This document shows, piece by piece, positions 1 to 64,000 of a stretch of DNA of 64,000 nt. Every line of letters begins with the position of its first letter. The stretch's first letter is position 1. Made by a program: the position numbers and the translations under genes. Source of the stretch: Capnocytophaga sp. oral taxon 878 (GTDB taxonomy: Bacteria; Bacteroidota; Bacteroidia; Flavobacteriales; Flavobacteriaceae); contig NZ_CP027229.1 in the NCBI RefSeq assembly GCF_002999135.1, positions 1,821,001 to 1,885,000 on the forward strand, read 5' to 3'. The notes under the pieces are model-generated. The model did no database searches. It was not told the origin of the DNA and saw only the letters and a list, made by a program, of their open reading frames with translations.

Positions 1-1613
1 AGAGCCCTGCTTTCATAGATTTCGCCTAAGGTAAATCTGTATTGTTTTGCCCAATGTTTTTCCCAGTCGGTTTTATCGGGTTTTAGTAGGAACTGCTCAA
101 TACGAATAGAGTTTTGGGCATTGGTTAAATAATGGCGCTGGGGTAAAATAATTTCGCTCATTAAATCGTTCCCTCTTTCTTTATACAAGCGAGATAGGTA
201 TGCTTTGGTAAAATCGGTTATAAAGACATCGCGCAATCGGTTTTCGGATTTTTTTAGGATGGGAGAGTTCTCGAACCATTGGAGGCGCTTTAGCAATCGT
301 GTTTCATCACCGGAATCGATAGCATTTAAGGCTGTTATTTCATTAAAAATATCGATGAGGCGTACTTGTACTTTTTGTAGGGGGTCTTTGGCTTGTGCTT
401 CGGCTTTTTGCAAGAAATCTTTAGCCTCGTAGTAGTTATTTTTAAAGACTTCGAGGTATCCGGCTGCTGCGTTCCAGATGTAGGGATTGGATACGTTGGC
501 TTTATTGGCTGTTTGGATAACCCAATCGGTATTGAAATTGGTAGTGATTATTTTTCGGCGTTGCTGGTGGTAACTTTCAAGGTCTTCTATCTCGATTTCA
601 TTAATTTTTGCTTCTATGATATTGACATATCGGCTTAGGAGGAAATCGATGTGAGGGGATTTGGGGTTAATGGTTAGTATTTTTTGCATAGCTGTTTCCT
701 CATTACCGTAATAGCCTTGCATAGCCCATAGGGCGCACTGCTCGTCGGCTGGTAGGGATGAGGCTATTTGGTTCACTTCGTAATCACGCAAGGGGTGATA
801 CTCAAAGGTGGCTGTTTGCTTATAATTATATTTGGTATTGAAGAGTGTAGCCAGAGCGGCATTGGCTTTGGCGTAGTTGCCTTGGGCTTTGTAGGCACCT
901 GCTAAGTAGTGCAGACCGCGATAGTAGATAGAGTTTTTGGGTTGGGAGTTATGGGTTTCGTTAAAAAAGCTAATTACGGAGCTGCGGTTATTGGAGTAGA
1001 ATTTGAGGCGTAGGACTTGTAGCCACATACGGTTGGCAAAGAAAGGATCGGTGGAGGCAGCGGCATTGCGGAATAGCTTTTCGGCTTTTTGTATTTCGGT
1101 ATTTTGGGTGCGCTCTCTGTTGATGCTTTGGTCATAATCCCAAGGGTCGTAGGTTACGTTGGTGATATGTTCGTTACCACGGGCGAAGCCTAATACGGTA
1201 AAGAAGTTGGTTACCACGCCGCTATTTTTTTGTGGTATGGGCTTGGTAAGGCTTACTTTTCCTTTATCGGGGGCGGAGTTATATTTTTCAATATCGGGCA
1301 AGGCGTTGGGGTCGTACATAAAGTAGGAGATTGCCTCGTCGGTAAGGTTTTGGGCGAGGTATTTTTTCCAGTCGGCAAGATCATCGTTACGGAAGCTGAG
1401 AGTACCGGCGGTGATATAATCGCCGTTATAGAATAGGTTATCGGGCTCCATATACAAGGGTTCGTACGGTTTTTTATTGACGGTTACCTCGGGAGCGAAG
1501 ATGGAGTTATAGTAATAGCCCCAGCCCCAATCGCCCCCACAGGCGTATAGGTAGGTACCGATGGCTGCTACTGCTAGAGAAGCTGCTATGATTAACTTTT
1601 TGATATTGGACAT
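1..1613 (-). CDS. Large exported or lipoprotein-like protein of unknown function (3' end outside window)
   Basis: The frame opens at an ATG at 1613 and stays open for 537 codons to the window edge, so the C-terminus is missing. The N-terminus has a short basic start (SNIKK), a hydrophobic stretch and a cysteine at residue 25 in the context LYAC-GGDWG. This resembles a lipoprotein signal, although the lipobox is not canonical. The rest is rich in Ala, Tyr, Asn and Leu, with helical stretches such as NYAKANAALATLF that suggest TPR-like or solenoid folding (inference). A canonical promoter lies at 1738-1767. Codon use is richer in C-ending codons than in the cas region. I do not recognise the family. 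An envelope or scaffold role is only a guess. Confidence 0.75.
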   Translation of the reverse strand, partial: MSNIKKLIIAASLAVAAIGTYLYACGGDWGWGYYYNSIFAPEVTVNKKPYEPLYMEPDNLFYNGDYITAGTLSFRNDDLADWKKYLAQNLTDEAISYFMYDPNALPDIEKYNSAPDKGKVSLTKPIPQKNSGVVTNFFTVLGFARGNEHITNVTYDPWDYDQSINRERTQNTEIQKAEKLFRNAAASTDPFFANRMWLQVLRLKFYSNNRSSVISFFNETHNSQPKNSIYYRGLHYLAGAYKAQGNYAKANAALATLFNTKYNYKQTATFEYHPLRDYEVNQIASSLPADEQCALWAMQGYYGNEETAMQKILTINPKSPHIDFLLSRYVNIIEAKINEIEIEDLESYHQQRRKIITTNFNTDWVIQTANKANVSNPYIWNAAAGYLEVFKNNYYEAKDFLQKAEAQAKDPLQKVQVRLIDIFNEITALNAIDSGDETRLLKRLQWFENSPILKKSENRLRDVFITDFTKAYLSRLYKERGNDLMSEIILPQRHYLTNAQNSIRIEQFLLKPDKTDWEKHWAKQYRFTLGEIYESRA

Positions 1614-1737
1614 ATTTTTTAAGTCTAACTTATTTGTTATTGTTGTTTATTAAAGTTTTACACGGGTTGTACGTTTTTTGTGTTGTGGTGTAGGTACTTG
1701 ATATATTACGCGGGAAAGGTGTAATGGCTTTGCCTTG

Positions 1738-1767
1738 CAAAGGTAGTAAATATTTTTTTATTAGCAA
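1738..1767 (-). promoter_or_regulatory. Bacteroidota-type promoter for the 1613 gene
   Basis: Read on the minus strand, the sequence shows TTG, a 19-base spacer and TACCTTTG, which matches TTG-N19-TAnnTTTG. It implies a leader of about 120 bases before the ATG at 1613. Confidence 0.6.
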
Positions 1768-1873
1768 GTTTTAGGGGGTGGGAATGCCCTCACCCCCATT
1801 AAATACTTACTAAGTTACTGCCGAGAACCTCTGGCTAAGGAGACTTATGAGAGGTTGTTATCGGGGTTATGTA

Positions 1874-2806
1874 TTAGCCTACGGAGACTAATTCGACATC
1901 GAAAATAAGGGTTGCGTTGGGAGGGATTACGCCTCCTGCACCGCGGGCGCCATAGGCTAAGTGAGCGGGGATTACCAAGCGTGCTTTATCGCCTTCGTGT
2001 AGGAGGAGGATTCCTTCGTCCCATCCTTCGATAACTTGCCCTACTCCTACGGTGAAGCGAAGCGGCTCGGCACGGCGGCGTGAGCTATCGAACACGGTTT
2101 TATCGAGCAACATACCGGTGTAATGTACTGATACGGGCTTACCTGCTACGGCTTGCTTACCGGTGCCGTGGTGGGTGATTTGGTAATATAGACCGCTTTC
2201 GGTTTTTTGGAATCCTACGACTTCTTGAGCGAGGGCTGCTTCGGCTTTTCGTTTTTCTTCGGCAAGGCGAGCGGCTTTGGTTTCTTGTTGTTGGTTAAAG
2301 GCTTGTAGGGCGTCCCAGTTTTGGGCTTCGGCACCTACCCTAATGATTTCGACAGTATCAATTTTATCACCTTGAGCGATGGCATCGACCACTTCTTGTC
2401 CTTCGACCACTTCGCCAAAAACGGTGTGCTTACCATCGAGCCAAGGGGTGGGCAGGTGGGTGATGAAGAACTGACTGCCATTGGTTCCTGGGCCGGCATT
2501 CGCCATAGAGAGGACGCCTGCCTTGTTGTGCTTTAATGAAGGGTGGAACTCATCATCGAAGCGATAGCCAGGATCACCGGTGCCGGTGCCGAGAGGGCAT
2601 CCGCCTTGTATCATAAAATTAGGGATGACACGGTGAAAGGTAAGTCCGTTGTAATAAGGGGTGCCTATTGGTTTTTGGGAGTTTTTCATTTTTCCTTCGG
2701 CAAGGGCGATGAAATTACCTACGGTAGCAGGGGTTTCGGCATAAGTGAGGCGTAGTAGTATAACGCCTTTGGTGGTAGTGATTTTGGCATAAATTCCGTT
2801 TTGCAT
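1874..2806 (-). CDS. Two-domain peptidyl-prolyl isomerase (cyclophilin + FKBP)
   Basis: The 310-residue protein (start MQNGIYAK) fuses two unrelated proline-isomerase folds. Residues about 3-175 form a cyclophilin, with [23 protein letters not shown] and [11 protein letters not shown] as the active-site strands. A charged helical linker of about 30 residues ([18 protein letters not shown]) follows. Residues about 205-310 form an FKBP domain, with [20 protein letters not shown] and [14 protein letters not shown]. Such fusions are known as dual-family immunophilins and have been described in Flavobacterium. There is no signal peptide, so a cytoplasmic folding role is likely. An upstream in-frame codon at 2851 would add 15 residues, but the promoter at 2829-2859 lies inside that extension, so 2806 is the start. 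Confidence 0.92.
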
Positions 2807-2828
2807 ATTCTTTATTAATTTTTGCGGG

Positions 2829-2859
2829 CAAAGATACGGAACAATTGACAATTAACAAA
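2829..2859 (-). promoter_or_regulatory. Promoter for the dual-domain isomerase
   Basis: The minus strand reads TTTG, 19 bases, TATCTTTG. It lies only about 22 bases upstream of the ATG at 2806, which gives a short leader and rules out the longer upstream start. Confidence 0.7.
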
Positions 2860-2879
2860 TAATTATTGATAAGATGTTT

Positions 2880-3225
2880 GATTGGGGGATTGAAGATAAT
2901 GTAATGTTTGGGGAGTTTTGTTGAGATTTTCGCAAAAAGAGGGGTGGGAAGCAAAATGGCTGATATACAGAGATGTAAGGTGTATCCTTCGTTTACAGTT
3001 CGTTTATAGTTCGTTTATCCTTCGCTTAAAGTAGGCAAAAGATAAGAGGTAAGAGGTAGGAGGGTGAGGCAGAAAGAGGTGATTATCAGGTGGGAGATAA
3101 GTGGTAGGGGGGAAGAAAATGAGTATGGATGTTTTTGAGATATTGGCAAAGAAAATGAGAAATAGATGAGAATTTTTTATTTTAAAGGGAAAAGGTGTAG
3201 GAGGTATGGAGGTTTTGGTTATTTG
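2880..3225 (-). repeat. Long intergenic element, copy D (contains four 11-bp units at 2983-3026)
   Basis: The minus strand of this gene-free stretch matches the elements at 17890-18275, 23200-23560 and 34600-34945 over most of its length. The shared blocks, in order, are AAAAAATTCTCA, GCCAATATCTCAAAAA, CCTACCACTTATCTCCCACC, TGATAATCA, a pyrimidine-rich TTACCTCTTATCTTTT run, TACTTTAA, four 11-bp units, and AACAAAACTCCCCAAACATT. The four units lie at 2983, 2994, 3005 and 3016. The first (3016-3026, minus) is AGCGAAGGATA, a variant. The element sits between two divergent genes. Confidence 0.8.
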
Positions 3226-3245
3226 AATTAATTTTTGTAGTTTTG
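3214..3245 (+). promoter_or_regulatory. Probable promoter for the lipoprotein at 3394
   Basis: TTTG at 3214-3217, a 20-base spacer and TAGTTTTG at 3238-3245 match the group consensus. The leader would be about 140 bases. The box abuts the end of repeat copy D. Confidence 0.45.
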
Positions 3246-3393
3246 CAGGGTGGTATTAACAGATAAGGGCTGAGGTTACAAAGTAGTATTGAGTACATTA
3301 CCAAGGGAGGGTAGAAAGAGTGCGGGACGGCTATTTCGCAAATGAAGACCTTAATACATCATCAAAGTGCTAAACAATTAAAAAGTGAATGAA

Positions 3394-4197
3394 ATGAGAT
3401 TTAACATATTCTTTTTGTTATTATGTGCCTTATGGGGGGCTGTGAGCTGCTCTAAATATCCGCCTTTTGAGAAAAATAAATGCGGGGATAATGAACTGCA
3501 CGGAAGAGTGAAAACCTTAAAAGAAATAGTATATGAATACTACTACAATGAAGATGGGGAGGTAAGAAAGATTGATACATTGATTACTACTTCGCACTTT
3601 AACAAACAGGGGTTCTATACTGAAATAATTACGCCAGAAGGTAAGAAGGTGTTCACTTATCCTGAAAAAGGGGTTATACACGCATTTTACACTCCTAATG
3701 ACACTACAGAAGAGAAGGCAACACATTACATACGCTTTTACAACGAAAAGGGAGATTTGGAAAGGGTTAAAAATGGGAATACTGGTAAAGTACTAAATAC
3801 TTATGAATATAGCTACGACAGTAATGATAGAGCTACGGAAAGGGTGCGCTATGGGATTGTTGGGGCAGTGGAAAAAACTGTTTACCAATATGATCATATA
3901 GGAAATATGAAGAGTAAGAAAAATTATGAATCAAGACTTTTTAGCAGTGAAGAATGGGATTTTGATAGTGAATGGGAATATTCGTACAACGAAAACCGAC
4001 ATCCTGCTACTGAAAAACTGTATGAGGGCAAAGATACGCTTAGACATATTCTCACCCTTAGATATGAGTATACTTATGACACCCAAGACAACTACACCCA
4101 AAGAACTATTTATGCTTACTATACAAAGACAAATAAGGAACTTATCTATTCGGTAGAAAAGAGAGAAATAGAATATTATAAGGATAGTGATAAATAA
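3394..4197 (+). CDS. Putative lipoprotein with YD/RHS-like repeats
   Basis: The 267-residue protein begins MRFNIFFLLLC and has a lipobox ending AVSC at about residue 19, so it should be a lipid-anchored envelope protein. The mature part is rich in Tyr and Asp and contains degenerate YD-type repeats such as YEYSYDSNDRATE, YQYDHIGNMKS, WEYSYNENRHPATE and YEYTYDTQDNYTQR. These resemble the beta-hairpin units of RHS/YD proteins but are far too few for a toxin shell. A GTG nine bases upstream is possible, but the ATG is preferred. It is a single-gene unit between repeat element D and the next promoter. Function is unknown. Confidence 0.8.
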   Translation: MRFNIFFLLLCALWGAVSCSKYPPFEKNKCGDNELHGRVKTLKEIVYEYYYNEDGEVRKIDTLITTSHFNKQGFYTEIITPEGKKVFTYPEKGVIHAFYTPNDTTEEKATHYIRFYNEKGDLERVKNGNTGKVLNTYEYSYDSNDRATERVRYGIVGAVEKTVYQYDHIGNMKSKKNYESRLFSSEEWDFDSEWEYSYNENRHPATEKLYEGKDTLRHILTLRYEYTYDTQDNYTQRTIYAYYTKTNKELIYSVEKREIEYYKDSDK

Positions 4198-4414
4198 TTG
4201 TGGGATTATGATTACTGCTTTTTACTACTTAGATATCTGTGAGCTGACAACAAGAGTTGGGCTGGGTAGTTGGGGCATAATGAATAGCAGGAGATAACGA
4301 TATGTAGTGAATACTTATTCTGCCTGCAAAAAGAAGTTTATTTAGGCAAAAAGAAATGCAAATTATAGGAATGTGCGTGCTTTTGCATTGAAATATGATA
4401 AAAAATAGAAAATA

Positions 4415-4448
4415 TTTTTGGTACTTTCAGTTTTAAATAGTATCTTTG
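4415..4448 (+). promoter_or_regulatory. Promoter for the DUF2795-like gene
   Basis: TTTTTG ending at 4420, a 20-base spacer and TATCTTTG at 4441-4448 match the Bacteroidota consensus, 30 bases before the ATG at 4478. Confidence 0.7.
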
Positions 4449-4477
4449 CGCCCAAAATTTTAAAATTCTATTAGTTT

Positions 4478-4699
4478 ATGTATTGGACGTTAGAACTTGC
4501 CTCTTATTTGAGTGATGCTCCTTGGCCTGCTACTAAGGACGAGCTTATTGACTATGCTATCCGTACCGGTGCGCCTATGGAAGTTGTTGAGAACCTTCAA
4601 GAAATAGAGGACGAAGGTGATATGTATGAATCTATTGACGAAATCTGGCCTGATTACCCGTCGGAAGAGGATTACTTATGGAATGAAGATGAATATTAG
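4478..4699 (+). CDS. Small acidic protein, DUF2795-like
   Basis: The 73-residue protein begins MYWTLELASYL and ends in a run of Glu, Asp and Tyr (SEEDYLWNEDEY). The pattern WTLELASYLSDAPWPATKDELIDYAIRTG resembles the DUF2795 family of small soluble proteins. It has no membrane segment. It has its own promoter 30 bases upstream and a strong terminator 7 bases downstream, so it is probably expressed alone at a high level, although it sits just before secA. Its role is not known to me. Confidence 0.8.
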   Translation: MYWTLELASYLSDAPWPATKDELIDYAIRTGAPMEVVENLQEIEDEGDMYESIDEIWPDYPSEEDYLWNEDEY

Positions 4700-4705
4700 A
4701 AAATA

Positions 4706-4730
4706 AAAGTCTCTGCAATGAGACTTTTTT
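4706..4730 (+). terminator. Intrinsic terminator after the DUF2795-like gene
   Basis: An 8-base perfect stem (AAAGTCTC / GAGACTTT) with a 6-base loop runs straight into a T tract, immediately after the stop codon at 4699. It separates this gene from secA. Confidence 0.8.
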
Positions 4731-4896
4731 TAATTAGCAAAATATATCAATAGCCAAATGGATAAGAGTGACAATTTGTCAGTTATTAATAGTTTGGTAT
4801 ATTTATTGACCAAAAAGAAAAAGTAAAGATTTTTAAAAGGCTTTGCAGGAGGCTATAAAGACTTTAGCAAAGTATCATAAAATATTAAGTATTATA

Positions 4897-7800
4897 ATGA
4901 GTATTATAAATTCCCTTATTAAAATTTTTGTTGGTGATAAAGCCAAAAATGATTTAAAAGCCATTCAACCCATTGTTGAGAAAATAAAAACCCACGCAGC
5001 CCGTTTAGAAGCTATAAGCAATGATGAGCTACGAGCTAAAACTATTGAATTTAAAGAGCGTATAAAAGAAGCTCGTGCTACCTATGATGCACAAATTGCA
5101 GACCTACAAGCACAAGCTAACGCTACAGAAGATATTGATAAAAAAGAAGACCTTTATACTGAAATAGACAAACTAAGTGGTGAGGCGTATCAGGCTTCGG
5201 AAAAGATGCTGAATGAAATATTGCCTGAAGCCTTTGCTACAATGAAGGAAACAGCACGCCGCTTTGCGAACAATGCTACTATTGTAGTTACTGCTAATGA
5301 GCATGACCGTGAACTATCGGCTTTACATGATTATGTAAGCATTGAGGGAGATAATGCGATTTGGAAAAACCATTGGGATGCTGCAGGTAAAGATGTTACT
5401 TGGGATATGGTGCACTATGATGTGCAGCTAATAGGAGGTATTGCGCTACACCAAGGGAAAATTGCTGAGATGCAGACAGGGGAAGGTAAAACCCTTGTGG
5501 CTACCTTGCCTGTATACCTTAACGCCTTAACAGGAAATGGGGTGCATCTTGTAACTGTGAATGACTACTTGGCTAGACGAGATAGCGCTTGGATGGGGCC
5601 TTTATTTGAGTTTCACGGATTACGTGTGGATTGTATAGATAACCACCAACCTAACTCGGAAGCACGCCGCCGTGCTTATAATGCTGATATTACTTACGGA
5701 ACAAATAACGAATTTGGTTTTGATTACTTGCGTGATAATATGGCACATACCCCTGAAGACTTGGTACAACGTGCTCATAACTACGCTATAGTGGATGAGG
5801 TGGACTCGGTATTGATAGACGATGCTCGTACCCCTCTTATTATATCTGGTCCTACTCCTAAAGGAGAACTACACGAATTCAATGAACTAAAACCAATAGT
5901 AGACGACTTAGTAAACAAACAACGCGCTTACCTTACCAAAGTATTGGCTGATGCACGTAAACTTATAGCTGAAGGCGATACTAAAGAAGGTGGATTCCAG
6001 CTATTACGTGTGTACCGTGGTTTACCTAAAAATAAAGCACTTATTAAGTTCTTAAGTGAAGAAGGAGTTAAACAGCTTCTGCAGAAGACAGAGAACTACT
6101 ATATGCAGGATAACAATCGTGAAATGCCAAAGGTAGATGCTGAACTATACTTCGTGATTGATGAGAAGAATAACCAAATAGAACTTACTGATAAGGGGTT
6201 TGCTGATATTGCTTATGGTGGAGATAAAGATTTCTTTGTATTGCCTGATATTGGAATAGAAATCGCTAATATTGAGAACCAACATTTGCCTATAGAAGAA
6301 GAAGCTGCTCTTAAAGATAAACTATTTCAAGATTTTAGTGTGAAAAGTGAGCGCATTCACACCCTCAATCAATTGCTAAAAGCCTATACCTTATTTGAAA
6401 AAGATGTAGAGTATGTGGTGATTGATAATAAGGTGCTCATTGTTGATGAGCAAACAGGTCGTATTATGGACGGTCGACGTTATTCTGATGGTTTGCACCA
6501 AGCGATTGAAGCCAAAGAGAATGTAAAGATTGAAGCTGCTACCCAAACCTATGCGACTATTACTTTGCAAAACTACTTCCGTATGTACAGTAAACTATCG
6601 GGTATGACAGGTACTGCTATTACTGAAGCGGGTGAGTTCTGGGAAATATACAAACTAGATGTGATGGAAATTCCTACTAATCGCCCTATAGCTCGTAAAG
6701 ATCATAATGACCTTATTTATAAGACTAAACGTGAGAAATACAATGCTGTAATTGATAAGGTAGTTGAACTATCGGAAGCTGGTAGACCTGTGTTAATAGG
6801 TACGACCTCGGTAGAAGTATCGGAATTACTAAGCCGTATGCTTACAATGCGTAAAATAAAGCATAATGTACTGAATGCAAAACTACATAAAAAAGAGGCT
6901 GAAATAGTAGCTGAAGCAGGACAAGCTGGGGTAGTAACTATTGCTACTAATATGGCTGGACGTGGTACGGATATTAAACTAAGCCCTGAAGTAAAAGCAG
7001 CAGGAGGTTTGGCTATTATAGGAACTGAACGCCATGATTCACGAAGAGTAGACCGCCAGTTAAGAGGACGTTCAGGACGACAAGGAGACCCAGGAAGTTC
7101 ATTATTCTACGTATCATTGGAAGATAACCTTATGCGATTATTTGGTTCGGAACGTATAGCCCGCCTTATGGATAGCTTAGGTCATAAAGAAGGAGATGTG
7201 ATACAACACTCTATAATGACTAAACGTATTGAAACAGCTCAGAAGAAAGTTGAGGAGAATAACTTTGGTATTCGCAAACGTCTGTTGGAGTATGATGATG
7301 TAATGAATGCTCAGCGTGAAGTAATATACAAACGTAGACGTCACGCTTTGGAAGGAGAACGCCTAAAAGTAGACTTGGCAAATATGATATTTGACACTTG
7401 CGAAGTGATAGTGGAAAGCAATAAAGGTGCAAATAATTACAGAAATTTTGAATTTGAACTTATTAAATACTTTTCACTAAAAACAAATATCACAGAAACT
7501 GACTTTGGTAAATTATCGGCTAATGAGCTTACTTTTACTTTATATCGTGAAGTATTGAACCATTATCAAGCTAAAACTGAACGAAGTGCCTTATTGGCTT
7601 TCCCTGTGATTAAAGATGTATACGAAAACCCACAAAACACTTATGAGCGTATTGTAGTTCCTTTTACAGATGGTCAGAAAATGTTAAACATTGTAACAGA
7701 CCTAAAAGAAGCTTATGAAACACAAGGTAAAAAACTGATAAGTGATTTTGAGAAGAACATTACATTAGCAATTATTGACGAGGAATGGAAAACCCACCTA

Positions 7801-8259
7801 CGACAAATGGATGAGCTAAAACAATCGGTACAATTAGCGGTTCATGAACAAAAAGATCCTCTGTTAATCTATAAGTTTGAAGCTTTCCAACTTTTCAAAA
7901 CAATGATTGACAAGGTGAATAAAGATATTGTTTCATTCTTATTCAAAGCTGAATTACCTAATCAAAATGCTTCTGTCCAAGAAGCGCAAGCTCCGCAACG
8001 CACTCGTGAGCAATATCAAACTAACAAGGAAGAAACCTTGAATAGTGATGAAATGGCACAGCGCGCCCGTGAAGTAGGACAACAAGCTTCACAACGCCGT
8101 TCAGTAGTAGAGACCATAGTGCGTGAACAACCTAAAATAGGTCGTAATGATAAAGTAACTATACAAAATATTCGTACTGGTGAGCGTAAGGATATGAAAT
8201 TCAAACAAGCGCAACCCCTCCTAAGCAATGGAGAGTGGATTGTAGTACCAAATAATTAG
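4897..8259 (+). CDS. secA: Preprotein translocase ATPase SecA
   Basis: SecA drives Sec-dependent export across the inner membrane. The 1120-residue protein has the first nucleotide-binding domain with Walker [10 protein letters not shown] near residue 195 and Walker B-type [14 protein letters not shown] near residue 300. The preprotein cross-linking domain follows, then the second nucleotide domain ([26 protein letters not shown]) and the helical scaffold. The zinc-binding CxC tail of proteobacterial SecA is absent and the end is [18 protein letters not shown]. The length, including large internal insertions, fits Bacteroidota SecA. A TTG in the same frame at 4843 would add 18 residues, but the ATG giving MSIINSLIK is the better start. 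Its partner SecE is encoded at 32750. Confidence 0.97.
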
Positions 8260-8282
8260 CAAATATAGTTTATAATTATAAG

Positions 8283-8318
8283 ACTTTGCCAAAGTTTCAG
8301 GACTTTGGCAAAGTTTTT
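8283..8318 (+). terminator. Intrinsic terminator of secA
   Basis: A perfect 13-base inverted repeat (ACTTTGCCAAAGT / ACTTTGGCAAAGT) with a 6-base loop is followed by five T residues, 24 bases after the secA stop codon. Confidence 0.9.
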
Positions 8319-8406
8319 ATTTTTTATAACTTACTGATAATCAATAAACATTAAAACTTATGAAAATATTTTCTTCCTCAATAACAGGTATTTACAAATA
8401 ATGTTG

Positions 8407-8414
8407 TACCTTTG
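8407..8414 (+). promoter_or_regulatory. -7 box upstream of the DEAD-box helicase
   Basis: TACCTTTG matches TAnnTTTG and lies about 70 bases before the ATG at 8483. The -33 TTG is not obvious, so the call rests on the -7 element and its position after a terminator. Confidence 0.45.
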
Positions 8415-8482
8415 CGCCTTAATTTATTAGGTACATCACTAATTGGCAGATTAGCAAGTTACCTAATTGACACATTACATTA

Positions 8483-10234
8483 ATGAATTTATTTGAACAA
8501 TTAGGTCTTGATGAACCTATCCTCAAAGCCATCAATGATATGGGCTTTGAAACTCCTTCTGAAATCCAGCAAAAAGCCATTCCTACTCTTTTAGAAGATG
8601 GATCTGATATGGTAGCTTTAGCCCAAACGGGCACTGGAAAAACAGCCGCTTTTGGCTTCCCCCTTTTACAACTTATTGATACTGATAGCCGAGTAACACA
8701 AGGTCTTATCCTTTCGCCTACACGTGAACTATGCTTGCAAATAGCCTCTGAGTTACGCAACTATGCAAAGTACCTTCCTAAAGTGAATGTAGTTGCTGTA
8801 TATGGTGGTGCAAGTATTGAAGAACAAGCACGTAGCCTAAAAAAAGGAGCTCAAATTATTGTAGCTACACCAGGGCGTATGCAAGATATGATACGTAGAG
8901 AGTTTGTAGATATTACAAACATTAACTATTGTGTGCTTGATGAAGCTGACGAAATGCTGAATATGGGTTTCTATGAAGATATTACAGCTATCCTATCACA
9001 TACCCCTCAAGAAAAAAGTACTTGGCTCTTCTCGGCTACTATGCCTAATGAAGTAGCTAAAATTGCTCGTAGGTTTATGCGTAAACCTATTGAAATTACA
9101 GTAGGTACACGCAACCAAGCTACAAGCACTGTACAACACGAGTACTATGTGGTAAGCGGTCGTCATAGATATCAAGCATTAAAACGACTTGCAGATGCTA
9201 ACCCAGACATCTTCTCTGTAGTATTTTGCCGCACTAAACGTGATACACAGGCTGTAGCTGAAAAACTGATTGAAGATGGCTATAATGCTGCTGCCCTTCA
9301 CGGTGACCTTAGTCAGAACCAACGTGACTTAGTGATGAAATCATTCCGTGCACGCCAAATACAAATGCTAATTGCTACTGATGTAGCTGCACGTGGTATA
9401 GATGTAGATGATATCACTCACGTAATTCATTACCAACTTCCTGATGAGATAGAAACCTATAACCACCGTAGTGGACGTACAGGACGTGCAGGTAAATCGG
9501 GGATTTCGATGGTTATTTTACCTAAAAGTGAGGTAAAGAAAATTAAAACTATCGAGAAAATGATTGGGCAACCTTTTGAACAGAAACAATTGCCTTCGGG
9601 TATGGAAATCTGTGAGATACAGCTTTATCATTTGGCTAACAACCTTAAAAATGTAGAAGTAAACCCTGCTATAGATGATTATCTGCCTGCTATCTACAAA
9701 GAACTAAAAGACTTAGATAGAGAAGAACTCATCAAAAAAATATTCTCGGTAGAATTTACTCGTTTCTTCAATTATTACAAAAATGCTGAAAACTTATCGG
9801 TAGAAGAGGAAAAAAGTTCTCACAGCGGTAGTAGCGCTGATGAGGTGCGCTATTTTATAAATATAGGAGAACGTGACGGATATGACTGGAAAACCCTTAA
9901 AGACTTCCTAAAAGCGACTCTTAATTTAGGACGTGATGATGTTTTCAAAGTAGATGTTAAAAACAGTTTTTCTTTCTTCAATACTGATGCTGAACTTACT
10001 GACTTAGTAATGGAGACCTTCAACGACTTCAAACTAGATGGACGCTTCATTAATGTAGAACTTTCTAGCAAAGGAGCTGGAAGAGAGCGTAGCGGACGCA
10101 AACAAAACAGCGATAGCAGAAAACGCAATGGTGATGAAAGTAGAAATAGGAAGAAAGGCCAGCGTGAAAGTCGTAAACAAAAAACTGCTGATGCCCTACA
10201 ACAAGCCTTTAAGAAAAAGAAAAAACGCAAATAA
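8483..10234 (+). CDS. deaD: DEAD-box ATP-dependent RNA helicase (DeaD/CsdA type)
   Basis: The 583-residue protein is a full DEAD-box helicase that unwinds RNA duplexes in ribosome assembly and cold adaptation (family knowledge). The Q motif is near residues 20-30 (GFETPSEIQ). Motif I is AQTGTGKT at 47-54. Other visible motifs are PTRELCLQ, LDEADEML near 152, FSATMP near 184, AARGIDV and HRSGRTGRAG. A DbpA-type RNA-binding domain (VRYFINIGERDGYDWK through FINVELSSKG) occupies about residues 455-535. The tail is a very basic low-complexity extension of Lys, Arg, Ser and Asn. The next gene starts 3 bases after the stop codon, so it probably leads a three-gene operon with the PAP2 phosphatase and the DUF2851 protein. 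Confidence 0.95.
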   Translation: MNLFEQLGLDEPILKAINDMGFETPSEIQQKAIPTLLEDGSDMVALAQTGTGKTAAFGFPLLQLIDTDSRVTQGLILSPTRELCLQIASELRNYAKYLPKVNVVAVYGGASIEEQARSLKKGAQIIVATPGRMQDMIRREFVDITNINYCVLDEADEMLNMGFYEDITAILSHTPQEKSTWLFSATMPNEVAKIARRFMRKPIEITVGTRNQATSTVQHEYYVVSGRHRYQALKRLADANPDIFSVVFCRTKRDTQAVAEKLIEDGYNAAALHGDLSQNQRDLVMKSFRARQIQMLIATDVAARGIDVDDITHVIHYQLPDEIETYNHRSGRTGRAGKSGISMVILPKSEVKKIKTIEKMIGQPFEQKQLPSGMEICEIQLYHLANNLKNVEVNPAIDDYLPAIYKELKDLDREELIKKIFSVEFTRFFNYYKNAENLSVEEEKSSHSGSSADEVRYFINIGERDGYDWKTLKDFLKATLNLGRDDVFKVDVKNSFSFFNTDAELTDLVMETFNDFKLDGRFINVELSSKGAGRERSGRKQNSDSRKRNGDESRNRKKGQRESRKQKTADALQQAFKKKKKRK

Positions 10235-10237
10235 AGA

Positions 10238-10819
10238 ATGTTAGAATACCTTATTGAAAAAGATAAGCAACTATTATGTTACCTAAATGGAATGGGTACT
10301 CCTGCGGCTGATAGCTTTTGGCTATTCATCACCCACCCCCTTGCCTCGGTACCCTTATACTTGTGCTTATTATACTTTTGTTTTAAGTATTTTCACTGGA
10401 AACAAGTAGTGCTTATCTTGGTATTCATAGCATTAATTATCACTACTACTGACCAATTAGCTAACGCTTTTAAATACGGATTTCAACGTTTTCGCCCCTG
10501 CCATGATGAAACACTTATCAATGAAATGCGTATGGTAATTTGTGGGGGTAAATACGGTTTCTTTTCGGCTCACGCTGCTAATACTATGGTTATAGCTGTC
10601 TTTTTTAGTTTGCTGCTGAAAAAATACATACGCTACATAGTTCCGCTGCTATTATTATGGTCGGTGATTGTGAGTTATAGTCGTATTTATTTAGGGGTAC
10701 ACTTCCCTGGTGATATACTTGTAGGACTTGCTATTGGTGCTCTTTTAGCTTCTTTGTTCTATCGCCTTTTTTTATTTACAGAAAAGAAACTTAAACTTCC
10801 AACTAAAGAAGAAGCTTAA
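10238..10819 (+). CDS. PAP2-family membrane phosphatase
   Basis: The 193-residue protein carries all three acid-phosphatase motifs of the PAP2 superfamily: K79-x6-RP in KYGFQRFRP, SAH at 110-112 in GFFSAHAANT, and SRIYLGVHFPGD with Arg149, His155 and Asp159. Four or five hydrophobic segments surround them, which suits an inner-membrane enzyme acting on a lipid phosphate such as undecaprenyl diphosphate or phosphatidylglycerol phosphate. The substrate cannot be read from the sequence. It starts 3 bases after the helicase stop codon and is followed 24 bases later by the DUF2851 gene, so the three are likely co-transcribed. Confidence 0.9.
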   Translation: MLEYLIEKDKQLLCYLNGMGTPAADSFWLFITHPLASVPLYLCLLYFCFKYFHWKQVVLILVFIALIITTTDQLANAFKYGFQRFRPCHDETLINEMRMVICGGKYGFFSAHAANTMVIAVFFSLLLKKYIRYIVPLLLLWSVIVSYSRIYLGVHFPGDILVGLAIGALLASLFYRLFLFTEKKLKLPTKEEA

Positions 10820-10843
10820 TCTTCTTGTTTTTCGTTAAAAACT

Positions 10844-12112
10844 ATGAAAGAAGATTTCTTACACTACCTTTGGAAATACAAGAAAATACCACTGAATACT
10901 GTACTTGTTACGGGTGAAAATCTAGAGATCCTCTCCTTTGGTGCTTATAATTCTCTTTCAGGTCCTGATTTCCAAAATGCGAAACTAATTATAGGCGAGC
11001 AGCAATGGGCGGGTAATGTAGAAATGCACCTTAAATCATCATATTGGTATGCGCATGGCCATGAGAGTGATCCTGCTTACCGGAATGTAATTTTGCATGT
11101 GGTATGGGAGCACGATATAGATGTATTTGATGGTAATAACCAGCCGATTCCTACCTTAGAACTGCGAAACTTAATTGCTCCTGAACTTCTGGAGAGATAT
11201 AAAACAACTATAGCTTCAGCTCACCAATTTATTCCTTGTGAAAGGGAATACTTTAGTGTACCTACTATTACTTCGGTTGGGTGGAGTGAACGCCTTTTTG
11301 TAGAACGTTTGGAAGAGAAAGCTGCTGCTGTATATGAACTTCGCAAAGATGTTAATTCTGATTGGGAGAAGGTGCTTTTTTGTATGCTTCTCAAATCTTT
11401 TGGAGGTACTGTAAATGGTGAAGCTTTCTTACAACTTGGCAAACAGCTTGATTTTAGTATCATTCGTAAAGAGCGCTCACACGCCTTGCATTTAGAAGCG
11501 CTGCTACTGGGGCAAGCGGGCTTACTACCTAAGGAAAGTGAACTTACTTACCCTCAAGAATTGGCTCAAAATTACAGCTATCTGCAGCAGAAATACAACT
11601 TAACTACTTCCTCCTTAAAAATACACTTCACAGGACTACGCCCTCAAGGATTTCCTACTATCAGGCTATCGCAACTGGCTCAATTATATGAGGCACACGA
11701 GGGGCTTTTTTCACAACTTATAGAGGCTAATACTCCTACTGCTATGAAACAGCTTTTTGCTGTAGGCGCCTCTGCCTATTGGGAAACCCACTATACTTTT
11801 TCCAAAACTTCAAAAAAAGTAAAAAAGCCTATTAGTGCGAGTCTTGTTACCCTTATTTGGATAAATGTGGTTATCCCATTGAAATATGCGTACTACCAAT
11901 ATTTGGGTAAAGATATGAGTGAGTCTCTGATAGCTGAAATACGTTCTGTTCCGCCTGAAAGTAATAATATTATCAGCCAATTTGGCTTATTAGGAGCTTC
12001 TGTTCTTTCTGCTTTTGATACCCAAGCCTTGTTACAACAATACAAACATTATTGCCAGCACAAACGCTGCTTAAACTGTGCTATAGGGATTTCGATTTTA
12101 GGCAGGAAATAA
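10844..12112 (+). CDS. DUF2851 family protein
   Basis: The 422-residue protein begins MKEDFLHYLWKYKKIP and continues with LSGPDFQNAKLIIGEQQWAGNVEMHLKSSYWYAHGH, the hallmark N-terminus of DUF2851, a family found almost only in Bacteroidota. The N-terminal part looks like a compact alpha/beta domain and the C-terminal part like an all-helical one. Four cysteines cluster near the end (CQHKRCLNCAIG), which could bind a metal. There is no signal peptide. It closes the helicase-PAP2-DUF2851 gene run. I know of no established function. Confidence 0.85.
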   Translation: MKEDFLHYLWKYKKIPLNTVLVTGENLEILSFGAYNSLSGPDFQNAKLIIGEQQWAGNVEMHLKSSYWYAHGHESDPAYRNVILHVVWEHDIDVFDGNNQPIPTLELRNLIAPELLERYKTTIASAHQFIPCEREYFSVPTITSVGWSERLFVERLEEKAAAVYELRKDVNSDWEKVLFCMLLKSFGGTVNGEAFLQLGKQLDFSIIRKERSHALHLEALLLGQAGLLPKESELTYPQELAQNYSYLQQKYNLTTSSLKIHFTGLRPQGFPTIRLSQLAQLYEAHEGLFSQLIEANTPTAMKQLFAVGASAYWETHYTFSKTSKKVKKPISASLVTLIWINVVIPLKYAYYQYLGKDMSESLIAEIRSVPPESNNIISQFGLLGASVLSAFDTQALLQQYKHYCQHKRCLNCAIGISILGRK

Positions 12113-12344
12113 ATCTTTTTCTTCCCAATATGCCAAAGAACAAAGTAATTTTCTAGAACTTTTACTGTGCAAAATTGGTATGATTGGGTTTGTTATACAA
12201 ATAGTTGTAGCAGCACGGAACAGTTTTGTAAAGTTTAAAATAGCTAATAGGGTTGATTACAAGGATTTTGATACTAGCTTGCTAACTGTGATTCTTCTTA
12301 CTAACTATGGTTCGCGAGATACCCGGTTGCGCCAGCGAGATGAC

Positions 12345-12388
12345 TATCCTTCGTTTATACTTCGTTTATCCTTCGTTTATCGTTCGTT
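12345..12388 (-). repeat. 44-bp element of four 11-bp units, short copy E
   Basis: On the minus strand the units are AACGAACGATA, AACGAAGGATA, AACGAAGTATA and AACGAAGGATA, followed by GTCATCTC. The gap 12113-12484 between two convergent genes (DUF2851 and the ATPase) holds this element and nothing else I can support. The open frame across it is an artefact of the repeat, which reads YPSF.LRLSFV on this side. Confidence 0.85.
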
Positions 12389-12484
12389 CAGGGAGTATCT
12401 ATCTTTCTGGAAATCTGGAGGTTACTTATATTTATCTTCTTAAATATCTGTAAAATAGATGTTTATATTTTGAGGTGAAGGGAG

Positions 12485-13252
12485 TTAAATACGTTGTAAA
12501 AATTTATGCCAGCCTTCAGTATCTTCTTTTAGACTGTAGTCCTTATATACCTGATCAAACTCACGGAAAAAAGCACGAGGGTTATTAAGAAAGTTTTTGG
12601 CAACTATATAGTGGTCTACTTCTTCTAAATGAGTCCTTTTCATCTCTTTTTTGGTAATTTGGTAAATGACTGCATCGGGCATTGCCATTAGTATGGGTGA
12701 ATGGGTTGTGATAATGAACTGAGAATCAAAATCTTCTAAGTGTTTTTTGATAAGATAAATCATATCAATCTGATGTAAAGGAGACATTGCGTTTTCGGGC
12801 TCATCTAATATAAAAAGACCCTTACGTTTCATTTTTTGAAAGAGAATATGGAAAAAAGCTTGACCATGAGAAAAAGAAGAAAGATTTTGCCCATAAGTGT
12901 AAAGCATATTCTTTTTAAAGCTTTCATTGGAATTTAAGACATAATCACCAAAGTCCTCTGAACGGAAGAAGAAACCAGAAGGATCTTGTATCATATCAAT
13001 TTCTAAAGATTCAGCAAGATCTCTAATAGGTTCAAATAATTTTTCTTGAAAGCCCAACATATTATTAATACGAGGTAAATTCAGTTTACAAGCAATGGTT
13101 TCGATAAGGGTAGATTTTCCTACTCCATTATCACCTACAATAAAGGTTACCCGTTGGTCAAGGTTGATACTTTTAGCATAACGTATGGCTTCAGTATCAT
13201 AAGGATATCCAATAGTTCTATGTGTTTGAATATTTACAGAACGAATATACAT
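12485..13252 (-). CDS. AAA/ABC-like P-loop ATPase (COG3910-like)
   Basis: The 255-residue stand-alone ATPase has Walker A GDNGVGKST at 40-48, an ABC-like signature SSFSHGQ near residue 120, Walker B GLFILDEPE near 145 and a switch histidine in TTHSPILMA. This layout matches single-domain predicted ATPases of the SMC/ABC clan (COG3910-like), which are soluble and not membrane transporters. It is the last gene of a run on the minus strand and starts 8 bases after the stop of the 128-residue protein. The operon context with polysaccharide export genes is unusual and its partner is unknown. Confidence 0.8.
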   Translation of the reverse strand: MYIRSVNIQTHRTIGYPYDTEAIRYAKSINLDQRVTFIVGDNGVGKSTLIETIACKLNLPRINNMLGFQEKLFEPIRDLAESLEIDMIQDPSGFFFRSEDFGDYVLNSNESFKKNMLYTYGQNLSSFSHGQAFFHILFQKMKRKGLFILDEPENAMSPLHQIDMIYLIKKHLEDFDSQFIITTHSPILMAMPDAVIYQITKKEMKRTHLEEVDHYIVAKNFLNNPRAFFREFDQVYKDYSLKEDTEGWHKFLQRI

Positions 13253-13260
13253 ATCTTTGC

Positions 13261-13647
13261 TTATATTTTTAGTTGTAACGCCTCGTTATAAGCACTTTCA
13301 AAAGCTAGAAGATTAATGCCTGTTGTGATATGCTGGGCTTGGAAGTAAGTGAGTAGCTTTTCAGTAGGTAGATAGCCCCCATATCCTTTAATTGCACTGT
13401 AGAAACACTGGTTACCTGCTTGGTATGCAGTAGCCAAATGGGCTATGGTAATGCCTTGCTGGGTTATGGAAGGTATTTCGTCTTCTAAACAGAAGATTTG
13501 AGTAGAGGTGTTTGAAAAGTCTAAGTTTTCGGTTAAAGGGAATAGTTCAGCTTTAAGGGCAATCCCATAAAAACCAACAGCCAATAAGGATTGTAAGTAA
13601 TCCTTATTGGCTGTTGTTACACATTCTATAAGTTGTAGATTGTTCAT
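13261..13647 (-). CDS. Protein of unknown function in the export operon
   Basis: The 128-residue soluble protein begins MNNLQLIECVTTANKDYL. It has no signal peptide, no long hydrophobic segment and no motif I recognise. It contains mixed alpha/beta-looking text such as GITIAHLATAYQAGNQCFY and ends YNEALQLKI. Its ATG overlaps the stop codon of the HAD hydrolase by 4 bases (ATGA), so it is translationally coupled to it. The next gene, an ATPase, starts 8 bases after its stop codon. The tight packing is the main evidence that it is a real gene. Confidence 0.7.
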   Translation of the reverse strand: MNNLQLIECVTTANKDYLQSLLAVGFYGIALKAELFPLTENLDFSNTSTQIFCLEDEIPSITQQGITIAHLATAYQAGNQCFYSAIKGYGGYLPTEKLLTYFQAQHITTGINLLAFESAYNEALQLKI

Positions 13648-14273
13648 AACAATTCTTTCATTGTTTGTATCCGTTTATTGGCTGCGCTCAAATCTTGCCC
13701 TCCAGATAGCGGATTATCAAAGCCTATACACTGCATTCTGGCATTTTTAGCTGCTTTTATGCCATTAGTGCTATCTTCAATTACCGTAAATTGTGCTGGG
13801 GGTAAGTTATAGCACTGTGCTACTTTCAAGAAAATCTCGGGGTTGGGCTTGCTGTATTGTACATCGTCACCGCTCATTATCACCTCAAAATAAGAGTCTA
13901 TACCTGTTTGTTGGGTGAATATGTTTATCAACTTTCGGGGGGAGGAGGAGGCAAGGGATAGATGTTTTCCTTGTGCTTTAAACTTCTCTAGTACTTCTTT
14001 TACATAAGGAACTAAGGGCACTTGTATCTCTGGCAAGCGTTTAAAGAAGTAATCACGATGAAACTGCATCAGTTCTTCCACAGTTTCTGTACGTGCTGCA
14101 TCATGTTTTACTTTTTCCCACATTGGATAAGCCGACATACCTGTAAGAGTTTCAATATAGAACTTATCAAAAGGAATTCCTTTCTCCTGAAAAGTTTCAT
14201 ATATGAGTTGTTGATGCATAGGCTCACTGTCCAATAGCACCCCATCCATATCAAATATAATATGATTAGTCAT
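13644..14273 (-). CDS. HAD-superfamily hydrolase (beta-phosphoglucomutase-like)
   Basis: The 209-residue protein has the HAD motif I FDMDGVLLDSEP with nucleophile Asp8 and acid Asp10, a helical cap (residues about 16-80), motif II LASSSPRK, the motif III lysine in KPNPEIFLK, and motif IV VIEDSTNGIKAA. This is the beta-phosphoglucomutase/phosphatase subfamily, so it most likely acts on a phosphosugar, but the sequence does not settle mutase against phosphatase. Its start overlaps the end of the Wzz gene by 8 bases and its end overlaps the next gene by 4, so it is embedded in the export operon. Confidence 0.88.
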   Translation of the reverse strand: MTNHIIFDMDGVLLDSEPMHQQLIYETFQEKGIPFDKFYIETLTGMSAYPMWEKVKHDAARTETVEELMQFHRDYFFKRLPEIQVPLVPYVKEVLEKFKAQGKHLSLASSSPRKLINIFTQQTGIDSYFEVIMSGDDVQYSKPNPEIFLKVAQCYNLPPAQFTVIEDSTNGIKAAKNARMQCIGFDNPLSGGQDLSAANKRIQTMKELL

Positions 14274-15348
14274 TAGCAGCTTGTTGTTTAGCTTTTAGTT
14301 GTTTTCTAAAATCACTTATAAATACACTTCCTATACCTACTACCAAACCTATAAACATCCAAATGGCTATAATCATTATTCGATTTGGCTTTGAGCGTTC
14401 ATTAGGTACACTTACAGGTTCAATAATTGTGAAAATAGGTTGGTCTTCTTTTAACTTAATACGCTTAGTTTCTAGTTGTTTTGCTAACTCAGTATATACA
14501 CTGAAAGCTAAGTTATATTCGGCTTGTAATTGTTGCAAACGTGTTTGAGGCAAATTACTAAAGAGGTCTCTGTTACGATCTTGAAACTGAGCTACAGCAT
14601 ATTGTTTTTCTTTAGCGTCTTTCTCTGCTTCAGCACAACGCTGTCGCACAAAATCGTATTCTTCTTTAGCTTTTTGTAATTTGAACTCTGTTACAGTTTC
14701 TTGTAGCAACTGTTGTGCTGCTTGTAACATCTGTGCCGAAGGCAAGGCTTCAGGCATTGCACAAGATAAGGTAATAAGCCCCTCTTTTTCATTCAAATTA
14801 ATTTTAAGTCGAGTATCTATACTATTCAATATACCTCGTTCTTCCTTGCTAAGACTCATAATTTGAGTAGTATCTGCAATACTAAGAGCAGGTTCTGGAG
14901 CTGGTGTACTGCTAAATACACTCATAATGCGCCCCATAAGGCTGGGCTTAGTATGTTTTTGGCAATATTCTTCATAGGTAATAGGCTGAGGTATATCAGA
15001 AAAAGTCAGCTTTGTTTGTGCTAATTTCTTTCTGAAAGGTACACTTTCTACAATTTTAGGATATGTAGTAAGAGGTAACATCTCAGAACTTCCTCCTCCA
15101 ATGCTAATACCCGCCAATGCCGCCAAACCACCTAAGTTACTACCTCCTTTACTTTCTGTTTGTGGCACTACTATAGTAGTTGCTGTATATTCTTTAGCCG
15201 AGAAAAGAGCTATTAAGATCCCTATCACCAAGAAAACTAAAGTAATAAGAAATATTCGTTTGCGTGCCGACCATATTTTTTGAATCAGTGCTATTAAGTC
15301 TATCTCATCCTCTTCAGGGGCATTAATTGCCTTTGTAGTCGCTTCCAT
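14266..15348 (-). CDS. Wzz-family chain-length determinant / polysaccharide co-polymerase
   Basis: The 360-residue inner-membrane protein has the Wzz layout. A short cytoplasmic N-terminus (DEIDLIALIQKIWSARKRI) is followed by a transmembrane segment at about 34-53, a long periplasmic coiled-coil region (residues about 150-300, rich in Glu, Lys and Gln), and a second transmembrane segment near 325-347 preceded by the proline-containing PVSVPNERSKPNR. There is no C-terminal tyrosine kinase domain. Such proteins set the length of surface polysaccharide and pair with an outer-membrane exporter, which is the gene 2 bases upstream. Confidence 0.9.
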   Translation of the reverse strand: MEATTKAINAPEEDEIDLIALIQKIWSARKRIFLITLVFLVIGILIALFSAKEYTATTIVVPQTESKGGSNLGGLAALAGISIGGGSSEMLPLTTYPKIVESVPFRKKLAQTKLTFSDIPQPITYEEYCQKHTKPSLMGRIMSVFSSTPAPEPALSIADTTQIMSLSKEERGILNSIDTRLKINLNEKEGLITLSCAMPEALPSAQMLQAAQQLLQETVTEFKLQKAKEEYDFVRQRCAEAEKDAKEKQYAVAQFQDRNRDLFSNLPQTRLQQLQAEYNLAFSVYTELAKQLETKRIKLKEDQPIFTIIEPVSVPNERSKPNRIMIIAIWMFIGLVVGIGSVFISDFRKQLKAKQQAAND

Positions 15349-15350
15349 AG

Positions 15351-17819
15351 TTAATTTTTTAATACATTGTAAATAAGTACACCCATAGTAGTTATAGCCG
15401 AAATAATACCTACTGTTTCACCTGTTGATAAGCGTTGACGCTCAGGTTTTGATGGCACTATAATAATAGCCCCAGGCTCTAAACTTGGGTAGTTATTAAA
15501 AAACAATGAGGTACGAGTTGCTTTAATATCACCATTAGCATACAATACATAAACCGAACTCTTTTTAGCTCTGCTACTAAAACCTCCTGCTTGTTCTATA
15601 TATCTACGCAATGATTGTCCGCTTTGGTAACGTACCAGTGAAGGTGCTAATACTTCACCACGTATCTCTATAGTCTGTTTTTCCGATGGTATCATCAGCA
15701 TATCGCCTTCATTAAGCAATAAGTCGTATTTGCTGTGTTTATTCTTTAATATTTTATCCAAATCAATACCTATACGATATTCACTAGTCTTCTTAGCTGC
15801 TTTTTTAAGTGATTGGGTACTATCATTTGCTTCCTCAAGACTTACCAAATCATTTAAAAAGTCTTCTTGCTGTATTTCTCCTTCATCTGTCTTCTTGCGA
15901 ACTAAAGTAGCGCCTGCTTTATAAGCATAAGGAGTAAACCCGCCTACGCGATCCAAAAGGTCTGATATACGTTCATTCTTACTTTGTATGCTATACACCC
16001 CTGGGTATAATACTTCTCCCATTACCGATACCGTTTGCATAGGCGTAAATCCTTTAATATAACGTACCGAAACTATATCATTAGGCTGCAAAGTAAGCGA
16101 CTCTCCTTCTGGCTTCAATTCATTATTAGACGATACTTTAAATACCTGACTTAGCCTCTGGAAGTTACCATCATTCTGCTCTCTAAAAACCTCTATTACC
16201 GAAGGATCAGCTCCGTTAGAAAGTCCTCCTGCCAAAGATATCGCATCCTCTACCTTCATATCTTCCATATACGCCAATTCACGTGGCTTATTTACAGCTC
16301 CTTCTACTTTTACAAAGCGTTTAAACTGTAATGAATCCTTATAGAAAATATATAAACTATCATTATCCTTTAGCGGAATATTATCCTTTTTCTCTAGAAG
16401 ATCTTTTACCGAAAAACTAAGTGTTTTATAATCCACACGGTTTTCAGTACGGAAAATAAGTCCCCTATTCAATGACGCATCCTTTTTCACTCCATTAGCT
16501 TTATTCAAAAGGTCAAGTGCGGTCATCCCTTCTCTAAACTCATACACACCTGGCTGGTACACTGCCCCTCCTATGCTAAGTCTATTTTGGTACTCATCAG
16601 TTATTTGGTGCACTTTCAGGCGGTCTCCATTTTGCATCTTTAGTTTTGAAATATCTGCAAATGATATCTCTTTCACCTCACGTTTTGCCTCTTTAATGCG
16701 TTCCAGCACTAAGGTATTTGTAAAGGCATCAGAGGTAAATCCTCCAAAAAAGCTCACCAAGTTCGCCAGTGTCTCATTATCCAATGTTTCATAAAAACCT
16801 TTGCGCTTTACCTCTCCTTCTACCCACACACGGTTTTTGTAAGGCGATACTACTATCACATCTTGGTCTTGCAACCCAATATTGCCCTTTTCCGAACCAT
16901 TGATAAGAAAATCATAAATATCAAATGTAGCTACCTTCTTTCCTCCTCTCACAAGGTTTATCTCACGAAAAGTCCCGTTTTCCGACGGACCTCCACATGC
17001 ATACAAAGCATTCAATACTGTCGAAAGTGAGCTAAGCGAGTAAGTACCTGGCACTACTACCTCACCAATGATGTTAACCTTCACTGTACGCACTTGGGTA
17101 ATGGTAACCCCTGTATGTATCTTAGCATAACTACCATCAGGTGCCGATATACCCGAATAAATACGTTTCAAAAACGCATTTATCTTAGTCTTTACCTCAG
17201 CAAACGAAAGTCCTCCCACATGTATACGCCCTACTCCATTTAAGAAAATATTCCCTTCGGCATCTACTTTTTGCTTAAAATTACCTTCCGTTGCCCCCCA
17301 TACTTCCACCAATAGCTCATCACCAGGACCTACTTGGTAGTTCTCTGGCGTTGCCATATTCAAGTTCGGGGTAAATGATATTTTAGGATTTTTGAAAAAA
17401 TCCATCCCAAATATAACCTTCTTCTTATCTTTTTTTACTTCGTCCTCCTCTACAGGCTCTTTCTTTTCTTTGCCAGTATAACCAAAGATATCATCTTCAT
17501 CAGCAGGCTTGCGAAGCTTGTCGTTATCAGTTGCCGTTTTGCTTTTATTAGTGGCACTACCCAACTGTAAAATACGCTGTTTCAGCTTCATAGCTTGCTG
17601 CTCTTGCATACCACGAGCACGCGCCATAGCCACAAACTGATCCACAGTATACCCCTGCGCTTGGGCTCTCCCCCAAGCATTTTGTATCTGGCTATCCGTT
17701 AAATTATCAACATTTACAGTGGTAATATCCACGTTGTTAGATGCATTGTTATTTACCTGAGCCACAGCTATAACCGAAGTAAAAAACAAGCAAAACAAGA
17801 AAATCTTTAATTTCAACAT
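15351..17819 (-). CDS. SLBB-domain polysaccharide export protein (Wza-like)
   Basis: The 822-residue protein begins MLKLKIFLFCLFF and has a cleavable signal ending near AVAQ. A charged low-complexity stretch follows (DEDDIFGYTGKEKKEPVEEDE). The Poly_export domain then starts at NYQVGPGDELLVEVWG near residue 160. After it come six SLBB-type units, seen as repeated V.V.GEV..PG.Y patterns (IIGEVVVPGTY, VEGEVKRKGFY, IGGAVYQPGVY, VEGAVNKPREL, VMGEVLYPGVY, IRGEVLAPSLV). The C-terminus is a hydrophobic segment (VGIISAITTMGVLIYNV). It should form the outer-membrane or periplasmic conduit for a surface polysaccharide. It leads a five-gene operon from the promoter at 17844-17875. An in-frame codon at 17846 lies inside the promoter and is rejected. 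Confidence 0.93.
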   Translation of the reverse strand: MLKLKIFLFCLFFTSVIAVAQVNNNASNNVDITTVNVDNLTDSQIQNAWGRAQAQGYTVDQFVAMARARGMQEQQAMKLKQRILQLGSATNKSKTATDNDKLRKPADEDDIFGYTGKEKKEPVEEDEVKKDKKKVIFGMDFFKNPKISFTPNLNMATPENYQVGPGDELLVEVWGATEGNFKQKVDAEGNIFLNGVGRIHVGGLSFAEVKTKINAFLKRIYSGISAPDGSYAKIHTGVTITQVRTVKVNIIGEVVVPGTYSLSSLSTVLNALYACGGPSENGTFREINLVRGGKKVATFDIYDFLINGSEKGNIGLQDQDVIVVSPYKNRVWVEGEVKRKGFYETLDNETLANLVSFFGGFTSDAFTNTLVLERIKEAKREVKEISFADISKLKMQNGDRLKVHQITDEYQNRLSIGGAVYQPGVYEFREGMTALDLLNKANGVKKDASLNRGLIFRTENRVDYKTLSFSVKDLLEKKDNIPLKDNDSLYIFYKDSLQFKRFVKVEGAVNKPRELAYMEDMKVEDAISLAGGLSNGADPSVIEVFREQNDGNFQRLSQVFKVSSNNELKPEGESLTLQPNDIVSVRYIKGFTPMQTVSVMGEVLYPGVYSIQSKNERISDLLDRVGGFTPYAYKAGATLVRKKTDEGEIQQEDFLNDLVSLEEANDSTQSLKKAAKKTSEYRIGIDLDKILKNKHSKYDLLLNEGDMLMIPSEKQTIEIRGEVLAPSLVRYQSGQSLRRYIEQAGGFSSRAKKSSVYVLYANGDIKATRTSLFFNNYPSLEPGAIIIVPSKPERQRLSTGETVGIISAITTMGVLIYNVLKN

Positions 17820-17843
17820 TTCTAAATGAATAGTTTTAGGGCG

Positions 17844-17875
17844 CAAAATTACAAATAATTTACCAATTTACAAAA
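17844..17875 (-). promoter_or_regulatory. Promoter of the SLBB/Wzz operon
   Basis: The minus strand reads TTTTG, 19 bases, TAATTTTG, ending 25 bases before the ATG at 17819. It is the only promoter visible for the five-gene run. Confidence 0.75.
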
Positions 17876-17889
17876 CTTATATTTAAATT

Positions 17890-18275
17890 GATATGGCGTT
17901 TTCTTCTCATCAAACCATAACCACAAAACCTCTAAAAACACCCCCTCTCTTAACATTAAAAAATTCTCACTTATTTTCCTTTTTCCTTGCCAATATCTCA
18001 AAAATATCCATCCTCACTCTCCACCCCCCTACCACTTATCTCCCACCTGATAATCACCTCTTTCTGCCCCACCCTTTTACCCCTTACCTCTTATCTTTTA
18101 CCTACTTTAAACGAACCTATAACGAAGGATAAACGAACTATAAACGAAGGATAAAAGTCACTCCTTTGGTTTTCAGTCACTTCATCTCCCCTATCCTTCT
18201 TTGCCAAATTCGCAACAAAACTCCCCAAACATTGCATTTTCCTCAATCCCCTAAAAACAAGAAAAGCCAATGCAC
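17890..18275 (+). repeat. Long intergenic element, copy A (11-bp units at 18110-18153)
   Basis: It lies between the SLBB gene promoter and the ABC permease gene. Blocks in order are AAAAAATTCTCAC (about 17947), GCCAATATCTCAAAAA (about 17989), CCTACCACTTATCTCCCACC, TGATAATCA, a pyrimidine run, TACTTTAA, four 11-bp units (AACGAACCTAT, AACGAAGGATA, AACGAACTATA, AACGAAGGATA), then TTTGCCAAATTCGCAACAAA, ACTCCCCAAACATTGCATTT and CCTCAATCCCC. It is the closest relative of copy D at 2880-3225. No convincing gene lies in the 520-base gap. Confidence 0.85.
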
Positions 18276-18342
18276 TCACTCGTGCATTGGCCAATTCTCG
18301 AATTTATTAACTTTAAATCAACACCCTGTTTATTCTAAATAA

Positions 18343-19527
18343 TTAAACATTTGCCAATCTTTTAATACTTCTCAGTACCAGATAGTTATATAACACACCC
18401 AATACTACCAGCAGCACCAAGGCTGCCACCAGCAATCTACTCTGTTCATTGCCAAATTCAAAAAGAGTATTCAGCTTTTCAGTATATAACTTCCTTATAT
18501 AGATGCTAGCCCCCACAGCTACCCCCACAGCAAGCAGTGTAACCACACTCACCACTATCTGATAAAACTTAGCAATACGCCTCGCCCCATAACCTATATG
18601 ATACAAATTCACTATTTGTTCCTTATGCTTCTGGATGATAAGATTAATACTTAACAATATAAACGACACCGATAAAACTATTATAATCAATGCTATAGCA
18701 AACACAAATAACAAAGCCGAATGAAAAAAGAAACTCATTTTGCTCAGCTCCAACTCATCTTTGTTTATCGATAAATCATTCTCCTTAAAAAACTGCAATA
18801 TCCGCTCATCCGATGGGTTTTCAAACTCCACCAACAGCCTACTCGTATTAGTAACTTCAGTACTCCCATACTCCCTATTTGCCCAATCCAAAAAAGATTG
18901 AGGCACCAAAATAGAGTTTATTTTGCTCGAAAAACCTACAATCCTACTCTGGTAATTATCTCTCTTGCCATTACCACTCACCTCCAAATGAAAACTCAAC
19001 TGCGAAATAGTACTTTTTGAAAACACAGGCAACCCTTGGCTTTCAGCAAAACCAAAGTTGTAAAGATTCAAATAATTCTCAGGAATAATAACCGGCACAA
19101 AGGCATCATCAGGCTGCCATTGCCACTCATCTGTCTGCACATCAAGGTAGCGGTCAGGTATACTCTCAAAAAAAAGATCAGTATAAAAAAGCGGTAAATT
19201 ATCATCCTTACCCGTATAAGCCCCAATCTTGAAAGTAGCAGGAGTAAAGTGCGACACACTCTTCACAAACGACTCCTTTTGCAAAGCCTCTTGCTCTTCA
19301 TTGCTGAAATAAATACCACTTTTATCTATCGTCCTAAACGCCGAAATATTCTTGCTCACCACCGCATACTTGCTCGAAAACACATCTGTTTGCTGCTGTA
19401 ATAAAGGCTTCACATCCCAGTACAGTTGCACCACCGTAAGCAGTATGCACACCCCTATACACAGGGTAAGAGCATACCCCACCACTTGTGATTTTACCAG
19501 CGTATCTTTTTGTAATTTATAAATCAT
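18343..19527 (-). CDS. ABC transporter permease, FtsX/MacB-like
   Basis: The 394-residue membrane protein has one N-terminal transmembrane segment (about 17-36), a large extracytoplasmic domain of about 220 residues, and three C-terminal segments near 270-300, 318-340 and 365-388. That is the 1+3 layout of MacB/FtsX/LolC permeases. The segment after helix 2 (LIIQKHKEQIVNLYHIGYGARRIAKFY) matches the conserved cytoplasmic loop that contacts the ATPase. Its ATPase is the gene 4 bases upstream. With the adaptor at 21831 and the DUF4836 lipoprotein it should form an envelope-spanning, mechanotransmission-type ABC machine. The substrate is unknown. Confidence 0.82.
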   Translation of the reverse strand: MIYKLQKDTLVKSQVVGYALTLCIGVCILLTVVQLYWDVKPLLQQQTDVFSSKYAVVSKNISAFRTIDKSGIYFSNEEQEALQKESFVKSVSHFTPATFKIGAYTGKDDNLPLFYTDLFFESIPDRYLDVQTDEWQWQPDDAFVPVIIPENYLNLYNFGFAESQGLPVFSKSTISQLSFHLEVSGNGKRDNYQSRIVGFSSKINSILVPQSFLDWANREYGSTEVTNTSRLLVEFENPSDERILQFFKENDLSINKDELELSKMSFFFHSALLFVFAIALIIIVLSVSFILLSINLIIQKHKEQIVNLYHIGYGARRIAKFYQIVVSVVTLLAVGVAVGASIYIRKLYTEKLNTLFEFGNEQSRLLVAALVLLVVLGVLYNYLVLRSIKRLANV

Positions 19528-19531
19528 ACTC

Positions 19532-20173
19532 CTACTTCTTACCTAAATCAAGTTTTTTATCATACCTAAAATACTCATTACCCCCCAACGAAGTAACCAA
19601 TAACCCAGCACCCCTATCTTTAAGCTCCTCTTCAATAATATCCACCAAAATAGCCGTATTTACCTCATCCAAATGACTAAAAGGCTCATCCAATAACAAA
19701 AACTTAAAAGGCTGACACAAGGCTCTAATAAGCGCAATACGCTGCCGTTGCCCCAGTGACAGGGTCTGTACCAAGGTATCACACTTATGCCCCAGCCCTA
19801 CCCTATCAATAAGAGCCTTTATCTCTGCTTCTGTTTTGTAACCTGTCAGGCTGTTTTTTAACTCTATATTCTCAAAAGCGGTAAGCGTAGGGAATAGCTT
19901 CAAATCCTGATACACATAGCTCAAGGTATCAATTCTATAACCCTGTACTTCCTTTTTGTCAAAGTGTCCATCATAAGTAATAGTACCATCATACTGAAAA
20001 CTCGCCCCATAAATAAAGTTCAATAATGAAGTTTTCCCTTGTCCCGACTGTGCCCTTATAAGGTAACGTTGTCCTTGCTCAAACTCCACCCCCCTCTGTA
20101 AGTAAATGTCGGAAGAAGAAATCTCCTCTCCCGACATATACGTAGGTTTTATATTCTCTAATTTAATATTCAT
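19532..20173 (-). CDS. ABC transporter ATP-binding protein with altered motifs
   Basis: The 213-residue ATPase has a P-loop AQSGQGKTS at 41-49, a Q-loop in YVYQDL, the signature LSLGQRQRIALIRAL near 138 and Walker B FLLLDEPFSHLD near 160, so it is of the LolD/MacB type. Three changes stand out. The first glycine of the P-loop is Ala. The signature is LSLGQ and not LSGGQ. The usual switch histidine after Walker B is replaced, since the strand ends LLVTSLGG and not VTH. These may mean weak or altered hydrolysis. It overlaps the DUF4836 gene by 11 bases and lies 4 bases from the permease gene. Confidence 0.88.
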   Translation of the reverse strand: MNIKLENIKPTYMSGEEISSSDIYLQRGVEFEQGQRYLIRAQSGQGKTSLLNFIYGASFQYDGTITYDGHFDKKEVQGYRIDTLSYVYQDLKLFPTLTAFENIELKNSLTGYKTEAEIKALIDRVGLGHKCDTLVQTLSLGQRQRIALIRALCQPFKFLLLDEPFSHLDEVNTAILVDIIEEELKDRGAGLLVTSLGGNEYFRYDKKLDLGKK

Positions 20174-21770
20174 CTTTAAGCTCCTCGTCCACTGCCTTAA
20201 ATATACTGTTTAGTATATTTTTCTCTACTCCTTTAAGGTTGTATACAAACTCAGCAGTATTGTTATCCACACGTTTTATTACTATACTTTCCGAAAAACG
20301 TTTCCAAACAGAAAAAGAATACTCATCTTGCACCTTTTCTATTAACGCCTTAGGATAGTTATCAATATTCAAATCAAGTTTAGCATACATTAAGCTCTTA
20401 CTTGCTTCTTTAGCCAACTCAGTATTGGTAGCATTATTACTATAGCCTCCTGCCAAAAATCCTTCTACCTCAGCAGCACTATTACTTGCAAAAAGCATTT
20501 TATCTGTATAAGCCATATACAAATCACTATTCCATAAGTCTTTAAGATTGTAATAGCCATTCTCTTTTTGTAAATTACCTTTTTCCACAAGTCTATCAAT
20601 AAGAGTTTTATCTTTTAATTCCAAAGCCACATTCATTATAGGCAATAAGGTTTCTTGAGGCGCTTCCACCCACTTATAATCATATGTATCCTCATCAAAT
20701 CTAAGGGTAGTACCAGTATAAGTATGTGATTCAAGTTTAACAAGTCCTACAGTAAAGCTCCCTGCCAATAAGTTATTTAAATTATCTTGGGTAAGTCCTT
20801 CTTTAGCCAATTCTCTATTTATCTCTTTATCACTTACAATACCACTAAACTGTGATTTCATCAATTGAATATAGTTCTTAAAGTTGAAAGCCGCTGCAAA
20901 AGCAAAGTGCATTTTTTCAGGGAAATACTTTAATACCTCTGTATTAAATGATGTATCATACACATCGTATTGTTTCATTAGTTTAGCATACTCTTCACCA
21001 TACAAGCCGTGCATCGTAGCCTTGATGTTCTCTTTACCAAAGTCTACAAAGCCATACACTTTAGTATCTTTCTGTAATTTCATCATACTCATATAGGCAG
21101 AACCAAGCAATCCCATTCCAGGATGATTTAGCACTGTCTCAAAGTCTATCCAGAAATTAACATCCTTTTCTCCACTTAAAAACTCATCAAAACCTTTTAC
21201 TTTGGTTACTTGTTCATCTTTTTTCAGTGAAAAGAATTTGTTTACGTTTTCTTTATAGTTACTCCTATTCGAGAAATCAGTAAGTAGTAAGGCCTTATCT
21301 CCATCCCATGCTAGTGTCAAATCTTCTTCTATTCGCACTATTTTCCTGCCATCTACGGTTTCTATATCAAGCTCTTTCCCTTTACTTTTGTATATTTTAC
21401 TTACAAAATCTTTAAAGTTGCTATCACTCTTAAGCGCCATAGTGACCCCTATCACAACATCGCCTCCTTGCAAAAGATAGAAATTGTAAATATTTGTCTT
21501 TAGGTCAATCCCCGACGATTTAGGGTCTCTTAGTACCTCTTCAAATAACTTCCCAAACGATTCATTATCCTTTTTTATACTTTGTTTCAATTTCTGAAAT
21601 GAAGGTAAATTCTGTAGTTCCTTCACATCAGCTTTTTTATAAAGTGACTCTACATCAAACGATAGTACTACCGTTGCCTCCTTAGGGATTACAGTTAAGT
21701 TCTCCGCCTTTTTTGAACACGAGGTCAGCCCCAATACAGCCACCCCCAATAATAGTAAAAACTTTTTCAT
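20163..21770 (-). CDS. DUF4836 family lipoprotein
   Basis: The 535-residue protein has a textbook lipoprotein signal (MKKFLLLLGVAVLGLTSC) and then SKKAENLTVIPKEATVVLSFDVESLYKK, the characteristic opening of DUF4836 proteins in Bacteroidota. The mature part looks like repeated alpha/beta modules with recurring motifs such as LLTDF, MLFASNS and ALELKDKTLIDRL. It overlaps the downstream ATPase gene by 11 bases and is 60 bases downstream of the periplasmic adaptor gene, so it is probably the lipid-anchored partner of the ABC machine. Function of the family is not established as far as I know. Confidence 0.87.
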   Translation of the reverse strand: MKKFLLLLGVAVLGLTSCSKKAENLTVIPKEATVVLSFDVESLYKKADVKELQNLPSFQKLKQSIKKDNESFGKLFEEVLRDPKSSGIDLKTNIYNFYLLQGGDVVIGVTMALKSDSNFKDFVSKIYKSKGKELDIETVDGRKIVRIEEDLTLAWDGDKALLLTDFSNRSNYKENVNKFFSLKKDEQVTKVKGFDEFLSGEKDVNFWIDFETVLNHPGMGLLGSAYMSMMKLQKDTKVYGFVDFGKENIKATMHGLYGEEYAKLMKQYDVYDTSFNTEVLKYFPEKMHFAFAAAFNFKNYIQLMKSQFSGIVSDKEINRELAKEGLTQDNLNNLLAGSFTVGLVKLESHTYTGTTLRFDEDTYDYKWVEAPQETLLPIMNVALELKDKTLIDRLVEKGNLQKENGYYNLKDLWNSDLYMAYTDKMLFASNSAAEVEGFLAGGYSNNATNTELAKEASKSLMYAKLDLNIDNYPKALIEKVQDEYSFSVWKRFSESIVIKRVDNNTAEFVYNLKGVEKNILNSIFKAVDEELKDEY

Positions 21771-21830
21771 TGTATATTTGTATTTTTTTTTAATTATTTC
21801 TCAGATATTAGATTCTCTATAACATTAGCC

Positions 21831-23078
21831 TTATTTCTTACTGCTAACCTTTACAACATCACCATTTTTTAGATTTTTAGTAATTACAGCATACGGACCG
21901 GTAATAATCTCTTCATCTTTACCCACTCCCGAAATTATTTCTATATTCACATTATCTTGTATGCCTGTAGTTACCTCACGCAGTTCAGCCTTACCATCTT
22001 TCAGCACAAATACAGCTTCAATCTTCTTATCCCCTTCTTCTTTAGATGCTTTAGCATTAACATCCGATTTCTTTTTCACAAGTATGGCACTAATAGGCAC
22101 TGCTACCACATCTGTTTTCTTTTGGGTTATAATATCCACTGTAGCAGTCATCCCTGGCCGAAAAGGTGAGTAACCTGCTGTTTTGCCTTGTAATAAGTCC
22201 GTGTATGATGACTCTTCAATATGAATTTTAACTTTAAAGTTCGTTACTTGGTCTACACTCGTCGTTGCATTAGCAGTATTGGCTATATTAGTAACAGTCC
22301 CCTTAAACACACGCTTTAAATAAGCATCCACTTCCACATTCACCGAGTCTCCTACACTTAGCTTTACAATATCATTCTCATTCACATCTACTTCTACCTC
22401 CATATTACTGAGGTTTGCTACACGCATAATCTCAGTACCCGACATCTGTATCGTTCCTACTACACGCTCACCCAGCTCCACATTTAGTTTTGATATAGTA
22501 CCATCTGTAGGCGAATAAATAAGCGTCTTCTTCAAGTTATCACTAGCTTCCGATACACTTGCCATAGCACTCTGCACATTATATCGTGCCGACTCTCGTG
22601 ATGCCTTAGCCACCTCATAAGCCGAAGTTGCCTTATCCCAATCCGACTTTGATATCACTCCTTTTTCAAATAATATCTTGTTGCGTTTATAGCTCTCTTC
22701 AGCTTCTTTAAGGGTTGCTTCTGTTTGTTGTAAGCTCGCTCTCACTGTTTCCAAGCTCGCAGCACTACGTTTCACTACCGATTGGTATATATCCGGATTA
22801 ATACGCACCAGCAAGTCTCCTTTCTTCACCATCTGTCCTTCTTTTATCGGAAGTTCTATAATCTCTCCCGATACCTCCGATGATATCTTAATCTCCAGTT
22901 CTGGCTGTATCTTTCCCGTCGCCGATACCTTCTGAGTAATAGTCGTAGGTATCACTTTTTGCATATCTACCTCAGGAGCAGGGTTTTCATCACCCAGCCA
23001 ACCTACTTTTTTAGCCACTACCAACAGTAACAATATCACTACTGAAGCAATGATAATAATAGTTTTTTTCTTTTTCAT
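21831..23078 (-). CDS. HlyD/MacA-type periplasmic adaptor subunit
   Basis: The 415-residue protein begins MKKKKTIIIIASVVILLLLV, an uncleaved membrane anchor. It shows the order lipoyl half (QPELEIKISSEVSGEI, EGQMVKKGDLLVRI), alpha-helical hairpin (residues about 90-180, with ESYKRNKILFEKG), second lipoyl half (IYSPTDGTISKLNVELGERV), beta-barrel (MEVEVDVNENDI) and membrane-proximal domain (VPISAILVKK, NIEIISGVGKDEEII). It bridges an inner-membrane transporter to the envelope, here most likely the ABC permease at 18343. The alternative start at 23126 overlaps the promoter at 23097-23126 and is rejected. Confidence 0.92.
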   Translation of the reverse strand: MKKKKTIIIIASVVILLLLVVAKKVGWLGDENPAPEVDMQKVIPTTITQKVSATGKIQPELEIKISSEVSGEIIELPIKEGQMVKKGDLLVRINPDIYQSVVKRSAASLETVRASLQQTEATLKEAEESYKRNKILFEKGVISKSDWDKATSAYEVAKASRESARYNVQSAMASVSEASDNLKKTLIYSPTDGTISKLNVELGERVVGTIQMSGTEIMRVANLSNMEVEVDVNENDIVKLSVGDSVNVEVDAYLKRVFKGTVTNIANTANATTSVDQVTNFKVKIHIEESSYTDLLQGKTAGYSPFRPGMTATVDIITQKKTDVVAVPISAILVKKKSDVNAKASKEEGDKKIEAVFVLKDGKAELREVTTGIQDNVNIEIISGVGKDEEIITGPYAVITKNLKNGDVVKVSSKK

Positions 23079-23096
23079 ACGGCAGTAAATTTGCGG

Positions 23097-23126
23097 CAAA
23101 GATACAAAACAATTATCAATTAACAA
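23097..23126 (-). promoter_or_regulatory. Promoter of the adaptor/DUF4836/ABC operon
   Basis: The minus strand reads TTG, 19 bases, TATCTTTG, ending 18 bases before the ATG at 23078. It fixes the start and gives a very short leader. Confidence 0.75.
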
Positions 23127-23199
23127 TGAGCAATGAGTATTTTTTTATATCTTTGTAACCTCATTAATTTACTAATTTACCCATTGGCTATATTATATG

Positions 23200-23560
23200 T
23201 CTTACTTAAAAAACCTTTCTAAAAAAGAAAAAACCACCTCAATCCACACCTTCTCCCTCCCTACCTCTTACCTCCTACCCAAATTGCGAATTCTTCAAAA
23301 ATTCCTTCCCCCCACTCTCTTTCCTCCTACCTCTTATCTCTTACCTGATAATCAGCCCTTTCCACCCCACTCTCTTACCTCTTCACTCTTATCTCTTACC
23401 TACTTTAAACGAACCTATAACGAAGGATAAACGAACTATAAACGAAGTATAAACATAAAAACACTGATTATCAACCATTTCAATCCTAACTACCCTCTTT
23501 GCCAAATTCACAACAAAACTCCCAAAAAACTGCATTTTTCTCAATTAATCTCCACTTTAT
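23200..23560 (+). repeat. Long intergenic element, copy B (11-bp units at 23408-23451)
   Basis: Located between divergent genes (adaptor and nuclease). It has the same core as copy A: units AACGAACCTAT, AACGAAGGATA, AACGAACTATA and AACGAAGTATA. It is preceded by CTTATCTCTTACCTACTTTA and ACCTGATAATCA, and followed by ACTGATTATCAACC and TTTGCCAAATTCACAACAAA. TGATAATCA and TGATTATCA form an inverted pair around the core. The upstream half is more diverged than in copies A and D. Confidence 0.8.
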
Positions 23561-23653
23561 AGCTATTTTTATCAATTATCAATTCTCCTCCATTTCTACC
23601 CCTTCTTACCTGTCACATCCCCAAACCTAACTCCTAAAAAACATCCCTCATTT

Positions 23654-23683
23654 TTGCCGAACAAATAAAAAAGTGTACTTTTG
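23654..23683 (+). promoter_or_regulatory. Promoter for the PD-(D/E)XK nuclease gene
   Basis: TTG at 23654-23656, 19 bases, then TACTTTTG at 23676-23683. The leader to the ATG at 23774 is about 85 bases and AT-rich. Confidence 0.7.
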
Positions 23684-23773
23684 TACGTATTATTTAATAC
23701 TTATACTTTTAAAAAGATTTTATCAAAAATAAAATAGTCCATTCCCCTAAAATTAATACTAACTATAAAACCT

Positions 23774-24922
23774 ATGAAAATCTTAGAAAATCTATTGCAA
23801 CAAATCTCCACCATCACCCAAAAGAATAACGAACTTTTAGACGCTACCGGAGGTCGCTTCAATATGTTCCGCATCTGCGGAGTAAACCATTATGAAAACA
23901 CCCATTCTGCCATTATTGCCGAATTGCTAAACCCCAACGGCTCTCACTCACTAAAATCAGCCTTCCTCCAAGCCTTTTTAAGCCTAATCAACAAAGATTT
24001 TATACCCCCTACATTCAATCCCTCAACAGCAATTATATATACAGAATACACTACCGATAACGGACGCATAGATATTCTTATAGAAGACAACCAAAAAAAC
24101 GCTCTTATCATAGAAAATAAAATCTATGCTACCGATCAGCACGAACAACTAAAACGCTACAACCAATACGCCCAAAATAAGTACAAAGCACATAACATCT
24201 ACTACCTCACACTCTTCGGCGATAAGGCTTCACTCCAAAGCAGCGAAGGGGTCAGCTACCTCCCCATTTCTTATTCCGACACTATCATCAAGTGGTTAGA
24301 CCAATGTATTGCCCTATCAGCTCGCATACCCACAGTACGTGAAACCCTCATCCAATATAGTAACCATTTAAAAACACTTACAAATCAAGATATGAACACC
24401 AAAAATCAAGAAGAAATAGTAAAAACCTTAGGCGATTTTAACGACTTAAAAGCCGTACAAAGCATCTTTCTAAACTATACCAAAGTATTCGATTACTTAG
24501 CCCAAAAGCATTTTAACCCCAAAATGGAAGAATTTGCCAAACGTAACAACTTAGAATACCACTATGAGAAAGTAGAAGATAAAAATTACGATTCTTACAT
24601 AAGGTTTTACCTTACTAATCCAAAATGGGAAGGAAAAATAGAAATTAGTTTTGATTTTGAAGAAGGAAGCTATTACTACGGAGTATGTAACAACCCCGAA
24701 AAATACAAACTTTCACCAGAAAATAAAGCAATCCTACACCAGCGTTTAGAAGAAAAAGGTATCCCTATTGAGGAAACGCAATGGTACCCCTTTTATGAAA
24801 ACATCGATAACCTAACAGTAGAAGTTTGGGAGACAGATATTGTAAAAAATGACACTTTCTTCGAGAGTTGCAAACAAAGAGTAGAAATACTATTAGCTGC
24901 CTTAAACAACTTAGAATTATAA
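23774..24922 (+). CDS. PD-(D/E)XK nuclease superfamily protein (PDDEXK_4 type)
   Basis: The 382-residue protein opens with a helical segment (RICGVNHYENTHSAIIAELL) typical of PDDEXK_4 proteins. It then shows the core GRIDILIEDNQKNALIIENK near residues 96-115, where Asp and the ENK triad are the metal-binding and catalytic residues, followed by the helix DQHEQLKRYNQYA. The C-terminal third is a separate acidic domain. Such proteins are often found in defence or DNA-repair islands, but this one has no restriction or helicase partner nearby. The HD-domain gene begins 11 bases after its stop codon and probably shares its transcript. Confidence 0.85.
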   Translation: MKILENLLQQISTITQKNNELLDATGGRFNMFRICGVNHYENTHSAIIAELLNPNGSHSLKSAFLQAFLSLINKDFIPPTFNPSTAIIYTEYTTDNGRIDILIEDNQKNALIIENKIYATDQHEQLKRYNQYAQNKYKAHNIYYLTLFGDKASLQSSEGVSYLPISYSDTIIKWLDQCIALSARIPTVRETLIQYSNHLKTLTNQDMNTKNQEEIVKTLGDFNDLKAVQSIFLNYTKVFDYLAQKHFNPKMEEFAKRNNLEYHYEKVEDKNYDSYIRFYLTNPKWEGKIEISFDFEEGSYYYGVCNNPEKYKLSPENKAILHQRLEEKGIPIEETQWYPFYENIDNLTVEVWETDIVKNDTFFESCKQRVEILLAALNNLEL

Positions 24923-24933
24923 CCCACATTATT

Positions 24934-25350
24934 ATGTTAGAAAAAGCCATACTTATAGCTACAGCAGCCCATAAAGGACAAACCGATAAAGCAGGATTTC
25001 CTTACCTTATGCATCTCATTAGGGTTATGAATGCAGGACAAACCGAAAATGAAAAAATCTGCGGTATTTTACACGATTTAATAGAAGATACCTCTTACAC
25101 ATTTGAAACGCTACAAAAAGAAGGTTTTTCAGAAGAAATTATAACTGCCTTACAGTGTTTAACCAAACATCCCAATGAAGATTATCAGCATTTCATTACA
25201 CGTATTAAAAATAACCCTTTAGCTATAAAAGTAAAACTCAATGATTTGCGTGACAATATCGATATTACAAGATTAAAAGAACTCACCGAAGAAGATAGAT
25301 TACGGCTAAATAAATATCTAAAAGCATATCATTTTTTATCTAATTCCTAA
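24934..25350 (+). CDS. HD-domain phosphohydrolase, SpoT/Mesh1-like
   Basis: The 138-residue protein begins MLEKAILIATAAHKGQTDKA and has His in AHKGQ and in LMHLIRV, then HDLIEDT near residue 45 and LNDLRDNID near 95. These are the metal-binding positions of HD_4 (RelA/SpoT-type hydrolase) domains. The size is only slightly under that of stand-alone ppGpp hydrolases (Mesh1 type, about 180 residues), with no synthetase, TGS or ACT part. It may hydrolyse ppGpp or another nucleotide (inference). It follows the nuclease gene by 11 bases. A longer frame starting inside the nuclease gene has no support. Confidence 0.82.
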   Translation: MLEKAILIATAAHKGQTDKAGFPYLMHLIRVMNAGQTENEKICGILHDLIEDTSYTFETLQKEGFSEEIITALQCLTKHPNEDYQHFITRIKNNPLAIKVKLNDLRDNIDITRLKELTEEDRLRLNKYLKAYHFLSNS

Positions 25351-25353
25351 AAA

Positions 25354-25394
25354 AGAAACCCAAATTATTGCATTACACAATAATTTGGGTTTCT
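25354..25394. terminator. Bidirectional terminator between the HD gene and rpoB
   Basis: A perfect 17-base inverted repeat (AGAAACCCAAATTATTG and its complement) with a 7-base loop. It has A residues on the left and a TGTATTTT run on the right, so it can stop the converging transcripts from both sides. It starts 4 bases after the HD gene stop codon. Confidence 0.9.
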
Positions 25395-25531
25395 GTATTT
25401 TAGTAATTTCTCGCTTTACAACTGTGCACCATAGTGAAACAACAATTTGTTAAGCTCAAAAAATCATCAGAACTTTGCACCCGAAAAGTTTCAAGAAACC
25501 CTTCTACTCAGTTCTTTGACATATTGTTTTT

Positions 25532-28500
25532 CTATTCCTCAAACCTGATATCTAAGCCCAAGCCTTTAAGCTCGTGCATCAACACATTGAATGATTCTGG
25601 CAAGCCTGGTTCCGGCATAGTTTCACCTTTCACTATAGCCTCATAAGTCTTAGCTCTACCTACCACATCATCAGATTTTACAGTCAAGATTTCACGCAAG
25701 GTACTAGATGCTCCATAAGCCTCCAATGCCCATACCTCCATCTCTCCAAAACGCTGACCACCGAACTGTGCTTTACCTCCTAATGGCTGCTGAGTAATAA
25801 GTGAGTACGGACCTATAGAACGTGCGTGCATCTTATCATCAATCATATGTCCAAGTTTGATCATATAAATCACACCCACGGTAGCTTTTTGGTCAAAACG
25901 TTCACCAGTACCACCATCATATAAGTAAGTATGACCAAAGCGTGGCACACCAGCCTCATCAGTAAGCTCATTAATTTGCTCTAATGATGCCCCATCAAAG
26001 ATAGGCGTTGCAAACTTCTTACCAAGCTTTTGTCCTGCCCAGCCCAATACCGTTTCATATATCTGCCCGATGTTCATACGCGAAGGCACCCCTAGTGGGT
26101 TCAACACGATGTCTACAGGTGTACCATCTTCAAGGAAAGGCATATCCTCATCACGTACAATACGTGCTACGATACCCTTATTACCGTGTCTACCTGCCAT
26201 CTTATCACCTACTTTCAGCTTACGCTTCTTAGCTATGTATATCTTCGCCAATTTCAATATACCCGCAGGTAACTCATCCCCTACTGAAAGGGTAAACTTA
26301 TCACGGCGCAACATACCTTGCAAGTCATTTTCACGAATGCGATAGTTATGCAATAAGTCATCTATTAAACCATTTATATGGCTATCATTAGTCCAACCTG
26401 CCGAGGTAAGGTGTGCGTAATCTTCAATAGCTTCAAGAGCCTTTTTAGAGTACTTCTTACCTTTAGGAATAATCTCTTCACCAAGGTCATTTACAACTCC
26501 TTCCGAAGTTTTCTCAGCTACTAATGAATAGATTTTATCTAATAATTTAGCTCGCAAAGCTGCAAATTTAGCATTGTAATCAGCTTCAAGGGCAGCAGCA
26601 TCTTCTTTATCTTTACTGCGTTTACGTTTATCTTTTACAGCACGTGAGAACAGTTTTTTGTCAATTACCACACCGTAAAGTGAAGGAGAAGCCTTAAGTG
26701 ATGCATCCTTAACATCACCTGCTTTATCCCCAAATATGGCACGAAGTAGCTTTTCTTCAGGAGTAGGATCCGATTCTCCTTTAGGAGTAATCTTACCAAT
26801 AAGTATATCACCTGGTCGTACTTCTGCACCAATGCGAATCATACCATTCTCATCTAGCTCTTTAGTAGCATCTTCCGATACGTTAGGAATATCATTAGTA
26901 AGTTCCTCTGCACCCAATTTAGTATCACGTACCTCAAGGGTGTATTCATCAATATGGATAGAAGTAAATATATCATCACGTACAGCACGTTCCGAAATTA
27001 CAATCGCATCCTCAAAGTTATAACCCTTCCAAGGCATAAAAGCTACTTTCATATTACGCCCTAATGCCAATTCACCATTTTCAGTAGCATATCCCTCACA
27101 AAGCACTTGTCCTTTTTTCACTCGTTCACCTTTTTCTACAATAGGCTTCAAGTTAATACAAGTACCTTGGTTCGTTTTGCGGAACTTAATAAGGTTATAT
27201 ACAGTCTCATCAGGATCAAAGCTTACTAACTTCTGTTCTTCAGTACGATCGTATGTAATGATAATTTTCTCAGCATCTACATAATCAACAGTACCATCTC
27301 CTTCAGCATTCATTAGTACACGTGAGTCCGAAGCAATACGGCGTTCCAAGCCTGTTCCTACAATAGGAGCCTCAGGTTTTAACAAAGGTACAGCTTGGCG
27401 CATCATATTCGATCCCATCAACGCACGGTTCGCGTCATCATGTTCCAAGAACGGAATAAGTGAAGCCGATATAGATGCAATCTGGTTCGGAGCAACGTCT
27501 ATGTATTGTACTTCATTAGGTTCAATAACAGGAAAGTCTCCATCCTCCTTCACTACCACTTTCTCCTCAGTAATTTTACCATTGCCATCCAAAGCAATGT
27601 TTGCCATACCAATGCGCAAGCCTTCCTCATCTTCAGCAGTAAGGTAAGTCATATCTTTTAGGTCTACCTTCCCATTAGTAACCTTGTGGTAAGGAGTTTC
27701 TATAAAGCCCATACCATTTACTTTTGAGAACACTGCTAATGATGAAATCAACCCGATATTCGGCCCCTCAGGAGTTTCAATAGGGCACAAACGTCCATAG
27801 TGAGTATAGTGTACATCTCGCACCTCAAAGCCTGCACGTTCACGTGATAAACCTCCAGGTCCTAAAGCCGATAAACGTCGCTTGTGAGTTATCTCTGCCA
27901 ATGGGTTTGTTTGGTCCATGAACTGAGACAACTGGTTAGTTCCAAAGAATGAATTAATAACTGATGATAGTGTTTTAGCATTGATCAAATCAATAGGAGT
28001 AAATACCTCATTATCGCGTACATTCATACGTTCACGAATAGTACGTGCCATACGAGAAAGACCTACACCAAACTGAGCTGCCAACTGTTCACCTACAGTA
28101 CGTACACGACGGTTTGAAAGGTGGTCAATATCATCTACTTCAGCTTTTGAATTGATAAGCTCTATCAAATATTTTACAATAGTAATGATATCCTCTTTGG
28201 TAAGCACTTGCTTTTCCATAGGGGTATCTAAACCTAATTTTTTATTGATACGATAACGTCCTACATCTCCCAAGTTATAACGCTGGTCTGAGAAGAACAA
28301 CTTATCTATAATACCACGAGCTGTTTCTTCATCAGGCGGTTCTGCGTTACGCAATTGTCGGTAAATATGTTCTACTGCTTCTTTTTCAGAGTTCGTAGGG
28401 TCTTTTTGTAATGTATTGTGAATAATAGTATAATCAGTAGCCTGACTGTCCTCTTTATGCAAAAGAATAGCCTTTACATTAGCTTCTAGAATCTCTTGAG

Positions 28501-29341
28501 TATTATCTTCATCAAGTACTGTATCACGATCTAAAATAATCTCATTACGTTCTATTGAAACTACTTCTCCTGTATCTTCATCCACAAAGTCCTCATGCCA
28601 AGTATTAAGCACACGGGCAGCTAAGCGTCTACCTATGTATTTTTTCAAAGTAGTTTTTGAAACCTTAATTTCTTCAGCTAAGTCAAAAATTTCTAATATA
28701 TCTTTATCACGTTCAAACCCAATAGCGCGGAAAAGTGTAGTTACTGGAAGCTTCTTTTTACGGTCAATATACGCATACATCACATTATTGATATCAGTAG
28801 CAAACTCAATCCAAGAACCCTTAAATGGTATAATACGTGCCGAATAAAGTTTGGTACCATTAGCGTGAAACGACTGACCAAAGAATACCCCTGGCGAACG
28901 ATGTAATTGTGATACTACTACACGCTCAGCTCCATTGATAACGAATGTTCCGCTTGATGTCATATAAGGCACAGTGCCTAAATAAACATCTTGTACGATA
29001 GTTTCAAAGTCTTCGTGCTCAGGGTCGGTGCAATAGAGCTTCAAACGAGCTTTCAGTGGTACACTATAAGTAAGTCCTCTCTCTATACATTCTTCTATTG
29101 AATAACGCGGAGGGTCTACGAAATAGTCAAGGAATTCAAGCACGAATTGATTGCGAGTGTCAGATATAGGAAAGTTTTCCTTAAAAGTATGGAATAATCC
29201 CTCGTGCACTCGGTCTTCCGACTTGGTTTCCATCTGAAAGAACTCTTGAAACGATTTAATTTGAATATCCAAAAAGTCAGGATATTCAGGGGTGTGTTTC
29301 ACGGAAGCAAAATTCACTCTTGCGGTTTGATTCGTAAGCAT
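25532..29341 (-). CDS. rpoB: RNA polymerase beta subunit
   Basis: The 1269-residue protein is full length for Bacteroidota RpoB. Visible landmarks are the rifampicin pocket ([19 protein letters not shown] near residue 470, with wild-type-looking residues), [50 protein letters not shown] and the C-terminal [20 protein letters not shown]. It lies downstream of rplL and of a 153-residue unknown gene. Downstream there is only a convergent HD-domain gene and a bidirectional terminator. The expected rpoC neighbour is absent, which is unusual for any bacterium. Confidence 0.99.
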
Positions 29342-29398
29342 TTTCTTTACTTTAAATTATTATTTAGTGTGTTAGTAGTAAGTTGTTATCATTAGTTG

Positions 29399-29860
29399 TT
29401 AGCTGCCACAGTAGATATAGGTTCTTGCAACACCATCTTCTTCTCTTTCTACTTCAGAACCTTCATAAAGTATATGGTCACCTAATTCTTTATTAGCCTG
29501 TTGGTTATGTACTTTCATCAGAAATTCATAACCCAAAAAGCTCTTTCCATTATCAGGAAGCAAAGTCGCTGCCAATTCTACCTGATAACCATACTCATCA
29601 TCATCAGGTTCTTGCTCAAAATAATCTTCATCTTCCATCAGCTCCTCATTGGGTAGTATATCTTCTGGATGTACCCAAGCCATATATTGCATTTCAATAC
29701 TAGGCTCATCAATTACTAGCTCATCTAATCGCCATTCTTTTTCATTTTCACAGCTAATATTATACTCTTCAATATCCTTTTTAAACTCTTCTACAGTATT
29801 GTAATATTTCTTAGAGAAACTCCAATAGATGTTATTTAAGCGTTCAAGATGTTTGCTCAT
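29399..29860 (-). CDS. Acidic protein of unknown function between rplL and rpoB
   Basis: The 153-residue soluble protein begins MSKHLERLNNIYWSFSKKYY and is strongly acidic, with clusters such as NEELMEDEDYFEQEPDDDEYG. It has no membrane segment or catalytic motif that I can name. It sits 57 bases upstream of rpoB and 157 bases downstream of rplL, with a strong hairpin between it and rplL. This interrupts the usual rplL-rpoB adjacency. It may be co-transcribed with rpoB. Function unknown. Confidence 0.75.
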   Translation of the reverse strand: MSKHLERLNNIYWSFSKKYYNTVEEFKKDIEEYNISCENEKEWRLDELVIDEPSIEMQYMAWVHPEDILPNEELMEDEDYFEQEPDDDEYGYQVELAATLLPDNGKSFLGYEFLMKVHNQQANKELGDHILYEGSEVEREEDGVARTYIYCGS

Positions 29861-29958
29861 TTTGTTTTATGTTTATTTGGCAGAAGTATCTTTAATATTC
29901 CACCATAATATTGTTATTGTATTGTTTTGTGCGTTAGCTTTTATTTAAATTACAAAAT

Positions 29959-29995
29959 GGTTTAGGTCTTTTTACCATTGAAAAAGACCTAAACC
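29959..29995 (-). terminator. Hairpin terminator or attenuator after rplL
   Basis: A perfect 15-base inverted repeat (GGTTTAGGTCTTTTT and complement) with a 7-base loop lies 22 bases past the rplL stop. On the minus strand it is followed by ATTTTGTAATTT, which is only a weak T tract. It may act as an attenuator that lets part of the transcription continue into rpoB. Confidence 0.7.
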
Positions 29996-30016
29996 TTATG
30001 GGGTTTATTTGTAAAA

Positions 30017-30394
30017 TTATTTCAATTCTACTTCAGCTCCAGCTTCTTCTAAAGATTTTTTAAGACCTTCTGCCTCTTCTTTAGAAACACCTTCTTTTAC
30101 TTTTGAAGGAGCACCGTCTACTACTTCTTTAGCTTCTTTTAGTCCAAGACCAGTAAGATCTTTTACTAATTTAACTACAGCTAATTTGTTAGCACCTGCT
30201 GATTTCAAGATTACGTCAAATTCAGTTTTTTCAGCTGCTGCTTCAGCTCCACCTGCTGCAGGTCCTGCTGCTACTGCTACTGCTGCTGCCGCTGGCTCAA
30301 TTCCGTATTCTTCTTTAAGGATTTGTGCAAGCTCGTTTACTTCTTTAACGGTTAAGTTTACTAATTGTTCTGCGAAATTTTTTAAATCTGCCAT
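30017..30394 (-). CDS. rplL: Ribosomal protein L7/L12
   Basis: The 125-residue stalk protein has the N-terminal dimerisation helices ([26 protein letters not shown]), an Ala/Gly hinge ([15 protein letters not shown]) and the conserved C-terminal domain that contacts translation factors ([36 protein letters not shown]). It is the last ribosomal gene of the nusG-rplKAJL run, 50 bases downstream of rplJ. A hairpin follows it. Confidence 0.99.
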
Positions 30395-30444
30395 TTTTTC
30401 TATCGTTTTTTTAATTGTTTATGAATAAATTTGTGCGTTCTGAA

Positions 30445-30963
30445 TTACTCTTTTTCAGACAAGGTTTTGATAATACCTGCCAATTTTCCGCCTCCTGATT
30501 TAAGAGCAGAAATAACATTTTTAGCAGGTGATTGAAGCAAGCCGATGATGTCACCAATAACCTCATTCTTAGATTTGATTGCCGCAAGAGAATCTAATTG
30601 GTTATCACCTACAAAAACAGCCGAATCAATATAAGCCCCTTTCAAAATAGGCTTTTCTGATTTTTTACGAAACTCTTTGATAAGCTTAGCAGGCACATTT
30701 CCTACTTCTGCATACATCAATGAGGTATTACCTTTAAGAATACTTGGTAATTCACCAAAATCCTTATCTGAAGCTTCCATCGCTTTAGCAAGCAAGGTAT
30801 TCTTCACTACTGCCAACTTGATATTTGCTTTAAAACAAGCACGACGTAACGCACTTGTAGCTTGAGCATTTAATCCAGTTAGGTCTGTTACATAAATAAC
30901 ATTATTTTCAGCTAACTGAGCAGTCAAATTTTCTATTACTAATGATTTTTCTTCTCTTGTCAT
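30445..30963 (-). CDS. rplJ: Ribosomal protein L10
   Basis: The 172-residue protein begins MTREEKSLVIENLTAQLAEN and shows the L10 core (VTDLTGLNAQATSALRRACF, KVVKNT-type AVVKNTLLAKA). Its C-terminal helices anchor the L7/L12 dimers. The gene lies 22 bases downstream of rplA and just before rplL, the standard order. In other bacteria L10 also autoregulates this operon; I see no clear leader structure here. Confidence 0.98.
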   Translation of the reverse strand: MTREEKSLVIENLTAQLAENNVIYVTDLTGLNAQATSALRRACFKANIKLAVVKNTLLAKAMEASDKDFGELPSILKGNTSLMYAEVGNVPAKLIKEFRKKSEKPILKGAYIDSAVFVGDNQLDSLAAIKSKNEVIGDIIGLLQSPAKNVISALKSGGGKLAGIIKTLSEKE

Positions 30964-30985
30964 AATTTCGTTTTTTAACTACCAA

Positions 30986-31675
30986 TTAAACTGTTTTAGT
31001 ATCTACTGCCACACTAGGACTCATAGTAGTTGAAAGGTAAATAGATTTCATATAAGTACCTTTTGCAGCGGTAGGCTTCATTTTTATCAATGTTTGTATA
31101 AGCTCATTTGCATTATCTACAATCTTCTCTACTGAGAAAGAGGCTTTACCTATTGAAGCATGTACAATACCTGTTTTATCTACTCTAAAGTCAATTTTAC
31201 CAGATTTTACTTCTTGTACAGCTTTACCTATCTCCATAGTAACAGTACCTGTCTTAGGGTTAGGCATCAAACCACGAGGTCCTAGCACACGTCCTAAAGG
31301 TCCTAATTTACCCATTACAGCAGGCATAGTAACAATAACGTCTACATCTGTCCAACCATCTTTAATTTTTTGTAGATATTCATCCAACCCCACATAGTCA
31401 GCACCAGCTGCTTTAGCTTCAGCTTCTTTATCAGGAGTTACAAGGGCCAACACTCGCACATCTTTACCTGTTCCGTGAGGTAGTGTTACCACACCACGAA
31501 CCATCTGGTTCGCTTTACGTGGGTCTACTCCCAATCGCACCGCGATATCTACCGAAGCATCAAATTTTGTGTAAGTGATTTCTTTCAATAATGCAGAAGC
31601 ATCTTTGAGGGAATAAAGCTTATTCCTATCAACTTTAGCAAGAGCTTCTTTGTGTTTCTTTGTCAATTTTGCCAT
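30986..31675 (-). CDS. rplA: Ribosomal protein L1
   Basis: The 229-residue protein has the L1 hallmarks: [59 protein letters not shown] and the C-terminal [23 protein letters not shown]. It binds 23S rRNA at the L1 stalk and helps release deacylated tRNA. It lies 12 bases downstream of rplK. Confidence 0.99.
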
Positions 31676-31687
31676 AATGCTTTCCGA

Positions 31688-32125
31688 TTAAAAAGGTTTT
31701 TCACCAGTTACTGTTATACCCATTGAACGTGCCGTACCAGCAATCATAGTCATTGCTGCCTCAAGGGTGAATGCACTCAAATCAGGCATCTTATCCTCTG
31801 CTATAGCCTTTACTTGTTCCCAAGTAACATTGGCTACTTTCTTACGGTTGGGCTCTCCGGAACCTCCTTTAACCTTAGCGATTTCCAATAGCTGAACTGC
31901 AGCAGGAGCTGTCTTTATAACAAAGTCAAATGACTTGTCTTTATAAACTGTGATAACAACAGGAAGTACTTTCCCTTGTTTGTCCTGTGTACGAGCATTA
32001 AACTGTTTACAGAACTCCATAATGTTAACACCGGCAGCACCTAATGCGGGTCCAATTGGTGGCGAAGGGTTCGCTTGACCTCCCCGAGCTTGTAGTTTAA
32101 CTACTTTACTAATTTCTTTTGCCAT
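31688..32125 (-). CDS. rplK: Ribosomal protein L11
   Basis: The 145-residue protein begins [29 protein letters not shown] and carries the proline-rich N-terminal domain and the rRNA-binding C-terminal domain ([13 protein letters not shown]). It forms the GTPase-associated centre with L10 and L12. It is 60 bases downstream of nusG. Confidence 0.99.
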
Positions 32126-32185
32126 TGTTTATTATTAATATTTATTTAATTTTTCCCTCACACCTATAGGCATTCAGGCTCTTTG

Positions 32186-32737
32186 TTACATTTTTTCTAC
32201 TTGGGTATAGCTAAGCTCTAATGGCGTTTTTCTTCCAAAAATCTTCACCATTACTTCTAGCTTGCGCTTCTCCTCATTCACACGCTCAATAGTCCCGTTA
32301 AAACCATTGAAAGGCCCATCTATAAGCTTCACCATCTCTCCTACTTCATACGGAATAGCTACCGCTTCTACTGTCTCAGCTAGCTCATCTACTTGCCCCA
32401 ACATACGGTTCACATCCGCCTTGCGTAAGGGCAGCGGGTCTCCCCCTTTGGTTTCACTTAAAAAGCCTACTACACCTGGAATTGATTTGATTATATGGAC
32501 TACCTCTCCAGCCAAATGAGCTTTTACCATTACATATCCTGGCATATGCACTCGCTCCTTAGTAATTTTCTTACCATTGCGCACTTGCACCACCTTCTCT
32601 GTAGGCACTAATACCTCTTCTACATAGTCAGCATAGCCCAAACGGCTTGATTCACTCTCTATGTAGTTCTTTATTTTATTCTCCTGACCGGTAACTGTTT
32701 TTACAACGTACCACTTCTTTTCTAACAATCCAGACAT
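32186..32737 (-). CDS. nusG: Transcription antitermination factor NusG
   Basis: The 183-residue protein has the NGN domain (KWYVVKTVTGQENKIKNYIE, MPGYVMVKAHL, VVGFLSETKGGDPLPL) and a C-terminal KOW domain (GEMVKLIDGPFNGFNGTIERVNEEKRK). NusG binds RNA polymerase and couples transcription to translation or Rho. It follows secE by 12 bases, the usual secE-nusG arrangement. Confidence 0.99.
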   Translation of the reverse strand: MSGLLEKKWYVVKTVTGQENKIKNYIESESSRLGYADYVEEVLVPTEKVVQVRNGKKITKERVHMPGYVMVKAHLAGEVVHIIKSIPGVVGFLSETKGGDPLPLRKADVNRMLGQVDELAETVEAVAIPYEVGEMVKLIDGPFNGFNGTIERVNEEKRKLEVMVKIFGRKTPLELSYTQVEKM

Positions 32738-32749
32738 TATCCGTTGTTT

Positions 32750-32935
32750 TTATTGCATAAATTTAAAATACTTACCTATAAGGTATTCAAATGAAGAATC
32801 CATTCCCCATATAACTAATGAAAATAGCACGGCAAATACCACTACTACCACCATTTCTTTCTGTGAACTAGCAAGTGTAGGCCACGTTACGTGGTTCTTT
32901 AACTCTTCATACGACTCTTTAATATACTGAACCAT
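32750..32935 (-). CDS. secE: Protein translocase subunit SecE
   Basis: The 61-residue protein is the single-span type of SecE. A cytoplasmic amphipathic helix (IKESYEELKNHVTWPT) is followed by a transmembrane segment (MVVVVVFAVLFSLVIWGM). It clamps SecY in the translocon that SecA (at 4897) powers. It leads the secE-nusG-rplKAJL run from the promoter at 32995-33025. The tuf gene and the tryptophan tRNA that commonly precede secE are not here. Confidence 0.96.
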   Translation of the reverse strand: MVQYIKESYEELKNHVTWPTLASSQKEMVVVVVFAVLFSLVIWGMDSSFEYLIGKYFKFMQ

Positions 32936-32994
32936 AATATGTTATGTTATATCAATGTGTTATTTAGCACACAATTATGCACGCTTTTGGGTGG

Positions 32995-33025
32995 CAAAAG
33001 TACAACAAATATTTTAACCTGCAAA
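32995..33025 (-). promoter_or_regulatory. Promoter of the secE-nusG-ribosomal operon
   Basis: The minus strand reads TTTG, 19 bases, TACTTTTG, a near-perfect match to the Bacteroidota housekeeping promoter, about 60 bases before the secE ATG. Confidence 0.8.
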
Positions 33026-33053
33026 ACTTTTGCAACTTTTTTTGAAAAAAAAC

Positions 33054-34439
33054 TTATTCCACAGCGCAGTCTTGCCAGCCTACAGCTTGTTTATAAGCCT
33101 CAACCGATCTATATGGCACCACTACCTTCCCCTTATACCCCAAACTCCTATTTACTTCCGGAGGCGTTACTGCCTTACAATGCAATTCTGTAAGTCCGCT
33201 ATTCTCAAAGGCTGCCAAATCAATCTTTTCTACTGTAGCTGGCAATCTCAGTTCTGCCAAACTACTACAACCATAAAATGTCTGTACCCCTATACTCGTT
33301 GTAAATTTTGATAGTTTCACTTCTTTTAAGCTACTACAATTATAGAAGAGTTTTGCAGCCACCTCTATCACTGCACGAGGCAACTCTATGGCTTGCAGGC
33401 TCGTACATTCACCAAAGGCAAATACACCTATATATTTAACCTCATCAGGAAGCGTTATTTCTTGAAGATTCTTGCAGCCATAAAAAGCCCCGTAATATAT
33501 ATCGGTAAGCGCCAACGGAAACTGCACCGCTGCAAGTGAAGTGCAATTTCTAAAAGCATGCATATTAATTTTCTCTACCGTATCTGGAATGATAATAGCC
33601 TGCAAAGCAGTACAATCCAAAAAAGTATCATTCAGTATATGCCGCAAGCCATAAGGCAACTTTGCTTGTTGTAACCCCGTACAACTATGAAAAGCGCTAG
33701 ACCCTATATATATCACACTGTCAGGAATATCAATAGCCTTTAGCCTCTTACAATACTCAAAACAGTCATCTCCTACCACCTCCAAGGCCTCAGGAAGCAA
33801 AATCTCTTCCAAAGCCTCGCAATAAGCAAAAGCACTACTCTTAAGATGCCTTACACTCGCTGGCAAATTCACCTTTTTTAGTTCCTTACACTGGTAAAAT
33901 AACCCCGACGGTATCACCCTTAGGTTTTGAGTGATGAAATTCACTTCTTTAAGATTCGTATTATCTAAGAAAACCCTACCACCAAGCACCGTAACACTTT
34001 CAGGAATATCAACCTGTTGTAACAAAAAGCATCCTCTAAAAGCCTCCTCACCTATCTCTGTTACCGAGTTAGGTAATGTAACACTCTGTAATTTAGAACA
34101 ATAAGCAAAAGCTTGCGCACCTATTTGCTGAACCGAATTAGGCAACATCTCTACCCCTTCAAGAGCCGCACATCCCAAAAAAGCACGCTCATCAATAGCT
34201 GTTACTCCTCCCCCTATATCAATACTTTTCAGCCTATTACAATCCTTAAAAGCCTCAGCACCAATCATCTTTACAGTGCGTGGCAACTCAATACGCCCAT
34301 CCGCCGGAATCTTATTATTCTCACACTTCAGTAGCGTACCCTCTTTAATAAACAAAGCCTCTACCCCTTTTTGTGCTGTCAAAAACTGCACACACAATAG
34401 CAGAAACCATAAAATGTATGTACGAGTGGTAGTCTTCAT
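33054..34439 (-). CDS. Secreted BspA-like leucine-rich-repeat protein (LRR_5)
   Basis: The 461-residue protein has a signal peptide (TYILWFLLLCVQFLTA) and then about fifteen tandem repeats of roughly 23 residues of the BspA/LRR_5 type, seen as A-F-x-x-C-x-x-L-x-x-(I/V)-x-(L/I)-P. Examples are AFKDCNRLKSIDI, AFAYCSKLQSVTLP and AFHSCTGLQQAKLP. No C-terminal secretion domain or lipobox is visible, so it is either periplasmic or released. BspA-like proteins in oral Bacteroidota often bind host proteins (family knowledge). It is monocistronic, with its own promoter at 34469-34498. Confidence 0.92.
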   Translation of the reverse strand: MKTTTRTYILWFLLLCVQFLTAQKGVEALFIKEGTLLKCENNKIPADGRIELPRTVKMIGAEAFKDCNRLKSIDIGGGVTAIDERAFLGCAALEGVEMLPNSVQQIGAQAFAYCSKLQSVTLPNSVTEIGEEAFRGCFLLQQVDIPESVTVLGGRVFLDNTNLKEVNFITQNLRVIPSGLFYQCKELKKVNLPASVRHLKSSAFAYCEALEEILLPEALEVVGDDCFEYCKRLKAIDIPDSVIYIGSSAFHSCTGLQQAKLPYGLRHILNDTFLDCTALQAIIIPDTVEKINMHAFRNCTSLAAVQFPLALTDIYYGAFYGCKNLQEITLPDEVKYIGVFAFGECTSLQAIELPRAVIEVAAKLFYNCSSLKEVKLSKFTTSIGVQTFYGCSSLAELRLPATVEKIDLAAFENSGLTELHCKAVTPPEVNRSLGYKGKVVVPYRSVEAYKQAVGWQDCAVE

Positions 34440-34468
34440 TATATTTTGCTTTTATATATTTCAAGCTG

Positions 34469-34498
34469 CAAATATACAATTTATTTATAAAATAACAA
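34469..34498 (-). promoter_or_regulatory. Promoter of the LRR gene
   Basis: The minus strand reads TTG, 19 bases, TATATTTG, about 30 bases before the ATG at 34439. Confidence 0.65.
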
Positions 34499-34599
34499 CT
34501 AACACCAAACAAAAATAACACCGATTTTACATTTAAAAAATACTCCCTATTCCCCTGTCAAACAATATCTTTAAAGCCCACAACTCCCCTTCCTCTACT

Positions 34600-34945
34600 C
34601 CCAAAAGTCCCATCTCCTCTACCTCACCCAAAATTAAAAAATTCTCACCTTTTTCTCATTTTTGTTACCAATCTTTCAATTTTTTCTCATCCCCCACCCT
34701 CACTTCTTATCTCTTGGATCTTATTTGATAATCAACCCATTACACTTCCATCCACCCCCCAACCACCTTATAACTATAGCTTAGGAAGAACGAACCTATA
34801 ACGAAGGATAAACGAACTATAAACGAAGGATACACCTCACTCCACTGATTATCAACCGCTTCACCTCCCCTCCCCCTCTTTGCCAAATTCGCAACAAAAC
34901 TCCCCAATCACCACATTTTTCTCATCTCTCCCATCTCCCTCAGCT
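34600..34945 (+). repeat. Long intergenic element, copy C (11-bp units at 34789-34832)
   Basis: It contains AAAAATTCTCACCTTTTTCT, ACTTCTTATCTCTTGGATCT, TTTGATAATCAACCC, then units AACGAACCTAT, AACGAAGGATA, AACGAACTATA and AACGAAGGATA, then CACTGATTATCAACC and TTTGCCAAATTCGCAACAAA followed by ACTCCCCAA. It lies between the LRR gene promoter and the 3' end of the LOG gene. The inverted pair TGATAATCA / TGATTATCA is intact here. Confidence 0.82.
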
Positions 34946-34963
34946 ACTCAGTACTAACAAAAA

Positions 34964-34999
34964 AAACTTTGCTAAGACCTTATAGCCTTAGCAAAGTTT
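34964..34999 (-). terminator. Terminator of the LOG-family gene
   Basis: A 13-base perfect stem (AAACTTTGCTAAG and complement) with a 10-base loop. On the minus strand it is followed by a long T run, 28 bases past the stop at 35028. Confidence 0.85.
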
Positions 35000-35027
35000 C
35001 CATTTGTCAATTATCAATTATTAATCC

Positions 35028-35714
35028 TTAGAAGTTTGGTCTTAGCTGCTGTTTATTATTGTAGAAATCTTCTATCACTTTAATCACCTCTTCTTCTGTA
35101 TCCACCAAGTGAAACAAATCCAAGTCCTCAGCACTAATATTACCAAATTTCTCCAGCAAAACCTGCTTAATCCATCCCACTAAGCCTCCCCAATAGTCAG
35201 TACCTACCAAAATAATAGGAATTTTATCTATTTTACCAGTCTGAACCAAGGTAAGCGTCTCAAAAAGCTCATCAAGCGTACCAAAACCACCTGGCATAGC
35301 CACAAAAGCCTTCGAATATTTAATAAACATCACCTTTCTAGCAAAAAAATAGTTGAATTTAATATTCTTATCGTGGTCTATATAGCTATTGTTGCTCTGT
35401 TCAAAAGGCAAGTCAATATTCAGTCCTGCCGATACTCCTTTGTTAAGGTGTGCCCCCTTATTACCTGCTTCCATAATACCTGGCCCACCACCAGTAATAA
35501 TACCAAAACCCTCATCTACTATCTTTTTGGCAATGCGCACAGTAAGTTCATAATAAGGATTATCAGGCTTAATACGTGCCGAACCAAAAATACACACACA
35601 CGGCCCTATCGAGCTCATCTGCTCATAACCGTGTACAAATTCCCCCATTATTTTAAATATCGACCAAGAGTCGTGTGTCTTAGTATCATTCCAAACTTTT
35701 GAATGTTTTTTCAT
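35028..35714 (-). CDS. LOG family protein (TIGR00730 type)
   Basis: The 228-residue Rossmann-fold protein carries both LOG signatures: GGGPGIMEAGNKGA near residue 78 and PGGFGTLDELFETLT near 140. LOG proteins are nucleotide 5'-monophosphate phosphoribohydrolases, often mislabelled as lysine decarboxylases. The Glu and Arg residues of the active site are present. It has no signal peptide and should be cytoplasmic. It is a single gene with its own terminator; no promoter match is obvious. Confidence 0.93.
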   Translation of the reverse strand: MKKHSKVWNDTKTHDSWSIFKIMGEFVHGYEQMSSIGPCVCIFGSARIKPDNPYYELTVRIAKKIVDEGFGIITGGGPGIMEAGNKGAHLNKGVSAGLNIDLPFEQSNNSYIDHDKNIKFNYFFARKVMFIKYSKAFVAMPGGFGTLDELFETLTLVQTGKIDKIPIILVGTDYWGGLVGWIKQVLLEKFGNISAEDLDLFHLVDTEEEVIKVIEDFYNNKQQLRPNF

Positions 35715-35900
35715 TGAGTTAAGTGTTAAAAATTAAAAAAAATAAGGCATATAGCCTTCCCAACCATAGTTATCAAAATACGTGTCCTAATAGCCCTCTA
35801 TATCATCGCCTACAAGCGTTTTTCTATTAAAAGCTGAAAATAACAATAATATATATTAAAAAAAAAAAGTCCTCCAACCCCGATGAATTAGCAATTCATC

Positions 35901-37073
35901 TTACACCTCTTTCTCTGTCCTACTCGCACTTTCAAACTTTTTAAGGTCATTACCCTTCAGTGCATTCTCTACCAGTTCAGGCAATCTATCAGGCGTACAA
36001 GCAAAACAAGCAATACCCAATTTACTAATCTCTTTGCCAAGATGTTCATCATAATCAGGCCTACCACTGTCCGACAAAGCCAAAAGTACTATTACCTTTA
36101 CCCCATCTTGATGCATCTCATTCAGTCTGCGCAAAAGCCCCGCTCTCACCCCTCCTTCATAAAGGTCTGATATAAGGATAAACATCGTCTTACGCGGATT
36201 CTCAATAAGTGTCTGGCAATACGCCACCGATTTGTTAATATCAGTTCCACCGCCCAGTTGCACCCCGAAAAGCATATCCACAGGGTCTTGTCTACAAGCC
36301 TCCGTAAGGTCTGTAATCTCTGTGTCAAACACTACCACGTGAGTATCCAAAGCTGGCATACTTGCAAAAATAGACCCCATCACCGATGAGTAGATAATCG
36401 AATCACACATCGAGCCACTTTGGTCTATATCCAGTATCACCGTCCAATTCTTTTGCCGTTGGGTACGTTCAAAAAAGTAAAACTTCTCAGGTATAATACG
36501 TTTCGTAGCCGTATCGTAATTCTTAAGGTTGCGTTGTATGGTTCTTTTCCAATCTGTCGATGAGAAATTAGCTATAGGGGTATGCGCTTTTTTGTTCAAA
36601 GCACCCGTAACAGCCCTGCGCAAGTCCTGTTCCATACGCTTCATAATCTCGTTCACCACCTCTTTTACCAACTCTCTGGCTGTATCTTTTGATTTGGCAG
36701 GAATCTGCCCCTTCAATGCCATCAACGTACCCACCATCGAGATATCTGGCTTTACATTCTTAAGAGTTTCAGGTTCAAAAAGAAGTTTAGTAAGCCCCTT
36801 GCGCTCAATAGCATCCGTTTGGATAACACTCACCACATCAGGCGGAAAAAAAGAACGTACATCAGTAAGCCACTTCGCCAAGTTAGGAGAAGAACTCCCC
36901 AACCCAGCCGAGCGCTTTCCTCCACCACCTCCATTGCCAGTACCATCTGTATCGTCATAAAGGGCAGCAAGAGTAGCATCCATCAGTGATTGCTCTTCTG
37001 TCAAAGACACATCTCCCATAGCCTGTGCATCCCGACCCAAAATAAGTCGCCATCTTGTAAGTTGATCGTTCAT
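35901..37073 (-). CDS. VWA domain protein, CoxE/YehP-like
   Basis: The 390-residue soluble protein has a helical N-terminal half with a Gly-rich linker (DGTGNGGGGGKRS) and a C-terminal von Willebrand A domain with a full metal site: DIDQSGSM near residue 215, the distal GGGTDINK near 275 and SDLYEGG near 300. This is the CoxE-like group, which normally works with a MoxR AAA+ ATPase and a SWIM zinc-finger protein. None of these partners is in the flanks. The start codon overlaps the stop of the beta-barrel gene by one base. Confidence 0.87.
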   Translation of the reverse strand: MNDQLTRWRLILGRDAQAMGDVSLTEEQSLMDATLAALYDDTDGTGNGGGGGKRSAGLGSSSPNLAKWLTDVRSFFPPDVVSVIQTDAIERKGLTKLLFEPETLKNVKPDISMVGTLMALKGQIPAKSKDTARELVKEVVNEIMKRMEQDLRRAVTGALNKKAHTPIANFSSTDWKRTIQRNLKNYDTATKRIIPEKFYFFERTQRQKNWTVILDIDQSGSMCDSIIYSSVMGSIFASMPALDTHVVVFDTEITDLTEACRQDPVDMLFGVQLGGGTDINKSVAYCQTLIENPRKTMFILISDLYEGGVRAGLLRRLNEMHQDGVKVIVLLALSDSGRPDYDEHLGKEISKLGIACFACTPDRLPELVENALKGNDLKKFESASRTEKEV

Positions 37074-37807
37074 TATAAAATATAAAACAAGAGTCCTATT
37101 TGTAACACATTTGATTTTAAGCTTGTACCATCATTGGCTTTAGCATCACTCAGCATAGGCGAAAGATTATATTGCACAAAAAAGTTCAAGGCGTTATAAC
37201 CAAAAGCAATAAAAGTTTTTAGCTGAAAAGTTTTAGCTATATCAACATTCTGGAAAGAAGTATCTACCTCATTAGCCGTATACAAGCTCCTACCGCCAAA
37301 CAAGTACGCCAATCGTACACCTGTGTACACCCTCCAAAACTTATGACTTTCAGGAGTCGAAGTTCTAAACCTAAACTCTACAGGTATCTCAATAGCATGT
37401 GTCTTAAAATAATTCTTACTGATGGCCAAATCTTTAAAGTGCTCCACTATCTCATAAGTTACCACATCCAAAGCTCGGTTAGCCACCATATTGTTATACA
37501 CCACATCATAAGCATACCCCACACCAATACCAAAACCCAAATTGCGTTTTTTATTCAGAGGTAAGTCACGTATAAAACCTGCGTGTATCCCGTGTGATAA
37601 ATTATGTTGCACCACACTATTTGCTTTCCCAGCAAGGTAATCGTATGTAAGTCCAATATAAAACTGGTCTTCCAAGTAATGCAAATCAGTAGTAGTGCCG
37701 CTTATAGTACTTGCGGCAGTCCCTATCATACCATCATCACTATCCTCTTGCCCAAAAGCATTTATAGTGAAAAGCAGAAATAAAAAAGGGAAAAAAATCT
37801 TATCCAT
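37073..37807 (-). CDS. Outer-membrane beta-barrel protein (PorT-like)
   Basis: The 244-residue protein begins MDKIFFPFLFLLFTINAFGQ, a signal peptide. The rest alternates polar and aromatic residues as in a small beta-barrel (FYIGLTYDYL, GFGIGVGYAYDVV, EIPVEFRFR, YTGVRLAYLFGG, FIAFGYNALNFFVQYNLSPML), ending with NVLQIGLLFYIL. It resembles porin-family or PorT-like proteins of Bacteroidota. A start nine codons upstream would fall in the promoter. Its stop overlaps the VWA gene start, so the two may be co-translated. Confidence 0.82.
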   Translation of the reverse strand: MDKIFFPFLFLLFTINAFGQEDSDDGMIGTAASTISGTTTDLHYLEDQFYIGLTYDYLAGKANSVVQHNLSHGIHAGFIRDLPLNKKRNLGFGIGVGYAYDVVYNNMVANRALDVVTYEIVEHFKDLAISKNYFKTHAIEIPVEFRFRTSTPESHKFWRVYTGVRLAYLFGGRSLYTANEVDTSFQNVDIAKTFQLKTFIAFGYNALNFFVQYNLSPMLSDAKANDGTSLKSNVLQIGLLFYIL

Positions 37808-37823
37808 TCTTTCTAATTTTCGG

Positions 37824-37853
37824 CAAAGGTACAAATAATTAGCAAATTAACAA
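37824..37853 (-). promoter_or_regulatory. Promoter of the beta-barrel/VWA gene pair
   Basis: The minus strand reads TTTG, 19 bases, TACCTTTG, 17 bases before the ATG at 37807. Confidence 0.75.
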
Positions 37854-37954
37854 ATGTACCAATTACCATATTTAAGTCAAACACACACCACCTTTCTCTC
37901 TCCTCAGCACAATAATCCATCCTTACACTCTCAGCCAACCCTAAGTTAAGACCG

Positions 37955-37998
37955 AACGAACGAATAACGAAGGATAAACGAACTATAAACGAAGGATA
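37955..37998 (+). repeat. 44-bp element of four 11-bp units, short copy F
   Basis: Units AACGAACGAAT, AACGAAGGATA, AACGAACTATA and AACGAAGGATA, preceded by GACCG and followed by GTCAGC. The gap between the beta-barrel promoter and the next gene holds only this element. The long-element flanking blocks are missing. A minus-strand open frame across it reads YPSFIVRLSFVIRSF and is an artefact. Confidence 0.85.
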
Positions 37999-38076
37999 GT
38001 CAGCAAGCCACCGCAGCTGAGTATCTCCCAAAGAATAAAACTAATCACCTGCTGCCACAACCCAAAAAATGCTTTT

Positions 38077-38448
38077 TTATCCAAGCATTTTTATAATTTC
38101 CTGCGCTATACGTTCCTTATTCTCTTTTCTCCTAAACGAAAAATCTTTACTTACAATATCCACACGTCCTATTATCTTAGCTGCTTTTTGTAGTACGCCA
38201 ATCTCATTTTCTGTTTGTAATAATAATTCCGAAATAATTTCTAAAGTATTCACATCGTTTTCATATTCCAAAAATATAGCCTCCACAGGGGTATTCATAA
38301 AATAAGTAAGGGTATGCCGAGTGTATTTCTCAGCATACCCTTCTAAATGTTTTAATTTTTCTTCTTTGAAAGGCTTCTTAGCTAGCAAAGCAGTAAGTTC
38401 CTCAAAAAAAAGATCTATTTGCTTCTTCAAATAGTCTTTCTCTATCAT
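38077..38448 (-). CDS. Small helical protein of unknown function
   Basis: The 123-residue protein begins MIEKDYLKKQIDLFFEELTALLAKK and is almost entirely helix-forming, with heptad-like stretches of Leu, Glu and Lys. It has no cysteine, membrane segment or recognisable motif. It stands alone on the minus strand between repeat element F and two tiny membrane-protein genes. Function unknown. Confidence 0.7.
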   Translation of the reverse strand: MIEKDYLKKQIDLFFEELTALLAKKPFKEEKLKHLEGYAEKYTRHTLTYFMNTPVEAIFLEYENDVNTLEIISELLLQTENEIGVLQKAAKIIGRVDIVSKDFSFRRKENKERIAQEIIKMLG

Positions 38449-38532
38449 ATTTTAATGCGTAATATAATAAACAGTTCTTTCTACAGTCTCCTATAAATTA
38501 TAAATAAACCTGCAAGTATACTGCTACACCTT

Positions 38533-38655
38533 TTAGTTGCCATACAGCCCTTCCAAAAAGCCTTCTTTCAATGATGACCAGTTATTGTACAAATATACCA
38601 CTGCCATCATAATGAAAAAAGTACCTGTAATCCATTTTCCTGTTTTTGTCTTCAT
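38533..38655 (-). CDS. Tiny single-span membrane protein (40 aa), paralogue 1
   Basis: The 40-residue frame reads MKTKTGKWITGTFFIMMAV, one hydrophobic span, then VYLYNNWSSLKEGFLEGLYGN. It is short enough to be missed by length filters. It lies 72 bases downstream of a clear paralogue (38728-38853) with the same plan: MKT(K/R)T start, one span, then W-x-SL-x-x-x-F-x-EG. The conserved pattern in two neighbouring frames is the evidence that both are real. They are probably co-transcribed from the promoter at 38879. Function unknown; a regulator or toxin-like peptide is possible. Confidence 0.6.
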   Translation of the reverse strand: MKTKTGKWITGTFFIMMAVVYLYNNWSSLKEGFLEGLYGN

Positions 38656-38727
38656 ATCTTTTTAATTATTTATTTATTTTCTAAAATAAAACTTTCACTA
38701 TCCTTGTTATAAAGTTTTAGTTACATT

Positions 38728-38853
38728 TTAGCGTTGTTTTCCCAGCTGATAACCTTCCCAAAACGAACTTACAAGGCTATCCCAATCTTGTCGTAACAAA
38801 GCCACCATAAGGGCAGAAACCACCACAATCAAAATCTTAGTACGTGTTTTCAT
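38728..38853 (-). CDS. Tiny single-span membrane protein (41 aa), paralogue 2
   Basis: The 41-residue frame reads MKTRTKILIVVVSALMVAL, then LRQDWDSLVSSFWEGYQLGKQR. It shares the MKT-basic start, the single span and the W-x-SL-x-x-x-F-x-EG tail with the frame at 38533. A textbook promoter ends 25 bases upstream, which supports real expression. There is no Shine-Dalgarno sequence, as is usual in this phylum. Confidence 0.65.
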   Translation of the reverse strand: MKTRTKILIVVVSALMVALLRQDWDSLVSSFWEGYQLGKQR

Positions 38854-38878
38854 ATTTTAACAAATTATATTAGTACCG

Positions 38879-38908
38879 CAAAGATACATATAATTAGCAA
38901 ATAAACAA
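38879..38908 (-). promoter_or_regulatory. Promoter of the tiny membrane-protein pair
   Basis: The minus strand reads TTTG, 19 bases, TATCTTTG, 25 bases before the ATG at 38853. Confidence 0.75.
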
Positions 38909-38949
38909 ATAAATCATAAAAACTTTGCAAAATATATTAAATCTCTTCA

Positions 38950-39591
38950 TCATGGTGCCAAGCGCTCCAATCTCCAATCATAGTCTTCTGTGAGGGTGTA
39001 GCGCAAGCGGTCGTGCAAGCGGTTAGGGCGTCCTTGCCAAAACTCTATACTTTGGGGGCGTACCAAAAAACCTCCCCAATGCGCAGGTCTTGGCACCTCC
39101 TTCCCTTCATATTTCTGTTCTAAAACCTGCAAACACTCCTCCAAGTACTCCCTTGAGGGTATTACCTCACTCTGTGGCGATACTATCGCCCCTAATTTAC
39201 TCCCTAAAGGTCTGGACTCAAAGTACCCATCCGAAAGGTTCTCTGCTAGCACCTCTGCTTCCCCTTTAATAATAATCTGCCGTTCCATATTAGGCCAAAA
39301 AAACGACAAACACACCTTCGGATTAGCAAGAATAGCCCGTCCCTTTTCACTATCGTAATTAGTATAGAAAATGAACCCCTCATAAGTGTATTCTTTAAGC
39401 AGTACTACTCGGGTTTTAGGATAACCATCCAATCCGATAGTACTCACACTCATTGCATTAGCTTCATCCACCCCATCATTCTCATCTGCTTCATAAAACC
39501 ACGTCTGAAACAACTGCATAGGGTTCTCTGGCACATCACTTTCTAACAGAGTGCGCTTCTCATAAGTCTTTCGGTAATTGCTTAAGTCCAT
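38950..39591 (-). CDS. pdxH: Pyridoxamine 5'-phosphate oxidase
   Basis: The 213-residue FMN enzyme oxidises pyridoxine or pyridoxamine 5'-phosphate to pyridoxal phosphate. Landmarks are NAMSVSTIGLDGYPKTRVVLLKEY (FMN site), FYTNYDSEKGRAI, FWPNMERQIIIKGEAE, SRPLGSKLGAIVSPQSEVI and the C-terminal substrate-binding WGGFLVRPQSIEFWQGRPNRLHDR. The end RLAP is the family's typical terminus. It is a single gene on the minus strand. Confidence 0.97.
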   Translation of the reverse strand: MDLSNYRKTYEKRTLLESDVPENPMQLFQTWFYEADENDGVDEANAMSVSTIGLDGYPKTRVVLLKEYTYEGFIFYTNYDSEKGRAILANPKVCLSFFWPNMERQIIIKGEAEVLAENLSDGYFESRPLGSKLGAIVSPQSEVIPSREYLEECLQVLEQKYEGKEVPRPAHWGGFLVRPQSIEFWQGRPNRLHDRLRYTLTEDYDWRLERLAP

Positions 39592-39691
39592 TTTATTTAA
39601 ATATGAATAAGTGATTATAATAAAAAAATAAGAGGCAAGAAGTAAAACAAAAACTGTTTCCCTTCTTACCTCTTATATATTCTATTGCCTA

Positions 39692-41809
39692 TTAGTAAAA
39701 TACGCTTATATTTTCTTTAATCTCAGCATTGCTTTCCAATGATTTGAGTATTCCTTGCAAAGCACGATTAGTGCGAAGTTTCTCAATAGTTTCTAAGTAT
39801 GTCTTATAATCTTCCGATGGAGGAGCTATAGTAGCCGATGTAAGCTGAATTACATACACTGCATTCTCTCCATCAATAGGTTTAGACACAGCTCCTTGTT
39901 TCAATCCAAAAGCAGCTCCTACTACTTTAGGTTCACGTCCCTCTCCTATAATAATAGGACTATTCATAGTAAGACCTGTAGCTGTTTTTACTTCCGTATT
40001 ATTAGCCGATGCTATTGCTTGCAAACTTGCCCCTTTAGCTTTTTCTTTAAGCATAGCAGCTTTCTTCTCACGAATAAGAATAGGCTTCACAAAAGGAGCT
40101 ACATCTTGCACTTCGCTAAGTCCTTCCTCTCCTTGTTTTACTAACTGAGCTACTATATAGTTATCACTTGAAGTGAACATCTTAATATCACCCACTTTAG
40201 TATCTTTTTGGAACAACCACTGTACAATATCACGCTTAGAACCTAAACCTATTATCTGGTCATCAATCTTGTGCAAGTTATCAGCACGAAGTACCGATAG
40301 TTCTGCATTCTTAGCTATATTAGCAAATTCTTTAGGATTTTCAGTAGCTTTTAGCTGAAAGTTCGATGCTTTTGAAAACAAATCATTAATTGTAGCATCT
40401 GATGGCTCCACTTTACGACTGATAGTAGCAATATTCACCACATCAGCACGATCTTCAATCTTAATCACGTGATAACCAAAATCTGTTTCTACTACCCCTA
40501 AAGTACCTACAGGATTAGAAAATACAAAATCATTAAATGGTTTTACCATTCTACCACGAGTAAAGTATCCTAACTGTCCTCCACTATAAGCAGCATTAGG
40601 TTCATCCGAGTTTTGTGCAGCAAGTGTATTGAAATCTGTACCACCCTTAGCCTCACTCAAAAGTTCCTCAGCCTTAGCCTTAGCTTCTTCTTTACTACGA
40701 GTAGTATTAGGACTAGCAGCCATACTGCCAGTGTAAGCTATAAGTATATGGCTTGCCTTTACAGCTCCGTTAGCACGTTTGCCTACCATTCTACTAAGTT
40801 TAAGACTGCCATCTTCTTCATACGGACCATAAAGCTTACCTACTGGAAGTGCAAAAAGCGTATCAGCATAAGCCGATTTAATATCATTTTTAGTAACATA
40901 AAGTGTATCGTAAGGTGTATCTGATTTGCGATTCACAAACTCCTGTACATCCTTAGTAGTAGCAAAACCTGCGATAGTATCATTACTGTTAGTAGTACTA
41001 TTAAATACTATTTCTGGCTGCAAAACTTTTAACAAGCTCTCTTTTTCTGCCTCTTTATCAGCTTCGGATGCCTTTTGGTTTACAACTATATATTGAATAT
41101 TGCGGTAAGCCTCTTGTTTAAACTGTTTTTCGTGTTTCTTAATATAATCTTTAATCTCACTATCATTTACAGTTACATTCTTATCATCAATACTACTATA
41201 TTGCAAGGCTACATAGCTAATATCTGCCATATCCTTTTCCTCATGGTAAGCCATTTCAGCTTCAGCATTAGTAACACCTAAGCCTGCGCGAATAAAACTA
41301 AAGTACATTTGTTCTTTAGCCCCTTCAATAATAGCGTCCTCCTGCATTAACCACATACCGTATTCATCAGGATTTGTAGCTTTTAGGTTAGCAATATAAG
41401 CGGTGAATTTTGAAGCGTCAAATACTCCATATTCATTAGTAAAACGTGGGTCTGAAGCCAACATCTGATTCTTAGAAAGAATATCAATAATTTGATCTTT
41501 CTCCACACTTAGTCCTAATTTCTCAATCTGCTGTTTTAGAAGGATACGTTGTACGTTTTGTTCCCATACATATTTTGCTGCCTCAATAGAGGTAGCTCTT
41601 CCTTGCGCCTGATGCACAGCATTCTCCACCTGCTGACGGAAAGCACCAATAGGAACTTCCTCACCATTCACACTACCAATTTCACTAGGCTGATGGTTAC
41701 TAAACCTTCCTTTACCTATAAAGTCTGAAATAATGAAAGCAAAGAGCGCAAGCCCTATAATCGCAATCAGGAATACAGTTTTACTTCTAATTTTTTCAAG
41801 TACTGCCAT
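39692..41809 (-). CDS. PpiD/SurA-type periplasmic peptidyl-prolyl isomerase
   Basis: The 705-residue protein starts with a membrane anchor (TVFLIAIIGLALFAFIISDFIG), followed by a SurA-like N-terminal chaperone region (GSVNGEEVPIGAFRQQVENAV). A parvulin (PPIC) domain occupies about residues 350-455, with ASHILIAY, SDEPNAAYSGGQLGYFTRGRMVKPF and ETDFGYHVIKIED. A long C-terminal region may hold a second, degenerate parvulin-like domain. This is the PpiD layout, which assists outer-membrane protein folding at the inner-membrane surface. A promoter lies at 41865-41893. Confidence 0.92.
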   Translation of the reverse strand: MAVLEKIRSKTVFLIAIIGLALFAFIISDFIGKGRFSNHQPSEIGSVNGEEVPIGAFRQQVENAVHQAQGRATSIEAAKYVWEQNVQRILLKQQIEKLGLSVEKDQIIDILSKNQMLASDPRFTNEYGVFDASKFTAYIANLKATNPDEYGMWLMQEDAIIEGAKEQMYFSFIRAGLGVTNAEAEMAYHEEKDMADISYVALQYSSIDDKNVTVNDSEIKDYIKKHEKQFKQEAYRNIQYIVVNQKASEADKEAEKESLLKVLQPEIVFNSTTNSNDTIAGFATTKDVQEFVNRKSDTPYDTLYVTKNDIKSAYADTLFALPVGKLYGPYEEDGSLKLSRMVGKRANGAVKASHILIAYTGSMAASPNTTRSKEEAKAKAEELLSEAKGGTDFNTLAAQNSDEPNAAYSGGQLGYFTRGRMVKPFNDFVFSNPVGTLGVVETDFGYHVIKIEDRADVVNIATISRKVEPSDATINDLFSKASNFQLKATENPKEFANIAKNAELSVLRADNLHKIDDQIIGLGSKRDIVQWLFQKDTKVGDIKMFTSSDNYIVAQLVKQGEEGLSEVQDVAPFVKPILIREKKAAMLKEKAKGASLQAIASANNTEVKTATGLTMNSPIIIGEGREPKVVGAAFGLKQGAVSKPIDGENAVYVIQLTSATIAPPSEDYKTYLETIEKLRTNRALQGILKSLESNAEIKENISVFY

Positions 41810-41864
41810 TGTTTACAATCGTTTATAATAAGTATAAATTTGTTTGGTATTATTAATCAAACGG

Positions 41865-41893
41865 CAAAAGTAATACTTTTTATTGAATTACAA
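41865..41893 (-). promoter_or_regulatory. Promoter of the PpiD-like gene
   Basis: The minus strand reads TTTG, 18 bases, TACTTTTG, about 55 bases before the ATG at 41809. Confidence 0.55.
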
Positions 41894-41957
41894 AAATTAT
41901 TACAACATTTTTTCTAAAATCATCTTCCCCTACCCCTCTCTTTTACCTCTTACCTAA

Positions 41958-41996
41958 AAAAGCAGCTGCCAAGTTTCACCCTCAGCAGCTGCTTTT
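41958..41996 (-). terminator. Terminator after the immunity-like cluster
   Basis: A 12-base perfect stem (AAAAGCAGCTGC and complement) around a 15-base loop. On the minus strand it ends in a six-T run, about 85 bases past the stop at 42080. Confidence 0.8.
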
Positions 41997-42079
41997 CTTA
42001 ATTGTTAAGTAGTAAGAAGAATACTTGTTTATAGTATTCCAAGTTATTAAAGTAACTAAAAAAAATAATCCTTTTTAAA

Positions 42080-42352
42080 TCATAATTCAGTAAAATCTAA
42101 AAACTTAGGTATTTCAGCTAATTGTAAAAGAGCTTCTTTGAGTTTCTCTTTCACCTTAAAGAAAGAAATATCTTTCACCACCTCTCCTTGATGATTAAGT
42201 GCTTGTATCTTCAACACATCCGAAGACTGAAGCGTATAGTTTTCAGGAAATTTCACATCCTCATTATCCCCTATCACAAAACGATAAGCAAAAGTAAAAT
42301 ACTTTCGCCACAACTTATTATCCTCTTTAAAGATAATTCTAAAATAAACCAT
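42080..42352 (-). CDS. Small protein of unknown function in an immunity-like cluster
   Basis: The 90-residue protein begins MVYFRIIFKEDNKLWRKYFTF and alternates strands and short loops, with GDNEDVKFPENYTLQSSDVLKIQAL in the middle and a C-terminal helix. It starts 3 bases after the stop of the 159-residue gene, so the two are very likely co-translated. No family recognised. A terminator follows downstream. Confidence 0.65.
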   Translation of the reverse strand: MVYFRIIFKEDNKLWRKYFTFAYRFVIGDNEDVKFPENYTLQSSDVLKIQALNHQGEVVKDISFFKVKEKLKEALLQLAEIPKFLDFTEL

Positions 42353-42355
42353 AAT

Positions 42356-42835
42356 CTATTTGTATATATAAATATTCACAACACTCAATTTCTGAAAAGC
42401 ATTTTCAAACTTATACTTATCACAGAAAAAAGCTCTTTCTTGTAAAAAAGATTTTGCCTGCACAGCGGAGGAAAAAAGAGAATATTCATTAAGTTGTTTT
42501 TTATATTCTACACAAAAAGAATTGTCAATTCTTAGTATCTCATTGTATATGATTGAAAAACCTATATAGAAATCATCAATTGGCTCATATAAATAGCCAC
42601 AATCTACACCTATTTGTTTAAAATCGGGAAATTCACAACTATCTTCACTGAAGTATAATAGATGAAGATTATTCTTAAAAAGACTTTCCTTTTCTTCCAG
42701 AATACGCTCAAGATATTTTGTTTCTAGAAAATAATCATCTACTACAGGATATTGAAAAGATTTTTGCCCCCATAGAGAAATATTTCTATCAAAACCTAGG
42801 TAATTAGTGTTATCTGTTAAGATGATTCCTTTCAT
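42356..42835 (-). CDS. Unknown protein, possible immunity-type protein
   Basis: The 159-residue soluble protein begins MKGIILTDNTNYLGFDRNISLWGQKSF and is rich in Phe, Tyr, Asp and Glu, a composition common among polymorphic-toxin immunity proteins. I cannot assign a named family. It lies between a frameshifted SUKH-type gene (42889-43319) and the 90-residue gene. Base composition is lower in GC than in the flanking pdxH and nitroreductase genes, consistent with an accessory patch (impression only). Confidence 0.65.
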   Translation of the reverse strand: MKGIILTDNTNYLGFDRNISLWGQKSFQYPVVDDYFLETKYLERILEEKESLFKNNLHLLYFSEDSCEFPDFKQIGVDCGYLYEPIDDFYIGFSIIYNEILRIDNSFCVEYKKQLNEYSLFSSAVQAKSFLQERAFFCDKYKFENAFQKLSVVNIYIYK

Positions 42836-42888
42836 TGTCTCTTGTGCTTTTCCTTTACACTATATCTGTATTCCTTACAGTATTATTT

Positions 42889-43319
42889 TCATTTGCTTAA
42901 TTTACTAAGGATAAGATCTTCTAACGAATCGAAGAGTTTTTCATACACTCCAATATCGTGATTATATAAAATCACTTCACGAATTGCCGTATCTATCAAT
43001 ATAGGATTCCCCATATCATCTACCGAGATAACATATTGTTGTGTCTCTATACTCATTTGTTCTCTAAAATCATTAGTAAGTTCTACAAAAGTTTCATCAC
43101 CTATTAATTCAGCATTTTTTAGCCCATAAATGCGAATGTCACCTATTACTCTACCCCTCCATAATGTAGTAATAAATATCGGTGAGTTTCATCTAATCTC
43201 AATTGCATAGTTTGTTCCACAAGCAATAGCTCATCGGCTGTGGAGGGTTCTCCTACTGTTATAGGATTCTTTCGGAAAAAATCCTGCAATTTCTCAATAA
43301 GATTTGGATTAATCATCAT
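42889..43319 (-). pseudogene. Frameshifted SMI1/KNR4 (SUKH) immunity-type gene
   Basis: From the ATG at 43319 the frame reads MMINPNLIEKLQDFFRKNP, then TVGEPSTADELLLVEQTM and YLLLHYGG, then stops. In the next frame the protein continues VIGDIRIYGLKNAELIG, then YVISVDDMGNPILID, to a stop at 42889. Together they give about 143 residues with the SUKH pattern (long N-terminal helix, fLL-x-YGGG, then a D-x-x-I(Y/F)GL strand). The break is in a C4 tract at 43154-43157 (G4 on the coding strand); one more G restores the frame as GGGRVIGD. It is either a decayed gene, a phase-variable tract or a base-calling slip. Confidence 0.7.
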
Positions 43320-43324
43320 TTCTA

Positions 43325-44044
43325 CTATTTATGTCTGTAAACTTCCTCAAAAGGCAATCTAAACCTTTCTCCCCAGATGCCGCGCTCTTCACGAATTCCA
43401 CAAGTGACAACTATACTCACCTCAGCCCCATAAGGTAGGTGCAGCAGTTTCTTAATACGACGGCTATCATACCCCCCTAAGGGACAAGTATCGTACCCCT
43501 CCTCTGCCATTGCTAGCATAAAAGTTTGCGCTACAAACGCGCAGCTTTTATGTACTTCCACACGTACATCACTTTCAGAGAGTTCTCGCACCATAGGGCG
43601 AAACCAACTGGCGACCACCCCAAACAGTTTGCGGAAAGCACCTAATAAGCCAAAAAAACGACTGTACACAAAGGGCATCAGTTTGTCGTAATCCTTCTCT
43701 TTATCTTTAATGCGTTTGGCTTGCCTTTCGGGGGGACTATTGCGCTTTATATTACCGCGTTCAAATTCCAAGATAGCACGAGCGTGCTGGCGGTGCTTAT
43801 CCTGACGGGTCACGAAAACCACCATCTGTTGTGCCGTGGTTGCTGTAAGTTGCCCTAAACAGGCTTTTGCTAATTTTTCTAACAAAACCTTATCGGTAAT
43901 ATGGTACAACTCATATAGTTGCATATTGAAACCTGTAGGAGCTAGTGTAGCGAGCTTAAGGCATTCACGCACCTTTTCCTCACTAATAGGCGTAGGAGCG
44001 TAATAACGCACCGCCCTGCGAAAATGTAAAATATCTTTTAACAT
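43325..44044 (-). CDS. Nitroreductase family protein
   Basis: The 239-residue flavoprotein begins MLKDILHFRRAVRYYAPTPI, a standard nitroreductase opening with the FMN-binding Arg pair. It continues with LATLAPTGFNMQLYELYHI, a variable cap region of about 60 residues rich in Arg and Lys, and the conserved end FMLAMAEEGYDTCPLGGYD and EVSIVVTCGIREERG. It should use NAD(P)H and FMN to reduce nitroaromatics or quinones; the physiological substrate is unknown. An upstream start at 44098 would add 18 residues of poor quality and is rejected. The DUF1304 gene ends 54 bases upstream on the same strand. Confidence 0.9.
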   Translation of the reverse strand: MLKDILHFRRAVRYYAPTPISEEKVRECLKLATLAPTGFNMQLYELYHITDKVLLEKLAKACLGQLTATTAQQMVVFVTRQDKHRQHARAILEFERGNIKRNSPPERQAKRIKDKEKDYDKLMPFVYSRFFGLLGAFRKLFGVVASWFRPMVRELSESDVRVEVHKSCAFVAQTFMLAMAEEGYDTCPLGGYDSRRIKKLLHLPYGAEVSIVVTCGIREERGIWGERFRLPFEEVYRHK

Positions 44045-44098
44045 GGATTGATTTTTTTTAAGAAAAGTGAAAAGTGAACTACAAAGAACATTTTTCAC

Positions 44099-44455
44099 TT
44101 AAAAGGGTAGACTAAGACATATAGCTATAATAGCGGGCATAGCTTGGGCAAAAAATATTTTCCCAGAGGTGGTGATTCCTCCATAAATCCCTGCTACTGC
44201 TACACAACCTAGGAAAAAGAAACGTATATATAGGCTCCATTGGGGATCAGAGATACAGAAGCTCCATATCAGCCCTGCTGCTAAAAAGCCGTTGTACAAG
44301 CCTTGATTGGCGGCCATACTTTTAGTGTCGGCAAATAAATGTTCGGGTAAAGACTTAAAAAAGGCCTTACCACGAGTCTCCCAAGCGAACATTTCTATAT
44401 AGAGGATGTATAGGTGCTCAAGGGCTACTAAAATTGTAAAAATACTTGCTATCAT
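44099..44455 (-). CDS. DUF1304 family membrane protein
   Basis: The 118-residue protein begins MIASIFTILVALEHLYILYIEMFAW and contains FLAAGLIWSF, FFFLGCVAVAGIYGG and a C-terminal hydrophobic end, giving four membrane segments. This and the motif LEHLYILYIEMFAWETRG match DUF1304, a family of small inner-membrane proteins of unknown function. An upstream start at 44557 overlaps both the promoter at 44475 and the dnaJ terminator and is rejected. Confidence 0.88.
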   Translation of the reverse strand: MIASIFTILVALEHLYILYIEMFAWETRGKAFFKSLPEHLFADTKSMAANQGLYNGFLAAGLIWSFCISDPQWSLYIRFFFLGCVAVAGIYGGITTSGKIFFAQAMPAIIAICLSLPF

Positions 44456-44474
44456 TTTTTTAGTTTTATTGTGG

Positions 44475-44504
44475 CAAAAATAGTATTTTTTTCTTGATAA
44501 GCAA
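44475..44504 (-). promoter_or_regulatory. Promoter of the DUF1304 gene
   Basis: The minus strand reads TTG, 19 bases, TATTTTTG, 20 bases before the ATG at 44455. It probably also serves the nitroreductase gene. Confidence 0.65.
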
Positions 44505-44519
44505 CTCTTTAAAAACAAG

Positions 44520-44552
44520 AAAGGGACTTCCTTTATTTTCGGAAGTCCCTTT
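44520..44552 (-). terminator. Terminator of the grpE-dnaJ operon
   Basis: A 12-base stem (AAAGGGACTTCC / GGAAGTCCCTTT) with a 9-base loop lies about 20 bases past the dnaJ stop, followed on the minus strand by a T-rich run. Confidence 0.85.
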
Positions 44553-44570
44553 TCCATTTTAAAAAATAAC

Positions 44571-45692
44571 CTATGAAAACATTTCTTTTACTTTTTCAAA
44601 AAACGATTTCTCGTTCTTATCGGGGTTGGGGTTAAAATTCTCACTATCTTGCATTTCCCTGAAAAAGGCTTTTTGCTTATCAGTAAGATTTTTAGGGGTC
44701 CATACATTTACGTGAATGATAAGATCACCTGCTGCACGGCCTTGCAAACTTGGCACTCCTTTACCACGCAAGCGCAATATTTTACCCGATTGTACCCCTT
44801 CATCAATCTTGATGCGCACTTTACCTGTAACAGTTTCAATCTCTTTAGTAGCTCCTAATACAGCTTCGGGGAAGCTGATATATAAGTCATAATGTAGATT
44901 ATCGCCTTCACGTTTTAGGGTTTCGTGTTCTTGCTCTTCTATAAGCACAAGCAAATCACCAGGTACGCTATTTTTAACAGGGGCTTCATTACCTTTGCCG
45001 CTCATATTAAGCTGAATGCCATCCATTACCCCTGCCGGAATATTTATAGAGATGGTTTCTTCAATGGTTTTTAGCCCTTGAGCATCAGTATCTTTATCGT
45101 GTTTATCAATTACCTCACCAGTACCGCCACAAGCAGTACAAGTACTAGCTGTTTGCATTACACCGAGCATAGTGCGTACCTGCTGCATTACCTGTCCGCG
45201 CCCGTTGCAAGTAGTACAAGTTTTGTAAGTAGTACCTTCGCCTTTTACCTTACGGCGTACTTTTACTTTTTTCTCAGTACCTTTTACAATATCTTCCAAG
45301 GTGACTTTCACACGTATACGTAAGTTTTCGCCTTTTACGTACACCTGCTGTTGGCTGCTTCCTCTTCCAAAACCACCAAAGCCACTAAAACCTGAGAAAT
45401 GGCCACCAAAGATATCGCCAAACTGGCTGAATATATCATCCATTGAGAAGCCTCCGCCACCCATACTGCCTTCAAAGGCAGCGTGCCCAAAACGGTCGTA
45501 CTGGGCGCGTTTGTTTTCATCACTCAGTACTTCATAGGCTTCGGCAGCTAATTTAAAGTTCTCTTCAGCCTGCTTGTCGCCTGGGTTTTTATCGGGGTGA
45601 TACTTAATGGCTTGCTTGCGGTAAGCTTTTTTAATTTCGGCAGCCGAAGCTGTTTTGGCTACCTCTAATATTTCGTAGTAATCCTTTTTCAT
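44571..45692 (-). CDS. dnaJ: Chaperone DnaJ with a reduced zinc domain
   Basis: The 373-residue Hsp40 has a J domain with HPD in YHPDKNPGD near residue 33, a Gly/Phe linker ([15 protein letters not shown]), and substrate-binding beta domains ending in a short C-terminal region. It stimulates DnaK ATPase. The zinc region differs from the E. coli type: only two CxxCxGxG modules are present (CTTCNGRG and CTACGGTG near 158-200). The outer two, which form zinc centre 1, are missing and the place of module 4 is taken by [11 protein letters not shown]. It lies 9 bases downstream of grpE. Confidence 0.97.
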
Positions 45693-45701
45693 TGCTCCTC
45701 C

Positions 45702-46250
45702 TTATTGTGCTACCACTACTTTAGGAAAACGTATTACTTTATCGGATAACTTATAACCTGTTTGTACCACATCTACGATTTTACCTTTGGCGTCGGGGGT
45801 GGGGGCAGGTATTTGGGTAACAGCATCGTGATGTTCACTATCGAAAACATCGTTGGGTGCTACTTCTATTTTTTCTAAACCTTTAGATTTGAGGGTGCTA
45901 ACTAGCTTAGTATAGATAAGTTCGACCCCTTTAAGGGTTTGCTCATCGGCTGATTTGGCCAATTCAATCAAAGCGCGATCAAAATCATCTAATATAGGCA
46001 GCATAGCTGACAAAATGTCTTGCCCTGCTGTTTTGAATAGCTCTATACGCTCTTTGGCTGTGCGTTTTTTGTAGTTTTCAAATTCGGCAAAAAGGCGTAA
46101 AAACTTATCTTTCTCTTTTGCTAACAAATCATCTGCTGTTTCTTCGGCTGATGTAGGGGTAGCAGTAGCCTCTTGTGCAGAGGTATTAGTTGTATCGGCA
46201 ACCTCTTGTTCATTCTGTAGGTCGTCTGTTTTAATATCTTCAGTACTCAT
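45702..46250 (-). CDS. grpE: Nucleotide exchange factor GrpE
   Basis: The 182-residue protein starts with a long acidic, Thr-rich, disordered segment (residues 1-40). The coiled coil (KEKDKFLRLFAEFENYKKRTAKER) and the four-helix and beta-wing domain (MLPILDDFDRALIEL, AVTQIPAPTPDAKGKIVDVVQTGY, VIRFPKVVV) follow. It resets DnaK by ADP release and is paired with dnaJ 9 bases downstream. No obvious CIRCE or heat-shock operator is seen upstream. Confidence 0.97.
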   Translation of the reverse strand: MSTEDIKTDDLQNEQEVADTTNTSAQEATATPTSAEETADDLLAKEKDKFLRLFAEFENYKKRTAKERIELFKTAGQDILSAMLPILDDFDRALIELAKSADEQTLKGVELIYTKLVSTLKSKGLEKIEVAPNDVFDSEHHDAVTQIPAPTPDAKGKIVDVVQTGYKLSDKVIRFPKVVVAQ

Positions 46251-46342
46251 AATGATTCTTTTTAAAATTTACTTGTTAGGATATAGCAAATTATTTGCCA
46301 AACCCGCAAAGAATGACAAATTGGCAGTTATTTAAAGCTAAT

Positions 46343-46393
46343 ACGGATTACACAGATATTACGGATTTATTCCGTACTGTCCGTGCAATCCGT
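46343..46393. repeat. Imperfect hairpin repeat (ACGGATTACAC type)
   Basis: Outer arms ACGGATTACAC and GTGCAATCCGT pair with one mismatch. Inner arms TACGGA and TCCGTA pair perfectly. It lies between the fabH stop and the grpE start. ACGGATTACACAGAT-type sequences occur as dispersed repeats in several genomes; here it may also terminate fabH transcription, although the T tract is poor. Confidence 0.55.
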
Positions 46394-46417
46394 GTGAGAT
46401 AGCTGCCTGCTGTGAGG

Positions 46418-47428
46418 CTACCAACGGATGATAGCACTTGCCCAGGTAAAGCCACTACCAAAGGCTGCGAGCACTACGAGGTCGCCTTCTTTAATTTTGC
46501 CTTGTTGTACGGCTTCGGTAAGGGCGATAGGTACCGATGCAGCGGTTGTATTACCGTATTTCATTATGTTATTGAATACTTGCTCATCGGTGAGTTTGAA
46601 TTGGTGCTGTATGAATTGTGATATACGCAGGTTGGCTTGGTGAGGCACAAGCATATTGATATCGGCACGTGTGAGTCCGTTAGCTTTCAAGCCTTCTTCT
46701 ATCACTTCGGAGAAGCGTACTACTGCGTTTTTGAACACGAACTGACCATTCATATAAGGATAATAGCTTACATCATCGGGGTTGTTTTCGGCTAGTATTT
46801 CGGGTACCCATTTGGTGCCTACTCCTGGGGTAATCATTGCCAACTCGGCAGCGTGCTCTCCTTGGCTGTGTAGGTGGGTAGAGAGGATACCTTTTTGGGC
46901 ATCATCGGAGCGTGATACAACGGCAGCTCCTGCTCCGTCGCCAAATAGTACTGCCATATTGCGCCCACGGGTAGTCATATCTAAGGCTGGGGATTGGGTT
47001 TCGGACCCTATAACTAAGACATTTTTGTACATACCTGTTTTGATGTACTGATCGGCTACTGAAAGGGCATAGATGAAGCCTGAACACTGGTTGCGGATAT
47101 CCAATGCTCCGACATTGGGCAGCCCTAATTCCTTCTGTACCAATACACCGCAACCTGGGAAATAGTAATCGGGGCTTAATGTTGCAAATACAATAAAGTC
47201 TATTTCTTCTTTATTGATTTGGGCTGCTTCGATAGCTTTTAAACTTGCTTTGACACCCATTGAGGTAGTAGTTTCAGTACCTTTAAGGGCATGGCGGCGT
47301 TCTTTAATACCTGTGCGCTCTTGTATCCAAGCATCGTTGGTATCCATTAATTTCGACAAATCGTCGTTGGTAACAATATTATCGGGAACGTAAAATCCGA
47401 GTCCCTTAATTTTTGAACGATATAACAT
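46418..47428 (-). CDS. fabH: 3-oxoacyl-[acyl-carrier-protein] synthase III
   Basis: The 336-residue condensing enzyme starts fatty-acid synthesis by joining acetyl-CoA and malonyl-ACP. The catalytic triad is visible: Cys115 in NQCSGFIYAL, His in LVPHQANLRI near 260 and Asn in KYGNTTAASVP near 290. FGDGAGAAVV and the end GSGFTWASAIIRW are typical. It is a single gene, not next to plsX or rpmF as in many bacteria. Paralogues in Bacteroidota make other ketosynthase III products, so a role in branched-chain or secondary lipids is possible. Confidence 0.94.
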   Translation of the reverse strand: MLYRSKIKGLGFYVPDNIVTNDDLSKLMDTNDAWIQERTGIKERRHALKGTETTTSMGVKASLKAIEAAQINKEEIDFIVFATLSPDYYFPGCGVLVQKELGLPNVGALDIRNQCSGFIYALSVADQYIKTGMYKNVLVIGSETQSPALDMTTRGRNMAVLFGDGAGAAVVSRSDDAQKGILSTHLHSQGEHAAELAMITPGVGTKWVPEILAENNPDDVSYYPYMNGQFVFKNAVVRFSEVIEEGLKANGLTRADINMLVPHQANLRISQFIQHQFKLTDEQVFNNIMKYGNTTAASVPIALTEAVQQGKIKEGDLVVLAAFGSGFTWASAIIRW

Positions 47429-47537
47429 ATTTTTAGTTTTAGTATTCTTAAGTGTAGGGGCAAAAAAGAGGTGCTGAATAATTGTTTAGATTTTTGCCTA
47501 TTTTTTGCGATATACCGAGCTATAAGAGCTGGCTTAC

Positions 47538-47581
47538 TATCCTTCGTTTATAGTTCGTTTATCCTTCGTTCATCCTTCGTT
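47538..47581 (-). repeat. 44-bp element of four 11-bp units, short copy G
   Basis: On the minus strand the units are AACGAAGGATG, AACGAAGGATA, AACGAACTATA and AACGAAGGATA, followed by GTAAGC. It lies between the fabH start and the manA stop. Unlike most copies it faces a gene's 3' end. Confidence 0.85.
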
Positions 47582-47668
47582 CAATAAGAAAGATGCCTTT
47601 GACAGATTTTTTATCTGTTTGGGGTATGGAGGTAATTTTGTTGTATTTGGAGAGTATTGGTAATAGGA

Positions 47669-48631
47669 TTATATGTATACTTCTAACAAATCCATTCCTT
47701 TGGTTTTTACTTCTAATTTGGGGCAAGCAGCAGGGAATAAGATTGTTTCACCTTGCTTGATAGGAAGCTCGGTAATACCATCGGAAAGGAAGCCTTCACC
47801 TTTTACGCACATATAAATATGGAAAGAATCATCTTGTGCTAATGATTTTTCATATCCTGCTGTAAGAGGGAGCAAATTTGTAATAAAATAGGGGCAATTC
47901 ACGACTTTATTCACCTGATTGGGCTCTTGGGTGTATTGCACTTTGAAATCATCCTTGCGCTCATAATCAATGGCTTCAAGAGCAAGCTCGGTGTGTAGTT
48001 CGCGTAGGTTACCATTTTTATCGCGGCGGTCAAAATCATAAACACGATAGGTAATATCACTAGTTTGCTGAATTTCGGCAATAATAATACCCTTACCTAT
48101 GGCGTGTACTTTACCTGTATTAATAAAAAATGTATCACCATTGTGTACCTTTTCATAGTTAAGAATATCGGTAAGAGTACCGTTATTGAGGTGTTGTTGG
48201 TATTCATTTTTAGTAACTGTCTTGTTAAAACCTACTATGAGTTCAGCTCCTTCATCGGCATGGAGTACATACCACATTTCAGTCTTACCAAAGGAGTTAT
48301 GACGTTCCTTGGCTAGCTTATCATTAGGGTGTACTTGGATTGATAGGTCTTCACGGGCATCAATAAATTTGATAAGTATAGGGAAATCATTACCAAAACG
48401 CTGGTGCACATGCTTACCAAGTAACTCATTAGGATACAAGTTAATAAGCTCTTGAAGACTTTTGCCTTCTAAGGCTCCATTAGCTACCACCGATATATCA
48501 CCAGGTACTCCTGATACTTCCCAGCTTTCACCTGTGATATCGGTTACAATGGGTTTGTTAAACAAAGTTTTAAGTTTTGTACCTCCCCAAATTCTCTCTT
48601 TTAGGATAGGTTTAAATTTTATTGGATACAT
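47669..48631 (-). CDS. manA: Mannose-6-phosphate isomerase, class I
   Basis: The 320-residue cupin enzyme interconverts fructose-6-phosphate and mannose-6-phosphate, feeding GDP-mannose and glycan synthesis. Zinc ligands are in LSIQVHPND near residue 93, EMWYVL near 118 and HAIGKGIIIAEIQQTSD near 175. YRVYDFDR and a short C-terminal cupin half follow. Length fits the short Bacteroidota/Firmicutes class. It lies 14 bases downstream of the exonuclease III gene and is the last of a four-gene minus-strand run. Confidence 0.95.
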   Translation of the reverse strand: MYPIKFKPILKERIWGGTKLKTLFNKPIVTDITGESWEVSGVPGDISVVANGALEGKSLQELINLYPNELLGKHVHQRFGNDFPILIKFIDAREDLSIQVHPNDKLAKERHNSFGKTEMWYVLHADEGAELIVGFNKTVTKNEYQQHLNNGTLTDILNYEKVHNGDTFFINTGKVHAIGKGIIIAEIQQTSDITYRVYDFDRRDKNGNLRELHTELALEAIDYERKDDFKVQYTQEPNQVNKVVNCPYFITNLLPLTAGYEKSLAQDDSFHIYMCVKGEGFLSDGITELPIKQGETILFPAACPKLEVKTKGMDLLEVYI

Positions 48632-48645
48632 TTTATTACACTTGT

Positions 48646-49407
48646 TTAATTAATTTCTAAAAGAATAGGGCAATGATCACTATGCTTAGCTTCGGGCAGT
48701 ATGAGAGCTCGCTCCATACGGCTTTCCAAAGGTGAAGCTACTAAGTGATAATCAATACGCCAACCTTTATTATTATTACGGGCATTAGCTCTATAACTCC
48801 ACCATGAGTATTGATGAGGCTCTTTATGAAAATAACGGAAACTATCAATAAAGCCACTTTTCATAAAGGTATCTAACCACTCACGTTCCACTGGCAAAAA
48901 GCCTGATACATTGGCATTGCGCACAGGATCATGAATATCAATAGCTTGGTGACAAATATTGTAATCACCACAAATAATGAGGTTTGGAATAGTTTGTTTC
49001 AGTTCATTAATGTATTTCTGAAAATCGGCCATAAAGGTTAGCTTAAAGTCTAAGCGGTCGATATTGGTTCCCGATGGCAGATACAAACTCATTACCGAAA
49101 GGGTATCAAAATCAGCTCGTATTACCCGGCCTTCTTTGTCCATATAGTCTATACCTGTACCTATCTCAACATGTTTAGGAGCTATTTTAGAGATAATAGC
49201 TACCCCACTATAACCTTTTTTCTCGGCACTATGGTAATACTGGTATTCATAGCCCAATTCGGCAAATATTTCTGTAGGTATCTGAGCTTCTAAGGCTTTT
49301 ATCTCTTGCAAGCACAACACATCAGGAGCTGCTGCTTGTAACCACTCTTTTAATCCCTTGGTAAAGGCAGCTCTAATTCCGTTCACATTATAACTAATAA
49401 TTTTCAT
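48646..49407 (-). CDS. xth: Exodeoxyribonuclease III / AP endonuclease (XthA type)
   Basis: The 253-residue protein has all EEP-nuclease motifs: ISYNVNGIRAA, LCLQEIKA with the metal-binding Glu, YSGVAIISK, LYLPSGTN, CGDYNICHQAID, WWSYRANARNNNKGWRIDYHL and the catalytic SDHCPI. It cuts DNA at abasic sites during base-excision repair. Its start shares one base with the deoC stop codon at 49407, so translation is coupled. Confidence 0.96.
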   Translation of the reverse strand: MKIISYNVNGIRAAFTKGLKEWLQAAAPDVLCLQEIKALEAQIPTEIFAELGYEYQYYHSAEKKGYSGVAIISKIAPKHVEIGTGIDYMDKEGRVIRADFDTLSVMSLYLPSGTNIDRLDFKLTFMADFQKYINELKQTIPNLIICGDYNICHQAIDIHDPVRNANVSGFLPVEREWLDTFMKSGFIDSFRYFHKEPHQYSWWSYRANARNNNKGWRIDYHLVASPLESRMERALILPEAKHSDHCPILLEIN

Positions 49408-50069
49408 TAGTAGCCTGTTCCTTTCTCTCCTTTCAAGATAGTAATACCATTGGAAGTCCCTATACGCTGCACTCCTAAATTTATATATTGTATAGCTGTT
49501 TCATAATCACGTACCCCACCCGATGCTTTTATCTTAGCGTGTCCTTGCACGCTTTCTTTCATCAGTTTTACATCTGGAAGGGTAGCCCCTCCAGTACCAA
49601 AGCCCGTAGAGGTTTTTACAAAATCTGCTTTTGCATCAAGGGCCAATTGGCAAGCCAAGCGCTTCTCTTCATCTGTAAGGTAGCAAGTTTCTATTATTAC
49701 TTTAAGCACACGGTTACTACCCACAGCAGCTTTTAAGGCTGCAATCTCCTCACGCACTTTATCTATTTCGCCTGATTTTAGCCAACCTACATTAATTACC
49801 ATATCAATCTCATCTGCTCCATCTGCTAATGCTTGTTCTGTTTCAAAAAGTTTAGCTTTGGATTGCATAGCTCCTAAAGGGAATCCCACTACACTGCATA
49901 CTTTAACAGTAGTTCCTTCTAAGAATTTTTTAGCAGTAGCCACATACGCGCTATTCACGCATACCGAATAAAAATCATACTCCACAGCCTCTTTGCAAAG
50001 AGTTTCTATCTCGGCAATGGTAGCTGTTGCTTTTAATAGTGTGTGGTCAATAAGTTTATTTAATTTCAT
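49407..50069 (-). CDS. deoC: Deoxyribose-phosphate aldolase
   Basis: The 220-residue TIM-barrel enzyme splits 2-deoxyribose-5-phosphate into acetaldehyde and glyceraldehyde-3-phosphate. Landmarks are MKLNKLIDHTLLKA, VCSVVGFPLGAM, EIDMVINVGWLKSGE, LKVIIETCYLT, the Schiff-base lysine in DFVKTSTGFGTGGA and IKASGGVRD. The ATG at 50069 gives the normal length; a start 14 codons upstream overlaps the neighbouring gene. It sits between the zinc-ribbon gene and xth, which suggests a DNA-salvage or repair theme. Confidence 0.96.
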   Translation of the reverse strand: MKLNKLIDHTLLKATATIAEIETLCKEAVEYDFYSVCVNSAYVATAKKFLEGTTVKVCSVVGFPLGAMQSKAKLFETEQALADGADEIDMVINVGWLKSGEIDKVREEIAALKAAVGSNRVLKVIIETCYLTDEEKRLACQLALDAKADFVKTSTGFGTGGATLPDVKLMKESVQGHAKIKASGGVRDYETAIQYINLGVQRIGTSNGITILKGEKGTGY

Positions 50070-50092
50070 ATTTTGTTTGTTTTTGGTATTGT

Positions 50093-50731
50093 TTAAATAT
50101 TCTTTTCCCATTGCTGTAAGGTTTTCAGCACAATATCTCTATGCTTCTTAATCTTGATAAAAGTAGGCAATTTAGCTACTAAGCTCATTCCTTTACGCTC
50201 TCGCAAATCCGATGCCACATAATCTGCCATTACCTTTATATGCTCAGGGTTCAAAGCCCAAAAAAGATTGCCTTTTATATTGGTTTGAAAATAGTAAGGT
50301 AACCCAAAAATACGGTCTCGTTTAAGCCCTCCTTGTTGCTTAGAGTAATAATCAGGATTATATTGTAACTGATAACTTGGCTTAACTTTAAGAGTATGCT
50401 TACATTTAGGATTGGTACAATTCACTGCCATCTCCTCCAATTTATGCTTCACATTAATTATTTCTTTAAAGATAGGCAAACCACAATTAGGACAGTTTAG
50501 CTTAATAGTCGCTACAAATGATTTCTTAGCTCTGCTAAGTTGTTCAAAACCACAATGGCTACATCTCACTACTACAGTCTCAAAATGATAAGGAGTCTCT
50601 CTATTCACATCCTCCTCTGTAGGGTAATGTTTTTTAGTAGTAACTTTAGCCCCTTTCCCACATTTAGGGCACACCACCCATTTATCGTTAACATACACAT
50701 CAAAAAAGTACCTATCTTCAAATCGCTTCAT
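50093..50731 (-). CDS. Zinc-ribbon protein of unknown function
   Basis: The 212-residue protein begins MKRFEDRYFFDVYVNDKWVVCPKCG. Four Cys pairs follow: CPKCG near 21, CSHCG near 59, CPNCG near 82 and CTNPKC near 105, so two zinc ribbons are likely. The C-terminal half is Lys- and Tyr-rich, with GLPYYFQTNIKGNLFWALN. No enzyme motif is seen. It is the first gene of the run with deoC (23 bases downstream), xth and manA. Nucleic-acid binding is plausible but not shown. Confidence 0.78.
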   Translation of the reverse strand: MKRFEDRYFFDVYVNDKWVVCPKCGKGAKVTTKKHYPTEEDVNRETPYHFETVVVRCSHCGFEQLSRAKKSFVATIKLNCPNCGLPIFKEIINVKHKLEEMAVNCTNPKCKHTLKVKPSYQLQYNPDYYSKQQGGLKRDRIFGLPYYFQTNIKGNLFWALNPEHIKVMADYVASDLRERKGMSLVAKLPTFIKIKKHRDIVLKTLQQWEKNI

Positions 50732-50977
50732 ATTATGCATTCTTTATTGTCAATTACTTTCATCTCTAAGTTAGTCAAAACTCAGAACTATATAAGTAAA
50801 ATTCTTTTATTAACATAGGACTGAAGTAGATACTTTTTCCCTATATCTTCCATCACATACTCAGCCATTATAGCCTGGTTATTATCCCTCAATTACCATA
50901 CCAGATAAATAGTTTTTCTCATATCATTACCAAGATATATTTATTGAGTACTGCATACGCACCCTATCTACGGCTTA

Positions 50978-53119
50978 TTAACGTTTAATCTTCATTTCAT
51001 CTATCAGATAGCCTGCTCCTGCATATTTATCAATAATGAATAGCACATACCTAATATCCACCATAATATTCCTACATATCTTAGGATCATAATGTATATC
51101 ACTCATAGTCCCTTCCCATACTCGGTCAAAATTCAGCCCTATAAGGTTACCTTGTGCATCAATAGCAGGACTACCCGAGTTACCTCCTGTTGTATGATTA
51201 GTCGCTACAAAGCACACTGGCATCTTGCCATTCTTACCATAAATACCATAATCTTTCTTCTCATACAAAGCACGTAGTTTAGCAGGCACATCAAATTCGT
51301 AATCACCCGGCACATATTTCTCCATTACACCATCCAAATAAGTAATATAATCATAAGTTACTGCATCCTTAGGTGCATATCCCGCTACTTTTCCATAAGT
51401 CACACGCAAGGTACTGTTAGCATCAGGGAAGATGCGATCTTCTGGTTTCGCAAACTCCAAGATAGCCTTCATATAACTGCGCTGCAATGCCGTAATCTCT
51501 TCATTTAGTTCAGCAAAGGTAGGATATACTTTTTCGTAGAAATGATTTATAATACCTTGTACTAATTCCACCCCTACATCTCCTTTTAATCGTTGCTGGA
51601 AAGCCTTAGCATCTAAGTTCAATACCTTTTCCATCTCAGCTCCCGAAGCCAAAAACGATTCTCCGTATAACTTATCAGCCATAGCCTTCACATCTATGTT
51701 CTGCATATTAGGAGCCAACAGCTCTTTAGGCATCGTCTTTATATAATAAGCCGCTGCTGCCTCAAATACAGCCTTATCCACCTTTAAGTCATAATCCTTA
51801 AATACTCCCCGAAACATCGTTACATAAGCCTTCTTCCTATCGTTAAATGACTGTTCCCCTCTCTCAAGCAATGCATTTTGCAGCTGTAACACCCTTAATC
51901 CGTTTGATAGCAAAGCTACATTACGCTGCACAAACTCCGAGTACAAATCTACCGAAAGCTCATAATCCCTTATAGCAGCATATTTTTTAGCAAAATCATC
52001 CAAAATATTCCCATATTCCGCACTCTTTCCTGCCTTTGCAATAGCCTTCTGGAACTTCTCTTCTTGCGCGCGTTTCAGCGCCACTGCGCCCGATTGTTCC
52101 AAGCCCTGTGTCTCTCCTATCCATTTCTTCCAATAGTTAGCCACACTAGCATATTTTGAAGCATATTTAATCTTAATCCCATTATCAACTCTCATAAAGC
52201 CATCCTGCACTTTCAGTACCACATCACGAATCCCTATCTTGGCAGGGTTCAGCACCTTCACTATTTGCTCCACAGCTACGGAAGGCAGATACTCCTGCGT
52301 CCTTCCAGGATACCCAAATACCATAGTGAAATCACCTGCCTTCACCCCTTTTAGTGAGATCGGGAAAAAATGCTTAGGTACATAAGGCACATTGTCTTTG
52401 GAATACTCCGCAGGCCTATTATTCTTATCAGCATATACCCTGAATAACGAAAAATCTCCCGTATGTCTCGGCCACACCCAGTTATCCGTGTCCGACCCAA
52501 ATTTCCCTATCGATGAAGGCGGAGCCCCCACCAATCGCACATCCTTAAATGTCTCAACCACAAATAATATATACTGGTTCCCCTCATAAAACGCCCGAAT
52601 ACGATTCTCCTGCCACGACTCCTTAGCCGAGTTCTTTACCAAGTTCGCTATATTCTTCTCTATCTTCGATGCCCTATCCATCTCACTACTCAATCCCTTA
52701 GTATCTTCAAGCACCTTAGCCGTAACATCCTCTATACGCACTATAAAAGTAACCTCCAAATTCTTATTAGGAAGCTCCTCCGATAAGCTCTTAGCCCAAA
52801 AACCATTCGTAAGATAATCATTCTCTAAGGTCGAATGAGCCTGTATCTGCCCATACCCACAATGGTGATTAGTAAGAAGCAGCCCCCTGCCCGAAATCAC
52901 TTCAGCAGTACACCCCCCATTAAAATGAGGCACCGCATCCTTCAAGCTCGATTTATTCACATTATAAATATCGCTTACCGACATCTTCATCCCAAGCGAC
53001 TTCATCTCCTTAGCATTCATACCCTCCAACAACGACGGGATCCACATCCCTCCCTGCTGTGCCAATAAGCTAAAAGGCAACAAAAAACAACCTACAAGTA
53101 ATAAAATAAATTTCTTCAT
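50978..53119 (-). CDS. S46 family dipeptidyl-peptidase, DPP11 type
   Basis: The 713-residue protein has a signal peptide (FILLLVGCFLLPFSLLAQ) and the S46 fold. The catalytic His is in LLTNHHCGYG at 85-86, the Asp lies between the halves, and Ser648 is in TGGNSGSPA. The residue 18 positions after the Ser is Arg666 (GLNFDRVWEG). In Porphyromonas enzymes Arg at this spot marks DPP11, which cuts after Asp or Glu, while Gly marks DPP7. Such periplasmic enzymes supply dipeptides to peptide-fermenting oral Bacteroidota. It is a single gene. The 235-base gap downstream shows no feature I can support. Confidence 0.93.
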   Translation of the reverse strand: MKKFILLLVGCFLLPFSLLAQQGGMWIPSLLEGMNAKEMKSLGMKMSVSDIYNVNKSSLKDAVPHFNGGCTAEVISGRGLLLTNHHCGYGQIQAHSTLENDYLTNGFWAKSLSEELPNKNLEVTFIVRIEDVTAKVLEDTKGLSSEMDRASKIEKNIANLVKNSAKESWQENRIRAFYEGNQYILFVVETFKDVRLVGAPPSSIGKFGSDTDNWVWPRHTGDFSLFRVYADKNNRPAEYSKDNVPYVPKHFFPISLKGVKAGDFTMVFGYPGRTQEYLPSVAVEQIVKVLNPAKIGIRDVVLKVQDGFMRVDNGIKIKYASKYASVANYWKKWIGETQGLEQSGAVALKRAQEEKFQKAIAKAGKSAEYGNILDDFAKKYAAIRDYELSVDLYSEFVQRNVALLSNGLRVLQLQNALLERGEQSFNDRKKAYVTMFRGVFKDYDLKVDKAVFEAAAAYYIKTMPKELLAPNMQNIDVKAMADKLYGESFLASGAEMEKVLNLDAKAFQQRLKGDVGVELVQGIINHFYEKVYPTFAELNEEITALQRSYMKAILEFAKPEDRIFPDANSTLRVTYGKVAGYAPKDAVTYDYITYLDGVMEKYVPGDYEFDVPAKLRALYEKKDYGIYGKNGKMPVCFVATNHTTGGNSGSPAIDAQGNLIGLNFDRVWEGTMSDIHYDPKICRNIMVDIRYVLFIIDKYAGAGYLIDEMKIKR

Positions 53120-53269
53120 ATTACAGTCAAAAAAGTATAAGTATAATTAATTTTTCAGACGGCAAAGGTAACTAAACTTTTTCTAATAACCAAAAAATAC
53201 TTATCACCCACCCCCATACCACCACCTCCCAACCATATCTCTCCCACATCAAAATCACCCCCTACCCCG

Positions 53270-53313
53270 AACGAACGAATAACGAAGGATAAACGAACTA
53301 TAAACGAAGGATA
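53270..53313 (+). repeat. 44-bp element of four 11-bp units, short copy H
   Basis: Units AACGAACGAAT, AACGAAGGATA, AACGAACTATA and AACGAAGGATA, preceded by CTACCCCG and followed by GTTGCC. It lies between the divergent DPP11 and YtxH genes, with pyrimidine-rich sequence (CTCTTACCTCTTACC) after it. It is identical in all four units to copy F. Confidence 0.85.
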
Positions 53314-53450
53314 GTTGCCAAACTCACCCAGCTAACTACCTCCCCCCCTCTTACCTCTTACCCTCTTACCTCTTACCTAAAAATCACTTTTCTCTATGCA
53401 TTATAGATAAAAAATATTAATAAAAATTATGTTATATCAAATTTTATTCA

Positions 53451-53458
53451 TACCTTTG
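53451..53458 (+). promoter_or_regulatory. -7 box upstream of the YtxH operon
   Basis: TACCTTTG lies 50 bases before the ATG at 53508. The -33 element is not clear. Confidence 0.45.
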
Positions 53459-53507
53459 TACCAAATTTAATTTAATAACTAATTTAATAACATTAATTCT
53501 GAACACT

Positions 53508-53834
53508 ATGTCAAAAACAGCAAATGTAGTATTAGGCTTAGCAGTAGGTACTGCTATCGGAGTAGGTTTGGGCATCCTTTTTGCGCCCGACGAAGGTAAA
53601 AACACACGTCAAAAAATTAAAGACACTCTCAGAGATAAGTCTCAAGATTTAAAAGATCAATTGGATAACCTCACAGAGAATGTACGTGAGAAATCATTGG
53701 AACTAAAAGGCTCTTTAGAAGAAAAAGTAGACAGGCTATTTTCAAAATCAAGCAATAAAGCCGAAGATGTAATTAGCCTTCTAGAAAAAAAATTAGCTTC
53801 ATTAAAAGAAGAAGCCGCTAAAATTAAAAAATAA
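53508..53834 (+). CDS. YtxH domain protein
   Basis: The 108-residue protein has a Gly-rich N-terminal span (VVLGLAVGTAIGVGLGILFAPDEGKNTRQKI), the YtxH/gas-vesicle-type signature. A long charged helix predicted to form a coiled coil follows (DKSQDLKDQLDNLTENVREKSLELK). It is probably membrane attached and stress induced, as related proteins are. It leads a three-gene run; the holin-like gene starts 5 bases after its stop codon. Confidence 0.88.
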   Translation: MSKTANVVLGLAVGTAIGVGLGILFAPDEGKNTRQKIKDTLRDKSQDLKDQLDNLTENVREKSLELKGSLEEKVDRLFSKSSNKAEDVISLLEKKLASLKEEAAKIKK

Positions 53835-53838
53835 TTTT

Positions 53839-54219
53839 ATGCCCATTCATTCTATTAAAGAAACATTTGTAGAAGTTCCTACAAAAGCAAACTCAGCCCT
53901 TAATTCACAGTTATCTTACTATAAACTCGTGCTTTTTAGGTTTATAGCCAAATCTTCTTACGGACTAATAAGTTTTTTTGTCTATGGCTTTGCAAGTTTG
54001 CTAATACTGTTTTTCCTATCTCTCGCCGCCGCTTATGCCATAGGCGAAGCATTAGGTAGTAATGGTTTAGGATTTGCTATTGTAGGAGCTTTCTATATAG
54101 TGTTATCGTTAGTAGTTCTATTATTTCGCAAAAAACTAATTGAAAGGTCTCTATTGCGAAAACTATCCGAAATCTATTTTAAAACAGACCCCGAAGACGA
54201 AGAAGAAAATGAACAATAA
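53839..54219 (+). CDS. Holin-like/phage-holin superfamily membrane protein
   Basis: The 126-residue protein has two strong membrane segments, YGLISFFVYGFASLLILFFLSL (about 48-70) and GFAIVGAFYIVLSLVVLLF (about 80-98), flanked by a polar N-terminus and an acidic tail (TDPEDEEENEQ). It resembles the small inner-membrane proteins annotated as phage holin family in Flavobacteriaceae chromosomes, where they accompany YtxH proteins. There is no phage context. It overlaps the next gene by 11 bases. Confidence 0.8.
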   Translation: MPIHSIKETFVEVPTKANSALNSQLSYYKLVLFRFIAKSSYGLISFFVYGFASLLILFFLSLAAAYAIGEALGSNGLGFAIVGAFYIVLSLVVLLFRKKLIERSLLRKLSEIYFKTDPEDEEENEQ

Positions 54220-54454
54220 AACCTTTTCATCATTTGAAGAAATCGATAATGAAATTAGACTACTGCGATTAGAAAAAGAGATTGACCGACTGTCTCTCAC
54301 ACAACAAGTATCAGCTTCAGCAGAAAGTTTAAGTCCAAAAAACTTATTAGCCAATACTTTGGGTTCTTTATTTAACAACAAACGATGGTTAAATATAGCT
54401 TTGGGATACGGAATGCAACTTTTAGCAAAAAGATATTTAAACAAAAACAAATAA
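54209..54454 (+). CDS. Small helical protein (DUF6327-like)
   Basis: The 81-residue protein begins MNNKTFSSFEEIDNEIRLLRLEKEID, a long charged helix, and ends with a mildly hydrophobic stretch (KRWLNIALGYGMQLLAKRYL). The opening SFEEID-x-E-(I/L)-x-LLRL resembles DUF6327, the usual third member of this trio. Its ATG overlaps the end of the holin-like gene by 11 bases. A longer frame from 54140 would run through that gene and is not needed. Confidence 0.75.
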   Translation: MNNKTFSSFEEIDNEIRLLRLEKEIDRLSLTQQVSASAESLSPKNLLANTLGSLFNNKRWLNIALGYGMQLLAKRYLNKNK

Positions 54455-54570
54455 AAATGTCTTCTATAGTTAGAAAATATCACAATCAATATCTTTTAAA
54501 ATTGCATTAAGCATCTCAATAATATATTATCACATCAAACTTTAATATTAATTTTTAAATTTAATCAACT

Positions 54571-54951
54571 ATGAAGAAAATTATTGCATTAGCTTCAGTG
54601 ATTTGTTTATCACTAGTTTTTTTTGCTTCTTGTAGCAAAAATGATGACCCAGCCGACAACGACCTTTTTGTAGGAACCTACAAAGGTAGCATCTCTTACT
54701 CAGATGGTAAAGAGAAAAAGGCTTTTGATAATGGTTCAGTAACTGTTGTCAAAACTGGGAACGATTACCATTTCCGTTTTTCAGACGGCATTCCTAACCT
54801 TACAGGTGTTAGTTTCAAAAAAGAAGGAGATAACATTTTAGTAAATGCTGATTTGCTAGATGGCGTAAAAGTAATTAGAATCAACGCCTCTTCATTGAAC
54901 ATTCTGTACACTACAGACGGAAAAACCTGGACTGCCAACGCAAAAAGGTAA
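54571..54951 (+). CDS. Small lipoprotein of unknown function
   Basis: The 126-residue protein has a clean lipoprotein signal ending FFASC at residue 21, followed by SKNDDPADND. The Lys at +3 followed by acidic residues resembles the K-(D/E)2 surface-export signal known from Capnocytophaga lipoproteins, so surface exposure is possible. The rest looks like a small beta-rich domain (FVGTYKGSISYSDGKEK, YHFRFSDGIPNLTG). A strong terminator follows. Function unknown. Confidence 0.85.
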   Translation: MKKIIALASVICLSLVFFASCSKNDDPADNDLFVGTYKGSISYSDGKEKKAFDNGSVTVVKTGNDYHFRFSDGIPNLTGVSFKKEGDNILVNADLLDGVKVIRINASSLNILYTTDGKTWTANAKR

Positions 54952-54967
54952 TTTAAAACATTTTACT

Positions 54968-55006
54968 AAAAAACCCCGAAAATATCAAATATTTTCGGGG
55001 TTTTTT
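54968..55006. terminator. Bidirectional terminator between two convergent genes
   Basis: A 12-base core stem (CCCCGAAAATAT and complement) with a 3-base loop is flanked by an A tract on the left and six Ts on the right. It serves the lipoprotein gene and, on the other strand, the GlsB-like gene. Confidence 0.92.
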
Positions 55007-55034
55007 ATCTTTAATAGCTATTCTTTTTCTCTTA

Positions 55035-55286
55035 TTACTTCTTCTTAAATATCAAATTTATCAAGAATAGAATAACAATAGCGCCAATAGCTCCTGTTAA
55101 GATAGCGCCAATCCAACCTTCTCCAAGTGAGATATGGAACACACTTTCCAAAAGCCAATAACCAACGCTACTTCCAAGAATACCAATAATGATATTCCCT
55201 ATAAGTCCTAATCCACTACCTTTGTAGATAGTGCCTCCTAACCATCCAGCGATGGCACCAATAATAAGTGTTGCAATAATACTCAT
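55035..55286 (-). CDS. GlsB/YeaQ/YmgE family membrane protein
   Basis: The 83-residue protein begins MSIIATLIIGAIAGWLGGTIYKGSG and continues with GLIGNIIIGILGSSVGYWLL and WIGAILTGAIGAIVILFLINLIFKKK, giving three Gly-rich membrane segments. This is the transglycosylase-associated (GlsB/YeaQ/YmgE) family of small stress-induced inner-membrane proteins. The start at 55286 is chosen over 55313 because the promoter at 55311 leaves no room for the longer form. Confidence 0.9.
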   Translation of the reverse strand: MSIIATLIIGAIAGWLGGTIYKGSGLGLIGNIIIGILGSSVGYWLLESVFHISLGEGWIGAILTGAIGAIVILFLINLIFKKK

Positions 55287-55310
55287 AATTTTAAAATTTA
55301 AATTAGAGTA

Positions 55311-55341
55311 CAAAGATAAGAATTATTTTTGATAAAACCAA
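55311..55341 (-). promoter_or_regulatory. Promoter of the GlsB-like gene
   Basis: The minus strand reads TTTG, a spacer of about 20 bases, then TATCTTTG at 55311-55318, 25 bases before the ATG. Confidence 0.6.
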
Positions 55342-55399
55342 ACAAAAATCGCAAAAATAAGAAGTACCACTCTTTTTCCTTCCCTTGTCCCTCAAAAAT

Positions 55400-55495
55400 A
55401 GTTCAATTACCATCTTCCCTACGCAACCCAACATATTTTCCGCAACAGCATTCTAAATTGCTTTCAAACTTTATAGCTATATGATTTACAACAAC
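55400..55495 (-). ncRNA. Candidate tracrRNA (anti-repeat at 55450-55495)
   Basis: 55450-55495 aligns base for base with the 46-bp CRISPR repeat but differs at 11 positions. Read as RNA from the minus strand, it would pair with a plus-strand repeat. Eight of the 11 differences are G-to-A or T-to-C, which become G-U wobble pairs; none of the transitions is of the opposite kind. That is expected of a tracrRNA anti-repeat, not of a randomly decaying repeat. The tail would run leftward from 55449 (GCTGTTGCGGAAAATATG and on); its end is uncertain and no strong terminator hairpin is seen. A TTTGCTAA-type 8-mer is repeated three times at 55503-55526, just upstream. Confidence 0.5.
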
Positions 55496-55533
55496 TTATA
55501 TAATTTGCTAATTTGCTAATTTGCTAATTTATA

Positions 55534-55579
55534 ATTGTCAATCTCTTTCAAATTTTGTAGTTTTGTGATTGATAACAAC
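55534..55579 (+). repeat. Orphan CRISPR repeat
   Basis: The last 35 bases match the array repeat perfectly (GCTTTC excluded, from CTTTCAAATTTTG to AACAAC). Five substitutions lie in the first 11 bases. It is followed by unique sequence and not by another repeat. It is 1.7 kb from the array, with pseudogenes between, so it could be a remnant of a longer array or a second anti-repeat. Confidence 0.7.
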
Positions 55580-55693
55580 TTGGAGTAAATCATCAATAGT
55601 GCATTTCACTGAAAGTGAGCATAATCCGAGCTTTTCAGAGGCGTAAGAAAGGTCAAGAACTGATACGCCTTCCTTGGTAATTTGGCATAAAAC

Positions 55694-55897
55694 TTGCGCA
55701 TCATTTTCATACAAGCAGCAGATGTTGTAGTGTATTACGAAAAAGGAGAAGTAGTACATTCTGTAACCATAAGTAGTTCTAGTGGGTACATAGAAGGCAG
55801 TACAGGTTCGGGATTAGGAGGTGTTCAAACAGATATTAGCACAACTTCTTTAATACGTGGATTTCATAAATATGATAAATTAAATTTTAAACACAAA
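55694..55897 (+). pseudogene. Probable 3' remnant of an unknown gene
   Basis: A frame with no proper start (it opens after a stop at 55688) encodes VVVYYEKGEVVHSVTISSSS, then GYIEGSTGSGLGGVQTD and SLIRGFHKYDKLNF, which reads like real protein and not like noise. The VYYEKGEVVHS text vaguely recalls amidase- or CHAP-type C-terminal sequence. It runs in frame into the next gene, whose own signal peptide marks a separate start. Likely a truncated gene end. Confidence 0.35.
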
Positions 55898-56332
55898 ATG
55901 AAAAAAATTCTTTTAATGGCTCTGATTTGTGGTGTAGGTTATTCACAAGAGTCCAATTTTATCTCGAAAAGTGTTCCTACTCCAAAAACAGCATTTGGTT
56001 CACAATTCTATAGTTTCTATGACATAGACGTACTTGGAATAAATTATAAGTTTTTATATCTATCCGATGATAAAAAAATAGAAGTTGTAACAACAAAAGA
56101 CCCAAAATTTACTATCAACGGAAAGAATTATTGGAACATTCCATATAAAGATTTTTCAGAAGAAGTAAAAGGGTATTCTTTCATATATGGGCTTTATTTT
56201 GTGAAGTTTGACAATGGTTGGTTTGGTTGTTATGGAAAATATCAACTTCCACATCTTATCGAAAACAACAAACCTTTGCCTCCTGATGATGAAAAACCTT
56301 CATTTTTTGTAAAAACAAATCTTTTGGAATAA
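55898..56332 (+). CDS. Small exported protein of unknown function
   Basis: The 144-residue protein begins MKKILLMALICGVGYSQ, a short signal peptide with a likely cut after YSQ, so it should be periplasmic or secreted. The mature part is beta-rich and aromatic (FYSFYDIDVLGINYKFLYLS, GYSFIYGLYFVKFDNGWFGCYG). No family recognised. It lies in the accessory stretch between the tracrRNA candidate and broken LRR genes. The ATG at 55898 is chosen because it begins the signal peptide. Confidence 0.65.
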   Translation: MKKILLMALICGVGYSQESNFISKSVPTPKTAFGSQFYSFYDIDVLGINYKFLYLSDDKKIEVVTTKDPKFTINGKNYWNIPYKDFSEEVKGYSFIYGLYFVKFDNGWFGCYGKYQLPHLIENNKPLPPDDEKPSFFVKTNLLE

Positions 56333-56469
56333 AATTTTGCAAACACACTTATCCTAATAAATTATTTCAACCCATTGCAAAACAATGCAATGGGTTATGT
56401 TCTTATGTTACCCAGCTAACAAAACAACTTGCCTTACAAAAAATATTCAGCAATAAAAATGTTCATATT

Positions 56470-57072
56470 ATGAAAAACTTTTTATTCTTTATTTTCGTAG
56501 GAGTAGTATGCTCCTGCAAGAACACATAAAATCAAGAAATAAAAAAGGAAGAAGCCAAAAAACTTTCTAAATTAGAAATATTATATATGCTCCCCAAAGA
56601 TTCTATTTATGAATTTTATGACTTGTCAAATGATAGTATCAAAGAATTTCCTGATTTATCGGAATATTCTATTAAGAAATTGGATTTGTCTCGTAATATG
56701 ATACAAGAAATGGAATATAAAAAAATGCCTAAAAGCATTGTAGAATTGAACCTCTCCCATAACTTTTTTTTGAAAAGTTTTTTTCTGAGCAACAAAACAC
56801 CTAAAACTTTAAAAAACTTGAATTTGTCATACAATAATATTTCAAGTTACAATACAGTTATTTCGTTAAAACGGCTTGCTATAAATAACAATAATTTAGA
56901 AAGTATTTCATTAGGAAATGAAAAAATGGACTTTTTAGACATCTCAAATAATCCAAAATTGAGTAATGAAATGTTTTTTGACCCAAAATATGTAGATACA
57001 ATCATTCATAACAACATAGCTAATAATAAGCCTCTGGTTTTTTATTTCAACAAAAGTTTTATCATCGAGTAA
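56470..57072 (+). pseudogene. LRR lipoprotein gene interrupted by a nonsense codon
   Basis: From the ATG at 56470 the frame gives MKNFLFFIFVGVVCSCKNT, a lipoprotein signal, then TAA at 56527-56529. In the same frame it continues without another stop for about 180 codons: IKKEEAKKLSKLEILYML, then five leucine-rich repeats (KLDLSRNMI, ELNLSHNFF, NLNLSYNNI, RLAINNNNL, FLDISNNPKL), ending at 57070-57072. Restart at the ATG at 56587 would give a 161-residue protein without an export signal. A decayed second copy follows at once and carries the same TAA. Confidence 0.75.
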
Positions 57073-57076
57073 TATT

Positions 57077-57295
57077 CTGAAAACCCTTATTATTTATTCT
57101 TGTGGGAGTATTATGCTTCTGCAAGAATACATAACCTCAAGAAATAGATGTAAAGCAAGAAATTAAAAAAACTTTCCAAATTGGAAATGCTTTATGCTTT
57201 GCCCAAAGATTCTATTTATGAATTTTATGACTTGTCAAATAATAGTATATCAAAGAATCTCCTGATTTATCAGAATTTCCTATCAAAAAGATAGG
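57077..57295 (+). pseudogene. Decayed partial duplicate of the LRR lipoprotein gene
   Basis: The sequence matches the 5' third of the gene at 56470 (for example TTATGAATTTTATGACTTGT and CTGATTTATC). It has lost the start (CTGAAAACC for ATGAAAAAC), shares the TAA after the signal, and carries extra stops and indels. It ends 15 bases before the first CRISPR repeat. Confidence 0.75.
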
Positions 57296-57310
57296 CAAGC
57301 ACTCACGTTC

Positions 57311-58572
57311 ATTGTGAATTGCTTTCAAATTTTGTAGTTTTATGATTGATAACAACCAAAGCCGAACTACAACGCCGTGAACAAGCGTTGTGAATTGCTT
57401 TCAAATTTTGTAGTTTTGTGATTGATAACAACTCTATTTTATATTAATTACAATGAATGTTAGTTGTGAATTGCTTTCAAATTTTGTAGTTTTGTGATTG
57501 ATAACAACTCTTAGGTCATAGAGACTTCCCTGGTGTCGGTTGTGAATTGCTTTCAAATTTTGTAGTTTTGTGATTAATAACAACACAAAAATAATATAGA
57601 ATGCTTCTTTTCCCGTTGTGAATTGCTTTCAAATTTTGTAGTTTTGTGATTGATAACAACTAAGGCAAAAATATATGCATTTCAAACCTCGTTGTGAGTT
57701 GCTTTCAAATTTTGTAGTTTTGTGATTGATAACAACCTTAGTTTGGGGCTTGCCAGCATAGCTATAGTTGTGAGTTGCTTTCAAATTTTGTAGTTTTGTG
57801 ATTGATAACAACATATTCGTATTAGTAACGTTTAATTTTGCAGTTGTGAATTGCTTTCAAATTTTGTAGTTTTGTGATTGATAACAACGAAAAGGCAAAA
57901 TTATTAACGGAAAATTTAGTTGTGAGTTGCTTTCAAATTTTGTAGTTTTGTGATTGATAACAACGAAGTAATTCTGCAATTCATTACTTGATTAGTTGTG
58001 AGTTGCTTTCAAATTTTGTAGTTTTGTGATTGATAACAACTGGTTGGTTATTTTGGTGAAGCAAAATTACGTTGTGAGTTGCTTTCAAATTTTGTAGTTT
58101 TGTGATTGATAACAACATTAAGGGTAAGATGATGTTAGCAGAGCGGGTTGTGAGTTGCTTTCAAATTTTGTAGTTTTGTGATTGATAACAACATGGGCAA
58201 CAGTAACCTCTGTAGATTGGCAGTTGTGAGTTGCTTTCAAATTTTGTAGTTTTGTGATTGATAACAACTAAAGACGTTTGTCTTCTTTGCGGATACGTGT
58301 TGTGAGTTGCTTTCAAATTTTGTAGTTTTGTGATTGATAACAACTATTATATGGCAGTTAGTGGTGAGTTTGTTGTTGTGAGTTGCTTTCAAATTTTGTA
58401 GTTTTGTGATTGATAACAACTTCTTTTGTTACAGCTTCGATAAAAAAGGCGTTGTGAGTTGCTTTCAAATTTTGTAGTTTTGTGATTGATAACAACATTC
58501 TTGTTAATAGCCCCGTCAATTCCCCTGTTGTGAGTTGCTTTCAAATTTTGTAGTTTTGTGATTGATAACAAC
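57311..58572 (+). CRISPR. Type II-C CRISPR array, 17 repeats and 16 spacers
   Basis: The 46-bp repeat begins GTTGTGAGTTGCTTTCAAAT and ends TTGTGATTGATAACAAC. Repeats start at 57311 and recur exactly every 76 bases to 58527, so all 16 spacers are 30 bp. Repeat 1 is the most changed (A at position 1, A at position 32, GAATT for GAGTT). Repeats 2-5 and 8 have GAATT, and repeat 4 has a further change in its end. Repeats 9-17, next to cas2, are uniform. Degenerate repeats thus lie at the left end. Each repeat ends and begins with GTTGT/ACAAC and carries a promoter-like TTG-N20-TAGTTTTG on the plus strand (broken in repeat 1). Confidence 0.99.
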
Positions 58573-58626
58573 CTCAATTTTCTAAAGGTTTTAGTATCAA
58601 TCTGTTTTACTGAAAAACAGTACTGA

Positions 58627-58673
58627 AAAACCTCCTCTTTAGCCTTATAAGCAAAGGCAAAAGAGGAGGTTTT
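58627..58673. terminator. Bidirectional terminator between the array and cas2
   Basis: A 13-14-base perfect stem (AAAACCTCCTCTTT and complement) encloses a smaller GCCTT/AAGGC stem. On the minus strand it is followed by a five-T run just after the cas2 stop. On the plus strand it is followed by TTTTCTCTTT. It fits convergent transcription of the cas operon and the array. Confidence 0.88.
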
Positions 58674-58689
58674 CTCTTTCCTATTCTTC

Positions 58690-59917
<1,228 letters not shown>

Positions 59918-59953
59918 AGTTTAAAGGGTGTTTTTATTGTTTTTTTAAAAGCT

Positions 59954-62900
59954 CTATGCTTTAGTGATGTTTCCTAGGCGGTCTACTTTTAGTTTAATAC
60001 AGACTTCTTTTATTTGTACCCCTTCTATACTCGCTGTTTTAGTATCAAAAGAACCAGAATCTTTTCCCTTTTTATCAATCTCTTTAGGACAAATAGCTTT
60101 TGCAACTCTATTAGGTGTAAAATAACAAGTGGTAGAAGAAAAATCATTTACATTGTAAATTCTTTCTTTCTGTTCTTTGCTGAGATTATTGAAATCTATT
60201 GTCTCTGCGATTTCTCCTTCCATAGGCACATATACCAAATCGTTAGGCGAAAGGCTAAATAATAGTGGTTCTCCTTTTTTATTACGCTCAGGGACAGAAG
60301 GATGTCCTTGTTTTTGTCGTTCAATTACTTCGTTGAGGGGGATCGTTGCATAAGTGCGTTTTCCTTTGCCTTGATATACTCCAAAATACAAGTTAGGTGC
60401 TCCCTGAACATATTTCTTAGACTTTGTCCCTTTTTCTCCTAATACAAACCTACCACTTCCCTTTTCATAAATTCTCACTTTATAAATAGGTTGATGTTTC
60501 TTGCCATCGTTGTATTGGGCTATATTTTTGTTGAGTTCTTCTAATCCTTCTGCTGAAAAAGCTACTTCTGGGCTTCCTTTATATTTGAGATAGTTGAGTA
60601 ATATTTTTTGGATACCTGTATCGGTAATTTTACTAATTTTCTTCACATCGAAACTACTATCAACTGGTTTTCTAGTAGCTGTTAATATATTCCCCTTACC
60701 TACTTTTTCTCTTTTTAAAGAAATTTTCCCTGAAAAAGTTTCCTCGTGTAAAGGCTTTCTGATAGCCCAATTAGTTCCCTCTTGTTTTACTTTCTTTTTT
60801 ACAAGTACACCATTTTTCTCTTCCCATTTTTCATAATAGTTGGTAGCTTTATTAATCACTCTTAGGTTTTGTTTAAAACTCACTACTATATATTCGAGGG
60901 ATTCTTTGGCTTCTTGAGTGAATGTAGCCCAAGGTTTCTTGAATTGCCAGTTATTATTCTTTTTCTCACAGAGGATGGCGCGAAGGTCTATGCGAGATTG
61001 TTGTTTTTCTTTTTTATCCTTGCCCTTATCCAATGCGTGTTGGTTATTCATATAATTGATGTGCTCTCTAGTAGCACAAGCAATCACTAAGGCGTCCATA
61101 GCGTGATGACGGTGGTCTATACGTTTCTTTTGGAAACCTTGGCTGTACTCTATTGGAACTGTAGGAAGATTTTTTTGATATCTGTCGTTATATGAGGTAA
61201 AAAGCTGTGTTTGTGTAAGCTGGTTCATTCGCTCAAAACGAGGAAGTATAATCTCGTTCCACACATCATTAAGTCCCCAATCTTGTTTGAGGGCAGTAGT
61301 GATTTTACCTGTACAAGGTATTACATTTTTAGAGTTTACTCCTTCATCTTTTTCATCTGACCGCACTATTTTAGAAAGTATTTCAGAAATATACTTACTA
61401 ATGTAACGAGTGTCATTCAGCTGGCGAGCCACCATTTTTTCAGGTATCTCATTCAAAAGAAGTTTTTGTTGTTTAGCTAAATTATTAGCGTAATGTTTTT
61501 TCACAAAGTCTTTGTATTGTTCCTCTGTGAAAATAGTAACTTCTTTATTACCTGCTACACATACCTTTTCTCCATGGTGTTTTTGAATAAATTCTAATCC
61601 TAATAGATTTGTTTTTAGCTTATTTACAGCCGATTCGCATATTACTTTATTAGAAAAACTATCATCGTAATAACGGCTTTGCGGAATAATATGTTCTATT
61701 TCATACTCCTCGGTAAATAGCTTTGTGAGTGAAATCAGCTCTCCCGTATAAGGCGATTTATACTTTTGTTCTAACCAGAGCTTGTAGCGTTGTATCTCAG
61801 GGGTGGTAGGTTCAGCTTTTTTGCGAATTTTTTGAATTTCTTCGTCTATTTCATCTGTACTACTGAAGACACCTTCTTCATAGATTTTAAGCAGTTCTTG
61901 CTGTACAAGCGAATACGGACGGACGTTCTGTATGCTTGCATCTTCTTTTAATTCGGCAAGCAATTTCTTAATGCGTAGGTTGGTATTTTCATTCTCTTGA
62001 TTTTTATTGGAAAGTTGTTTTCTTTCTTCGGCTGTTTTTTTGAGTTCTCTACCCAGTTCTATATGTATTTCATCAAAGAAATTCGCTTGTCCCCCGCCGT
62101 ATTGTTGCCAGATATCTCTTACTACGCGTAAAGTTTCGGTTACTACTTGCTCTACTATAGGGTTTCTAAGAGAATGTTGCTTGAAATCTTCTAAATATAT
62201 TTCTAAATCACTCACTGAAGTCCATTTTTCTATATCAGTAGCTTCGGCGTGACGATTATAGACTATATGCTGAGCTAGCCAAAGCGGTAAGCCTTGAAAG
62301 CAGGTCTCACTATTGAGCTGATACTTCTCTGCTTTTTCTCTAATGATGGTACGGATATCCTCATTTGCCACTCCATTGATAAGGTCATCTACACGTTTTT
62401 GAGTAGATACATCAATGCGATTAAAGTCCCAATGATTGCCAAAACGCATTAGAGGGAGCAATTTTTTAATAGCTTTTTCGGAGAAACTACCATACTCATT
62501 AGGATAGGGTTTGAAGTTTTTGAAACTATCTACAAACGATGCTTCGTTTAATTGATATTTCTGAGCAAATTTCTTTAAAGCTTTATCAAATTCAACTTTG
62601 TCCTTGACCGAATATAACAAATGCCACAATTGATATGTTGTATCAAAGGTTAGAAAGTTGGCTGGGAGTCCTTCTACTTTCTGCAAATACCGCTGAAGGT
62701 CATAACCTGTTTCATTCATAGGGTATTTTTTGGAGGAGTTATCCGCCACATCATAGACATAGTTCCAGCGATAAGTAGTGAGCCATTTTTTAAGCTCGCT
62801 TTTAGCTGCTTTATCTTTAATTTGAGGATTTTTTGCAAGTAAAAAGTATTTCAGTAAACTTTCGTTATCTATTTCTTTTTGAGACATCAAGAAATTGAGG

Positions 62901-64000
62901 AGAGCCTCATAGTCTTGGGGTGTTTCAATAAACTCAGTAGTTACCTCACGGTCAGTTTCTATTTCGTAAATTCTCAAGTTTTGCAGCCATTGCAGCACTC
63001 TAAACTCTTGGTAATAAGGATTAGATTTGGCACATACTTTTATAGGAGCATCTTTGCGCTCATTAGTTTCCTTATCTATATACAAACGCTTTTCTAAGGT
63101 ACAATTGGCAATAGTAGATTTTTTGCTGCGCAACGGGCGTTGGTAGAAAATGATATCTTCTACAAACAGATGAAGGAAATCTTTTGATAATAGATTTTGT
63201 TGTTGCTTCTCGTTTTTGCGGTATAATTCTCTTATACAGTCCGCTAATAGGTTTTCGGTAAACAATTCTGGTTGAAGAGCTATTTGTTGGGTTAAAATAG
63301 CTTTTAATTCATTTTTATAGTATTTTCGTTCAATCGTATGAACTAATTTACCTTTAATCTTCTGATTGGGGTCTTGCAACAAATGGTCGTAGATATAAGC
63401 ACCTACAGTTTTTCCAGAAAAATCAATATCGTGTTCTGTTTTCTTTTTGAGCAAGTTCCAGTCGTTTTCTTCAGGAGCTCTGAAGGAACGTTTTTCTTTA
63501 CCCTTTTTGTCTACTTTAATAGTGCCATCATCATTAAGGTCGGTAGTAACGATAAAATCACGTGTTTTTCCCTTCCAATCGTCCAAAGGGATTTTACTTG
63601 TACGACGGTATATCCAACCATTTTCCAAACGGATTGTATACCAAATCTCACCTTTTTTATTAGGAGCTTCAGCCTCTACCTCTACAACTTTTAAAGAGTG
63701 AAAAGCAACTTCTTTGTTAGGGTTTTCAGTTTCTTCTTCGCCACGCAACTGGTAGTACCCTCTTTTTTGATTGAAGTGAAGTATAAGCCAAGCTAATTCT
63801 TGTTGGGTAATCTTTTGCGAAAGGGCTTTTTTGCGCAGGTAATAAATTGTCCAATCATAAGGAATTTTACTCTCTTCGCCATTAGATTTCTTATAGAATA
63901 ACTGAGGTTGGTATTTTTTGAAATCCTCAATCATCTCATTGAAACTATTCATAAAGATAAAATTTCCATTGTTATAAGCTATTTTGGGTTCAGCATTATC
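59954..64000 (-). CDS. cas9: CRISPR nuclease Cas9, type II-C (N-terminus outside window)
   Basis: The frame is open from 59954 through the right edge at 64000, so about 1348 residues are visible and the RuvC-I motif lies beyond the window. Visible in order (counting from the ATG at 63952) are the helical recognition lobe, RuvC-II IHIELGREL near residue 635, the HNH motif YEIEHIIPQSRYYDDSFSNK near 755, RuvC-III HRHHAMDALVIA near 950, and a C-terminal PAM-interacting region ending KVDRLGNITKA. All visible catalytic residues are present. The large size fits Bacteroidota type II-C Cas9. cas1 follows 36 bases downstream. The ATG at 63952 is internal, not the start. Confidence 0.98.
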   Translation of the reverse strand, partial: DNAEPKIAYNNGNFIFMNSFNEMIEDFKKYQPQLFYKKSNGEESKIPYDWTIYYLRKKALSQKITQQELAWLILHFNQKRGYYQLRGEEETENPNKEVAFHSLKVVEVEAEAPNKKGEIWYTIRLENGWIYRRTSKIPLDDWKGKTRDFIVTTDLNDDGTIKVDKKGKEKRSFRAPEENDWNLLKKKTEHDIDFSGKTVGAYIYDHLLQDPNQKIKGKLVHTIERKYYKNELKAILTQQIALQPELFTENLLADCIRELYRKNEKQQQNLLSKDFLHLFVEDIIFYQRPLRSKKSTIANCTLEKRLYIDKETNERKDAPIKVCAKSNPYYQEFRVLQWLQNLRIYEIETDREVTTEFIETPQDYEALLNFLMSQKEIDNESLLKYFLLAKNPQIKDKAAKSELKKWLTTYRWNYVYDVADNSSKKYPMNETGYDLQRYLQKVEGLPANFLTFDTTYQLWHLLYSVKDKVEFDKALKKFAQKYQLNEASFVDSFKNFKPYPNEYGSFSEKAIKKLLPLMRFGNHWDFNRIDVSTQKRVDDLINGVANEDIRTIIREKAEKYQLNSETCFQGLPLWLAQHIVYNRHAEATDIEKWTSVSDLEIYLEDFKQHSLRNPIVEQVVTETLRVVRDIWQQYGGGQANFFDEIHIELGRELKKTAEERKQLSNKNQENENTNLRIKKLLAELKEDASIQNVRPYSLVQQELLKIYEEGVFSSTDEIDEEIQKIRKKAEPTTPEIQRYKLWLEQKYKSPYTGELISLTKLFTEEYEIEHIIPQSRYYDDSFSNKVICESAVNKLKTNLLGLEFIQKHHGEKVCVAGNKEVTIFTEEQYKDFVKKHYANNLAKQQKLLLNEIPEKMVARQLNDTRYISKYISEILSKIVRSDEKDEGVNSKNVIPCTGKITTALKQDWGLNDVWNEIILPRFERMNQLTQTQLFTSYNDRYQKNLPTVPIEYSQGFQKKRIDHRHHAMDALVIACATREHINYMNNQHALDKGKDKKEKQQSRIDLRAILCEKKNNNWQFKKPWATFTQEAKESLEYIVVSFKQNLRVINKATNYYEKWEEKNGVLVKKKVKQEGTNWAIRKPLHEETFSGKISLKREKVGKGNILTATRKPVDSSFDVKKISKITDTGIQKILLNYLKYKGSPEVAFSAEGLEELNKNIAQYNDGKKHQPIYKVRIYEKGSGRFVLGEKGTKSKKYVQGAPNLYFGVYQGKGKRTYATIPLNEVIERQKQGHPSVPERNKKGEPLLFSLSPNDLVYVPMEGEIAETIDFNNLSKEQKERIYNVNDFSSTTCYFTPNRVAKAICPKEIDKKGKDSGSFDTKTASIEGVQIKEVCIKLKVDRLGNITKA

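Follow-up and report, generated by a model that had tools for sequence, protein, structure and literature searches.

Tandem 11-bp arrays in Capnocytophaga sp. oral taxon 878: putative DNA-level binding sites carried by dispersed repeats

Short arrays of head-to-tail 11-bp units in the genome of Capnocytophaga sp. oral taxon 878 keep the core AACGAA (TTCGTT on the other strand) constant while the DNA around them drifts. Judging from this pattern, a cellular factor probably reads the arrays, though the copies resemble fragments of a repeat that is spreading. The reading we favor, to which we give a probability of roughly 0.45, is that the arrays are putative DNA-level binding sites at the core of dispersed, non-autonomous repeats, which carried them to their places. 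The window, i.e. the whole 64-kb stretch of DNA that was analysed, holds eight of them, all recovered by Tandem Repeats Finder too. Their coordinates and strands are those of a preliminary description, and each measures 44 bp (4 x 11 bp):

2983..3026, minus strand: array with class A flanks; unit 1 is AGCGAAGGATA
12345..12388, minus strand: class-B-like array, followed by GT and a degenerate 39-bp unit
18110..18153, plus strand: class A array
23408..23451, plus strand: class A array with divergent genes on either side (earlier gene call)
34789..34832, plus strand: class A array
37955..37998, plus strand: class B array
47538..47581, minus strand: class-B-like array, its TTCGTT strand antisense to both neighbours
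53270..53313, plus strand: class B array with divergent genes on either side (earlier gene call)

The arrays had been described as numerous, intergenic and fixed at four units. The first two points hold: an 800-kb sample of the same genome, added to the window, contained 60 further arrays, which scales up to about 220, and 0/68 (60 sample, 8 window) lie inside a called gene. The array at 12345-12388 overlaps only an 87-aa ORF (12180-12443) that the gene caller rejected. Unit number is less rigid, with exactly four units in 58/68 arrays (50/60 in the sample and 8/8 in the window) and 3, 5 or 6 in the other ten; it also varies in sister species. Some of the longer arrays end in a degenerate unit because the unit search tolerated one mismatch per core. 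Position-specific unit variants are real and common to dispersed copies, with particularities such as the AACGAAGTATA found as unit 4 at 23408 or the shifted unit variants at 2983. The idea that TAA closes all three frames is true of the arrays at 2983, 12345 and 47538, but in 5/8 copies one frame of the array strand stays open across the 44 bp. No run of three successive AACGAA-N5 units appeared when the window was Markov-shuffled 100 times, and genome-wide this pattern gave 451 matches vs 0 for a reversed-pattern control. Position 7 of the unit is C or G in 274/280 units of this genome, though the search left it free.

Evidence for a reading factor comes from 29 class A copies located by their flank profile alone. 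In these, the AACGAA cores of three units (18 positions) showed 0/522 non-consensus letters, against approximately 73 expected from the drift of nearest-neighbour flanks, so that the cores are unchanged even on terminal branches. The core of the remaining unit had 7/168 non-consensus letters, the interleaved spacers 70/575, and the flanks 2039/6844. Pairwise identity is 0.93 over the first 33 array bases and 0.64 and 0.54 in the flanks, changing sharply at both edges; no other part of the class A repeat is as well conserved as the array. Core letters that stay constant amid drifting flanks suggest that something in the cell probably reads the array, and the conservation pattern fits the earlier proposal of one putative protein contact per 11 bp. 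Since the switch between core and spacer comes every 5-6 bp, gene conversion could hardly hold the one and leave the other free. Neutral minisatellite drift agrees with the variable unit number in sister species; we rejected it as extremely improbable, for it is contradicted by the constancy of the core, and the position-specific variants common to dispersed copies and the predominance of four units also stand against it. Should the arrays be unbound, this constancy would still require another cause.

The arrays had been described as 44-bp elements; their units are in fact embedded in longer dispersed repeats that had been missed. Class A is a dispersed repeat of approximately 270 bp in which imperfect inverted repeats surround the array core, and all 30 distinct places defined by class A flanks still hold an array. 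Class B consists of the array plus a 39-bp hairpin unit. In the window we delimited the following parts of these repeats:

2886..3190, plus strand: approximate extent of class A around 2983; high end estimated as for 18110
17945..18252, minus strand: approximate extent of class A around 18110; its ends are estimates based on pairwise matches
23243..23546, minus strand: approximate extent of class A around 23408; low end an estimate, obtained as at 18110
34624..34929, minus strand: approximate extent of class A around 34789; low end an estimate, obtained as at 18110
34660..34679, no strand: inverted-repeat arm (20 nt, 75%) that brackets array 34789; arms also in the class A consensus
34880..34899, no strand: second arm of this inverted repeat, likewise in the class A consensus
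12306..12344, minus strand: degenerate 39-bp class B unit; with the array included, 199/200 shuffles fold better
37999..38037, plus strand: degenerate copy of the 39-bp class B hairpin unit; folds better than 197/200 shuffles
47499..47537, minus strand: degenerate 39-bp class B unit
47441..47669, no strand: stretch of approximately 229 bp holding array 47538, bounded by aligned blocks

At array 2983 the left-flank profile match begins at 2886. In the class A consensus, arms of 21 nt (TTTTGTTGCGAATTTTGCAAA) bracket the array and match at 17/21 positions, a value equalled in 0/1000 shuffles; mean arm complementarity across 28 copies is 0.66, vs 0.16-0.33 when the arms are slid. They are imperfect and subterminal, lying on one side approximately 30 bp inside the shared flank, and are detectable in 1/4 single window copies. 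The array at 23408 is enclosed by an inverted pair, TGATAATCAG (23346-23355) and CTGATTATCA (23464-23473).

Comparison with congeners indicates that the array site at 47538 is an insertion absent from them: four genomes (G010, G018, G008 and G001) have 9-28 bp between the aligned blocks where this genome has approximately 229 bp. At this single empty site the flanks are too diverged to display a target-site duplication. Insertion length could be compared at only 2 syntenic gene pairs with an array and 92 without, which is too few. Array sites are not clearly common with the sister species G010 either. At orthologous promoters with gaps of at least 100 bp in both genomes, G010 has an array at 6/16 of those bearing one here vs 6/21 of those free of one (p = 0.73), and with no gap limit at 6/20 vs 11/89 (p = 0.08), in a comparison where part of the G010 stretches were picked around arrays. 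The insertion missing in congeners and the lack of clearly common sites indicate that the repeat spreads. Class A flank profiles matched in this genome only, among the stretches searched; a plasmid search with one class A stretch gave no match, nor did a phage search with one class B stretch.

Of the 246 gaps at least 100 bp long in the sample plus window, 63 contain an array. Divergent gaps make up 33/63 of those bearing an array vs 18/183 of those free of one, and the array at 12345 is the sole convergent one among the 63. Where both neighbours point the same way, the downstream gene has the TTCGTT strand as its sense strand in 24 cases vs 5 (p = 0.0005). Replication strand was rejected as the cause of this bias, orientation flipping inside 20-kb stretches. 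These counts rest on a gene caller covering 87% of the sample and 85% of G010; the divergent context of arrays 23408 and 53270 comes from an earlier one (77% and 58%, respectively). A Bacteroidota-type promoter (TTG-N17-24-TAnnTTTG) separates array and gene in 44/63 gaps, being downstream of the array on its TTCGTT strand, against 1/63 on the other strand, 5/63 upstream on the same strand and approximately 6 in shuffles. As an example, in the window:

37822..37855, minus strand: promoter of Bacteroidota type (TTG..TAnnTTTG) that separates array and gene; most of the congeners searched have this word again

Array-to-promoter distances showed no helical phasing (Rayleigh p 0.34-0.89), and a fixed orientation of the array towards RNA polymerase is therefore not required. 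Among downstream genes, 30/58 were scanned (mostly the longer ones, in order) and 25/30 had a Pfam family, with no functional theme. Together with the unclear association at orthologous promoters, this weakens the idea of a conserved regulon.

A purely selfish, MITE-like repeat, with the array as a cis sequence for its own copying and no host role, is a serious if somewhat doubtful alternative. Under it, the promoter-upstream position and the strand bias would reflect the least harmful places for insertion. The 47538 insertion, flank profiles confined to this genome, sites not clearly common with G010, the absence of a gene theme and the consensus arms all speak for it, and given these MITE-like inverted repeats, the core constancy may be due in part to selection at the level of the element. 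Yet 0/522 changes against approximately 73 is not what such selection alone predicts. The weakness of the arms (imperfect, placed inside the flank on one side, and visible in one of four window copies) also counts against it, as do the stretches unmatched on plasmids and in phages. Furthermore, the genome has no match to the Y1/RAYT transposase (PF01797, Y1_Tnp), present in 5/14 control genomes, and we rejected identity with REP/RAYT elements on these grounds.

The array could also act at the RNA level, as the transcribed target of an RNA-binding protein or, through its C-rich, G-poor strand, as a Rho loading site; this account, which we find improbable, would explain the mostly antisense position of that strand relative to genes. 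Its composition is suggestive: array-strand flanks have C at 0.30-0.36 and G at 0.05-0.06 (class A on both sides, class B on one), a matching skew reaches 0.21 in 95 array-bearing upstream regions vs 0.11 in 184 others, and one class B copy folds well. However, in the 44/63 gaps with the promoter between array and gene, that transcript excludes the array. For class A, folding does not surpass that of shuffles whichever strand is taken, nearly all shuffles of the class B copy at 12345 fold better than the copy itself, and no Rfam family appears in the window at gathering scores. Binding by an OmpR/PhoB-family response regulator is suggested by the geometry of a 6-bp core plus a 5-bp spacer. The boxes of this family (PhoB, PhoP, PmrA) are direct repeats with a core of 6-7 bp and an 11-bp pitch, and share with the arrays a short core, this pitch and a head-to-tail arrangement. 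They differ from the arrays, which are far more numerous, themeless in the genes scanned, and located on dispersed repeats. Approximately 220 sites at functionally mixed genes go beyond the usual regulon, and PF00486 has 2 matches in this genome, 1-2 in G001, G008-G011 and G018, and 2-3 in 13 others, so that the number of OmpR/PhoB genes does not track arrays. We therefore consider this identity distinctly improbable.

In the reading of the arrays as binding sites on dispersed repeats, a protein, or a row of its copies, would contact the core (AACGAA/TTCGTT) at each 11-bp step. The arrays, as the core of non-autonomous repeats, would have been delivered to their present places and would now be maintained there. 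We infer that a host protein would occupy four units (rarely three to six) head to tail, and that binding on the promoter side may have a mild general effect rather than control one regulon. Such an effect might lie in architecture, in the insulation of divergent promoters from each other, or in global modulation. Provided that the arrays are bound, a mobile repeat has seeded approximately 220 near-identical sites within a single lineage, next to promoters that are unrelated, while sister species construct equal geometry from other letters. Two testable questions would then follow: how wide DNA-binding networks originate from dispersed repeats, and which protein organises promoter-upstream DNA in these Bacteroidota.

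The best-ranked literature matches included nothing that describes such an array in Capnocytophaga. The closest known kind is BrickBuilt, a MITE with a minisatellite core from Porphyromonas gingivalis, described with 19 elements, a 23-bp unit in 1 to 22.8 copies, a 12-bp TIR that is perfect in one, and a mobile-promoter role raised by its authors (PMC4596501). Like our arrays, it is a dispersed, always intergenic element of Bacteroidota with a tandem-repeat core between distinct leader and tail, and its imperfect inverted ends may have a counterpart in the class A arms. Our arrays differ in their 11-bp unit, mostly in four copies, in their approximately 220 copies, and in arms that are imperfect, subterminal and seen in class A. 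STAR elements of Staphylococcus, with 14-bp repeats at least 40 bp apart, have been argued to be under purifying selection (PMC3532100). They are also dispersed intergenic direct repeats abundant in only some species of a genus, but their sequence is unrelated and they are not arranged head to tail at one helical turn. The TAACTGA heptamer repeats of Beggiatoaceae (169 intergenic sets of perfect 7-bp units near start codons, with a proposed post-transcriptional role; PMC4679880) resemble the arrays as intergenic short direct repeats without functional theme, yet our arrays usually lie upstream of the promoter, not close to start codons.

Beyond this genome, an exact 33-mer gave 0 matches in a one-genome-per-species contig set from which the genome itself was possibly excluded. 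A loose four-unit pattern is only a lead because it matched coding repeats as well: among the matches listed, 22/83 arrays from all genomes (at least 118 stretches) and 58/80 from the viral set (at least 91 stretches) were enclosed in a frame that stays open for 150 bp in both directions. Congeners have arrays of equal pitch and altered spacers, AACGAASTCAG in G008 and AACGAASAATG in G010, and the unit of C. bilenii and C. leadbetteri is AGCGAAGGATR. A wider reading, speculative and in our view unlikely, is that of an as yet undescribed Bacteroidota system in which a protein would read CGAA cores once per helical turn, with non-autonomous repeats moving the sites and those beside promoters being kept. 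Species might then replace the spacer, the unit count or even the whole unit, as with TATAAGC in G010, an equally speculative point; as the 11-bp pitch is kept while letters change, it would be the pitch, not the sequence, that is inherited. Strand bias in G010 is slight, both for its own TATAAGC element (9 vs 6) and for RACGAA arrays (9 vs 7). Arrays there contain 3-23 units, and those at the loci read in C. bilenii and C. leadbetteri contain 3-6.

All eight previously described arrays (tandem 11-bp units whose core reads AACGAA on one strand and TTCGTT on the other) were found in the window as reported. The window spans positions 1,821,001-1,885,000 of its contig (2.96 Mb; genome size 2.99 Mb). 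In this genome a 28-mer covering units 2-4 gave 258 matches with up to three mismatches (some arrays were matched twice), and the same search with the reversed sequence gave none. To count units we sampled 40 evenly spaced stretches of 20 kb (800 kb in total). They held 60 arrays with at least three units: 50 with four, six with five, two with three and two with six. Two extra two-unit rows were shifted readings of arrays already counted, and some five- and six-unit counts contain a degenerate end unit because one mismatch per core was permitted. The sample extrapolates to approximately 220 arrays in the genome. The preliminary description gave every copy exactly four units: four is the prevailing number (58/68 arrays, sample and window together), but the remaining arrays have three, five or six.

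Arrays fall into two main classes, split by unit 1 and by their flanks. In class A, unit 1 is mostly AACGAACCTAT and a common flank extends for about 100 bp on one side of the array and 165 bp on the other. On the TTCGTT strand, the class A consensus carries a pair of imperfect inverted arms, each of 21 nt; counted from the array start, one begins near -67 and the other ends near +173. They match at 17 of 21 positions, a score reached by none of 1000 shuffles. Mean arm complementarity in 28 copies was 0.66, vs 0.16-0.33 with the arms slid. Among four window copies checked, the outer arms are visible in a single copy only in 34789; a second inverted pair inside them, TGATAATCA/TGATTATCA, brackets the array in copies 23408 and 34789. 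In class B, unit 1 is mostly AACGAACGAAT and the array is followed by GT plus a 39-bp hairpin unit, of which the copies read have one to three. The other class B flank is mostly unshared (a 12-mer was common to 15/496 pairs, vs 75/465 in class A), yet it has the same unusual composition on the TTCGTT strand (C 0.06, G 0.38). The excess of G over C reached 0.21 in 95 array-bearing upstream regions, vs 0.11 in 184 without an array.

Gene calls covered 87% of sample and window, and no array lay inside a called gene, bearing out the claim that they are always intergenic. Leaving out five arrays at stretch ends, 63 had both neighbours within the stretch: 33 in divergent gaps, 29 between same-direction genes and one in a convergent gap. 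Among gaps of at least 100 bp, arrays occupied 33/51 divergent, 29/177 same-direction and 1/18 convergent ones. The TTCGTT strand points into a gene start in 57/63 arrays; since either strand would do so in the 33 divergent gaps, the proper test of strand is in same-direction gaps, where it was sense to the downstream gene in 24 cases and opposite in five (p = 0.0005). The Bacteroidota promoter motif is TTG-N17-24-TAnnTTTG. A full match stood between array and gene in 44/63 arrays with enough flank, compared to 1/63 on the opposite strand, 5/63 on the upstream side of the same strand, and roughly six in shuffles; upstream on the opposite strand, where promoters of divergent genes lie, it was found in 24/63. 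Array-promoter distances showed no helical phasing. Downstream genes include dnaN, ftsK, lepA, mreB, peptidases and transporters, with no functional theme among the 30 of 58 scanned (Pfam family in 25). Read on the minus strand, window 37822-37855 contains a promoter word, TTAATTTGCTAATTATTTGTACCTTTGCC, that at about 33 bp extends beyond the usual -33/-7 boxes; it is found again, at high identity, in nine congeners (G001, G007, G009-G013, G015 and G018).

Flank profiles trained on 13 array-bearing class A copies, in a search itself free of array letters, gave 29 left and 30 right matches in sample and window. These mark 30 distinct places, and an array was present at all 30. Across the 29 left-match copies, the first 33 bases of the array on the TTCGTT strand have an identity of 0.93 and the two flanks 0.64 and 0.54, with an abrupt shift at both array edges. 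In three units the TTCGTT core did not differ at any of 522 letters, while flank-like evolution on terminal branches would predict about 73 differences (taken from half the flank distance between nearest neighbours, which has a median of 0.30 and is raised somewhat by alignment noise). The core of the remaining unit differed at 7/168 letters and the spacers at 70/575. Selection on the core is the simplest reading of this constancy.

A spreading, MITE-like repeat explains the dispersal, and a purely selfish element, maintained by its own copying machinery, is a reading we rate somewhat lower: kept in this way, its terminal branches should have decayed. Spread alone does not by itself explain why, in all the copies tested, 6-bp cores are frozen amid drifting spacers. 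A putative protein touching one core per helical turn would account for them, and from the sequence patterns we tentatively favor, with a probability of about 0.45, a mobile repeat that carries a protein-bound DNA array. That such an array serves the host is an inference one step beyond core constancy. Its geometry resembles that of OmpR/PhoB-type sites, a likeness to which the gene counts lend no support.

Comparison with congeners suggests turnover. At the 47538 site, the window has 229 bp between two aligned blocks, vs 9 bp in G010, 18 in G018, 22 in G008, 28 in C. bilenii (G001) and 85 in C. leadbetteri (G009); G011 has 719 bp of different DNA. Class A flank profiles (E 0.01) gave 25 and 26 matches in the 800-kb sample, and none in the congener samples (780 kb from G010, 180 kb from G018 and less from G011, G008, G001 and G019). 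Reciprocal best matching with G010 gave 109 gene pairs. In 37 of them the upstream gap measured 100 bp or more in each genome, and here arrays at orthologous promoters did not clearly coincide: G010 had one at 6/16 array-bearing vs 6/21 array-free regions (p = 0.73). Without the gap limit the figures were 6/20 vs 11/89 (p = 0.08). Of the G010 stretches, 14 were picked around arrays, which shifts the margins in these comparisons. Array-flanking gene pairs were seldom adjacent in congener stretches (two syntenic pairs with an array, 92 without), raising the possibility that arrays mark points of rearrangement or ends of operons.

The 11-bp pitch recurs in congeners with different letters. Arrays of AGCGAAGGATR type occur in both C. 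bilenii and C. leadbetteri; those at the loci read have 3-6 units, and several precede a homologous 39-bp unit. The outer hairpin stem of this unit is CGGC/GCCG rather than CAGC/GCTG, a change that looks compensatory on visual inspection. In G010, RACGAA arrays have 3-23 units; this one genome also contains unrelated 11-bp minisatellites (e.g. CTACAGTGGST), several of variable number, and a dispersed element of its own, TTCGTATAAGCTTCCTATAAGCTCTCTATAAGCT (TATAAGC type), with 128 matches at up to three mismatches. This element is likewise an 11-bp repeat with position-specific variants within longer shared flanks; beyond G010, G008 yielded three matches and the 18 remaining genomes yielded none. 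Strand bias in G010 is slight (9 vs 6 for this element, 9 vs 7 for RACGAA arrays). Exact copies of the 34-bp G010 element at G008:C1 738407, 2464519 and 2475465, in a more distant congener, perhaps reflect recent DNA exchange. A three-unit pattern with AACGAA fixed matched 8/20 genus genomes, leaving 12 without a match, and at family level 2/199 (G010 and the genome under study). A looser four-unit pattern, which also picks up coding repeats, retrieved further Bacteroidota across all species (at least 55 of the 80 titles listed, six of these Capnocytophaga). Uncultured Bacteroidales RUG737 carries ATCGAAGAACN 11-bp arrays on several contigs, with inverted pairs on two.

Other features were seen in the window:
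55501-55530, perfect 8-bp tandem repeat TAATTTGC, 3.8 copies
57308-58581, CRISPR-like array, tandem-repeat signal with a period of about 76
59954-63952, Cas9 of 1332 aa (TIGR01865), beside the CRISPR-like array
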